DNA of 59,158 nt from Ectocarpus siliculosus (taxonomy: Eukaryota > Sar > Phaeophyceae > Ectocarpales > Ectocarpaceae). Shown here piece after piece: positions 1 to 59,158 of the stretch. Every line of letters starts with the position of its first letter. Within the stretch, counting starts at the first letter, position 1. The notes beneath the pieces were generated by a model, which worked only from the letters and a program-made list of their open reading frames with translations, was not told the origin of the DNA and made no database searches. The DNA lies in NCBI GenBank assembly GCA_000310025.1, contig FN649757.1, positions 632,955 to 692,112 of the forward strand, given 5' to 3'. The position numbers and the translations under genes were made by a program.

Positions 1-1500
1 CCTACAGGTGTGGTGCGTACAGCCTTCAAGTTCCGGTGACGATCCGACAATCATGGAGGGAGAACTCTGTGGTGATGTGGTGAGAGGTCTGTCTTTTGGT
101 GGAATCCGTGGCAAATCAGGGGGGGGGGGGTATGCCCGTCCAAAAAAATCCGTCGGGCCAACTTTCGGGAGCCATAAGAGTCAGCGTCTCACAGCGTTGA
201 CAGATTATTGCAAACAACCGTGATGGAGCGGGGAATTTTGGGGGTTCTGCAGTTGTGATAAAATTAGGGGAAATCGTGGTACCATCTTTGCCACATATTT
301 TTGTTTTCTGGGTATGCGTGTCTACAACGGTGTTGGCCACGTGCCCATCATGGATAATTCATCTTCCTTCTTCCCGGCTTTCACGCCCTGGGCTATCACG
401 CCCGCGTCTATACTACATATCCACCAGCAACCACGCTGCCAGGCTGTCACGCCTCCAGGCTATCACACCATTATCAAGCTATCACACAGCCAGCGTCAAC
501 AGGTCAGAGCTATCACGCTCCGAAACATCACAGATGCGGGTTACCACACCCGTGGGCAGTTTTCTGTATGTATTGTATCGTTGCCGGCAAACTCGCCGCA
601 CGGTTCTTTTACTTTTGCCGTCTACAACTGCGCCGGGCGCACCAAGCTATCCGACAGGGTAGATGCACCAAATCCTCCATCATGAACGCTGCTCACAAGC
701 TCCAACCTCCAACCCCCCATTATCACATCGGCGTCCACTCATATCGAACGGGCTCACACCAATGTTATTGTAGGTTCGCGCACGCACACATCTCGGAAGC
801 TTGTTGCAGCCGAGGTACATGTGGCGAGAATCTAGTATAGGTAGAGGCACTACCAAAACATAACCGTCAACGTTGACAGATAGCTCTAACATCCAACCTC
901 CAGCTCTCTCCAAGCATCGGCGTGCACGAACATCGAACGGGCAACAGAACATCAAGTTACACATTGTAAGATCGCACACGCACGCATCTCAGAAACTTGT
1001 TTTCAGTCGAGGTATCTAGAGGTCGAACCTCTCGATGAAAGTAGAAGCGCCAAATCTTCAACCAATCAATAACGCTGTCACGCTCTAAACCCCAACCTCC
1101 AACTCTCTATAATCAAGCATCGGGATGAACGCCTATCGAACAAGTGGACATCAGCAGTATTCTTGCAAGTTCGCACACGCACACATCTCTGAAGGTTTGC
1201 TCCGAAGCCGAGGGCGTTTTTTTTTTTCGGTGGAGGCACCAAATCTTCAATCACAAACACGGGCCAGCTTCTAAACCTCCAATCTCCAAATCTCGCCGAG
1301 CTTTGGCGTACACGCACATCGAACGCACTACAGCCGATCAGGGGGTTATCGTCGAACACAAATATTTTTAGCCGTCGGGTCTGCATATCCTGGGTTCACC
1401 ACTATTTGCGTCTCCCACATGTATGCTTTGCTTGAAAACATCACGCCCTTCATTTGTAGGAACGAGACGCTCGAGACGCTGTTGATCACGGTTGATGGTG
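1..1500. repeat. Left flank with degenerate ~190 bp tandem repeat
   Basis: No supportable gene is seen. Bases 380-540 carry many copies of a short AGCTATCAC-like motif. From about 702 a unit of roughly 185-200 bp recurs about 3.3 times, with starts near 702, 893, 1,091 and 1,275. Each unit opens with CCAACCTCCA-type sequence, then has CATCGAACG, and then CGCACACGCACACATCTC followed by a GAAGC..GAGG segment. The short reading frames inside are unlike each other and look like chance frames. The block lies downstream of the 3' end of Zn2Cys6 gene 1. Confidence 0.6.
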
Positions 1501-1511
1501 AACGCTAGATA

Positions 1512-1728
1512 CCGTATACGACACAAGATAACACACACCCTGGACCAGTTTTCAAAGCTCGATTGCGCCACGACGAAGAACATGCATAAACGAAACGATA
1601 CATTTTCGGAAAGCTCTCGACAAGGCGGCTTCAACGACACCGTTTTCGGTGCTTTGACTCGCTCTGCGGTCGAGAAATCGAGCTTTGAAAATCGGTCTAG
1701 GGGGTGTGTTATCTTGTGTCGTATACGG
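1512..1728. mobile_element. MITE-like element with ~53 bp terminal inverted repeats
   Basis: Bases 1,510-1,562 and the reverse complement of 1,678-1,730 match over about 53 bases with only a few differences. Both begin with CCGTATACGACACAAGATAA and both end in TTTTCAAAGCTCGA. The arms are flanked by TA on each side (1,510-1,511 and 1,729-1,730), consistent with a TA target duplication. The inner ~115 bp has no reading frame of interest. The element lies only about 45 bp beyond the stop codon of Zn2Cys6 gene 1, so it may fall in that gene's 3' UTR. Size, long arms and lack of coding fit a non-autonomous MITE. Confidence 0.65.
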
Positions 1729-1773
1729 TACCCAGGCAGGTCGACAGGGCGTCACTAACCGGTCTTCTCCATA

Positions 1774-4700
1774 TCAGGGCGATTCTAGTGTGGCGTGTGC
1801 TACGTCCAACCAGTCTTCCGCAGCAATGAACTCGTCCTGTGCACCTGCATCTGCCGGATGGGCATGACAAGGCGTTGAAGCCAACACCTGTGCAGCTTGA
1901 GCCACCGTGTGTGCGACAACTTCCGCGTGCTGTTGGCGTGCATCGTCGCGCGTGCGGTCATCACAACCGCCGACTGGCTCAGCTCCAGACGTACCCGCAC
2001 CGCCTTCCGAGGACACCATAGACGAGAAGTCCAAGTTCCGTCCAGAGCAAAGTCTTTCCGTTGTCCTGACCAATGAAATGGTGCGTGTGGGGGCGTACGT
2101 GTCACCAGGTGATTGGTAAAACGTACAGAGTTGCCCCTTCTTGAAGGATGCTACTGCAATTGCCATCGGTGGGTAAGTCCTGATGCAACACAGGCGAGCA
2201 GTTGACTATGCGTAGAACGCTTTCACAGCTATCTCAAAAATACTTCATAATGCACTCATGACAGGTGGGAAGAAAGCTTCGGGCACCCATGCGGCTTAAG
2301 AAACCAATCCACTGATGAACTTTCCTCAACAGGAGTAGGGATGAAGCACGCACACCACAGTCCCAAGCTGAACAAACCTGCACAGGCCGTTGTCACAAAT
2401 CCCAGATAAGCCGTCCCACTCCTCAAACGGCGGAATGGCCAACGAGCCTGCGGGCCGCGTGCTATTGCAAGCGTTCCGGAGCTTGCCGTACAGCCCATAA
2501 GCACTGGGGTGATCCATGCTTGCTACCATCGATAACGATAGGTGCGCTATGTGTTCTCTTCACCACAACGAAAAATCGAACAAGCGAAAATATCAAGCAT
2601 CGGGCAAACGAGAGAGGTCAGAAAGCCCATAGAACGCCTCGGGGCGACCAAGACAGAAAAAACTTTTTCGTCCGTCAGCGAAATGACCCTCAGCCGAGAA
2701 CACAAGGCGAACGAGTGAAGAGGAAAGGTTCACATCGGTTTCGACATTTCTCGCTGGTCTCTATCCTGCCCAACGCTGCCCAGAAAAACACACGCATACC
2801 TGCCATATTGAACGTGGTGCCATAGAAGCTACTGGAAGGGTACCCAGTTGCGGCGCCATTTTGAGCAATACCAGCTAACGATTTGGGGAATATGTTTCTT
2901 GCTTCTTCTGCGGAGTTGCCCAACAGCAACATGTACAATCAAGTACTTGGGAATACCAGTATGTGTAGGATTCTTGGCATCTATTTCAATGTTCATTTTC
3001 TGAAACTTGTGTTTTGGGGTTCCGTAGCCCAGGCTCGTAATGGGAGCGTGTTCCGCATGTCACTCACCCCATGAAGAAGCGGGAAAGTCCAGGGTATCGG
3101 TCGAAGATCTCGACGCAGCGTCGTAGCTTCTCCAGCGCTGCATTGGAATCCCCCTGGACGGCCTTAGCAAATACTAGGGCCCTGTGATGCGACATGGTTC
3201 ATTTCAGACAAAGAATGCGCTCCAATTTTCACTTGGACATTCTTCAATAGCGTGAGCTGGTTGTATCCTCAGTTTTCCTCTCTATTCTATTCGTACACGC
3301 AAGCCGAAATACCAGTTTGAACCCGAACACACCATAGCGCCCAATGGAGCGGCAGGAGTCCGTTGTTGCAGAACGATATTGTCATTGTCGACATGCTGAC
3401 AGGCAAAGGAATACGGTCTCACCCGTTGATGATCAGGCTGCCAATACCCGCGCGAACGTTGGGTCTTCCATCCCCAGTTGAATTCCGTCATTCAATACCC
3501 GTCGTGACGGCAAGCAGCGAATGAACAAGCCGTTGGGAGAGGCGAGGGCCGATAGTAAGAGGAGGTTACACGCTGTTGCGGGTGGGTCAGATAGAGGCCG
3601 ACGCCAGCGGTGTCGCACAACGACAAATTACGTCCTCTAGCTGCGAGCTACAGATGGTATGTTAATTAGCTAAACGTCGTCATGTCGAGCTAGCCTAGAC
3701 GCAATCTTCACCTCTCCGCCGCGTCTTCACAGGCTCCAAAGTCAGGCATAATTCCCATCATTGTTGATTGCATTACACTGGCGCAATCAGAGGCAGCGGA
3801 GCGGGAAAGAGCGCTGCCGAAACCACCGCCGATGCCTCGTATGTTCGACGCATCGTCGTCGCTGGGTTCACCGTCACCCCCGCCTGCCCACGCTGCCCCT
3901 GCCCCTGCCCCTTGCTTGCGCAGGGCTCGGTTCATGGTTACTACGGAGGATTGCAGGACAAACTGAGATACTTGCGCCTCGGTTGCAACTTGGGATATCT
4001 GTATTGGGCGAGTAGCAGAAAGACGCAAAACGCACACGGAATGCACCGGGGGGGCGGGGGGGGGGGGGTACTCATAATCCTTCATGCCCTAATCCTTACA
4101 CCATTTACCTCGCATCTATACAAAGCCGGGACGGAACACATTGGGTTCTCACCCGACCAGGCTCTCACATCACCAAGCGAGAAGCACCGTGAGGTATTCG
4201 GGGAGTCGCATGAAGGGTGCACTGCATCCTGCTAAGGGTGTTCGGCATCTCGTGCTTACCCCCTTTTTTTTTTTTGTCTTCCCTTCAAATCAGCGCCTAC
4301 AGCACTAGTGCCGTTTACTCCAACCCGTGGTCACACAGAAGAGCCCTTCTCTACCCTCCCCTCCTGCGGTACTTTGCCTTCCCCCTTGCGTACGAATGAC
4401 AGCTGCGTATGACACAATTTATATTCTGGTGCTTTCACTTCCAGAGACAGCTGTAAGCACTGTGTAACTGCCTCGAGGGTGCTTTACCAATTTATCACAG
4501 TGTGGTGCGATCATCCCCTTTGCACGCAGTGAGGGTTCTCGATCCCGCACAACATGATGTACTCGACCACCATTATGGTTACCACAAAAAAGAAAAAAAG
4601 TGACGCAAAAAAAAAAAGCGTTGACCTGGTCGCCGAGCGCACGAAGTGATCGGCTTGTTTTACAACTTCGTTGCCAAGCGAACAACACCCATCCCCGACG

Positions 4701-7700
4701 GCAAACACCGAGGGGGGGGTGGGGGGGGATTGTTGGTAGGGGGCGAAGTTGGTGACAACGCTTGCCTTCATACGTCAAGCACAGAAACGCCCACCACCAG
4801 ACGATAACGGCAAACGGTGAGAAGATCGGTCCCAAAAGGGCGACGAGATTTCTCAGGATTTGGCGTCCCTAGTTGAGCCCTATCTACGTTGCGGTCGAAT
4901 CAGCTGGAAACGATAACTCAATAGAAAGGCGCACCCTTGAACTCACTGTTGGAAATGAAATTTCTTGGGCGAGGAACGACTCGACCTCTTCGGAGTTGGC
5001 TCTCCCAGTGAACAGCTTGGTCGCTTCTCCGTGCTCGACGACCTCGGCATAACCCTGACGAGAACAAGAAAGGTGACGGCCAACAACAGCTGTTTCAGCG
5101 TCGCGTGCACTATCCGAGTCCTTCACGATATGCAGCCGGCTGCAAGTGTTGGGAAGATCGCCTGGTCTGACGACCGACCAATCGTTAAGATTCTTTGCGA
5201 AGGCCACCCCCAAAAAACCAATATCGATACGGAAAACGTTGGGAATGCACGAGGGTTATCGTTATCGGTTGTTTTCGGTTAGTAATATTCTTGCTCCCAT
5301 CTTTGAGACTGCCACCGATCTTCGTTTTCGTCTGATCTTGTTGCCAACGGGGATTCACGGGAATCGCCAAAGTTAGTATTCCTGCCATTTTTTTTCGCTG
5401 TTCTGTTGTCGTTTTCATCACTACCGTTGTTTTTTTGCATTTATTAGCGTTCCATCGACTTCAACAGTGCCCGCCCCTGTCCTCCTGCTAACAAACAGCC
5501 CGGGAATAGTGTAGAACAAAAGGTCAACACCCATGGATTGGTTTCACAACGGGGCGATATTTTCTACGGTTTTTCGCCCTTCTGTCGTGAGAGTTCTGTG
5601 TTCGCGACAACGACTTTGTGCGCTCCTTTGCGTCCTCGAAATATTCTACGGAAAACAGCTCCGTTACGTATCCCCGGGTGGTCAGGAGAGCCTCGAGAAC
5701 TATCTAGCGTCGAAGGTGTGAGTTCAAATACCGACGAGGTGTGATGATTTTCGCATTTTCATACCTGCTACTTGAACCACTTCTTCGCAAGTGTGCATGA
5801 GGGATGGACGGCTGAAGTATCTTCGCGAAAAACGTTCAAGTCACACGCATACATCACGGGATATCTCTAATGGTTCGAAACTGTTCGTTGGCGAGGCAAG
5901 GCCATGCGAAGGGTACAAACTGCGGCAAGAATGTTATATATATTGATGGCCAACTCCCGGACACGCCTTCGTCACAAAATTATTCTTACCACTGGGAGCG
6001 AATCTCGTGACCCTCTCTCTGCGGAGTCGCGGATAAAGCTGTCCGAGAGTGCCAGATAGTCGCAAAACTTCTCCTGGGAGGCGTAGGCAGAGGAACGATT
6101 GACACATTAGTTCGGCTGACAACGACTGATTCCCTCGCCATGCATTGCCGTAGCATGACTCACATGCCCCCCCGTCAGAGAAGTCAATGATGTACGATTT
6201 TCACCGTTCGGCCAAACGATTCCAACGGCTGGTCTGAAGAAACAGTGCTCACCACATCTCCCGAGAAGGCGTAGAGGTACCCCAGTATCGTCCACGCCCT
6301 TAAAACAAAAAAAAACAGGGGTGGGAAAAGATAGCAATGGTGACGTATTGTGAGCGACGTACAGTAGGTGTCCCGATATAGTGCCGGTTGAATAGTGCCA
6401 AACCGGCACTATTGAGGGCTGCCCGCTATAGTTGCGGTTCAGGCACTATCGGACCCCTCAATAGTGCTGGTTCACACCCCACACACAGCCTTTTTTCGCC
6501 TCAAGCCTTCCATGCCAACAGGCTTCGGAGACGGTTTCCCTTCGAGCTACAAGTAAGCTCGGTTTCTCTCGGTACGCGTTGCGTCTTCAAATGTCACGTT
6601 TTACCGATCGACGCAGGTTCCACCAATAGGCCGGGATTTCAGTAGTGAGGCGAGCGAAAAGGAAGATGGTGGTAGTGACAAAGGATATGGAAAATATAGC
6701 GAAGGATAGCAGTGATGGTGCAGGAGGAAAATATGGTGTTCAGGGGAACAACAAAGAGTTTCGAGCGAGATGACCTTCCAGGGGCGCATAATCTAGAGAT
6801 GAAAGCCCGATAGTGGAATATTAGTGAAGAGTGTAGTAGTGGTGGTAAATAAAATTCTTCTAAGGAAGGATGAAAACAATCCGAACCGAATGCGTGTTCA
6901 AGTAGTAAGCCTTGGCAGTCGCGTAGTTCTCCTCTCTCTGTTGCTACCATTTCTTTTGTCTTTTATCCAGAGAACAGCTCAGCCTCCTCCATGACACCCT
7001 CTCACGGCCTTGAGAAACAAATATTTTCTGTTTTTGACCGCACTGAGACTGGCGTCTTTCGGTTGGCCAGTCTTTTTTCTTGCTGCTGAAGGCTTGGTCT
7101 TGTCTCCAGCTTTTTATCGAAGGAACAGGGGAGTTCGTTATCTTCTTCGCCCCCTTTTTAGGTTGCATCTGCTTTTGTGTGCTCATGTAAGGAGCACTAC
7201 ATCCATCCATGATTTACCTCCAAATGTACATCGGGTGCGTTCATGAGCGTCTTTCTTTGGCTGTCGAGGGGTGCCTTTGAGGTTGCCTGAATAGTGCTAC
7301 GGCCTTCTTGCAATACAACACATAATAATTTGATAGCGAGGTAAACTTTTTATCGGGCAGCACGGTCTACGGCTAAAAGGCAGCAGCAACGTTTCACCAG
7401 CGAGTGCTTGCGCTGAGGTGGGAAGAGAACAACTGCTGTGCAACAAATCTATCTGGTCAATCAAGTTAATTTTAATGTGACCAATGCCGTGTTTTCGACA
7501 CTCCAAGAGTCTCACGAAACTTAATAAAGAAGCCCGCCCACGTCGCCCACCTCACGATTGATCCAAATACCGTTCGTTTGGCACTCTGTCATCCCCGCAA
7601 AGCGCAAGCGCTGCACTCTGAAGTCGAAAAGTCCTGAATAGCGCCAAGCCGGCACTATAGAGGGATTTTCAGGCCCTGAATAGTGCCGATTGAATAGTGT

Positions 7701-10700
7701 CAGTGCCCGGTATAGTGCCGGTCAAATCGCCTGGACACATACCGGCATATATCGGGACACCTACTGTAGTCCGTACTCGACCTAACGAGGCTGGCGAGAG
7801 GGCAACGCGCTACTTCATGCAACTTGGTCACAACCCAGGCGCGGACGGCCGTGCACCCTTGGGCCAGTACGAAGCTATCCAAATGATGCACCTGCTCGCG
7901 GGATATCAGCTCCGGATGCCATTCAACTCACTTTGCAACCTCCATGTTGGTCGGGCCTGTGAAACTTGCTAATGCCGCCTTCGCTCGTCGGAAGTAGTGC
8001 GCTACCTGTGTTCATGCGTTGAGGGCAAGCGTTGAGTCGAAAACATCGAAAACATAATTTCCGTGCATGACGTGTCCCGGACGTTCATCCGTGGCAAAGA
8101 TAAGTACCAGGTATAGACAAACCTGCAAGTGTCTACAATTCTATCTGATACTGACAACGTTTTTCAAGACCCCTCCACGGAATTTTCCGGGATTGTGCAT
8201 GCGCAGGGTGATGCAAGACGAGGAAACACATAGACCTAGCGCGCTGTATGGCACGTAGCTTTGAAACAAACAATAAAAAAGACAACAACCACCAGGGAGA
8301 GGGCAGTGTGGGCGCTTGGGGAACGAAATAAACTTTCGATGTGACCCTTGAGGTGACATATACCACGAACAAAGCCCGCGTGGATGCATCGTAGGCTGGT
8401 TTCCAGCGAAGCACGACAGGGTTATTTTTTCGGGGGAAGGAGCGCGAACTACCATCAGGGCAATTCAGCTTCGCGTGGCCAAAAAAATAACTAGACAGTT
8501 GTGCCAAATACTGTTGTCCGCGACGAGCATTTCGTTTCGAGTTTTGTCTCCGCGAACGATTGGTTGTCGGAGTGTTCGAACCCTCGACTCTTCCCTCCTT
8601 CGTGGCGAAGTGGGGCCAATTGACGCAGTGTCGGACATGGGCATGGCCGCACTATTGTAGCTGTGGCGAAACCAACACTGTGATGCAGCTGTTCGGATGA
8701 CCGTTGGGCCTTCAGAATGAGCAAGAAAAAACGCTTCATTCCCAGTTCTTACACTGCAGAATGCGCTAGAATCCGAACTGCGGGTCGCGCCTACACAATC
8801 ACCCCCAGCGATTCAGATTCATTTGACATAACTGTCAGCACGCCGTCACTTACCGACTCGATAGGATGGCCCTCCGCGAGTGCCCCGATAGCAACGGCAC
8901 ACCAAAACGTGCAAGTTGAAGGGTCTGCGGGAAGGTCATCTCGTTTCCAGGTATTGCCGACATTGTCTTCCGATACGATCGTGACAAACTTGTTTTCGAC
9001 GTCGCAGTCTCTCGTGGCGATTGACTGCTGCCGGGTAGGCGACATCATGAGTGTCACCATCACTTCGCGCACATCCCTGCCGTAAAGCACGATGACCGTG
9101 TTGCCATGACGGAGGCGACACGAACCGGGGGACGCGGCGAGAAATGAGTGCATGAACCACTGCAGCACATTCACATTCCACCGCAGGGCGGTAGACAGGG
9201 GGTTGCACCCCATGTTATCGCGGGGGAGACAACGTCACCGACACTGAGCCTTGTGCAATCGCTCGGAAATCCCCGACTTTCTGTGTGGGGCGGGTCAGTG
9301 GCATCGACAACGATGGAGGGCGGTGCCCTCTGGGGCGATTACAAGAGAAGTGATGGGCAAACGGGTATCACGTCCTGCGGAACATTGAGCACACCTGTTC
9401 TCTTGCTCAACGTTCACGCCTCAGCGCGTGTACTTCAGTACATTCCGCGGCTGATCCCGAAACAATTGCCCCAGGAGTTTTCTCCATTGGCGGGCCATCC
9501 GATCGGTCGTTGTGTCGTTTGTACAATATTCATAGACTACAACCATTGTCCCAGGCGCATAACCGGATCAAACCCTAAATGCCGTTCGCATCCAAACACC
9601 ACAACTGATTGCATGAAGTTCGGCACACGGCAGAGAAGTCGACGTTCCTCAATATATGGATGAAGGAGCCGGTCGAATACCTTCGGGTTGCGAGCGGAAG
9701 AAAACCAACCGAGTCGAAGAAGCTGCTCAGAAACACGTTCTCCTGCATGCCCACCAGGCCGGTCGCCGGAGAAGCGCTGAACCTGTACCTGGTCCCCAAG
9801 AGACAACGACAGGATGATTTGTTCTCCGTTAGGAGGCTCTCTTTGGGCCGGAGCAGAAGGGCATGGGATGAAGCTTCTCCTTTATGTACGTGGTCAGCAC
9901 TCTGACTCCCAGCAATGGCAAGAGGCCAACACCCTTGAGAAACTACCAAGAATCTTCGCCCAATCGGCATGGAAAGCTGTCTGCCAACACAGCAGTGGCC
10001 TCACCCGGGAGATCAACTAAACACAGGAGCAGAGCAGCATGGGCGTGCGTCGGGAAATATGGTCGGCAGCTCTACGACAGACCGAAAGCACCGTTTCGAC
10101 TTAACACCCGCCTGCTCCTGGCGGGGAAGATGGAGGCGCTGTTTGCTGTACGGTTGCATGACATGGGCCTCACGTCAAGAACACTACCGGGTGTTGCGGT
10201 CGATACACCACCGGTTTTACTGGGAGTTATTGGGTACCAGCGTAAGAAGGGCACCAACCGGCAACTCTCCTACGCCCAGACTCTGAAGAGGGTCGGGTGC
10301 CAGAGCGTGGAAGACATAGTTCGACAACGGCGCCTACTGTTTGCGGAAGCATTGGCAAGGCAGCCGGACGGGCGACCTGAACTGGTGGGGGGGGAGAACC
10401 CAGGCAAGAGATGCGCGGAGCAGAGCTGGCTGACGTGCCCGAAGGACGATTTCAAGGCGTTCAGGGCTAAACACGGACTCACTGACGAAGAGCCATGTGT
10501 GTTAGGAGCCCCAAAATTTGTTTGGACGGAAGCAGCGAATGTGGAGCGGGGTGTACCATGCCATGCGGGGGTACGGCATGGAGCTGAGAGGTTTATGACC
10601 GCCTGCCACAAGGATGAAGAGGAGGATAGCCGACGATGAGCGCTGAAACGAGACAAGGAAACCAGCAACAGCACAGACACGGCAAACACAAGGGAGCCAA

Positions 10701-13700
10701 AGGGGGCCAGCAGACCGGCGAGACGGCGAGGGGAGAAAGTGAACGAGAAGAGGCAGGCCGGGCGACTCGATATAGGCCGAACTGAACTCCTTCGCTGATC
10801 CCCCCCCCGGTGTTTGCCATCGGGGTTTGGGTTTTCGTCGCTTGGCAACGACGTTGTAAAACAAGCCCCCCACTCGGTGTTTGCCATCGGGATTGGGTTT
10901 TCGTCGCTTGGCAACGACGTTGTAAAACAAGCCAACTCACTTCGTGAACTCGGCAACCAGGTTACCGTTTTTTTTTTTTACCTAGGTTTTTTTTTTGGCG
11001 GTAACCATAATGGTGGTCGAGTAGATCATGTTGTGCGGGGTCGAGAACCCTCACTCCGCGCAACGGGGGATGATCGCACCACGTTGTGTTAAAATGGTCA
11101 AGCTTCCTCGAGGCAGTTACACAGTGCTTTCAACTGTCTCTGGAAGTGAAAGCACCAGAAAATAAATTAAGCCATACGTAGCTGTCATCCGTACGCAAGG
11201 AAGTAAGCACAAGATGCCGAACACCCTTAGCAGGATGCAGCTCACCCTTCATGCGACTCGCCAAATACCTCACGGCGCTTCGCGCTTGGTGATGTGAGAG
11301 CCTGGTCCGGTGAGAACCCGGCGTGCTCCGTCCCGGCTTTGTAGGGATACGAGGTCAATGGTCAAACGACTACGGCATGCACGACTATGAATACACACAC
11401 CCCCCCCCCCTCCCCGTCATTACACAATTGCATCAACCCCCCACAAGTGATGGCATACCTTCGCTGTTACTGGTGGCCCTTATTGTATTTGTTTGCTTGT
11501 GGTTGCGGCGTGTGTCTTGTATTTTCTTGTGTGTCTTTATATGTCATTTCGTTTTTTTCTTGCCGCTTGTTCTTTTTCTCATTCGTTTTTTTTCTCCTTT
11601 GTCCTTCTCAACTTCTTCCCCGAATGGCCTTCTCTCTTTCTCTGTGAAGTTGGTTTGCGGACCCTTCGGGCCCATTTTATTCAAGTATGCCTATTTTGGG
11701 TAAGTTAGCCTGTGACCACGGGAATCGATCGGTCAAGTGTTTGATCAGTACGGACAGATGAAGGTAATGGGTACAATAGAGAGATCGAAACGGTTTTAAT
11801 ACGGAGACAACACACACACATATACATAGCACAACTGGCAGATCTACGTTCATGACCGCTGAATAAGAGAAGTAACCAAAAATTGTGGAGGACTTTCGCG
11901 GACTTCGGCCGCGCCCCCTTGTCTCACCCAAACTTCTTGCGGAAGGCCGCTCTGGGTGTCGTGCCCTATCCTGGAGTGTGGCTGCGGTAGGGGGGTCACC
12001 TCGTCTTACATTTTCGGGTATGCAGAGATATCTACACGGTTTACCACGTCCTATTTCGCCATGAGATTGCCGACAACGGACTACACATTTTCTCCCATAA
12101 GTGCAAGATCTCACCCCAAAAGTGCACCCCTACCGTAGCATCAGTCGCTGGTTGTTTCTCACAAAAGAACATTCTGCTCAAGTGACATATATCCGGTCCG
12201 GCCAATCACTTCCGGGGGATGGGTACATGGGCACTAAATTAACCCCGGATAACGGTGATGAGGCGACTCCGTCGATGTTTTCGTCATTTGGGGCATACGG
12301 GCACAGACACGTGCACGCGCTGGTGTTGCTGTTGCCACACCCTAAGTCCATACCCAAAGTCGAGGGTCAAGGGAATCGCGCTCTTCTACTACGGGATGCC
12401 GCGACAACGACCACAGCAGGAAAGGTAGCAGAGCGAAAGGGGAGGATTCATGAAACCGTAGGGTCGTTAGCTGTATTCCATTACCTCAGTCACCACTGCA
12501 GATTTCGTGCCGTACTCCAACCTCTGGCTGACAGAACTCGATGATTGTTCGCCCCAAATCGAAAACGCTCGCGATCAACATGTTGTAATTCAAGGGTGCC
12601 TTCAAGTCTTGGTATCAATATGGTATGGTACGTGCACCACAAGAAGATCTGAGAGAAGAGCAAAGTTACAATAATCGCGGTGCCGCTCATTTGTCAAGAA
12701 CCACATGAAGGGAAAAATGAAAGAACAACATCCTCCTGCCGTTCTTCACCCTTCCTCTTTATCCGGACCAAGTGTACTCATGGACACCTCCGTTGGGCCA
12801 CAACAGCGAGCGGCCGCCGCCCGTCAGCCGGCGGTCGCCACAAGCGGTTAAGAACCTATGACACACCCTGCTGTATATCTGCAACCGTCTGCAACCGCAT
12901 GCCCTGTAAGACGTTCGGACGATTTCTCTGTTGTCGTCAACGGCTTTACGTGCTCCAAAATATCTCGCCGGGCTGACCACAAGACTTTCTGGTTCCTGGT
13001 CCCAGCCCAGATCCGTAGTCTACAACCCTCACGACGAAATTGCGAGCATTCGGTGGTAACTCGACTGGTTTGTTGACGAAAATCTGTGCTTGCAACCATG
13101 CCAGGCGCCGCCCACCACCCACGTGCGGGCTAGCAGGCTTATCGAGAGTATCAACAGCTTCATAGGCCCACATTCTTGAATACGTCGGCCACCTCCGGTG
13201 CTTCCATCTTGTTGCAGCATGGCATGGGAGATTTCTTATTGGTTTGGATGATCGCGAAGATTATAGCTCACGGTACCCTCGTGAAGGCAAACAATTGCTC
13301 TGATTGTATTGAGCTTCACCTCTTGATAACCATGTCTTTGGTTCCACCATGTCTGACGCCAAGCTTCGTTGCTCCTGCTGCCTCCACAGACGTCCTTGCC
13401 TCGATATACGTCCCGCTTTTTTTTCTGTATGGCGTACAGATACGCACTTTTCGCTTTCTGTAGGTGCATCCACCTTCCACGCCCATGTCCACGCAGCGGC
13501 TGTAAACGGAGGGCATCGATTTGGGGTGTTAAGAGCAGTTTCGGCGTCTTGTTGAACGAGACAAAAGCCTGTCAGTGTTAGCGTGTGTGTCTACATTGCT
13601 AGCATATATCGCGCTAAATGGCGGACCAATGAGATACATCAGTGTGGCCAACGGAACACGCGTGCATGTGCGTGGTGTGTGTTTGCGTTGCACTACAAGG

Positions 13701-16131
13701 GCATCGCAGCTCTGATTCGCTAGTCGTTGAAGAGACATCTCTGTGGCGACGAGAAAAACGTTTCGGCTGCGGAGTCCCCCTACAAATCAGGTGGCTGGCC
13801 TGTTCGCTCGCCAAGGTCGTACAGGAAACGGCTGATCACGTGCCCCCGCAACCTCTCGACCGCGACTAACTCCTGCGAGACGGACTGCCGTTGCTTGTGT
13901 TAGGCCCATACGGCTCGGTTTTGGGCTATGTTGTCGGTCACCGAGACCAACAGCGGTCACAAACACGTATTTGTGGTCAGAGTCAGGTATGGCAAGAATT
14001 AACCGCGGGTTGGGGTTGTATGTCGATATATGTAGCGCACTCTGCCTCGGTGTCCTTCCGGCGAAAGCATAGTCTGTACGTTTGAAGTCTCTCGCCCGCG
14101 TCCCCGCGATACCGTTATATATTTGTGTGTGAAACTCCACCTATGTAAAGGCTTTGCTAACCCTATGGACGAAGGAGTTCGTGAGGTAGCTGTTGTCTAT
14201 TGCGAACGGCGGCGGTGGGGTACCGTCATCATCGTTTGCGCTGATAGAATAAAGGCCAATCAATCCGTTTGACAATACAGTCACAGCCAGCCAACAATCA
14301 ATCGACATGCCTCGGGTTTTCGGCCCTCCCAACTACGGCAGTAATCTCCGGGCCTGGCCCCTCGCCATGCTCTGCTGGAAAAAAAGTGTTGATGAAGCCT
14401 AAGAAGTGCCGTAGATGGGAGTCGAATCAATGACCGATGCAGGCTAGACTGTCCATTGACAAAATAACAAAATAAAGCAAATTTTGCCGAGGCTGGGGCT
14501 CCTCTTGTGGGCTACAAATGGCCGCTACATAGGTTGTAGGGGTTTAGTCGGGTTCAGGAACGGCGCTCAAGTTCTTGTGTTTAATCAACGTTGAGCATCT
14601 ATCTGTCTCTAGTCTCTAAACTACCGAAGGATATTACATAAATGCGGATCATGATTCTACATTCAATAACACTCCGTACATTAAAGAGATACCCTATGTT
14701 GATAACTCGTTTTGAAAAAAGAAAAAAACGCAACAGCACCATGTAGCACCAGAAAGATGCACACGAGACACACTTATAGACCGGCCCGAAAGCTTCCGGA
14801 AAAACAGACATTATCGTTGGTTCTCGAACAGGGCGGCAGGCGGGAAGAGGCTTCATTGTATCATGAGTCTGCCGCCACCCGCCCCATTTGAAATCAAGAT
14901 AAAAATCATACGAGTCAACTTCCAAGTTCAGGAGAGCTAGAACGGGAGGCACCCAAACAAGGTCAGTTTCAGCCTTGATGTACTGATGTCCATACGGTAG
15001 ATATGGACATGGCTAGAAATCCTGTGGATCACCGTATCGTGTACCACTCTGTCCGGGAATATAGTACCGATTTGGGGTTAGGGCTATGGTTAGCAACAAC
15101 GCCTTAGAATTAGAAGGTCGTGAGTTCGACTCTCACTCCGAGCAATTTTGTTTTTTGGTTTTCCCGATTTTTTTGTTTTTTCCATCTTCCCTCTGACTTT
15201 GCCCTCTCAAGTTGCTCACTTTTCCAAAAAAAAGTATTTTCACCGGTTGACAGCAAAGAAGCAACCGAAGTACTTGAATGTGTGGGTTTACAGGTAGCAT
15301 AAGCTGTCAAGATTACAAAGCAAAAAAAAAACATGAAACAAATCTTTTTGAGCCCGTACGAGAGAAAAACGGGACCTACTGCCCGTTGTCTCGGGAGATC
15401 CACATGCGGGGAATTTTGTCTCAGATGGGGGGATGAAACTTATCCATCCCCTGTTTATGAGTTTATTTCGTACACTCTACCTTGTCCGAGCATGCCGCAA
15501 AGGAAAGTATGCTATAAAAACGTGTCGAACACCCCAAACTACAAATCGGTACTATATTGCCGGATAGCCAAATCGGTACTATGTTCCCGAACAGAGTATA
15601 CTGCTGTAGGTCTTCTTGTATGCATAGTCTATACATACCCGGTATGCATAGTCTATACATACCCGGGCAGGTGCGCGCTCTCTCTGTAACCAACCTCAAG
15701 AGAGCCGGGTGAAAGGGTTACCCGGGCTGAGGTGGAGGGGCGGGCAAAAAAATGTATGTGGCTGCAGCACCGCAGCATAGACATTCAGTTCTGCCCGTCC
15801 GCCTGTCTTGCAAACATGTGTTAATATATTTGAAATGTGGTACACACAGCTTGACGGTGACATGGCACACGGGCGGTCTAGCTATGTTTTTTATTTTTTA
15901 CACCCAGGCAGCAGCCGCCCTTGATTGAGTTAGCTGGTTCAGTCAAGTTCAGTCGGGGGGGTAGAGTCAAGAAAGCCGGTTGCGCAAGATACCTATGCTA
16001 CCGCCGAACCCAGCCGTCGCTTGACCTGAACCCCCCGTTGGATGTCGAAGCCCTGTCGTGATACGCATAACAATGTACTGCTTTGTAGGTTCTTGCTTCA
16101 GGGCGGGCTAACATCCACGCTGCTGCTGCTG

Positions 16132-16186
<55 letters not shown>

Positions 16187-16802
16187 GTGTCTACATATTG
16201 ATTATGATATAGTCTATGAACACCTACGAATATTATGTGAGAAGTTACACAGAGTGAGTCCAAATGAGCTATCTGTACGCCAGTGTCGCTCATCTGTGTC
16301 GTGCTTTCGCCTGCCTCTCTCTCGCATCGCATCTGCCTGAAGTCGGTCTCTGCAGCTGCGTGAGTACATCCATGCATACACCACCACCAGGAGCACTTAC
16401 TGAAAAGTAGCAGCAAGCTGCGCGCTGGTGTGCACAGACTAAAGGGCTGTTGGATGCAATCTTGTACACTATACCCAAGGGGTATGCCTACATGTACTGT
16501 AGTACTGCTGTATAGATCTTTTGCGGTATCATCCTTCATGTGGGTGGGCTGGAACGCTTGAACCCACATACATCCGGTAGGGAGGCCTTGCATGGACTGT
16601 TAACCACATCGGTGATTTGACTGACACCCAGGAAGATCCTAAAATAACTAGACTTCGAGGTGTACGAAGTCTTTCTCTGCGGCTGATCCACCAACTGAAC
16701 CACAGGCACATCATAGATGCCGACATACCTGCACGGAGTAGCACCATCGCACTTCTTTCTGTGTAAGCTGCACCTTTCGCAGCTCTTTCGTAGATCATAC
16801 AT
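1774..16802 (-). CDS. Zn2Cys6 (fungal-type) transcription factor, gene 1, 12 exons, apparently intact
   Basis: Predicted nuclear DNA-binding regulator of 576 aa. Exons in coding order: 16802-16729, 13499-13320, 9788-9681, 9076-8854, 8005-7932, 6298-6253, 6073-5990, 5054-4947, 3998-3712, 3181-3068, 2518-2378, 2065-1774. The total is 1,731 bases (3 x 577), every junction is phase-compatible, all introns are GT-AG and no internal stop is seen. Exon 1 starts at an ATG in CCACCATGT context and gives four cysteines (CERCSLHRKKCDGATPC). Exon 2 supplies the other two (CVDMGVEGGC), so the spacing CX2C-X6-C-X5-CX2C-X8-C is canonical. A basic stretch (YRKRKVRICTPYRKK) follows. Exons 3-10 encode the helical middle region (GLVGMQEN, FWCAVAIGAL, YFRRAKAALA, AWTILGYLYAF, YLALSDSF). 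The last exon ends in AAEDWLDVAHATL, a candidate activation motif. Exon 12 is 195 bases shorter than in gene 2. Introns 2, 5 and 8 carry mobile elements. Paralogues are at 17,763-33,929 (broken) and 39,669-50,819. The exon model is inferred, not transcript-backed. Confidence 0.82.
4047..4740 (-). repeat. Dispersed ~0.57 kb repeat (copy 1), interrupted by a SINE fragment
   Basis: This stretch is the reverse complement of 10,795-11,410. Shared blocks include the G/C tract next to GTACTCATAATCC, TACAAAGCCGGGACGG, the region around GGTGTTCGGCATCT, the CACTTCCAGAGACAGCTGT segment and the ACAACTTCGTTGCCAAGCGA segment. Both ends abut long G or C tracts. It lies in intron 8 of Zn2Cys6 gene 1. No coding capacity is recognised. 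It may be a non-autonomous element. Its true ends are blurred by the homopolymers. Confidence 0.6.
4262..4388 (-). mobile_element. 5'-truncated SINE with poly(A) tail and target duplication
   Basis: On the minus strand this 127 bp insert runs from GAAGGCAAAGTACCGCAGG to a 12-base A tract. It is flanked by CCCCCTT at both ends, which reads as a 7 bp target-site duplication. The matching place in the other copy of the host repeat (near 11,205-11,225) has a single TTCCTT there and no insert, so it is an empty site. The same sequence forms the 3' half of the element at 16,893-17,205, which has a tRNA-like head. Poly(A), duplication and empty site together support target-primed retroposition. Confidence 0.75.
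6362..7766. mobile_element. TA-flanked TIR DNA transposon (1.4 kb) in intron 5 of gene 1
   Basis: The left end CAGTAGGTGTCCCGATATA is repeated inverted at the right end (7,741-7,766), and both are followed by TGCCGG within about 26 bases. TA lies on each side (6,360-6,361 and 7,767-7,768). Subterminal zones (6,380-6,480 and 7,625-7,730) repeat GAATAGTGCC / GGCACTATT many times. The equivalent introns of the pseudogene (29,673-29,892) and gene 2 (43,817-44,018) lack the insert but share the flanking GAGCGACG and ACGAGG. A TA duplication and CAGT-type ends fit Tc1/mariner or pogo-like elements (inference). Bases 6,640-7,080 resemble 35,900-36,345 but contain no intact transposase that I can recognise, so it is probably non-autonomous. 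Confidence 0.75.
10020..10650 (+). pseudogene. Non-LTR (LINE) reverse-transcriptase C-terminal fragment, frame-broken
   Basis: Translated pieces in successive frames read AAWACVGKYGRQLYDRPKA, then LLYGCMTWASRQEHYRVLR with SIHHRFYWELLG, then LSYAQTLKRVGCQS followed by RQRRLLFAEALARQ. This order (W..YG..LY, YGC.TW, H...LR..HH, RRLLFAGALAR-like) is typical of the region after the reverse-transcriptase thumb in LINEs. At least two frameshifts separate the pieces, and no catalytic palm motifs precede them, so the copy is 5'-truncated and dead. It is inserted antisense in intron 2 of Zn2Cys6 gene 1. The pseudogene and gene 2 lack it at that place. Confidence 0.75.
10795..11410 (+). repeat. Dispersed ~0.6 kb repeat (copy 2) with internal tandem duplication
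   Basis: Inverted partner of 4,047-4,740. It opens with a C tract and two direct copies of a ~64 bp unit (about 10,808-10,870 and 10,878-10,933), each containing GGTGTTTGCCATCGGG and GGCAACGACGTTGTAAAACA. It ends near another C tract (11,400-11,411). It lacks the SINE insertion and so gives the empty site for the copy at 4 kb. It sits in intron 2 of gene 1. No coding content is recognised. Confidence 0.6.
15060..15145 (+). repeat. tRNA-like sequence, probably a SINE head
   Basis: The stretch TCGTGAGTTCGACTCTCAC forms a T-arm-like hairpin with a box-B core (GAGTTCGACTC). Upstream, TATGGTTAGCAAC is box-A-like and CCTTAGAATTAGAAGG makes an anticodon-arm-like hairpin. The 3' and 5' acceptor sides do not pair, so a functional tRNA gene is unlikely. 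T-rich sequence follows. It lies in intron 1 of Zn2Cys6 gene 1. Confidence 0.4.
16120..16183. repeat. (CTG)n trinucleotide repeat
   Basis: About 20 CTG units, interrupted once by ATG. On the minus strand one frame would give a polyglutamine tract of up to about 18 Q, then H and QQQQ. That frame is open back to 16,593, but it lies in intron 1 of Zn2Cys6 gene 1, just after exon 1. No copy of it is seen in gene 2 or the pseudogene, so I treat it as an intronic microsatellite. Confidence 0.85.
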
Positions 16803-16892
16803 GGTGGGAAGAAGAATAGTTCTACCTTTGCAAAGCGAGAGAGGCGCGTGGCCCGCGGATTCCATCGGGTTGAAGTTGATCGGTCCGTCGGC

Positions 16893-17205
16893 CTGATTTT
16901 TTTTTTTTTCTTTACTTTAAATCAGCGCTCACAGACAATAAATATTAGTGCCGTTTACTCCCACCCGTGGTCACACAGAAGAGCCCCTCTCTACCCTCCC
17001 CTCCTGCGGTACTTTGCCTTCGATAAGAGTTCAGCACTCTCTTCCCTCTGTGTACACACGAACTAGCGCTATCCACTAAGCCAGGAGCGGAAGCGAGAGA
17101 AAAACTCACTTTGCAAGAAAAGCTCGCTTTCGCCGAGAATCGAACATTCGAACCCCTGACCTGACCTCTAGAAGGTTTCGAGAATACCAACTAGACCGGC
17201 ATTAC
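16893..17205 (-). mobile_element. tRNA-derived SINE with poly(A) tail
   Basis: Read on the minus strand, it starts with a tRNA-like head. GGTCTAGTTGGTATTCTCG serves as box A and GGGTTCGAATGTTCGATTC as box B. An anticodon-arm-like AAACCTTCTAGAGGT lies between them. A second box-A-like TGGCTTAGTGGATAGCGC follows, then the body shared with 4,262-4,388 (GGCAAAGTACCGCAGG, TGTGTGACCACGGGT, GTAAACGGCACTA), and last an A-rich tail of about 12 bases. Clear target duplications were not found. It lies 91 bp upstream of the start codon of Zn2Cys6 gene 1. Confidence 0.7.
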
Positions 17206-17620
17206 CTTATCCCGTAGTGTTCCGAATTCCTGTTTGTTTGTTTCGGAGAAACCTGTTGGGAGGCGTTTTCGAACTCCTGGGTGCTTGTCCTGCATACGCC
17301 TGCGGGAATACTGAATGCGTGGGTAAGCTTGGGGCGCGTGGGAGCACCTGAGTGCCCTGGCGTGCCTTGCAGCGACCGGTCACGTGCCTCGCTCAAAGGA
17401 AGGGACACCGAAACTCAGATTAAGCCCTCAGGCAGTCGTCTCCTGAAGAGGTGCTCAGGGGATGACCGTGTATATATCCCCGTGGTAGATACTTTTTTTT
17501 TTCCCGAACAAATTTGTTGGTCGTTATGGGACTGTGAACCTCGAGAGCAGTGGAATAATATAACAGACTCTTATCTATGATAGAAGAGATGGATTCGTTG
17601 TGTCATATTAAGGAAAAAAA

Positions 17621-17644
<24 letters not shown>

Positions 17645-17651
<7 letters not shown>

Positions 17652-17705
17652 CCATTCGAGATATACCCACAGCAGCAGTCGAACGGGATGTGGTAGAGTC
17701 TTTTT
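17645..17705 (+). repeat. Dispersed repeat R1, short copy
   Basis: It matches the start of the repeats at 19,037-19,195 and (inverted) 38,095-38,250. Shared blocks are CATTCGAGATATACCCAC, TCGAACGGGATGTGGT and AGAGTCTT. It follows a (CA)n tract. No coding content. Confidence 0.55.
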
Positions 17706-18307
17706 TTTCATAAAATATCTCTCCGGCTTCTCTTCTCGCTACCGTCCGTCGCCAGCGCCATCATGTATGTGATCTCTACGCAAGAAGAGCTGCGAAAGGT
17801 GCAGCTCGCAAAAAAAGAAGTGCGACGGTGAAACTCCATGCAGGTAGGTATGTTACCGGAGCTAGGCTATTATGTATAGTTACAGCACAGCAAGTAAGTG
17901 CGTGGGGTTACCTATAGTATGGCGAGAGATGCGAGCGACGCGTCATCTATTTATTATCGATCTCTTCAAAAAAATCGTATATTACTTCGACGTGTAGATA
18001 GAGGTCGACCGTTCCCAGACGGTCTCACTCGCGGTAGGTTCGCCCTGCGGCTGCCTTATTATGTGATGCTTTTTTTGGTGTAGAGGACATACATACCGTG
18101 AGAAAGGGCAAGCGTTGTTGTACGATACGGGTTGTTGTGAGAGATGCGGTTGGCCTGTGTGTATGTATGTGCGTGTGTGAGTGGTTCTTCAGCTTGTTGT
18201 TCATGTCTTCTTGGCTCTTCGGTAAGCTCACTGACTGGCTCTCTCTCTTCGCTCCTGCTGCTGAAGTCTACGGCACTCCGTGTCGTTATAGACTAGACCC
18301 GATCTGG

Positions 18308-19743
18308 GAACAAAATCTTGTCGATAACTCTTGATCTTGGCCAAGATCTGTCTGCCAGTTTCACGATTTTTGGGAGCGGAATTAATCTTCCGATATATCT
18401 TGGCCAAGATTTCTCGAGGCCCGAAATCTGCCCTTTCGAACAAATCTTGACCCAAGATCTGTCGAAACGAGCCTTCCGACATATCTGGAGGCGGCGAAAC
18501 AAATCTTGCCTGGGTCCGGCGCGATCACCGAAGGTCAGTCAACCTAATCGTCCATAATGCCATGAAATCTGCACGTGGCACACTCGCAAGGGTCTCAAGC
18601 GCACCCTGGCGTCACTGTGTGGGCGCCACGGGCGCCGACAGCGAACGAAAACGACCAAGGCGCGCGAAAAAAATGCGTATTTGCCCTGGCTCGTTCCACG
18701 TGCGTCATCACCAGTCTGTCGAGGGACCGTTCAAAGAATACTTTATTTTGAAGTGTAGAAAAATAGAGGAGGAGGAACGTTTTGCCAACCCTGCTCTGTC
18801 GTGTGCGACGCTTCTATCTCTTCATCGAATCACCCCACACCCAACCCGTTTGCACCCGAGCCAAATCCGTGGGTGCAGATGACAGCGCCGGGGGTTTGAC
18901 CTCGGTACGCCTGCTACATCGTGAGATACGTGCATGGGTGTCATCGGCCTCGGGTTGATGCACTTTCTTGTCAGTTGGACAGCAATGGAACAGTTTTGTT
19001 TCTCCGCTTGACATGAGCTCCTGGGCAACGGGTTCACGCACAGAAAGACTACCCATTCGAGATATACCCACAGTCGAACGGGATGTGGTGGAGTCTTCTC
19101 AGTGAGTGGAGGGAAACCGGCTGGGTACTGGACTTATTATTTCGAGTCTTTTTAAGTCTATACACTGCGGACTGATGATTTATACCAGTGATGATGCCAG
19201 CTGGTGCTAAGTACATAAACATCTGTATAGGTAACTTACATTTTACAATACATCCCCTGTAGTTCTCTACTGGGTCGTCAACGACAAAATATCGGGGAGA
19301 ATCCCTCCGTTGTGTCGTGTATTATTGTAAAATGTAACCTTCACAGCACGGCGCATTGTCTATTGACTATTGACAGCTTGCTGGTTTATTAGACATATTA
19401 GGAATAATATTATTGTAAAAATCATGGAAGGTGGATTCAATTTTGCACCCCCAGGTAGGCGCCCATCGGTAGTATCCACCCACATGGGGGAGCGATGCCC
19501 CTTCTACAACTAACTGCGTCATGCTCACTTTTCGCCACACCTTGGCATTTTCTGTGGACCAAGTGGCCGTTGTGCCTTTTTCAACTTCAAGCAGAAGAGA
19601 GGAACAACAGGCACGCCGCTTTTTCAACATTCAAGATATTTCCCCCATAAATCGCGATACACTGCAAATCTTCGCGGAGATATATTGTGAGCAAATCTTG
19701 GGTCAAAATGCCAAGATATATAATTGCAAGATTATGTTTCCAT
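18308..19743. mobile_element. Candidate TIR element with AATCTTG subterminal repeats
   Basis: The left end GGGAACAAAATCTTG resembles the reverse complement of the right end, GGAAACATAATCTTG (13 of 15 bases). Both ends are followed by clusters of CAAATCTTG / TATCTTGGCC motifs. The palindrome TCTTGGCCAAGA occurs twice on the left, with degraded forms on the right. No clear target duplication and no transposase were found. The interior contains repeat R1 (19,037-19,195). It lies in intron 1 of the Zn2Cys6 pseudogene. It could instead be a locally amplified motif cluster. Confidence 0.4.
19037..19195 (+). repeat. Dispersed repeat R1, ~155 bp copy
   Basis: It matches 38,095-38,250 in inverse orientation over almost its whole length. 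Landmarks are GAAAGACTACCCATTCGAG, AACGGGATGTGGTGGAGTC, AGTGAGTGGAGGGAAACCGG and CTGATGATTTATACCAG. A shortened form is at 17,645-17,705. No coding frame is shared. In the 38 kb copy one end abuts a LINE endonuclease fragment. Confidence 0.65.
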
Positions 19744-20804
19744 GAAGGGTCCTCCGAAAATAAATGTGTTGTTCCTCAATAAACTGCGCACGAGTCAAGC
19801 GTTTTCTTGCTCAATGCGAATACTTGTACTACAGCAGCAGTAGTAGTACCCGCTATCCAACCTACACGACGAGCGGTCAGCTACAACACGGTCGTGGTCC
19901 CGGTTTAGCGGCCCAATAGTGTTTTATCTTTCCTTGATAGCAATTGATAGTGTCAAAAATTGCTACCACCGCTATTGGGCGGGGCATCGCCGCTACAAAC
20001 GGATTGGCAGTTTATATCATGGTAGTTTGACCACCGAGATGCAGCCGTGTCACGAGATTTCGGAACTAACTGCTGTCGAGGGCAAACAGGGAACCTCTCA
20101 ACTGGGACCACGACTGACTGTAAGGCTATAGATTGCCCCAAACCACAGCGACACCGCTCAATACTACCTGCTGGTGGTGTTGAAGCAGGAAGACACTTTT
20201 TCGTCGTCTATACCTACCTGTGGTATTCCATGGCGCAGAGAGTTGTTGCACCGTACCCCCCTCCTTCGTTGTATGTACAATATGCATACGCTTTGAGCTG
20301 TTCGCTTTGCCTGGGTTTTGTGAGTGAACGACTGCGTAGAAAAAATAGAGGAGTTCCTCATTACGCCATGCCACCTTCTCTCCAGCAGCATTGTTTATAC
20401 ATGTACGGTGGTACGGGCCCGCCCGCAGATAGGAAACAAACGTCAAAATTGGGTCGAGCCTCAATTCCTTTTTTTGGGTCCAAGGGCCAGACGAAGTCGT
20501 CCATTCTGTTAAAAAGTCATTTCTTATTCCTTTCGACTGTCGCGGACTCCTGATTGATTCTCGTATTTCTTATTTATTCTGCCTATCTATTGATTTCTGA
20601 GGACAATCCACTTCTTCTTCAAGCCCTCAAGAGAGGCGGTGGGAATGCCGTCAAACCCGTACAGCGAACAGCATGTGGTGGTCCACGATGTGTGGCAGTA
20701 TTACAGGAACAGCAGCAGGGGGGCGTGGGGGGCGCCGCGAAACTAGCCACTCTCCCCCCTACAAAAAAAATGCACTGCTACTGTTCGTCTATCTACATGC
20801 AGCC

Positions 20805-20885
20805 GGCCGCCGCGGTGGTCTAGTGGGTACCCTCGCAGCCTTCTAAGGGCCAGATCATGGGTTCGAGTCCCGGCAAAGTGAGTGT
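20805..20885 (+). repeat. tRNA-like SINE head
   Basis: TGGTCTAGTGGGTACCCTCG looks like a box A and D-arm, and ATGGGTTCGAGTCCCGG like a T-arm with box B. The putative acceptor sides do not pair, and AGTGAGTG follows where a 3' end would be expected. It is therefore a tRNA pseudogene or SINE head rather than a working tRNA gene. It lies in intron 1 of the pseudogene. Confidence 0.45.
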
Positions 20886-21654
20886 TTTTGTTACTACATA
20901 AATCCTGGTCTAAGTTGGAAGCGACGCGCTCCGAAGCTCGTTGTTCGTATACTTGATCGACTTCATAAGTCGCGAGGGAAGGGATTGCTGTATACCCTTC
21001 TCGCGATAAAAATATCTAAGGTAGGAACCGCAGGAGGGGGTCCAACCCCCCCTCCTATGTGACCCCGGTTGGGTCGTCTAGCTAGTAGAAGTGGAGGATA
21101 GTGGCTAAGGGGCAGACGAGAGAGTCCAATGATGGGAGAAGAAAAACAAATTGCAGCTTGGTAGGACATCCTTCTACATGTCAATGTAGCTAAATAGGTA
21201 GGAGGACGTTTCTTATTGGACACGCTTCCCCACCTACCCCTTGTTTCTTATGTCTTGGGGGTATCGCATCATTATGTTTCTTATTGGGATGGTTCTTATG
21301 TTGTGGCCGAGATTGAGCTGTGTTTCTTCGCCCTTTTTTCTTATTTTTCGCAAAACTTGACCCTTTTTTCTCAACAGATTTTTTCTTAACTGCGGGCCCG
21401 TATTGTATTATTAACGCTCCTAGTACCCAGTCCCTCCGCAACAAAGTGCGTCGCAACAGTGTTTGTCAGTCATTGGTCGAGGGGCTACAGTCCCTCCAAA
21501 CAATCTGAGCTCCTTGCCAAACAAAGGGGTGACTTGGCTTCAGTATGGAAATTGTCCCCAAAACACGTGGGGACACTTTTCATTCTGAAGCAAATCAGCA
21601 ACATTTTCCAGTATCAGGCGATGTGCAGTTTTTCGACCTAGAAGGCACGCGGCT

Positions 21655-23950
21655 TGGGAGTGTTGCGAAAACAAGCCCACCAACCACGGCCGCCACACAC
21701 TATTTATGTGTGTGGTTCCGGCATTTACACTTTCTGTTTTCATGCGTGAATCGCCCACAGGCAACAACCCGGGCAAGTCGCGCTGGTGGGAAAACAAGCC
21801 CACCAACCACGGCCGCCATACGCTATTTATGTGTGTGGTTCCGGCATTTTTACTTTCTCTTTTCATGCCGGAATCGCCCACACGCAACGACCCGGGGAAG
21901 TCGCGCTGGTGGGAAAACAAGCCCACAAACCACGGCCGCCACACACTATTTATTATGTGTGTGGTTCCGGCATTTATACTTCCTGTATTTATGCGTGAAT
22001 CGCCACACAGGCAACAACTCTGGTAAGTCGCGCTGGTGGGAAAAAAAGCCCACCAACCACGGCCGCCGCACACTCTTTATGTGTGTGGTTCCGGCATTTA
22101 CACTTTCTGTTTTCATGCCGGAATCGCCCACAGGCAACAACCCTGGTAAGTAGCGCTGTTGCGAAAACACGCCCTCTAACCACGGCCGCCATACGCTATT
22201 TATGTGTTTGGTTCCGGCATTTACGCTTTCTCTTTTCATGCCGGAATCGCCCACAGGCAACAACCCGGGGAAGTCGCGCTGGTGGGAAAACAAGCCCACA
22301 AACCACGGCCGCCACACACTATTTATGTGTGTGGTTCCGGCATTTATACTTTCTGTATTCATGCGTGAATCGCCACACAGGCAACAACTCTGGTAAGTCG
22401 CGCTGTTGGGAAAAAAAGCCCACCAACCACGGCCGCCGCACACTCTTTATGTGTGTGGTTCCGGCATTTACACTTTCTGTTTTCATGCCGGAATCGCCCA
22501 CAGGCAACAACTCTGGTAAGTCGCGCTGTTGGGAAAAAATGCCCACCAACCACGGCCGCCATACGCTATTTATGTGTTTGGTTCCGGCATTTACGCTTTC
22601 TCTTTTCATGCCGGAATCGCCCACAGGCAACAACCCTGGTAAGTCGCGCTGGTGGGAAAACAAGCCCACAAACCACGGCCGCCACACGCTATTTATGTGT
22701 GTGGTTCCGGCATTTATACTTTCTGTATTTATGCGTCAATCGCCCACAGGCAACAACCCGGGCAAGTCGCGCTGGTGGGAAAAAAAGCCCACCAACCACG
22801 GCCGCCATACGCTATTTATGTGTGAGGTTCCGGCATTTATGCTTTCTCTTTTCATGCGTGAATCGCCCACAGGCAACAACCCGGGGAAGTCGCGCTGGTG
22901 GGAAAACAAGACCACCAATCACGGCCGCCACACGCTATTTATGTGTGTGGTTCCGGCATTTACACTTTCTGTATTCATGCGTGAATTGCCCAAAGGCAAC
23001 AACCCTGGTAAGTAGCGCTGTTGCGAAAACACGCCCACTAACCACGGCCGCCACACGCTATTTATGTGTGTGGTTCCGGCATTTATACTTTCTGTTTTTA
23101 TGCGTGAATCGCCACACAGGCAACAACCCTGGTAAGTCGCGCTGGTGGGAAAAAAAGCCCACCAACCACGGCCGCCGCACACTCTTTATGTGTGTGGTTC
23201 CGGCATTTACGCTTTTTCTTTTCATGCCGGAATCGCCCACAGGCAACAACCCGGGGAAGTCGCGCTGGTGGGAAAACAAGACCACCAATCACGGCCGCCA
23301 CACGCTATTTATGTGTGTGGTTCCGGCATTTACACTTTCTGTATTCATGCGTGAATTGCCCAAAGGCAACAACCCTGGTAAGTAGCGCTGTTGCGAAAAC
23401 ACGCCCACTAACGACGGCCGCCACACGCTATTTATGTGTGTGGTTCCGGCATTTATACTTTCTGTTTTTATGCGTGAATCGCCACACAGGCAACAACCCT
23501 GGTAAGTCGCGCTGGTGGGAAAAAAAGCCCACCAACCACGGCCGCCGCACACTCTTTATGTGTGTGGTTCCGGCATTTACGCTTTCTCTTTTCATGCCGG
23601 AATCGCCCACAGGCAACAACCCGGGGAAGTCGCGCTGGTGGGAAAACAAGACCACCAACCACGGCCGCCACACACTCTTTATGTGTGTGGTTCCGGCATT
23701 TACGCTTTCTGTATTCATGCCGGAATCGCCCACAGGCAACAACCCGGGGAAGTCGCGCTGGTGGGAAAACAAGCCCACAAACCACGGCCGCCACACGCTA
23801 TTTATGTGTGTGGTTCCGGCATTTACACTTTCTGTTTTCATGCGTGAATCGCCCACAGGCAACAACCCGGGGAAGTCGCGCTGGTGGGAAAACAAGCCCA
23901 CAAACCACGGCCGCCACACGCTATTTATGTGTGTGGTTCCGGCATTTAGG
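21655..23950. repeat. 123-bp satellite array (~18-19 units) with 370-bp higher-order period
   Basis: A 123 bp unit recurs head to tail. Landmarks are TATTTATGTGTGTGGTTCCGG at 21,701 and again at 21,824, then CATGC(C/G)GGAATCGCCCACAG, GGCAACAACCC, AAGTCGCGCTGGTGGGAAAA and CCACGGCCGCCACAC. Because 123 is 41 codons, several frames on both strands stay open for 180-310 codons; these are repeat artefacts. Some units have one extra base (CGCCACACAGG instead of CGCCCACAGG) at about 22,001, 22,371, 23,111 and 23,481. These lie 370 bp or multiples apart, showing a three-unit higher-order repeat. The array lies in intron 1 of the Zn2Cys6 pseudogene. Confidence 0.92.
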
Positions 23951-24029
23951 AGGTGGTGTAGCAAATTAGAGGCCGAGGAGAGGTATCACGCAGGATATCA
24001 CGCAGCGCACCACCTCAGCCAAGCATGAT

Positions 24030-26283
24030 TGACCAAGGGTCCTCACGTGCGTTGAACACAGCGGAGCCTAGGATGACGACGGTGCGGAAAATAGGCAATT
24101 TGAGTGCTGTGTCCCCAAAGTGTCTCCATTAGGTCTTCCACTACTAGGAGGGTTAAGTGGCTCTTGAGGTTCGCGTTGCGGCTCAAGGTTCTTTGTGTCA
24201 TGTGTGGTGCGGACACACCGGAGTTAATTGGCCTCTCGCGAGATGCTCCTAGCGAAGAACAAGGTATGCGGTGTGTAATGTGGCTGCTGCTGCTGCGCGT
24301 AGCTAGCTGGTGTCGCTCACGCTTGGTTGGTCATTCGAAGCTTCGGAGAGATAGATAGATGTGCTCATATGCCTGCCCAAAACTACCCGCATACTGCATA
24401 GAATTCTTCGGGATGAGGGGGATTCTAGGCATTGACGGACGTGATGAGCTAACGATGACACAAACGCATTGCTGACTTTCGCAACCAACAAATTGTGCAT
24501 CCGTCATACACCCACCTTCTGTCAAATACGTGTAGGGTCAGCAAGAAAGGCAAGTAAGTGCCGAGTGTTACACACGTCCCAACGATATTACGGGGACCCG
24601 CGAGCGATCTGCTTCACAACGTACAGACAAAATGCTCACGCGGGCAGGCACACCGAGGCAAAGTACGTAATATGGTCGAACAACCCGCAGTCAGTTAGTT
24701 CTTGCCAGACCTGACCGGACCACATGACATGTTTGCACAGACTACTGCTTAACTAACCTCGGTGGTCGACAACATATCCTACAACCGAGCCGTACGCGCC
24801 AAGGAGCGGTGCGTTCGCTAACCGGCGTTCGTTACAGTCGAACGGTCGCGGTGGCACGTGATCAGCCGTTACGACCATGGCGAAGCAAACAAGCCGAATT
24901 TTTTTACTTCGAAGCACACGATACCATTGTTTTCTTACGAATGAATAACACAACAAATCCATCTCTTCGACAAGGGCGTTTGTGAACGGGTCTTTGATTT
25001 TGGTCTTGGAAGTTGGGAGCAAGTTCGAAATAGCTATCTGGATTTTATTTCAAAACTGCTTGCCAAGACCGGATTGCCTCTGCTGTTTATTTGGACGTTT
25101 TTCAATTGTAACTTGCATAATGTGACGTCACCAACGTGGCCGTTTACCCTTATTGTTCTGCTCATGACGCCCAGACATACACCGAGAAACTCACGTGTCC
25201 CCCGTGATGCGCAGCACCACCAGACTACTCTACGCTGTCAGACCTTCTTCCATAAGCCATCGAACTGGAGATCTCTATGGCTGCACGCTTGCTATAGTTG
25301 GCTAGTCTACCGCGCGCAAAGAATACGAAAGAGGCACCACACACAGCTGCATTCCACGCCCTTTGCTTGCATGTGGCTCCTATGACAAATAGCTGTGGGC
25401 ACACGCCCCACACAACACTCAGATCACCCGGATGCAAATTCTGATCGCCACGGAACATTTTGGATGCGTATCTACTCTGAGCTGTTGTCTCTGAAATTTG
25501 TTTGCCTCGTAGGCTGGCCCTGAGAGGCGTAGGTGCTGCGCAACGCGTGAGCTTTTTCCTTCCGAGGGGTGTTGTTTGTTGTTTGTTATTTGTCTGTCGT
25601 GTGTGAAAAATTCAACCGCCATCACCACAGGGAGAGCGTGGTATTGTGAGGTGCTGTCCAACGAGCAGCACTTACGTGCGCAAACGAAGCTCCTTTCACC
25701 CTCCACTTGCCAATCTGTTTTTGCCACGTGTTCGGGTTCCTCTGGCGAACACACAAGGTTTTTTGTGTCGTTTGCAGAGTCCTCATGGAGCACACACGGA
25801 GTATCACACGGGGCGCAATTGGACTCGAAAGATAAAAATAAATGGTGCAATTGCACCACGTTCGCAGCATGCATGTGCACCGGGTCTGGCGTGCAGTGAC
25901 GGTTGTCTAACTGCCTTGCGGTACTGCAGTAGTGGTTCGCCATGGTATCGTGTCTAGCGGCGAAGGTGTTAAGTGTGTAGCCACCTTCACGGGATATATA
26001 TGTCGGGAGGACGTTGGCAGCATCTCGGGGAGTGTTGGCCGAAATGGAATCCCGCCACTTGAAAGACAAAACTGAGAAACGGAGCAAGAAAGAAACGGAT
26101 CTTTTCTCGGGTCTTTGGGGGCAATTCGCGTAAGCAACAGACCAGATCCCTAGAGATCCATCGGGGTTCGGTGCTCGGCGGGATAAAAAAGACCAAAACA
26201 AAACCAGAATTTGATCTTCGCATACACGGTACACAGATATAAGAATTCGTGGTAGGTTAGCAATCGTGTTGTACGGTAACCAG
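24030..26283. other. Distal intron 1 of the pseudogene; no gene recognised
   Basis: This stretch has no recognised gene. Bases 24,740-25,030 resemble 13,790-13,930 of gene 1 intron 1 in inverse orientation, sharing CCGTACGG/GGTTGTCG-type blocks, which fits paralogous intron sequence. A 342-codon open frame lies on the minus strand (25,419-26,447) and runs across exon 2 of the pseudogene in antisense. It shows no domain that I know and is treated as a finding, not a gene. Confidence 0.5.
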
Positions 26284-29200
26284 CTACACCCGTGGCCATT
26301 GTGCCCTGCGCCTACAGAAAGCGAAGAGTTCATATCTGTACGCCCTACAGAAGAAAACGGGGGGCGTCTTTGGAGGCAGCAGGAGCAACGCAGCTTGGCA
26401 CCGGACATGGTGAATCCAAAGACATCGTTCTCAAGAGGTGAAAACACTCAACGCAAGCAGAGTAATCGTTTGCCTTTGCAAATGAAACGAGGGTATTGTA
26501 TGCAATGAACAGCAGTCTTGTTGGTGGAAGTAGAAAAAAGATGAAATCCCCGCCCCCGTGCTGCAACAAGCATGCTGATCAGGATTAAAACACAGGAGAT
26601 CATCACCTAGATGCCTGCCGATGTCAAGTTAGACCTATGAAGCTGTTGATACTCCTGCTGAACCTGCCAGCCCTCGTTAGTTGTGGGCAGTATCTGGCAT
26701 GACTGCGAATATGGTGGTCGTCTAGAATTCGTTGGGTTTATTGATTCGCAATTGTGAAGGCTGCACGTGGACTACACGGATCTCGGCTGGGAGCAACTGC
26801 AGGAACAAAACACTCTTGGGGTCAGCCCGGCGAGACAATCTGGAGCACGCAAATCTGTTGACCACAACAGATAAATGCCCCCAACGGAGGTGGAGAACAG
26901 CAGGGTGTCGAGCGGCGGCCTCCAACTGCTGTGGCCCTACGGTGGCGTCCATGGTCACACCTTGGCCCTGAAAACCAACCAATTCATCGTTCTTGTTGTC
27001 GATTATGGGCGAACAATCACCGAGTGCTGTCAACCAGAGGTTGGAATACGGCATGCAATCTGCAGTGTTGAGCGCGATTCCCTTGACCCTCGACTATGGG
27101 TGTGGATTTAGGGTGTGGCAGCAGCAACACCAGCGCGTGCACGTGTAGGTTGGCCTGTGGGCCCCAAACGACACAGAAATCGAGGAATTCGGTTCATCAC
27201 CGTTATCCAGGATTATTTGCACATGTACCTATCCCGCGGAATGATTGCTCCGACCGCATGTATTCCTCTCGAACGGAGTTTCAATTGTTTTTGTGAGCAA
27301 CAGCGAGCAAAAGGCAAGACACCCAGAGCGTCCTTCCACAACAAGTTTGGGTGAGACAAGGGGGCGCGACCGAAGTCCGCGAAAGCCCTCCTTACTTTTG
27401 GGCGATTTCTCTCATTCGGTGGTCATGAACGTAGAACTGCCAGATGTGCCACGTTTGTTGGTGTACAGTTTTTCATGCCGATTGGGCGAAGATTCTTGGT
27501 ACTTTCTCAAGGGTGTTGGTCCCTTACCATTGCTGGGAGTCAGCGTCCTGAGCTCGTACATGAAGGAGAATCTCCATCCCATATTGACGTTCTGCTCCGG
27601 CCCAAAGAGAACATCCTCACAGAGAACGAATCATCCTGTCGTTGTCTCTTGGGAACAGGTACAGGTTCAGCGCTTCTCCGGCGACCGGCCTGGTGGGAAT
27701 GCAGGAGAACGTGTTTCTTAACAACTTCTTCGGCTCGGTTGGTTTTCTTCCGCTCGCAACCCGAAGGTATTCGACCGGCTCCTTCTACCGTATGTTGAGG
27801 AACGTCGATTTCTCTACTGTGTGCCGAACTTCATGCAATTGTGGTGTTTGGATTCGAACGGCATTTAGGGTTTGATTCGGTTGTGGGCCTGGGACAATGG
27901 TTGTAGTCTATGAATATTGTACAAACGACACAACGACCGATCGGATGGCCCGCCAATGGAGAAAACTCCTGGGGCAGTTGTTTCGGGATGAGTCGCGGAA
28001 TGTAGTGGAGTACACGCGCTGAGACCGCAGAATGTGCAGCAAACGAACCCGGTGAGGTTGTGTGCACGAACGGGCTGGAGAATGTACTACGTGGTATGTA
28101 GGTGGTAAGTGCTCCTGCGCCGTTGGCGTTTCCCCAACGCTTGTCTTGGAATCGCTCCAGACGCCCTTTCCCCCATCCTTTTTCGATGTCAGTTGGGCGA
28201 CCCCGAACTCTTAGTCGGGGCTTTCCGAGTCACCGCCCACGACCAATATCTGTCATGATGACTCCCGTACGTGACCGTGGTGTGTAACCCCTTCTCTAAA
28301 GCCCTGCGGTGGAAGGTGGTGGGGTGATTGATGCACGCACTCTCTCGCCGCGTCCCTCACTACGTGTCGTCTCCTTCACGGGCATCGTATTTTACGGCAG
28401 AGATGTGCGCGGAGTGATGGTAGCACTCATGATGTCGCCTACCCGGCAGCAAGCAACGGCCACGCGAGACTGCGACGTCGAAAACGAGTTTGACACCGTC
28501 GTATCGGAAGACAAAGTCGGCAATACCTGGGAAGGAGACGACCTCACGAAGACCTGCACGTTTTGGTGTGCCGTTGCTATCGGGGCACTCGCTAAGGGCC
28601 ATCCTATCGAGTCTGTAAGTGATGGTGTGCTGGCAATGTTGTCAATCAATCTGAATCGTTTGAGTTGATCGTGGAGGCCCAGCCCGCACACTTTAAAGCC
28701 CAGCGCCCTCCGCAGCTAAAAGAAGAAATGGGAGTGATGGTTTTCCCTGGCAAATTCTGAAACCCTCAACGTTCGCCCGAACAGGTAGGTTTGTCACAGA
28801 AAAACAGAAAAACCAGTTCGGCTTGGCGCAGATGTTTTTTCGCCCTCCGAACTTGAACTACAAAGAAAGATGATGTTTTTTGCTCTCTCATTCTGAAAAC
28901 CTCATCGGTTGTCCGAATACCTTCGTTACGGAAAGACCTGTTCGAGTTGAGTTGACGCCGCTGTTTTTCGCCCTATTTGGGAACCTTTCGTCTGTGGGGC
29001 ACACTTCGCCAATCGACTCCAATTTGGCGATCATGGAGCAACCGAGGGTAGACAGAGCTATAATAGGAACGCAGTTAACGTACACCTACCCTCGCACGGG
29101 GGGGTGCCATGCTTGCAAACATGCAACCCTCCCGAAAAGCGGACTTCAACACAGCTGGTTGTTCGCTGGCAACGCGGAGTTGAATGTTAAATGTTCTGAA

Positions 29201-32200
29201 GGTAATTCCTGGCCGAAATTTCACGTCCTGAAAACGACGGTCGTGGGGTATGGCTACCGGCAACGCGGTTGGGGGGCTACAGTCCTTGGTACCCCTCTGG
29301 CCTGCGTGCTTCACGTGAACAGTATTCAAAGTTGTGACGAAGGATTCACGATTCTTGCGCGACAATGGCTGCTGTACCTTGGTCCGGGTAGCATGACTTC
29401 AGGGATGCCCTAGAGGGTAACGATATGTTTGGAAATCCGTTATGAAGACACCTCGTCGAAGGACAGTGGAATATGATGTTCACGCCTTTCTGCGGATTTT
29501 TCTCAAGTTGTTCCTCACGTATGCAAGCAAGTCCGGAACATTTACGGATCGTCCCCTGCAGCAGTAGATCCTTCTGCAGGTACCTATGGCGATTGACATG
29601 CCCTTGTCCCCCACTTGTATCTGAAGACGGCCAGCTACTTCCAGCTGGCCCGACAAACTTCGGACTGGCAAAGTGAGCTACGTGGCATGGCGAGCAGATA
29701 TTTCACGACAAGGTTCATGGTTTGGCCAGCTTCTTGATGGCTCAGAGTATGTGCCCGTCCGTTTCTGGGTTGTGACCAAGTGCATGAAGTAGTGTTTTCC
29801 CCACGCCAGCCTCGTAGGTTGAATAGAGCTTGCGTCGCTCAAAGTACCGCGCTTGTAGCTGTCGATCATTTCCCGTTCACGTTTGTTTTCAGGGCATGGA
29901 CGATACTGGCGTACCTGCACGGCTTCGTAGGAGACATGGTGAGCCGTGTTTCTTCGAACGTGCAGTTGAACTATTGTAGCCGAATCTGTGCGAAACTCTT
30001 ACGAATCACGTTGCCCACGGCACATTGTACCTGCGGCAGGGAGTCTTAGTCGTACAGCTTCACGCTCTAAGTGCGTCGCAAATTTTGAGCCCAACCGTGG
30101 CTTCATGCGTGTTGACCTCTCCCCACCTGCCAACCTGCTCATCACCCAGGATGGTTTTTACGAGTATCTGACACTCTCGGACAACTTCGTACGTGACTCC
30201 GAACAGAGAGGGTCGCTAGATTCGCTCCCAGTGGTGAGAAACGCTGGGTGGGTGGGACTTGTCAGCGGGGGGCAAATTTGTCTCTGCTCGCTCATGCACG
30301 AACGGATGCCTGAGTGAACCGTCGGGCCAAGCGTTCTTGCCAATACGTGCAGTCAATCTTGTACCTTGAACGGCCCGGTTAAATAGTTTGTGAGATGACC
30401 AAACGGCTGCTGTTGGCCGTGACGTTTCTTATTCTCGCCAGGGGTTCTCCGAGGTTGTCAAGCACGGAGAAACGGTCAAGCTCTTCACTGGGGCTGTAGA
30501 AGAGGAAGAGGTCGAGTCGATCCTCGCCCAAGAAATTTCATTTCCGAAGGTATATTGAATGTCAAGCCTTGCGAATTCCCAATTCCAGCTGATTGCATTG
30601 CAACATTGATCGGGCTTACAGCAGTAGTGTGGCGCAACTCGTGGGAAAGCCAATTACTGTTTGAAAGCACAAGGTACTGCTGTGTAGGGACCGATGCCCA
30701 CCACTGCCTGGTGCTGGCTGGACCTCTCCGCGTTTGGCGCATCGAGGCAGAGGGTGCCGCGGTATGACCAAGTTCACCAAAAACGTCCTGCGTACTCTTG
30801 CCCTACTGCGTGTGTTCTCTCCACCTTTCGCACATCTCAGATAAGGGTAGTTGCACCCGAGGCGCACATCTGTCGATACCTGAAGCAATATCAAAGGGCG
30901 ACTGAATTGAGCGTCCAACAAGCTGTACGCAAGACGGGGGGTACAACTCAAGTTGGCGCGCATGATGCGGAGCTCACCGACGATGGTGTTGTGAAGGGGT
31001 CGAAGGCGGCGATGAAATGGGCGGAACTTGTTCCTCCGGCAGCGTTCCCAAGTGTTCTGAGACGGGTTATTCGGACTGGGATCAGATGCCGATGCCAGTG
31101 TTCCGCCTTGAAGACGCGGCGGAGAGGTGAGAATCTTCTGGGTTGAAAATTGTCTAGCTTGAGGCGTGCACTTAATTTTTTTCTCTTCCATCGAAACCAC
31201 ACGCGCCGACCTCTCGCACACGGTATGGCATGGTGCACCTTCACCCCACCCACATCGGCATGCGCTTATCCTTGACTTCCAGCCTACGGCCATCGCAACC
31301 GTTCCCCCCCGCGCTCTGTTTGTCGACCTATCCCGGGTATTGGACCGCGGAACCCAACCGCGGATGGAGACAGAACTAGTATTCGCGCGGGTTTTGGTGG
31401 CCTCATCATCAACGGGTGAGAACAAGCATTTGTCCCATTATTGATTGTTGAACTTGAAATGTACTTCGTGTGTCCACGGGCCTCTACCGTCTTACAACGT
31501 GGACCAGTTCTGAAGCCAAAGATGTGGATGCAGCTAGGGGTGTACTCTTGCGGAAACGGATGTGTTGGGTCGCTTGGAGTGTCTTTGGCAGTGGCCATCA
31601 CACCACGTGAGGATAACAATTAAACCGTACAGCCGCCGATGGAATGAAGGCTTGCAACTGAAACCTGTCCAACTGATGATAGAACGTATTTCCCTTGTTT
31701 CTGAACTGAGCCATTCCCGCATCACGCAGGATCCTGTTCTTTGATCGCGCACTAAAGGGGGATTTCAAGGGCGCACTGGAAAGAATAGGATGATGTGTGG
31801 ACATCTTCGAGGTGTTCCCTGGACTTGCTCGCTTCGGGGTGGCGTGAGTAACATCCCTATCGTTCTCCCTGTATGTATCTTATGTGCCTGGCTCACACGC
31901 TGCAAATGCATACTGTTAACTCTGTGCATGTTTGGGCAGCGAGGGAACAGCGAAACGCAGTATTTTGACGTTCTGTGACTACTGAATTATATACCCTTCA
32001 CGCTTCCCTCGCTACCTGAGTATATTTCCTCTACAACGAACACAGGGCTCTTACTTTCGCGTTGGACGCCCGAAAAAATGTGCAGAGGGTTGTGACCTAT
32101 TCGTTTGCCCCCACCCTTGATCTGCCCTTTCGCCCTCTTTTCATCGCGGAAAGAAAACACATTGCACATATTATGTTGTCGATGGCTGCAAGCATGGATG

Positions 32201-33929
32201 ACCCTAGGGATGGTGGGCTGTACGATCGGCTCCGGAACGCTTGCAATCTCACGCGGCCCCCAGGCTCGTTGGCGTTTCCACCATTGGACGAATGGCAAGG
32301 GATATCAGCGTTTTGTGACAATTACGCTTGCAGGTTTGTTCAGCTTGAGACGCGGCGGTGTGCATACTCTACATGAAACTGAGTCATTTCGAGGTGGTGC
32401 ATCGTTGTAACTTTGGGTCCTCCCGGAAAGGGGGGGGCTGTGGTTCATGCACAACAACTTGTCAGTTAGTTCCTCAACAAGCACCAAGGTGCACATTTCT
32501 CGGGGTAGGAGTGCTTGTTCCGCAATCCGAAAACACCGGCAAAGGCCCTGTCTCCAGACGTAGATCGCTTTTGATGAACGTTTTATGTTTTTCTTCGTTG
32601 TCTGTTTTGTCTTGAATATGGGGTAAACCTTGACGGCTTCCGTTTGGGTGGTGTTTGCCGATTTCGAGCATCTCAACGGATTTGAATAGATGTCGGCATT
32701 TGGCTTGGAGTTTTTTTGTTTACATTCGAAATTTGATGGAGTTATCAAACAATAACCGGATCTGGGAGGCCATCTTGTTTGCGTTCGTATACGGGTTCCA
32801 ACAGCACGCATTTCAAATAGAGTGCGGCAAGTGATTTCTCTCATCAATCCCCGCACGCCTGTGTGTTGTTTTTCCAAGTAATAATATTTTTCGTGAGAGA
32901 TATCCAACTTTTTGCGAAAGCACACGTGACAGAACACATAAAACCGGATCGGCTACCACACACAAACCCGCGCGCATACACACACTGCTGAGGTTGCCTA
33001 GAACGCCAATAGCATAATGGTTCTCATTTTTAGCCGAACGCCGCGAACCAGCGCGCTTCATGCGCCCCAGCGGAGCCGCAGCACACGTTTTTCTGCATAT
33101 GTACAAGTGATATGCATGGGGGGGAATTCAGATGGGGCTCCGTGGTGGTGTGGGGGCCGTGAGGTGGGTAGTGGTGACACAGGGTTTCGTGCATCAGTTC
33201 TGCCACAACATGTCGTATTTTCTCGAAACGACCAAACAAGAACTCTGCAGCTACCGACGTGCAGCTCGACAAGGCGATCGCGAGTATCGTTGTTTCACCT
33301 CAATTATTTGCTTTATTTAGTCATGGCGAAAACGTGAAGGACATCCTGTTGTGCATGGGCCATGCTGTAGCTCAATACACCACCATATTCCCCGATGCCT
33401 GCCTGCATCCATTACAATGGTCAGGTCGACTGAAGCCCTTCTCTCTGGACAAAACGTAGACCTACTGTCCCTGCAAGCCTCCGAAGCCATCAAGACGATC
33501 AGAGATGAGAACCCAGACAGCATTAGCACTCTGAAGGGACGCCAAGCCTCTTCGACTACACCGAGTGCTTTGAGCACCCCTTCTGCAATCGACACAGTTC
33601 CGGCAGTGGTGGGAGAAGCTTCACCACCAGGATGCGATGGAGCCATGGACACCCTGTCTGAAGACGACGTCTTTCAGTCAGAAGCTACAGCATCCCCGTG
33701 TCGAGTTGAAACGATCGGTGGTGCTGAGAGCCCTCCTCCCAGCGATGAAGGTGTACAGTGCGAAGAATGTTTCCCTTACTCATCTGCTCAAGCCGCAGAG
33801 GTTTCACTCTCTTTGAGTCATCCCTCAAACGCGATTGATGAAGATGCACAGGACCACGTCATTGCGGCGGAAGACTGGTTCGACGTGATCAACGCAATGG
33901 GCGCTGCTGACACGAACAACGGGACCTAG

Positions 33930-35340
33930 GGTTGACCCTGTGTTGTCAAAGACGGACCCGCGTACCAAAGGGTCGATTCCCTGCCCCACCCCGGTAAGGC
34001 GTTGGTAAGGCGGGGTTATGCGGATACTTGTTCTGGAGAGAGGGCGTTGTCACAAGCATCCTCGCATGCAACCCAGTATCCTACGTATGTTGCCATTCGA
34101 TACCTTCCTTTACATTCTTGCGCCGAGCTGGAATGTTGGGCTCACTAACCGTGGTTTGAGCCCCACTGAACCTTGGGTGTACCCGCTCGCTGCGGCCGCG
34201 CCTTCTTCGACCCCGCCTATTCAAAGTTAGAGTACGCTTAATCTTGGTTGTACCCGTTGTGATCCCCATGGTGGTGATCGTCATTATGGTCCCTCGTGGG
34301 TACCCATGGGCTACATGACCCATGGGTACCCATGGGCACGAATTACGATAGTATATATGATTGGATGAGAGTTAGTGGTCCTCGTCCGCCCAGACCCCAT
34401 CGTAGACGAATCTATGTGCAGTTTAGATGGGGTGTTCCTTGTCCGCATGTATACCGATTGCTGAAGGCATGTGCGTTGTTCGGTAAATCTGTATTCTAGA
34501 GAGTTTCACCGCACAAGGCGCGAGGAAGCTCAAGATGTCCGATGGAAGATGAAATACACCGGGCGTCGCGCATACTGGAATTGTGGTGTGTTTTCTTTTA
34601 CTTGATTGCGCCCAGAGGACGAGCACGGGGAAACAATTTTGTTTGTGTCATTTGGTGTTCGTTCCATTTGCTGTGTTCTTCATGGTGCAGAGGTTCGTTG
34701 ATTTTTGTTCGTGGACCACTAGAAAGGGGGTGATAGGCATGGGCCATAGGCCCCCTGCGATGTGCACCTGCTGTTGTGCTTCTTGTAGTATGTATGTTTT
34801 TTGCGAAGCACCGGAAAGAGCTGCATTCGCTTGAGTTCTTCACGATTGACGTTGGTGGTGTGAACCCGTGTCGCCACCTCTCTCTTGTGTCCGTAGATAA
34901 TGTATGGCGTGATGTGTCGTGCTCAATTTTACAGAATGCATGGGAGAGAGTCTGGCAGAGGGCATGCAAATCGTTACTATCGTTATAAGTTTAGTTCTTT
35001 GATGTGTGTGGTGGAAGCACGCCCCCTATGCTGTGCTGTGGGTATAGGGCTGTTGCGGATTGACACGTCAACCTATAGAGAGAAACTAGTGAAACGATTA
35101 TGCCTGAACTCTTCGCCGTGTCCGCTGGCATGGCTCTGTTGGTTCCAAACGCAACCGCAAACCACTTGAGAACGCTCCATAGGGATGCTAAACTGTTTGG
35201 CGCATATACGTACTACAGTATTTTTGCATCATAGAGCCGCACAGCGTGCTATCCTTCTGCCATGAACAACGCTGCTAGCAAGCGAGTGGGTGCCCGTCCT
35301 AGATGATGAATTTTCGGGGCTGTCTTCGTTTAATTTCTGC
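33930..35340. other. Intergenic region downstream of the pseudogene; nothing recognised
   Basis: No coding sequence, RNA gene or element can be supported. Around 34,290-34,335 the palindromic phrase GGGTACCCATGGG occurs several times in direct and inverted form and could make a small hairpin. Short open frames here show no family features. Confidence 0.5.
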
Positions 35341-35639
35341 GCGGTAATTACTGTTTCCCGTGGCCCCAGGAAAAATGAGAATTACCATTAGTAACGCCCA
35401 AATGAACGAACAAATTGAGTTTTCCCATTACCGTACAGAAAATTACCGCGAAAACCCGCAATTAATTCCCGTGCTTCCGAGTTACCGCAGAGTACATCAC
35501 CATAAGAACAGTAAGACCCCGTCTATCGCACAGAAACACCAAGTGGATTCCTGTTGTTTTGATGTCGAGTACCTCGGTTGATGCAGCCATCGCGTTGCGT
35601 GTCTGCTAATGGATCAACAACAGTTGTATCAGTTAGAAA

Positions 35640-36154
35640 TTCCGTGACGTTCCATTCATATTCCGCGTGGACGGCTGAGATCTTCGGTAGCACACGAAGC
35701 CTTTTGCAAGGAGAATTTCGACGATGAAACAGCCTTGCTTCGCCTGAAGGAATATCACACCAACAGGAATCGGAGGCGGTTTGCCTTCAAGCTGGCTCGT
35801 TTTCTGTCAGTACGAACTCGTGATGTTATTAAACGTCGTGGACTGCTGATTGACCAATTCCCACCACGGCGGATAGGTTGGAATCGCAGTAGTAGTTCAG
35901 ACTATGATGATGGCAATGGGGGGAATTCATTTGGTAGCGACGAAGGAGGAGGAGAGGGAACGGAAGGACGAAGGGACGGCCAAAACAACAACGATGCAGG
36001 AGGGAATCATGGAGTGAGTGTGGAAGAGACCAAGAGTTTCGAGCCAGACGACCTTGCCCACAACCAGCGACGCAGGAGGACTAGAAGCGAAGAACTGCCC
36101 AAGAATAACTGTAAAAGAGGCGATGAGAGTTATGGTGGTGGAAGCACTCCATAA
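35640..36154 (+). CDS. Unrecognised basic/acidic ORF, likely transposon-associated
   Basis: A frame open from about 35,650 to a stop at 36,154 reads through VAHEAFCKENFDDETALLRL, then a basic segment (RNRRRFAFKLARFLSVRTRD, VIKRRGLLI), then a Ser/Asp/Gly/Asn-rich acidic stretch and an Arg-rich segment (NQRRRRTRSEELPKNN). No clear start codon is seen. Sequence from about 35,900 to 36,345, including the 3' flank (TGCAGTTCTC, TGAGACTGGCGTCTTT), resembles 6,650-7,080 inside the TA-flanked transposon, which links it to mobile DNA. I do not recognise the family; basic-then-acidic composition would fit a nucleic-acid-binding protein but is not proof. Confidence 0.3.
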
Positions 36155-36711
36155 CGAACTCGAGTGCAAGGTAGCAGCCTTGGTACACGTGCAGTTCTCT
36201 TCTGTTGCTAACGTTTGTTTTTGTCTCTTTCACCCTGAGAATAGTTTAGCCTCCCCCATGCCGCTCCCTCACGGGTCCCAGTTATTATTATGTTTGTTTA
36301 CTGACGCACTGAGACTGGCGTCTTTTCTTTTGTGAGCCGGTTAGCGCGGTCGATGTCGTCAATAATCAAAACATACACACACAGACAGACAGGCGCTTAG
36401 CGGCGCGGTCGATGCTACTAGTAAAGACACACACACAAAGAAAGACAGCCGACAGACGCAGCACAGGAAAGAGGGTACACGTTCTGCTGCAGACAGACAG
36501 ACCCGAACGCGAAGATATGATGTCGATGATCGCAACGTATTCCGCTAAGTAAGCGGGTGCGCCAGACAGACAAGAGAAAGAATTTGTCCCGACGTCGTGA
36601 GGGCGGTACACGTCACATATCTATGGATGTAAGTTGTTTTTTCTTGCGGTGTGCTTCCTGTTGTCAGGCCATTTCTTACGGTTCTTTTTTGGAGCTGTCT
36701 TTTTTCTTTTT

Positions 36712-37157
36712 TTGTGGAGACCACCTTGATAAAGGTACAATCTCCCCAACGTCTGTCGAGGACGAAACCCTCTTTTCCACAATGGCGTCGACGAAGAGAT
36801 CATCTGTGGTGAAGTTAAGCGGCGTTCGGTCAGGCTAATACTACGGTGGGGGACCCCCCGTATCACAGCCACCACACACGTTCGTAACACACACACACAC
36901 AGTACTCGAACTCGAAACTTCTGACAACGCGTGGCGGAAGTGGTGCATGCAGCACCCGCACACACGCACAGAAGATTGTTGGAAAAAAGGTGGTTCTACT
37001 CGCCGCCAGCCGGTCGGGTTCTGGTTACCCCAAGAAGACTTCTCTTGCCTAGCAAACAAGAAGAAGTCTCGAAAAAGGGGGGGGTAATGTGGAGACCACC
37101 TTGATAAAGGTACAATCTCCCCAACGTTTGTCGAGGACGAAACCCTCTTTTCCACAT
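36712..37157 (+). mobile_element. TRIM-like miniature LTR retrotransposon
   Basis: Two 69-bp direct repeats (36,713-36,781 and 37,088-37,157) differ by about one base. Each begins TGTGGA and ends TCCACA, so each starts with TG, ends with CA and has short inverted tips. One base after the left repeat is TGGCGTCGACGAAG, a TGG-starting stretch where a tRNA primer-binding site is expected. Just before the right repeat is a purine run (GAAAAAGG followed by G residues), a typical polypurine tract. The ~300 bp interior has no coding capacity but holds an (AC)n tract. A flanking duplication is not clear (TTTT against TTAT). Layout and size fit a terminal-repeat retrotransposon in miniature. Confidence 0.65.
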
Positions 37158-37329
37158 TATTTTCCGTTTTTTCGGGCTCTCACAGAACGTATTTTCCAAT
37201 TGTTCAGGCCCTCTCACAATCATCGTTTGACCCTTTTCTCACTTCGATTCAATTTCGTTCCACTCACCTTCTCTCCCACGCACCTTCTCGGCGTTTGGTT
37301 GTCTCTCGCCCTGTCACTGTCTCCGTCTG

Positions 37330-37520
<191 letters not shown>

Positions 37521-37879
37521 CTCCCAGCTCAGCTCTGGATCGTAATTCCACACAGCGGACTCTTTTCAGATAGAAGACTGGATGCTTCCGCTTCTTTTCC
37601 GATCACACATGGGCTGTCGTTCTGTCCGTTCGCTCGCTGTCTGTCTGGAACTCACGCACTCCTTTGCGGTTCTTCCCGTTACACGAGGTCCATCGCTCAG
37701 TCGCTTCACTCTTTGACTGGATCTCACGCACTCCTTGCGATCACACGGGATCTCTGCTCGGTAACTGTCTGTATCTCACACCCGCGACCATCAAGTACGG
37801 ACGGACGTCAGGGATTTGTCCGCTTCGCCGCTTTTCTGACATCTATCCATAATGTGGGAATAGGCGGTAGTTAAAAAGT

Positions 37880-38092
37880 CACTCTGTGCAAGACCTCCAC
37901 TTTCACCATAAACTATGTTTACGAACGCCTCATCGCCATGAGGTTTGAGATGACGGGCTACCGCGGAGCTGTCAACTTCGTTGCTGCGTATGCCCCAAGC
38001 GAGGTCGCCGCTGACGACAGCAAGACAGAGTTCTGGAGAACACTTGACAGCAGTCTCGTGCGGAGGATTCCCTCCAAAGAGTGCGTGTATAT
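37880..38092 (+). pseudogene. LINE endonuclease-domain fragment
   Basis: A frame reads YERLIAMRFEMTGYRGAVNF, then VAAYAPSEVAADDSKTEFWR and TLDSSLVRRIPSKE. The order V.AYAPs......FW..L......IP..E is characteristic of the endonuclease/exonuclease/phosphatase domain at the start of non-LTR retrotransposon polyproteins. It stops at a junction with repeat R1, and no reverse transcriptase follows, so it is a fragment. Confidence 0.7.
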
Positions 38093-38094
38093 TA

Positions 38095-38250
38095 TCATCC
38101 TGGTATAAATCATCAGTGTATAGACTTTAAAAGACTCGAAATACGTCCAGTACCCAGCCGGTTTCCCTCCACTCACTGAAAAGACTCCACCACATCCCGT
38201 TCGACTGTGGGTACATCTCGAATGGGTAGTCTTTCTGTGTGTGTTTTCAT
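38095..38250 (-). repeat. Dispersed repeat R1, inverted copy
   Basis: Reverse complement of 19,037-19,195, sharing CTGGTATAAATCATCAGT, TTTCCCTCCACTCACTGA and CATCCCGTTCGACTGT. It is directly fused to the LINE endonuclease fragment, so it may be a LINE tail or a nested insertion. Confidence 0.65.
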
Positions 38251-38489
38251 TACTGATCGATGCCAATGCTCGGACGGGAGAGAGGATGGACGAGGAGGAC
38301 GAAGGTGTCATGGGGATACACGGGCATAATGTTTTCTCGTTTAGCTCATAACACCGTGGCGCGTCTGGTTTTCACTCTTCGCTTTATGCGACCGTTTGTT
38401 GACGGACGTGACGCCCGGTGAATGTATGTGTCGTGTATGTTTGTTGTGCGGTGACAACACTTCAACGAAAGCAAACCGAAACAAGGCCC

Positions 38490-38715
38490 GACGTCGGTTA
38501 ATACCGTCCGTGGCGACCAGTTACCGTAAAACAATGCACATTTCTGTGCATTACCGCCGTGCGTGGTGGCTGGTTATCGTACAAGAGAATTACCGTAGTG
38601 ACCCAGTTACCGTACGTACGAAATTTACCGTGGTGGCCAGGTACCGCCCAAAAAATACTGTACTCTGTGCCGTGGTGGCCAACTACCGCCCAAAAAATAC
38701 AGTATTGTTCCGTGG
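38490..38715. repeat. TTACCG / GGTAACTGG-rich repeat block
   Basis: The block repeats (T)TACCG and CCGTGGTGGCCA motifs many times, including two near-identical pieces (GTGGTGGCCAGGTACCGCCC and GTGGTGGCCAACTACCGCCC, each followed by AAAAAATAC). A similar TTACCG-rich zone lies at 35,345-35,490. The two could be subterminal zones of one larger element enclosing the ORF at 35.7 kb, the TRIM and the LINE fragment, but no terminal inverted repeats were confirmed. Confidence 0.4.
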
Positions 38716-39668
38716 TTTCTTAAACGCGGGAAATAAATGATGCCGACATGAAAAACCGTTACCACCGAAGACAACCAGCCCTGGATTTTTTCGAAAGAGG
38801 ATGTGCAAGGGCATCACCAAGGCGGCGAAAGTGTCGATCACATTGTGCCCCCCGCCCTGGATCTACAACATCGAAAACTGTTGTTGGACGGTACCCCACC
38901 TGCTTGAATACGCTCTACCTTGCAGCCACCGCCTGTCTTTTGGGGTTGCGCTCTTATCTGTAGAGGTATCTGTATGCGCATCGGTACACCACAAAGAAGG
39001 TGGAACTGAGAAATCTGTCCTGATCGCAAAGCTGGCTGTGTTGCCCCAACCGTGAAACGGTGACGCAGACCCACGGAAGCGTATTGTTCGGGCGAGACAA
39101 AGGGCCGGCTCAAAACTGTACGCTGCGCATGACTCCATCTCATCTCACCAATTTATACATGAGCCGAAACAAGGTTCGATATCATTAATTCGCACAATTT
39201 CTCCAAGCAAGCACCGGATCCAGGTTACCCAGGTTTTTCGTCTCCCATCCACGTGGAAAAGAGGACCGGGAGTGCATCCAATGAAGCAGGTGGGTTAATT
39301 CACAGAATTTTTGTTTCGCTTTGCCCACACACATGTCGGATCCAGCTTCCTCCTGCCTTCAGGGAGAAAACCTGCCACAAATGTTGATGACCCCTAAAGC
39401 GAAGAACGTACAAGCTTTAGCTCTCAGCAAGTCGGAATTCGCGCAAACAAGGACCCCCCTCCCAAATCCTGGCTATCGTCGTACAATGAGATTCATTGGC
39501 CGTTCGGTCCGGGCGGACGAGCACCACCATTTAACTACCTCTCTCCTACATACCTATGTAATAATGTGACAACGTGCTCCGCTCGCGTTACAAGGTTTAA
39601 ACAGGGAATCGACCCTGCGGTGCGCCGACCCGTCCGTCAACCAAAATTGAGAATGGAAACAAGGCAGA
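38716..39668. other. Intergenic region downstream of gene 2; nothing recognised
   Basis: No gene or element is supported. It is the tail-to-tail spacer between the pseudogene side and the stop codon of Zn2Cys6 gene 2. Confidence 0.5.
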
Positions 39669-42600
39669 TTAACCGCAGGTCCCGTTGTTCGCGTCACTAG
39701 ACGCCAACATAGCGTGTATTACGTCGAACCAGTCTTCCGCCGCAATGACATGGTCCTGTGCGTCTTCATCAATCGCGTGCGAGGGTAGCACCTCTTCAGC
39801 TTCAGCCGGCCATACGCCTTCATCGCTGCAGGTAGGGTCCTCAGCAGCATCACCGACCGCTTCAAGTCGAGAATTGACGAGCGACGGGGATGTTGAACCT
39901 TCTGCCAGCAAGACGTCTTCCTCAAACAGAGTGTCCATGGCTCCATCACATCCTTGTGGAGCCTCTCCCACAACTGCCAGGAACGTTTCGATTGCCGAAG
40001 GGGTGCGCAACGCACTTGGTGAAGTCGAAGAGGCTTGGTATTCCTTCACATTGCCAATGCTCTGTAAGCTCTCCGGTCTGAGCACCTTGATGTCTTCCAA
40101 GGGCGCCGTAGGCGGTAAGTCTGCTTTTCGTCTTGCGAAAAGAGCTTCAATTGACCTGAACAAAGTGACGCATGGAAGAAGGCATGGGGGGTTACGGAAC
40201 TAGAGGTGAACACGATTCCTCCTTCCGGGAGGGTTCTTAAGGCATCATCGGTCGGCCATCGCCTCAGTAAGCGAAACAAAACGGCTTGCGATAGCCTGAC
40301 CTTATTGACCAATGTTTTTACGTCACCGCAGGTGGACAATGCCAAGACCTCTACAGCATTGACCAATCAGCCCACCGACAACTGTGTGCCACTCAGATTC
40401 ATATACGCATACCTGCACGGGACATTGTCGCAAAACGCTGATATCCCTTGCCATTCCTCCAAGGGCGGAAACGCCAACGAGCCTGGGGGCCGCGTAAGAT
40501 TGCAAGCGTTCCGGAGCCGATCGTACAGCCCGCCATCCCTAGAGTCGCCGATGCTTGCAGCCACCGACAACATGACATGTGCCATGTGATTTCTTACCGC
40601 GATGAAGAGGGTAGATCAAGGGTGGGGGCAAACGAATAGGTCAACATTCTCGCGGAATGCTTTCGAGGGTCCAACACAAAAGAAAGAGCCCTCTGCTCAT
40701 TTTAGAGAAAATACACGCAAGAAGCGACGGACGCGTGAAGGATATCAAGTATAACAGTCACAGAACGTCAAAAGACTGTGTTTCACTGGTCCCTCGCCAA
40801 CCAAAATGCACATGAACAGCACGCATTTGCAGTATGTGTATTAGGCACATATGATACAAGGAGAATGGTAGGGATGCTACTCACCCCATCGCGAAGCGAG
40901 TTAATCCAGGGAATCCCTCAAAGACCTCCACACAGCGTTCTAGTCTCTCCAGTGCGCCCTTGGTATCCCCGCTAACCGTTTTGTCAAAGAACAGGGTCCT
41001 GATTGATGCGGAACGGTTGAAGAAAGATAGAAGTTCAACAACAGTTAGACAGGTTTTAGTGTCATGCCTCCATTCCATCCGCTGCAGTTCTGTTGACTGA
41101 AGCGGCCACGGCGGTTGCTATGTTCGTGTTCCGTGATGGCCAATGCCAAAGATAACTCTAAGCGATCCAAATCATCCATTTCCGCAGGAGTACACCCCAA
41201 GCTCCGTCCATGTTTTGGGCATCAGAACTGATCCACCTCCTGAAGCGGTAGAGGCCCACGAACACGCGAAATTAGCAAGAGAGGCATTCTGATACATTCC
41301 CATAAGAATGCGGGTCTTGGCACGGGTCCGTACATCGCACAGGCCGGGGTCTTGCAGGGGGTGCGGAAAAAATTCAGGGTTCCAAGGGACTGAATTGATT
41401 GTCGCACAAGTATAGTTCACTTCGCACAGGGGTGTGCGGAGACCCCGATACCTCTAGCGGGGTACCTGTCGCGGGCCACTACTGTGCCAAGGTAGCTTGA
41501 ATCATGGGCTCCACTGCTGTACTTTGGAATCGTAACGTTGCTCATGTGCAAGTGATGTTTTAGTATTTCTAGAACCGCCTTTTTGTTCAACGATGTGATT
41601 ATTGTCGGAATCAGCAAACGGTTTCCACTCAATCAACCAAGAACGCGTACAAACCATATGAGACCAAAGGGTCATAACCAATTGCGGTACTACTCAAAGA
41701 ATAGGTAGGATACCTGGAAACAACACGAATACCTGGCCAAGGACTGGCAGGAAAAATGGTACATCTCCCGTAGGCCACTACGTACTTGTTCGTTCGTGGC
41801 ACCGAACCAAACCTCTCCTCCACTGGCCAATACCCCGCTGCAGCCAAAATGTTCTAGCGCCAGCCTACCAACTGGTCCTGGTGTGCTGGTGTGCTGTTGT
41901 GTCTGTGTTCGTTATGTTATGGTCCTGATGCTGCAGTACTGCACACGAAGTGCTGGTGTGTGTGTGTTGTGATTTGTTCAGGATCGCACTCATCGGAGTC
42001 TTGGCACGGGGTTGCGTGTTCAAAACAACCCACATCGCCGCTTTGTATATATTCAGAATACAGCACTGGTGGGGGTCATCGCACGGGGTGTGCGTCATAC
42101 TTTCAGGACAAAAAAAATATTTCATGTTCCGCACAGGAATCGGGTACATGGCACGTATCGGCGTCTTGGCACCTCTGTGCGATAGAAACCCGAGAAAGAA
42201 AACATTTTAACAGACGGCCGCACACTGTGCCAAGACCCGCATTCTTACGGTACTTGTCTCACCCGTTGATGATGAGGCCGCCAACACCCGGGCGAATATC
42301 GGGTCTGGTGGAATCACCGTTTTTTTTCCGCGGTCCAATACCCCGGGTAGGTTGACAAACCCCACGGTTCGGGCAATAAACCGTTGGGAAAGACGACAGC
42401 AGGCAACAAGTACAGGATAACGCATGCCATTGTGAGTGAATGGAAAATATCATACCGTGTAGGGAGTGGCCGGCGGGCAGAGGTTACAAAAGAAAGTACC
42501 AGCCTCAAGCTAGACATGTTTCATGAGCCGACAAAAAAAAAAAAAAAAGTTCCTCACCTCTCCACCGCGTCTTCAAGATGTGCGAACCCTGGGAATTGAA

Positions 42601-45600
42601 GCTGGATCCCTTCCACAACGTCACAGATAAGCTCGCCGCCATGTGGAAGGCGGGCGAGGGAACAAATTCCGCCTACTCTATCGCCGAAGTTCGACCCCTT
42701 CGCAGCACCATCGTCGGTATGACGCGCGTCATCCGCTCCAACATACGCTGTGTCGTCCGTCGTGCGTACAAGTTGTTGGATGCTAATTTCAATCGCCCTG
42801 TGATATTGCATGATATATCGACAGATGTGCGCCTCGGTTGCGACTTCGCACGCCTGTAACGTGCGAGAGTGGCAGCAAGTGTGCACCCGGTGGGACAAAC
42901 GTGCGCAGACATTGCTGGGTTGAGGTGAACTTGGTCATACCGCGAGCCCCTTTACCCCGATGCGCGAAACGCGGAGAGGCTCAGCCAGCACCAGACAGTG
43001 ATATAAAGCGGCCCGTAACTCGTGCTCAAAACTCAATAGAGTGATTGATTTGCCCATGAGTTGTAGCACACTACACTACTGTAAGCTCGATCTGTGTTGC
43101 AGTACATATGTACATATGCAATCAGTTGGAAATGGGGACTCTTAAGGCTGCACACGCATCAACGTACCCCCGGAAAAGAAACTTCTTGGGCAAGGAGCGA
43201 CTCGACCTCTTCGGCTTCTGCAGTCCCAGTGAAGAGTTTGATCGTTTCTCCATGCTTGACAACCTCGGGGAACCCCTGGCGAGAAGAAGAAACGTCACGG
43301 CCAACAACAGCAAAAGACGTTTGGTCATCGCGCCAACTGTTTATCGGAGCGGTCGAGGCACAAGCCGGCTGCATGTGATGCAAGGGCCCGCCGGTTCACT
43401 TAAGGCATCCGTTCGTGTATGAGCGAGGAAAGGGCAAATTGCCTTCCTCTGACAGGTCCCACCCATCCAACGATTCTCACCACTGGGAGCGAATCTCGTG
43501 ACCCTCTGGCGGAGTCATGTACGAAGCTGTCCGAGAGTGCCAGATACTCGTGAAACGTTTCCTGGGTGGTCGGCAGGTTGGCAGGTGGGGAAGGTCAACA
43601 TTCACCAAGCTGTGTTTCGACTGAAAACGTGCCATGCCACGCGCTAACAAAGTGAAGCTGCAGCTTTTAGACTTGAGATGCCCTGCCGAAGGTGTTATTC
43701 GCCGAGCGAAACATCGATGATACGAGTTTCGCACAGGATGGCCGTAAGACATTACATTGCGTCTGCTCACCATGTCTCCTACGAAGCCGTGCAGGTACGC
43801 CAGTATCGTCCACGCCCTGAAACAGACGTGGAAGGGAAATAATTGATAGCTATGAACAAGGTGATTTGAGCGACGCGAGCAATACTCGATCGACGAGGCT
43901 GCCGTTGGCAAGGCGCTACTTGGTGCAACTTGGTCGCAGCCCAGGCGCGGTGCGAAGTTGACCAAATGATGCGTCTGCTCGAGAGGAATTCGCTACGGAC
44001 GCCGTTGAACTCACTCACTTTGCCACCTCGAAGTTTGTCGGGCCTGAGTATCTTGCCAACGCTTCTTTCGCTCGTCGGAAATAGCTCGCCGTCTTCAAAA
44101 CACACGTCGGGGACAGGCTTGTCATTCGCCATAGGCATGCCTTGCAAGAGGATATACTGCAGAAGGCGACGCTCAGTAAACTGTTGCGGACTTTCGAATG
44201 GGTGGGGAAGAGCGTGGGAAACAATCCGCACGAAAGGCGTGGACATCATATTCCGCGACTTCCGAAGAAAGGTCGCACTCACTATTTACCCAGGTTTCTA
44301 ATTGGTTTCACTACTGTCTCGCAATCGGTGTCTTCCACACTGCAAGGAAAGGGGGATTTCCGAACAAATTGTTCCGGGAGCTCTGACGTCATGCTGACCG
44401 CACCACGGTACAGCAGCATTTGTCGCGAAAGGAATGTGAATCCATCGTCACGACTACTACGACTGTCCGTGTGAAGCACGCAGGCCGGAGGGGTACCAAA
44501 TTATGTCACCCTCCGCCCCGTTGCCAGTAGTCTCAGCCCATGATCGTCGTTTACAGGACAGGGCAGTTAATTGGGGTCACCAATCTATCATCGGAACGTC
44601 CACATTTTTAGCTGCTCGTTGCCAGCGAAAATGACAGCTGTGTTCAAGTCGGTTTTATTCGAGGGTTCGGTTTTTCCAAGCATGACTGCCCCCCCGTGCG
44701 AGATTTCGCCTGGGTACATGCATTCCTGGCTCTTCTCCCCATTGCGAACGAAAGGCGAAAATCTCCAGGGTAGGGCGAAAAAACATGTGCGCCACACCGA
44801 ATCGGGTTTCCTGTGACAAACCTACCTGTTCGGGCGAACGTTGAGGGTTTCCGAATTTGCCGGGAAAAAACATCACCCTGTTTCTTCTGTAAACTGCGGA
44901 GGGCGCTGGACTCTAAAGTGTGCGGGCTGGGCCTCCATAACCAACCCAAACGATTCAGAATCATCGGCAACACTGCCAGCACGCCGTCACTTACAGATTC
45001 GATAGGATGGCCCTTAGCGAGTGCCCCGATAGCAATGGCACACCAAAATGTGCAGGCTTTCGGGAGGTCGTCTCCTTCCCAGGTGTTGCCGACGTTGTCT
45101 TCCGACACGAGCGCGTCGAAATTCTCTTCGGCGTCGCAGTCTCGCATAGCGATTGATTGCTGCTGGGTAACCGACATCATGAGTGTCACCATTGTTTCGC
45201 GCACATCCCTGCCGCCGAGTGCGACGAACGTGTTGTCGTGGACGAGGGAGGCGTCAGGTCGCTAGAAATGCCGTGCAAAATGAGTGCATGAACCACCCCA
45301 CTGCCTTCCACCGCCTAATACGGGTCAGGTGTCACGGAGAGTATTGACCTATTTGCCGTGGCACGAAAAGCCCATGTTCCATGGGATGACCGCCCAGCAA
45401 GGACATAAGGGGATGGGCAAGATGACCTCCGGAATCTCGGGAGCGACTACTTGTACAAGACAAGGGTTTCAAAGTCGGCCACGGGTGAGAGCATTGGCCA
45501 CATACTTGATCACGCAGATCCCTGGGGCCGATAGCTACACAGCTCATTCGATTCTGCGCATGCACTCCGCGAGTGCTCCCGAAATAAGTGCTGTCCGCCT

Positions 45601-48600
45601 CCGGCTCCATCGTTCAATCTCACGAGGATTCGCCTCAGCAACAGGAGCGAGAGACAGCCTTGGCGCGGTCTTTCGCCGCAGAAATGCATCAACCCAGACG
45701 AATGACGCGAAACCAAGCCTACGCGTCTCTCACTTACATACGACCAAACCTTCCGGCAACAAGTAGCACATCTCACACTGAGAACAATCGACATTTCTCA
45801 GCATCGCGCAGAAGGGGATGCTTCTTGAAAAGCACCTTCCGGTCGTGAGTGGCAGAAATCCAACCGAGCTAAAGAAGCTGGTGAGGAAGGAGTTCTCCTG
45901 CATGCCCACCAGGCCGGTCGCTGGAGAAGCTCTCAACCTGAACCTGGTCCAACAGAACACAGTCGTCGGATGGGTTCTCCATGGATCAAGCTCGCTAACC
46001 CTGTGGCGGGAGGACACTCCACGTTACGCTCCCTCTTTGGTGTATACTTATGTCAAAGGGGTTCTGACTCCCAGCGTGCTAGGTGCTAACGTGTTGAGGG
46101 TGAAGGGTAGCAAAGGCTGTGAGGAAAACTCGTGACTCTATTGTACCACCTAAGTGGCCGCTGAAACGATCAACTCACAACCATGTTTGGGAGGCCCTGC
46201 AGCCTTCCGGTCGCGAGCCCGATTCTCACTGACTCAGACCCTACCTTTGGCTCTCCCTCCCTACCAAGCAACTGCGCTCAAACTACTGAGTTACATCCCG
46301 TCTAGGCGATTGCTATGTTAGCTCTTGGTACTTCCCCCTGCGCCCGCACACCAACAATAACAACAACAATAACAACAACGACAACAGCGGGAACCACTGT
46401 AGTTCCTGGTATTCAATGATTAGAGTTACACAGGTACACACAAGCCCGTGCCGCTGCTGTTGCCTCACGTTTAGCGCTCTTCTATCACCAGTCCAAGCTC
46501 ACTCCTAAGGGCCAAGAGACTCAACTCTACGAATATTGGCTACCACACAAACTATTGCAAGATCAAGGGGCAGAGATATGGAGGCCGGTTTGGTTGTTCG
46601 CTACACGCGTGTTCCTCGCCGCAGCAGACTTGCCTATTATATTGTACACCTGATTTGGTTGACAGACTCGATGAGTGCGTTCACCCAAAATCGAGCATTA
46701 TGGCTAGCTTCTTCACGTCATGGCAGGGCCCAGGGCCACGGTTCAAGGCTGTCGTCCCTCAACCGGCAACAATCACAAGCCGCCCCCCGGACGTGATTCC
46801 CCTGAACCATATGCCCTGGGGTCATTCTTCCCGATTGAACAATTGAATGGAGCAAAATCACCTCTTGATAGCCACGTCTTGGGATCCACGATGTCTTGCT
46901 TCCGCCTTGGTCACTCCCTCCGTGTCAGTAGGCGATCTTCTTTTTTGGTAGGGCTTGCAGGTACGCGCTCTCCGCCTGCTGTAAGTGCATCCGTCTTCCA
47001 TGCCCATGCCCACGCAGCGCCTTGTGCAAGGAGGGGCGTTGATTGCGACGTGACGTTAGACCGCACAACAGACGCCGTACTGGACGTGGGGGGGTTGTGC
47101 GAAAGTCGTTATTATTAGCTTAAGCACGACCGCGCTAACCGGCTGGCAGATGAAAAGACGACATTCTCAGTGTGGCTGCCAAATAGAAGGCGCTTGTCAA
47201 GGCAATGACCTGGGAACCGCCATGGGAGAGGCTGCTACTGTAGAGGATATCCTCCGGGTGAAAAGCCGGAAACGGCAGTACAGCAGATGATGGAGAGCAA
47301 ATGAGTGCACGCATCGACCGAGGCTTCTCTTGTCTAGACTTCTCGCCTTCGTGTCGACCCCCTCCGCCTACGTGTGTGTCTTTATCATTGCAGCATCGAC
47401 CGCTCCGACAAGCTGACCAATATAAAGACCCAACTCTCAGCGTAGGTGCGCGCGTATGTGTCAATGTTTCACTAGGTGCCATAAAAGGGATGGCTGAGGC
47501 GCATCCCTCGCCGAATACAATAGTAGAAAAAAAACATAATCAAAATTTGTTTTGACTCTAATACACAAATTCGGACTGGGGGGTCCAAAGTTTTCCATTT
47601 AGGGAAGAAGATTTTGAGATAAGAAAATTTCCTGGAAACTTCATGCAAGTAACTATTTGTAGATTGGCTGTGGGGCAACAGTCCTCCTATCCCACCCAAC
47701 GAACTTCCCCTGTTCGCAGGTGTACTGCTGTTGCTTTGCGGTGCGCTGCGTGACAGCGTGACAGCTGCACCCTGATGACAGCGCTCGATCCCACTGCTGT
47801 CGAGTGTGTGTGTATGCATGCGTGTGCGTGTCTGTGTTGCCCCCGCACTCGCACTCGCACCAGCACGGAGACAGGGAGTACACATACTGGCCGGCAGCCT
47901 CTGAACGAAGAGCTATGCCGCACTTCAAGCGTTCGGGAGAGGGTTCTTGGGACCGGGCGGGCACACCCAAGTCAAACGCTCTCCCCAGCAGAAGCAGAGA
48001 ACACTCTTGCGCGGGAAAGGACGCGCCCGTCTACACCAGGAGGCAACTACGTGCTCTTCCTCCTCTCTGCTCTTTGCAGGCGGTGCTGCCACCTCCTCCA
48101 CGTTGTCGGCTGTTGTCTCCGCGGTTCCGGCGCTCTTCTTCCCCCTTGCCTCAACCTCTGTGTGTGACGGGCGCGTGTTGCTGACCTCAAGCCGCGCAAC
48201 AACCCTAACTTGGCTTTCTGGCCGTGAAGCCTCCCCCGTCTTGTGTTGGTGGCGCGCCAACTCCAGGGCCTTTCGCTGGGCGCTGGCCTTCTCTTTGGCC
48301 GTGCGGACTGCTTTGTGTGCGTGTGTGTGGCGCCTGATGTGATACATCGAAGAATGTCGCTAAATCGGGAAATCGGGAACAGTTTTCCACAAAACGAGCC
48401 TCCCTCCGCTCTTAATCTGGAAAATATTTTCCTTATCGTGGGTTCTGGCGAGACTGTCACGAACGATCCTCGGAACGACGGCTTAACTCAAAATCTGTGT
48501 CCTTAATCTGGAAAAAATTCAAGTCCGAAAGAGTCTAATTTCGATTTGGTTCTTTGAAGCAACGTCAAATCACCACGCTCAGGAGGCGAACAGCGCAGCA

Positions 48601-50819
48601 GAGTACACCATGAGGCGGAGGTCCGTCGGCAAAAGAAATAATTCGGGAATAAGATTGGAGACGGTTTTTATTTGATCTGGCTCGGGTTCTCTCTATGTAG
48701 GCGGACTCGAGCCTGCTATTGGAAGTATTGGAGTTAGCGAGGTGAGACTTCTACAGTACTGTAGCTCATGAACCCACCAGCACCATGCGGATGGCAAACG
48801 TCAGCGGGTTCCCAACGGATACTGTAGCAAGGTGAAGGACGGGTACCCACCACTTTGCGAGAATTTGCAAAAAGATTGAACCAGAGTTAGAGATCATGGT
48901 GTGGAAGAGAGTGGTCGAAGGCTTTTGATACTTGAACCCTTCAGAGCAACGGCGGTGGAAATAGAGAGGGGTCTCAAAGAGTTCCAGGGATGACTATGAT
49001 GAAGATAGAGCGGTAGCAACCGCTCCAGAGCGAAGCGAAGTCGGACAGCTATTTAGGGATTCTTATCATGGGGCTTCTCCCCTTCTACAAGACAAACACT
49101 GGCATAGATTTGTTTAGAACATGTTCGTTCGAGTTTTCGTTTGTTATCCCGGTATGCATGCATGAAATACAAGACTGACGTGTTTTCATTGGTCAGCCGG
49201 CAAAATGTGCGCGTTCGATGCGCACATACGTGTACACATGTTCAAAACACACACACGCGCCCACACAGACCTGTGATTGGTCAGCCTGCAGCACGGTCAG
49301 AATAATTTACAGAACTTGTCTACTTTTTTTGCGCTTACCAAGGGTATACGTGAAAAAATTCAAGACACATAGGCCTACTAATCGAAAATCGGGGTCATTT
49401 GGGGGGGGGGGGGGGGTATACCCATGTGTCCCTGGTTTTTCCGCCGAGGCATCGGCGCTCCGGTGTCATTTGGGGGGGGGGGGGCATATACCCATGTATC
49501 CCCGGGTTTTCTGCCCAGGCGTCGGTGCTCTGGCGTCCCGTTCTCGCATGGTGTGCATCACCGCTGGCGCTGCTGGGGCTGTGGAGCTGTGGGAGATCCC
49601 CGAGAGATGGCAGACACCCCGCACACTACAGAGTCATGATCGCAATCTTCGCATGCATACCCCAGGAGCAGCCGGTTTAGCCCAACAGTCGCCCGTCCGT
49701 GCGGCCGATTAGTCAACTCAAACGTAACCCTACAACAAGACCAAGGCTACGAGTAGATTTGCGAGACTATGTTCCCTGTTGTGCAGTTCTACAGCAGATA
49801 GAGGAGGCGGCAAGGGCAAGTGTGCAAGGCAGGTGGTTCAATGTGAAAGCTGGTCAATGACTTGTTCCAATTGAATTGGACTGATTTCGAGCTTTGATCG
49901 ATACTACTATATATTACTACCGCTGTACTTCGTAGATATATGTACTCCCCAAACCTGAAAAATAATAAATAATAAATAAAAATAAAAACACCCATATCAC
50001 AATATATCTTGCCATTATTGTGTACTCCCCAAACCTGAAGAATAATTAATAAAAATAAACACATCCATATCACAATATATCTTTATATTATGCACTCCCC
50101 AAACCTGAAAAATAATCAACAAAAATTACACGCCCATATCACAATACATCTATTTTTTAGAAAGTGAACATAACCTGTCTGCGCACAACATATGACACAA
50201 CAAACAAATGGTGGTGGCTCTCAGGTCTCGCCCTCCATCATCAGTAGATATAGTCTAGCCGTCCAGCAATAATATTAGGCGCTACGCGAACTAGGCTGCT
50301 GTGGTAGCACGGCTGGGTGAGTGTGGGCCGGCATCGATGACGAGGAGGTAGATGGATGCAGAACGGGTAACGAGAGTGAGGCACGTTTACCATCCATCTA
50401 CCGCTGCAACCTCATCGCAAATTTTTGACGATTCATGGTAACTTTTCGGAGTTCGTTCCCCTCCGGGGGTTTGGCCGGGTGGCCCATGTGTCTGGAAGTT
50501 TTGTTCGCGTAGACCCCTTGCGCTTGCTTACATTTGCTTACATACACGAGTACGAACAGCACTAAACATGTCGGAGCCCGATGGAACCTCTCAATAGAAG
50601 CGCTCCGAAAGCAGAAGTTCAATGGTGAAAAACATTCAGCAGAAAAAGCAGTATGGCATAGAACCATCCATCGTTTCTACTACTACTACTGCTGCAATAT
50701 GTAGGAGGCGTGAACTCCGAGAGACGAGAGACGCACACAGCTTACCTGCACGGAGTTGAACCGTCGCATTTCCTTTTTAGGAAGCTGCACCTGTCGCAGG
50801 TTTTAAGTACGCTAAACAT
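39669..50819 (-). CDS. Zn2Cys6 (fungal-type) transcription factor, gene 2, 12 exons, apparently intact
   Basis: Predicted nuclear DNA-binding regulator of 633 aa. Exons in coding order: 50819-50746, 47020-46862, 45943-45836, 45208-44995, 44092-44019, 43816-43771, 43561-43481, 43275-43168, 42853-42558, 40998-40885, 40553-40413, 40155-39669. The total is 1,902 bases (3 x 634), all junctions are phase-compatible, GT-AG throughout, with no internal stop. Exon 1 starts MFSVLKTCDRC and with exon 2 completes CDRC-X6-C-X5-CRRC-X8-C, followed by basic residues (YSRRRARTCKPYQKRR). The middle region mirrors gene 1: ATGLVGMQEN, SVGFLPL, CTFWCAIAIGALAKGHPIES, SYFRRAKEALARY, AWTILAYLHGFVGDM, YLALSDSF, EVESLLAQE, LERLERCVEVF, GLYDRLRNACNLTRPPGSLA. 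Exon 12 is an acidic, Ser/Thr/Pro-rich tail ending HVIAAEDWFDVIHAML, a possible activation domain (inference). Intron 1 is 3.7 kb. Spacing to the TrpD2-like gene is about 2.3 kb, on the same strand. Confidence 0.83.
47925..48460 (-). other. Charged open frame inside gene 2 intron 1, unassigned
   Basis: A minus-strand frame reads AKEKASAQRKALELARHQHK, then a segment rich in Glu, Arg, Ala and Thr (VEVAAPPAKSREEEE-like). The composition would suit a coiled or disordered protein segment. It has no start context, no splice partner that I could assign and no counterpart in gene 1. It is recorded as a stretch of unexplained coding-like composition within the intron. Confidence 0.2.
49390..49535 (+). 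repeat. Tandem ~75 bp duplication with poly-G tracts
   Basis: Two copies of TCATTTGGGG... (a G run of 15 and then 13), TATACCCATGT, a TCCC-rich segment and GGTTTT(C/T)C(C/T)GCC(G/C)AGGC(A/G)TCGG. The G runs could form quadruplex structures. The block lies in intron 1 of Zn2Cys6 gene 2. Confidence 0.75.
49938..50158 (+). repeat. Three-copy AT-rich tandem repeat (~70-83 bp unit)
   Basis: The unit runs ACTCCCCAAACCTGAA(A/G)AATAAT, then an AAT-rich stretch, then CCCATATCACAATA(T/C)ATCT. Copies begin near 49,940, 50,023 and 50,093 and differ mainly in the length of the A/T stretch. The array lies in intron 1 of gene 2. Confidence 0.8.
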
Positions 50820-53098
50820 GGGTGCGCAGCGTGGCTAGAGATAGGAGGAGAGGGGGGATGATGCGAGACGCGAGACGCACACCTTGTACCCCGCGGATCC
50901 GTGCAGAGGGAGTGCAGAGGCGGGTAGATTTGCGGGATTAAAAACTATTTCGCCGCACGTCGATTCGCGGAGCCCCCCACTGGCTCTCTCTCCTCCGAAG
51001 CTGGCCTACATGTAGCTACCCATCTATGTATCGTAAATAGAATCTTGGAATCGTCGGTGTGTTTGTGTGCAAATCTTCGCCACTCCAACGGCAGTCATAC
51101 AATATAGTGCGTGAGCTTGCCATCTTGCCATACACCAGAAAGTCGAACCTTCTACACGTTTTTCGGGTAGGCTGCAGCTGCAGCTCCCTCTCCCCCTCCT
51201 TCTCTGCTTTGGACCACCGTCTTCACATACATATATATGCGTAGATGTGCATGATGAAGACATCGCCCTGTCTGTGCTGCATCTTATCTCCCGGCTATGG
51301 TTTATGTAGACGAACATCTACTCGTTCACGTGTTCATATTTGTAGTAGCAGCCAACCTTGGGGACCCACCCTGTTCGAGACAGTTATTAGTTGTCCCAGC
51401 GAACCCGAATCTTGCTGGTTGTTCTGAGCTACAGTGTTAGTAGTGTAGCTTTTGGCTCAAGGTTGGTGGCCACCACGTTGTCACACATTGTTGTCAGCTG
51501 TCCACCACCTTGGGACGACCTGGACACAACTGCTTTCAAGAAGAACAGAAGTACGACCGGACGATTCTTTGGCTCCACGTCCACTCCACCTCACTACAGT
51601 TGCTTTATGCGTACCCGGGGGATGCTCTCTCAATGCTGTTACAGTAGTATCCGGGAGAACGCGACCATTTTCAACCGAAAACGGAAGTTGAAGTGTAGTA
51701 CAACACAGCAGCTCTGTACTGCTCAAGCCTCCGGCGGATGTGCCCGACGCCAACCCAGAGAATGAATCACCTCACCAAGCAACGATAGGTTAAGGCACCT
51801 GGGCATGCACCCATGTATGCATACCTCAAAAGTCTGAAAGTGTCTCCGGAGGTATGAATACACACCCACACGCTAACAACGTACTTGAGAGTAATTTTGC
51901 TGTACAATGCCCACCAGTTCTCTCACAATTACACGTTTCTGTGCCCACAAGACTCGTGGCCACATTTCCCACAAAGCCCAAAGGAACGAAACCAGGGGGT
52001 ACTCCAAACGCTTTGCGGTCTGCGGGATGCCAAATAAGAGGGGCAAACAGCCACTAAAAAAGATCTTCATGGAAAAGGTCTATGGAGAACCAGAACAGCA
52101 GTCTCATGCCATTACCACCTCAAATAAACCTCCCCTGTGCTATTCTTCCCATCGTACGGCATTCCCCCTGTACTACTACTGTGAGCTTCGTCTATTGGGT
52201 AAGCCGTGCGGTCCCAAGCCGCTCGAGTTTGCACAACCTCTTTGGGAAGGCTGCTGTTTCTAAAGTAATGCTGTGGAGCCCGTTTTTCCACTATGATTTC
52301 AGCCTTGCCATTATCCACTCCATGCCAACCTCCAGCCCAGCACTTGAAAGCTTGACCCTGGGAAACGACATTGGAAAACAGGTGCATGGTTTAGCAACCG
52401 AGACTTGGAAGCAGGGAGGTAGTTGATCCCGCCGCGATAATTAGTGCTAGCCCTACCCTTCGTAAAATTGAACAGGAAGGAAAGCAATGTGTTATCAGAT
52501 TCGACACGGATCGTGACTTTGCTGGGAGAACTTTCGTCCTTGTTGAACCCTGTGTCATACGCGTTGATGAAATTTCGCCGTCTTTGTAGCGCACAATGCG
52601 GAGCGGCATCAAACGAACGATCGCGTGACATTGAAGTGATACTGAAAATGGGCGGCCTACCGTGAAAACATGCACAAATGCATACCCGGGCGGCATGTCG
52701 TCACATGTCCCAGAGGGAAAAACCATGCCACAAACATGATGCGTGCGACGAAACGGAGTAAGAAGAAAAATTGTCCGGCATCCATGGGCATTTCCTCAGC
52801 ACTCAACACTGACTCGCTGAAAAGACTTCGACGTTCACTCGCTGTAACGAATTCCACACATGCACGCGATTCGGACCTTGTCTCGAACGGGTACATAAAG
52901 TGTTTCGTCAACTACCGTAACTGAGGATGTTCATGTGCCAAGACGAAGCAAGACTGACTAATATAGTCTAGCATCCGGACCGTTAGACACACCAAATAGG
53001 AGGCAAATTGCGACAAGACACAACGATCCATATGTGAACGTATTTATCGTACCAGTGATGTGTCTACATAGACTAAGGCCGGCGTGGCAAGTCCGCAC
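50820..53098. other. Region between gene 2 and the TrpD2-like gene; weak coding-like stretch
   Basis: The first ~300 bp should hold the promoter of gene 2. Between about 52,110 and 52,720 the minus strand has overlapping open frames, with pieces such as QGQAFKCWAGGWHGVDNG and NKDESSPSKVTIRVESDN, that look more protein-like than random, but I recognise no family and cannot chain exons. The unresolved last exon(s) of the TrpD2-like gene should lie here. Confidence 0.3.
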
Positions 53099-56000
53099 CT
53101 CTTGTCGAAGTATTCGTCCCCAGAAGAACCTTCGAGCGAGAAGGACTTGATGTTGCCTATCGTCTCCTTTGCGTCTTTTGCTCCCATCGGATCCCCCTGA
53201 GCGATGGACGGAAACGTGAGGGGGGACAGCAGCTGACATCAAATCAACGCCGTGTCATGATGGGTTGCATCCGTCCGCAGAATCAACAGCGTGGAATAAC
53301 AAAAGAGCGAGCTGCACGCCATGGGTCTCGTCGATGCTGCACAGCATCCGGTAGCTCTCTGACTGTTGTTCCGCAGCCTATAGCGTACATTGCCCCCTTT
53401 TCCCGCCTCTTCCGCTGGTGACCCCAAGCCTCTTTAGCGGCAAACCCCTTACCCTTACCTCCTTCTCCCAGCCCATGTCCTTGGCAGCGAAGGTGTAGGA
53501 CATCTTCTCGAATGAACCGTCGTCTTTTCGCACTCCGCACACGATCTCAGTTTCCCGCGCCAGCCCAAAGCCCAGCGACCCTAACATGGTACAACAACGT
53601 TGGGGAGATGGTCACAGCCGACGGGGTCTGAGCTGCTCCGATTTCGCCCTAGCACACTCCAACAAACTTACAAGCGGGATTGAGCTATATATCTACCGGA
53701 CACCCACCGGCATTGTTTAAAGTACAAGCACAAAATGACTTGGTGATTCAAGGTGTGCCAGTCTAAACCACCGGCACTAAACCGGGCCCCGGCACTGTGT
53801 CGGGACCCCTACGGTGTTGAGTCATGTACAAAGTAGTGCTTACGGGAAATATCATAATCATAGTGTTGTTTTAACCGTACTTCACGGCTCGTTCAGGCGA
53901 TCTTCACGATCCGATCCCCTCGCTACACTCGGCGAAACAGCCTTGCGTCAACGCCACCCCCTACGTGATGCAGCCGTCAGGGCAGAATTGGGGATCCAAT
54001 CCCTACGGTCGGGAAGAGACGCAAGGAAGCTGGCATGGCAGTATCGCATGTGCGGGGTGGGAGAGGAGAGGTTGCCGAGAATAGTATGGGGGGCGAAGTA
54101 GGTAAACAAGAAGAGGGGTGGACAACCCACTGAATGGGTCAAGGTTGTAGCGGACGTATGGAAGGGGTTCGAAATCGACGAAGATGAACGCTGGAAGCGG
54201 AGGGTCTACAGGGGTTCAAGGAGAAGATATCTGTAGCTTGTGCAGAGAGAGAAGAACATAATCTAAGGAACGAAACCGAGGATAAGGAGGGTCTAGAAGT
54301 GTACGGAATGTTGAAAGAAGGAATAGGGTTCAAGGAGTACCTACATGGACCAATGGATGCAGGGACAAATGCTGAAGGTCAAATTTAGAACCGGGGACAT
54401 AGGCCATCGGTGCTCCATTCTCTCGAGGACGCGTGGTCAAGCTAAGGCATGCAAAACAAAAGAGTACGCCCCCCCCCCCCCCTTCGTATCCCCGGGCGCA
54501 CGATACTTGTAAAAATCTCCAACCCCTTGCAGCGGTTCACCGTGGTCTACAGCACCACTAGCCGCTACGGTGTTTGAGAGAGCTTGCTGTAGAAGGGAAA
54601 GCACAGATTATTAGGAGGATGTAAGGTGGCCTGTCCCGGCCATGACCAAAACAAATGGTACTCCGTATTAAATACGGAATAATACGGTTCAAGAGCAACC
54701 CGGGTTTCGAGAGAGTGTTTAATTTCGGCTTGTCACGTCAAGAACCTCGCTTAAACCGGAGCCGCCACAACCTTGCTGTAGCGTTGTACGGACTCACCCT
54801 CTAGCCCCTTTCTGACGACCATGCAACCCTTGAAGTCCGTGGCCGTTTCCGCGCAGGTCATCATCTTTTCCGCGTAGGACGGATGGAAAGCGCTCGCCAC
54901 CAACACGGAAGCACTGTGAACGGGAGACACAGGAGGACAAAAACAAACGTGGGGGAAACGGCAACGCACCGGGGCAAACATCAGACGGCCGTCCGCTGGT
55001 GAAAAAGATGCACCTTAGGGCTCGGATTTCGAGCGATCCAGACTGGCTGCACACGGGTCTATTGAAAGACGTGTACAAACCGTTGTGCATTGGTGGTAAC
55101 AGCGGCTCTAAAAACACCAAACAAGTCGGAAGCGTCAGGGCCAAGATACGGTCAACTTCTTCCAATCTGGAGGCAACGGGCGTAATAACATCACCCTGAG
55201 GTACAGCAGCGCTTCCATGTGCAATTCGATTTTGAGAGTCGGGGAGCTGAAGCGGGGGCGGGGGAGGGAGTGGTGGAGTCAGCGTGTGACACGCATACCA
55301 CGGTGAAGCAGCACACTAAAAAAGACCAAAGACATCGTCTCTTGGAATTTAAATGGGAGGCAGGAGATAGGTGGGTGGTGAGTTGGGGTCTGTCAAGCCC
55401 ACACCGATCGGATTGATAGCTCTGCCTACAGCCCATGGGACGACCGATGATGCTGGCAACAAATAGACGTTATCTTGGATGAAGTATGGATCAATTGCGT
55501 CTAGTCACTGCCCTGCCCCGCCCATTCCCTAGTTTGCGCTAGTTGTGCTACAGTAGCGGCGTTGTCGTAAGCGGGGCAGAGCAGCCCCACTCTCTTAAAA
55601 TGTGGAAAGGAAATCACCCTACAAAAAATGTCCAACTCGTACACATGCACATGACAACCAATAGAGCAGCACGGTTCCTTCTTGCTGCCTCTCACCCGCA
55701 AGTGTTGATGAACTTCTCCGACGTGGCCAGGAACGGCCTCTTGATGATATTTCTCCGGAGGTCCACCCACGCGTCCAGCTCCAAGCTGATCTCCTGCTGG
55801 TCGACGTACCAGCCAAATTCTGGCGGGTCGATGCCGCCGTTTCCGACCTCCACGTCACGCTCGATGTCCTTACATTATTACAAAATACATTATTACATTA
55901 TTACATTATTATATTATTATATTATTATATTATTATATTATTGTGAATGCCACCTCAGACTGTGGTAGATTGTGACGTCAGATGAGGTTGCTCCCCCCCT

Positions 56001-59000
56001 TGACTCACAACACAACTATCCGTACTCGTCAGCCTCTCCACCAGAGGTTGAACCGGTGTGTATCCACACCACACATCCCAACGGGAACTCGCTCACACGC
56101 GAACCTGGAGACAACCGTCTCATACTATTATATTATTATAGTATTATATTATTATATAGCAGTGAACGGATGACACCGCGCAGAACAATCACATCACGCA
56201 AGGTTGATGAACTATTCACGAGCAGGCTGACAACACGACGTCACGCTCGATGTCCTAATACAAATTACACCGCGAGGAATAATCTCATCACGCACGGTTG
56301 ATGAACTACTCACGAGGAGGCTGACGCCACGGCTGCTTATGGTTAGCCCCTCAAGCTTGGTAACCCTAGTATGGCGGCACCGTTGTTCATGGATAGGTTC
56401 ATCAGTCAGGGCTGCACATCCAACAACATCCCCGAGGTTCATGAAAAAACAAGTAACTGGAAGTACCCTGAGCGAAGGATATGTTGATTGATGAGGGTTG
56501 GCAGCGGGAGACTGCAGCCACTGCCTTCAGTTCAACCCTCTTGGCGCTTACGGCGAACCGAACCAACGGAGGGATTGGACTTCGCTAGACAGCACTCGAT
56601 CGAGACGAAAGGGCCGCAAAGAAAAATCGACCTGACCTATAACCCCTCGCCTGGCTGGAGTGTACGAAAGGGGTGCCCATCCCTATGGCAACAAACATCT
56701 CGCAAGCCTTGCAGCACTCACCGAGTTGGAGTGGACGAAGGGGGTGCTCAGGGAAGTCATGCCGGTGGCGATGTCGAGCAAGTTTTGGCCGTACTTCGGA
56801 CCGGAGGACCTGCCGCACTGCGACACTGCCACCACGTTGAACTTGCTTTGCAGGTGCTGTGCCAGCAAGGGCGTCAGCAACTCCCCCCGGTCCATACCGT
56901 CGAATGGTTCGGCCAGCTGTCGTCAGGAAGGAGTCACGGCAAGACGTCAGTCACATTGATCCATGCCCGTTTCCACAACAGTGTACCGGCATACTGCTGT
57001 ACCCCTTTTGGGCTACTTGGCCCGTTAGTAACGTCGGAAGCGTCCGCGTCAGTTGGCGGTACAAGTACGGGTATTTGAAGGTACTGAGAGCATGTGAATG
57101 AAGACAACAACAACACCGACGACGACCACCACATAATTCCGAACAATTAACGTACTTCTACATGAGACTCTCTGGAAGAGCTCCGCACCGGCACCGCTGT
57201 ATGAAATGGGGGTGCCGTGGTGCCACAACGTATGTGCCGCTGTTGCCACGGAGATAAACAGATGCCGCCGAGTACGTGAGGCTGCTGACACTCGAGCTAC
57301 TCTAGTACCACGCTGAACCACCACACCCGCGGCATTCCGCTCACACAAGGACCAGAAATCACCCAATAAATATAAAGAAAAACTGTATTTGAGCGATTCC
57401 GGCCAACAGAGTGCTGTGGAAGTCATGCCGAGCGCTAGCGTGGCAAGAAAAAGCTCAACCGAAAGCGGCACTGACGGGCCAGTCGAAACCGTTGGTACAC
57501 TTTCGCTTTTCGGAGTCAACACGACACCGGCAGCAGCACCGTATCAGTCGGCAGCTGTGTCAAGGGGAACACTGGAAGAGCATACAGGCCGTTACACAAT
57601 GCAGGATGCCAGATAACACTAACGACCAATGTACCGCACGATCGAGCTCTACAGCAGTACCGCACCTGGACGACAAGCCGGGGATTGTTCCCAGACTCTT
57701 TCCCTCTCTGATACGCGTCCGAGACCACCTGAGGGTTGAACCGTTCCACCCGCAAGGTCTCCTGCTGCGCCTTGATCAGCCCTCGCCATTCCGAAGGAGA
57801 TTCGTATCTGACCCGCAGGATCTGGACACAGAGGCTGGCATCAAGCCGTAGACGTACAGGAGCAAGGGATAGGGTGACGTGCTCTGATTGGCTGACATGA
57901 CGCGCTTGTTGTTGGAGGATCAGAGGTTATCGTGTCCCGGTCGAGTAGGGTATGCATACCCCTTGCCATCATCGAAACGCTCCGTTCCACACACCACCAT
58001 GCAAGGTGGAGAGCGCAGCCCACCTGCATGGCTCTTTTGTGAGTTTCGGAAAGGGGCACGCGACAACATCTCGTGCACGCACGGCCATCACAGCAAAACG
58101 CAAGCCAGAGAGTCAGAGAGCGACTCAGCCACCAAACACGAGGTCTGAAAGAGTTTCGGCCACCTCTTGAGGGGCTAGGGATACCGGAGGTACCATGTGA
58201 TACCACACCTCCTGGGCCAAAAATATTTGAAGCCCAGGGTGCCAGGTTGGCGGTGCCGAAAATTATCGGCGTTTGAACTACTGCATCGTTTAAAAAATTA
58301 CGAAAATGTAATCGTTATGTTTTGGTATAATCTTCGTCACGGAGCAGCCGATCCTTGAAAATCGGAAAATCGGTCGAGGGGGTGCGGCATCTTCTACAGC
58401 CTCCGGCAATCCCAAGAGCGCAGCGGCACAGGTGTTTCCTGAGTGCGCCACGCTACGATGCCGAACACGCACTATGTATGTGACTCACCACAGCACAGTC
58501 GAAGGCTGCTGTACGTCGAAGATGCGCTTCCCTAGCCGGTAGGCCTCTTCCTCGTCCAGCGTCTCCCCCGACAAGAGCTTGAGAGCCAGCTCTTGCGTGT
58601 CGGCGCTTGCCTTGTCTCCCCCCGCCAGCGACAGCACCTGTCCAGCGCTGCAGCCCGCCCTCACGGACCCCACGTCTGTTTGATGAGGCAAGGGGCGTGC
58701 AAGGCGAAGGACTTTGGACATGCGCTGTAACGCGTAGGAGGTCTCGGAGACATGTACCCGGTGATACGCTTAGCACACTGCCGTCTCAAGAGCGATCCCC
58801 GATGGTTTTAGGGGTCGCCGTCCTTTTCAAGATCGGACAACAAGGTACCATCAACCACAGCAGACAGCACGTCCACGCTGCGAGGACCCCTCAGAACGTT
58901 CGACCGTCCTGTGACTACTGTATTCACTAGCTTACCCTTAAGCTTGGGCCTTCTCTTTGCCGCTGCTGCCAGGACCTTCTCGTCCGTCTCTGTGATCTTG

Positions 59001-59113
59001 TTCTTGACGAACAGAGTGCCTAGGAAGGAAGCCAATCGCTCCAAGGCCTCGACATCAGCATTGGCCTTGTCCAGCGAACCTATTGCCTGGCGATCGGGAA
59101 GGGCGGCACTCAT
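53099..59113 (-). CDS. Anthranilate phosphoribosyltransferase-family protein (TrpD2/YbiB-like), 8 exons recovered, 3' end unresolved
   Basis: Exons in coding order: 59113-58936, 58675-58489, 57834-57666, 56916-56722, 55868-55696, 54913-54798, 53580-53459, 53196-53099. All junctions are in phase and GT-AG. The start ATG (ACAATGAGT) has an in-frame stop 24 bases upstream. After a ~60 aa leader, the chain shows the small helical domain of glycosyl-transferase family 3 (ALKLLSGETLDEEEAYRLGK, then VQILRVRYESPSEWRGLIKA). The catalytic-fold region follows with AEPFDGMDRGELLTPLLAQH, CGRSSGPKYGQNLLDIATGM, KRPFLATSEKFI, SVLVASAFHPSYAEKM, VVRKGLEGSLGF, DDGSFEKMSYTF and GDPMGAKDAKETIGN. These match the layout of TrpD-type proteins (family knowledge). 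The GTGGDG loop of true TrpD is not seen, so the TrpD2/YbiB branch, which lacks tryptophan-pathway activity in E. coli, is the better guess. About 412 codons are recovered. The last helix region is missing from my model. Confidence 0.72.
53788..53815. mobile_element. Solo terminal end related to the TA-flanked TIR family
   Basis: CCGGCACTGTGTCGGGACCC followed by CTACGG closely resembles the right end of the transposon at 6,362-7,766 (CCGGCATATATCGGGACACC, CTACTG). ACCGGCACT/GGGCCC motifs lie just before it. No convincing partner end was found, although CCGGACACCCACCGGCATTG near 53,699 is a weak candidate. It lies in intron 6 of the TrpD2-like gene. Confidence 0.4.
53890..54440 (+). pseudogene. 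Non-LTR retrotransposon polyprotein C-terminus, frame-broken
   Basis: Pieces in order read AAVRAELGIQSLRSGRDARK, LAWQYRMCGVGEERLPRIVW, then after a stop KKRGGQPTEWVKVVADVWKG and FEIDEDERWKRRVY, then CAEREEHNLRNETEDKEGLE and GMLKEGIGFKEYLHGPMDAG. This LG..SL...RD.RKL.WQYR..LP.IVW....TEWV..V..VWKG order is the end of a LINE-type polyprotein family common in brown algal genomes as I recall it. It is inserted antisense in intron 6 of the TrpD2-like gene and carries stops. Confidence 0.7.
55871..55943. repeat. (ATT)n microsatellite
   Basis: TTATTACATTATTATATT-type trinucleotide run in intron 4 of the TrpD2-like gene, starting three bases upstream of the exon 5 acceptor. A second, shorter run is at 56,112-56,160. 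Confidence 0.9.
56168..56330. repeat. Tandem duplication containing a copy of the exon 5 splice boundary
   Basis: Two units share ACACCGCG, AATC(A/T)CATCACGCA, GGTTGATGAACTA(T/C)TCACGAG and AGGCTGAC. Between them, at 56,239-56,257, lies ACGTCACGCTCGATGTCCT, identical over 19 bases to 55,852-55,870, which is the acceptor and first codons of exon 5 of the TrpD2-like gene. Both copies are next to ATT microsatellites, suggesting a local segmental duplication. Confidence 0.65.
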
Positions 59114-59158
59114 TGTAAACGCATGCCGTATTTGCTAGACTATCGACCTCGCATCCCT

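Follow-up and report, generated by a model that had tools for sequence, protein, structure and literature searches.

The zinc-cluster transcription factors of fungi, Gal4, Put3 and Pho7 among them (PF00172), carry an N-terminal CX2CX6CX5CX2CX6-8C motif with a basic loop, and Gal4 ends in an acidic segment. Clusters of the fungal type also occur in the nuclear genomes of stramenopile and haptophyte algae. Extracts of one survey (PMC4827209) give a Zn(II)2Cys6 spacing range of CX2CX6CX5-16CX2CX6-8C and list fungal TRF / Zn-clus genes per genome: 27 in Emiliania huxleyi, 14 in Tisochrysis lutea, 10 in Nannochloropsis gaditana, 8 in Pavlova, 1 in Phaeodactylum and 0 in both Porphyridium and Chlamydomonas. 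ZnCys of N. gaditana is described as a lipid regulator (PMC11989004); it too is a Zn(II)2Cys6 regulator of a stramenopile alga, a single gene was studied, and we liken it to the genes below by description only. In the brown alga Ectocarpus, an excerpted table (PMC4108028) holds two Zn_clus genes, Esi0071_0075 and Esi0071_0081, whose nearby identifiers place them, by name, on one supercontig; they are likewise compared by description. Titles and abstract openings, with subscription papers mostly outside their scope, yielded no description of the array reported here.

The window, a 59,158-nt stretch of contig FN649757.1 of Ectocarpus siliculosus, very probably carries three members of a large family of sequence-specific transcription factors that expanded by local duplication. 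Comparison of the loci reproduced the order put forward in the sequence-only reading, three homologous loci on minus, plus and minus strands, with the outer two genes open and the middle one a pseudogene (in-frame stops, a broken exon 2, exon 5 missing). All three lie on a single contig in this assembly, and the outermost model ends coincide exactly with the limits of that reading, 1774 and 50819. The features are:

1774..16802, minus: gene W1, open, Zn2Cys6, 13 exons, 641 aa if exon 1 is 74 nt long (spliced model)
16729..16802, minus: W1 exon 1, Cys1-Cys4 half of the zinc cluster, donor GT immediately after the split codon
13320..13499, minus: W1 exon 2, Cys5-Cys6 zinc-cluster half plus linker
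9681..9788, minus: W1 exon 3, the 108-nt signature exon
8854..9076, 7932..8005, 6253..6298, 5990..6073, minus: W1 exons 4 to 7, in 5' to 3' order
4947..5054, 3712..3998, 3423..3464, 3068..3181, 2378..2557, 1774..2179, minus: W1 exons 8 to 13, in 5' to 3' order
1774..1860, minus: W1 acidic-hydrophobic tail, last 28 codons and stop, putative activation motif
16803..17781, no strand: stretch of about 1 kb separating the W1 and W2 heads
17782..33929, plus: pseudogene W2, mosaic (exon recognition against W1 and W3)
17782..17843, 26261..26437 (broken), 27659..27766 (signature exon), 28401..28614, plus: W2 exons 1 to 4
29893..29938, 30150..30233, 30442..30549, 30841..31097 (3' end unsure), plus: W2 exons 6 to 9
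31374..31415, 31730..31843 (in-frame stop), 32154..32333, 33425..33929, plus: W2 exons 10 to 13
39669..50819, minus: gene W3, open, Zn2Cys6, 13 exons, 660 aa (spliced model)
50746..50819, minus: W3 exon 1, first zinc-cluster half
46862..47020, minus: W3 exon 2, second zinc-cluster half plus linker
45836..45943, minus: W3 exon 3, signature exon
44995..45208, 44019..44092, 43771..43816, 43481..43561, minus: W3 exons 4 to 7, in 5' to 3' order
43168..43275, 42558..42853, 42263..42304, 40885..40998, 40413..40592, 39669..40155, minus: W3 exons 8 to 13, in 5' to 3' order
39669..39779, minus: W3 acidic-hydrophobic tail, last 36 codons and stop, putative activation motif

W2 is a mosaic, W1-like in exons 1-4 and W3-like in exons 6-13, and its cluster frame has a TGA ahead of the zinc cluster. 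A head-to-head arrangement also occurs at C32:577.1-579.0 kb, where the intergenic stretch is longer and similar only in part.

Eleven copies were modelled (A-H, W1, W2 and W3), A from exon 2 onward, its exon 1 being absent and the first 14,269 bases of the contig being N. The exon search imposed GT-AG borders, so canonical splice sites are no independent evidence; independent support comes from matching exon lengths and phases, with which 10 of the 11 splice into frames of 599-720 aa free of stops. Frames were complete in eight, the exceptions being A, W2 and B; the last needed an alternative acceptor in exon 4, where its frame is broken, and has an early stop in exon 13. Twelve exons per gene had been proposed and most of their lengths match, but the count is 13: a 42-nt exon preceding the 114-nt exon in all 11 copies had been overlooked. 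Agreement across W1, W2 and W3 extends to exon 3 (108 nt in all), exon 4 (223/214/214), exon 6 (46), exon 8 (108) and the 114-nt exon. For exon 1 (74/81/74) and exon 5 (74/46/74) the 74-nt values hold in W1 and W3, but the W2 values of 81 and 46 nt found no support; a search for exon 5 in W2 reached a best score of 5, versus 46 and 43 for the intact pair. The 141 nt given for exon 11 were not recovered, splice-aware modelling returning 180 nt in 11/11 copies. In W3 a stop rules out an upstream start for exon 1; exon 1 of W1 was set to 74 nt by analogy, its automatic model being 137 nt long with an in-frame ATG further upstream.

An intron splits the zinc cluster between Cys4 and Cys5. After splicing, CX2CX6CX5CX2CX6-8C is complete in 9 of the 11 copies, with spacing CX2CX6CX5CX2CX6C in B-H and a final CX8C in W1 and W3; copy A has the second half only, and W2 is broken. 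All three proteins scored against Zn_clus (PF00172) exceeded the Pfam cut-off of 21 bits (W3 31.3, copy E 28, W1 27.9), bearing out the earlier suggestion of fungal-type Zn2Cys6 genes outside fungi, and the domain was found in 6/6 aligned members at E up to 10 (best E 4.1e-8). A profile search of solved structures returned Pho7 (1.8e-5), Put3 (3.3e-5) and Gal4 (0.02), all across the cluster. From 71 Zn_clus matches we chose 21 exon-1-like sites, 20 of which fit CX2CX6CX5C (the misfit is at C11:25 kb). With 10 sequences in hand these 20 make a set of 30, in which the four Cys, G and P are present in every sequence and D in 29, although the searches themselves had selected for Cys and in part for D, G and P. 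Loop positions 8 and 9 are K or R in 30/30, and the donor GT follows the motif at the same base in 29.

The sequence-only reading had recommended a genome-wide search for the signature next to a zinc cluster, and the signature matches revealed a much larger family. The conserved 36-residue signature exon has 54 matches in the 189-Mb genome, and the window's own contig (932 kb) accounts for 30 of these, numbers that set this one subfamily apart from the algal gene sets above. Its DNA pattern has 30 exact matches genome-wide, compared with none for a reversed control, so recurrence exceeds chance; exon 12 has 47 matches. The local cluster of three genes does exist but was understated: judged from sequence, the three loci of the window close an array of zinc-cluster regulators that numbers about 30 and spans 660 kb of one contig.

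Relatedness in exon 12 tracks position along the contig (Spearman -0.56 with distance; Mantel 0/5000 permutations), which argues that the array grew by local duplication. The exon-12 tree, whose grouping is related to position, was used for broad grouping only, since it has 47 rows, only 59 columns and 13 of 43 inner branches starred. Inverted rather than tandem duplication had been proposed, and the 3' parts of W2 and W3 do resemble a tail-to-tail inverted duplicate, but 20 of the 29 neighbouring copies on the contig share orientation (permutation p 0.02). This co-orientation, with the distance-dependent relatedness, leads us to reject simple inverted duplication as the way the array grew in general and points to local tandem duplication with inversions.

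Of ten other ORFs in the window, some of which lie antisense to introns or exons of the zinc-cluster genes, none had a Pfam match above cut-off and there was one sub-threshold match; there were no Rfam matches at gathering score and no tRNAs. Ten ORFs in C32:1-200 kb comprised one copia-type reverse transcriptase and nine without a match. In keeping with a brown-algal genome, the EsV-1-7 repeat family is large, with 880 first-look candidates, of which 150 were scored, all above cut-off; 0/14 control genomes were positive.

The family is best read as lineage-specific, mostly functional activators of Gal4 type. By analogy with Gal4, Put3 and Pho7, the cluster is predicted to hold two zinc ions and to contact CGG-type half-sites; dimerisation or signal input may reside in the middle region, and the acidic-hydrophobic tail would recruit coactivators. 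As in Gal4 the C-terminal segment is acidic, with a net charge of -6 to -10 and the motif W-[LF]-D in 9/9 copies possessing it. The signature exon, the 13 exons and the large single-contig array distinguish these proteins from fungal factors, and neither Fungal_trans nor any other Pfam effector domain was found: the long middle region had sub-threshold Pfam matches only and none in NCBIfam, so activator function is argued from architecture. Fungal_trans (PF04082 / PF11951) marks fungal factors with a middle homology region; no such profile matched at E up to 10 in 6/6 members, in a search where HMMER filters may have masked distant matches. A tblastn search of phage records with residues 1-277 of copy E gave no match, and PHROGs gave none. 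Among 54 patterns of paired CGG half-sites in 10 upstream regions none was convincing (top z 3.6, the regions partly sharing ancestry).

The array might instead be a stress or metal regulon whose regulators are induced by copper and oxidative stress, a possibility we consider unlikely. In the excerpt of PMC4108028, Esi0071_0075 and Esi0071_0081 are up under copper/oxidative stress, but this is one published table, the two genes are only candidate members of the family, and the window has no sign of a metal response.

Pairwise dN/dS, a rough measure by simple counting with dS near saturation in some segments, showed the array to be under purifying selection. Means over the 28 pairs of A-H (W2 omitted, damaged B included) were 0.24 for the cluster, 0.17 for the signature exon and 0.20-0.32 for exons 6, 10 and 12, against 0.50 for the linker, 0.74 for exon 8, 0.61 for exon 9 and 0.55 for exon 13; the diverging segments are the linker, exons 8-9, the start of exon 4 and the bulk of exon 13. 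Within exon 13 of A and C-H (B left out for its early stop), a 12-codon block of the tail had 0.25 versus 0.64 in the remainder. The W1/W3 pair alone counts against constraint, with 0.59 over 27 codons of the cluster. A mostly decaying family, in which recent local duplications were fixed without function and a few ancestral members stay active, appears improbable: W2 is a pseudogene, B is damaged, near-identical recent duplicates exist, among them the C32:557-579 kb segment, and whole-gene dN/dS, given for the 17 pairs above 55 percent identity only, was 0.41-0.59, judged high for transcription factors, yet frames are stop-free in all but one modelled copy and complete in eight, and constraint on the cluster, the signature exon and the tail holds even between neighbours. 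Given the state of B and W2, some share of the 54 signature-exon loci may be non-functional.

The DNA-contact loop hardly varies, whereas the linker and middle parts (exons 8, 9 and the first part of exon 4) diverge; the paralogues therefore probably read similar DNA elements and would be told apart by site spacing, partner or inducing signal. There is a slim chance that the array is a diversifying regulator repertoire, combining a near-constant DNA-binding head with divergent linker and partner or sensor segments, head-to-head promoter pairs and recombination mosaics, with individuals or cells using different members; its logic would then be akin to that of a receptor repertoire and unlike that of ordinary paralogous transcription factors. 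Chance occurrence of a cysteine motif in unrelated genes is hardly credible: single exons of the family mostly fall below the Zn_clus cut-off on their own, but the spliced cluster exceeds this curated threshold and its two halves recur with conserved splice phase in 9/11 copies.

Complex multicellularity evolved independently in brown algae, for which, to our knowledge, few regulators are known. So large a local family of zinc-cluster regulators outside fungi is unusual. In our judgement the array would rank among the larger local transcription-factor expansions in brown algae, set beside the 0-27 genes per genome for seven other algae in the extracts of PMC4827209. Its near-constant binding domain, joined to a diverging linker and middle region, makes a testable prediction, that the paralogues would share sites and respond to distinct signals.

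Comparison of the window with itself (C32:632955–692112, on a contig of the 189-Mb, 492-contig genome) revealed three homologous segments in the order minus/plus/minus, the arrangement that the sequence-only reading had proposed for three paralogous Zn2Cys6 genes. We term these loci W1, W2 and W3. A cysteine search located the first half of the N-terminal zinc cluster at each:

16749–16781, minus strand, zinc-cluster first half of W1
17791–17823, plus strand, zinc-cluster first half of W2
50766–50798, minus strand, zinc-cluster first half of W3

Exons were sought by comparing W1–W3 with another eight copies, A–H, from C32:1–200,000, relying on conserved reading frames and acceptor/donor pairs of matching phase. 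Over these 11 copies the family gene has 13 exons, rather than the 12 first proposed; our models reproduce the proposed outer limits (1774 and 50819) to the base. Exon lengths are nearly constant: exon 3 (the signature exon, 108 nt), exon 6 (46), exon 10 (42), exon 11 (114) and exon 12 (180, replacing a supposed 141-nt exon) are each invariant in 11/11 copies, and exon 9 is 266 nt in all eight of A–H. The spliced frame was stop-free in 10 of the 11 but complete in only 8, since A was read from exon 2 onward and B is open only with an alternative exon-4 acceptor and ends early. A long N run at C32:1–14269 may contain the missing first exon of A; another such run occupies 97595–108145, and these stretches are either gaps in the assembly or withheld sequence.

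The gene group is real, and larger than the three genes claimed. Searched as a peptide, the signature exon had 54 matches genome-wide at E ≤0.1 (at least two of them partial): 30 on C32, which is 0.5% of the genome, 10 on C11, 6 on C34, two each on C16 and C30, and one each on C1, C3, C116 and C492. Exon 12 had 47 matches at E ≤0.01. Copies on C32 span 18.7–678.9 kb with a median spacing of ∼20 kb, and 20 of 29 neighbour pairs share orientation (p 0.02). Exon-12 identity drops with distance along C32 (Spearman −0.56, 0/5000 permutations, n = 27 copies), and 16 of those 27 have their nearest relative among their two closest neighbours. In a tree of all 47 exon-12 sequences, the three window loci and the 557-kb copy grouped with support 100/99, as did five of the six C34 copies; several others group by position. 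An 800-aa copia-type reverse transcriptase ORF lies between copies B and C (C32:40637–43036). A further local group of matches to Zn_clus (Pfam PF00172; five rows, profile positions 11–37 or 16–37) was noted at C33:3424251–3574348; because that contig had no signature-exon or exon-12 match in the genome-wide searches, the group apparently represents a different subfamily.

W1 has a recent duplicate, identical at 216/217 bases around exon 12 (C32:557.7 kb); near exon 3 (C32, 565 kb) identity is 98% across an alignment of 406 bases. The head-to-head arrangement of W1 and W2 was found again at C32:577.1/578.9 kb, with exon-1 stretches 93–97% identical. Near exons 3 and 12, C32:557.7–579 kb and window 2360–17843 are 98–99.5% identical; the copy could be either a true duplication or uncollapsed assembly. 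Another head-to-head family pair lies at C16:2383353–2384677 (2383.4/2384.6 kb), its exon-1 sites ∼1.2 kb apart, and each side keeps an intact motif and donor.

W2 is a pseudogene, as the initial reading had it: stop codons occur in exon 1 ahead of the cluster, in exon 2, where Cys5 is also lost, and in exon 11, and no exon 5 is recognisable at the locus. It also reads as a mosaic of its neighbours. Exons 1–4 are 82, 82, 95 and 90% identical to W1 vs 77, 67, 81 and 85% to W3, while every one of exons 6–13 is nearer W3 (exon 6, 98 vs 78%; exon 12, 89 vs 76%). Over its first 150 bases the intron that follows exon 3 is 92% W1-like, and the one that follows exon 4 is 85% W3-like over the same length; introns after exons 6, 9 and 12 are slightly nearer W1, a noisier signal with many gaps. 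Recombination or gene conversion between neighbours would be the simplest cause. Within the long first intron of W2 sits a tandem array of a 123-bp unit (window 21667–23948; 18.5 copies, 89% matches); the unit length is a multiple of three, and several frames are open for >300 codons without being a gene. A TC dinucleotide run of 94.5 units (37326–37513) lies between the tails of W2 and W3.

EsV-1-7 repeats are abundant in this genome (880 first-look candidates; 150 scored, all above cut-off) and matched 0 of 14 control genomes, so the source is likely a brown alga; 90 EsV-1-7 proteins were counted in Ectocarpus species 7 (PMC12629598). Fungal-type TRF genes are already known from algae (PMC4827209), and in Ectocarpus copper and oxidative stress elicit a response from two Zn_clus genes whose identifiers are close to each other (PMC4108028). 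By term search, Zn_clus, Zn2Cys6 and zinc cluster are absent from the main text of a stramenopile transcription factor survey (PMC4222949) and likewise from PMC12629598, and our literature search found no description of a zinc-cluster gene array on C32.

Zn_clus scored above its curated cut-off in 3/3 proteins and was the sole convincing Pfam domain in six members searched, the other matches being TPR_8 at E 0.1 in one member and two that were sub-threshold. A PDB profile search matched Pho7, Put3, Gal4 and further proteins of the zinc-cluster type in the cluster region; matches to two maltose-binding-protein fusions (E 0.48) fall outside it and look like chance. Among copies A–H, mean dN/dS was 0.24 for the cluster, 0.17 for the signature exon and 0.20–0.32 for exons 6, 10 and 12, compared with 0.50 for the linker (the rest of exon 2), 0.74 for exon 8, 0.61 for exon 9 and 0.55 for exon 13. 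The W1/W3 pair alone gave 0.59 for the cluster (27 codons), which runs against uniform constraint. The extreme C-terminus is the most conserved block of exon 13 (conservation 0.83 vs ≤0.60 elsewhere), with a W-[LF]-D core and a net charge of −6 to −10 in 9/9 copies. Head to tail, this layout resembles that of Gal4-type activators; from such architecture and the selection on it, we infer that the family functions as regulators.
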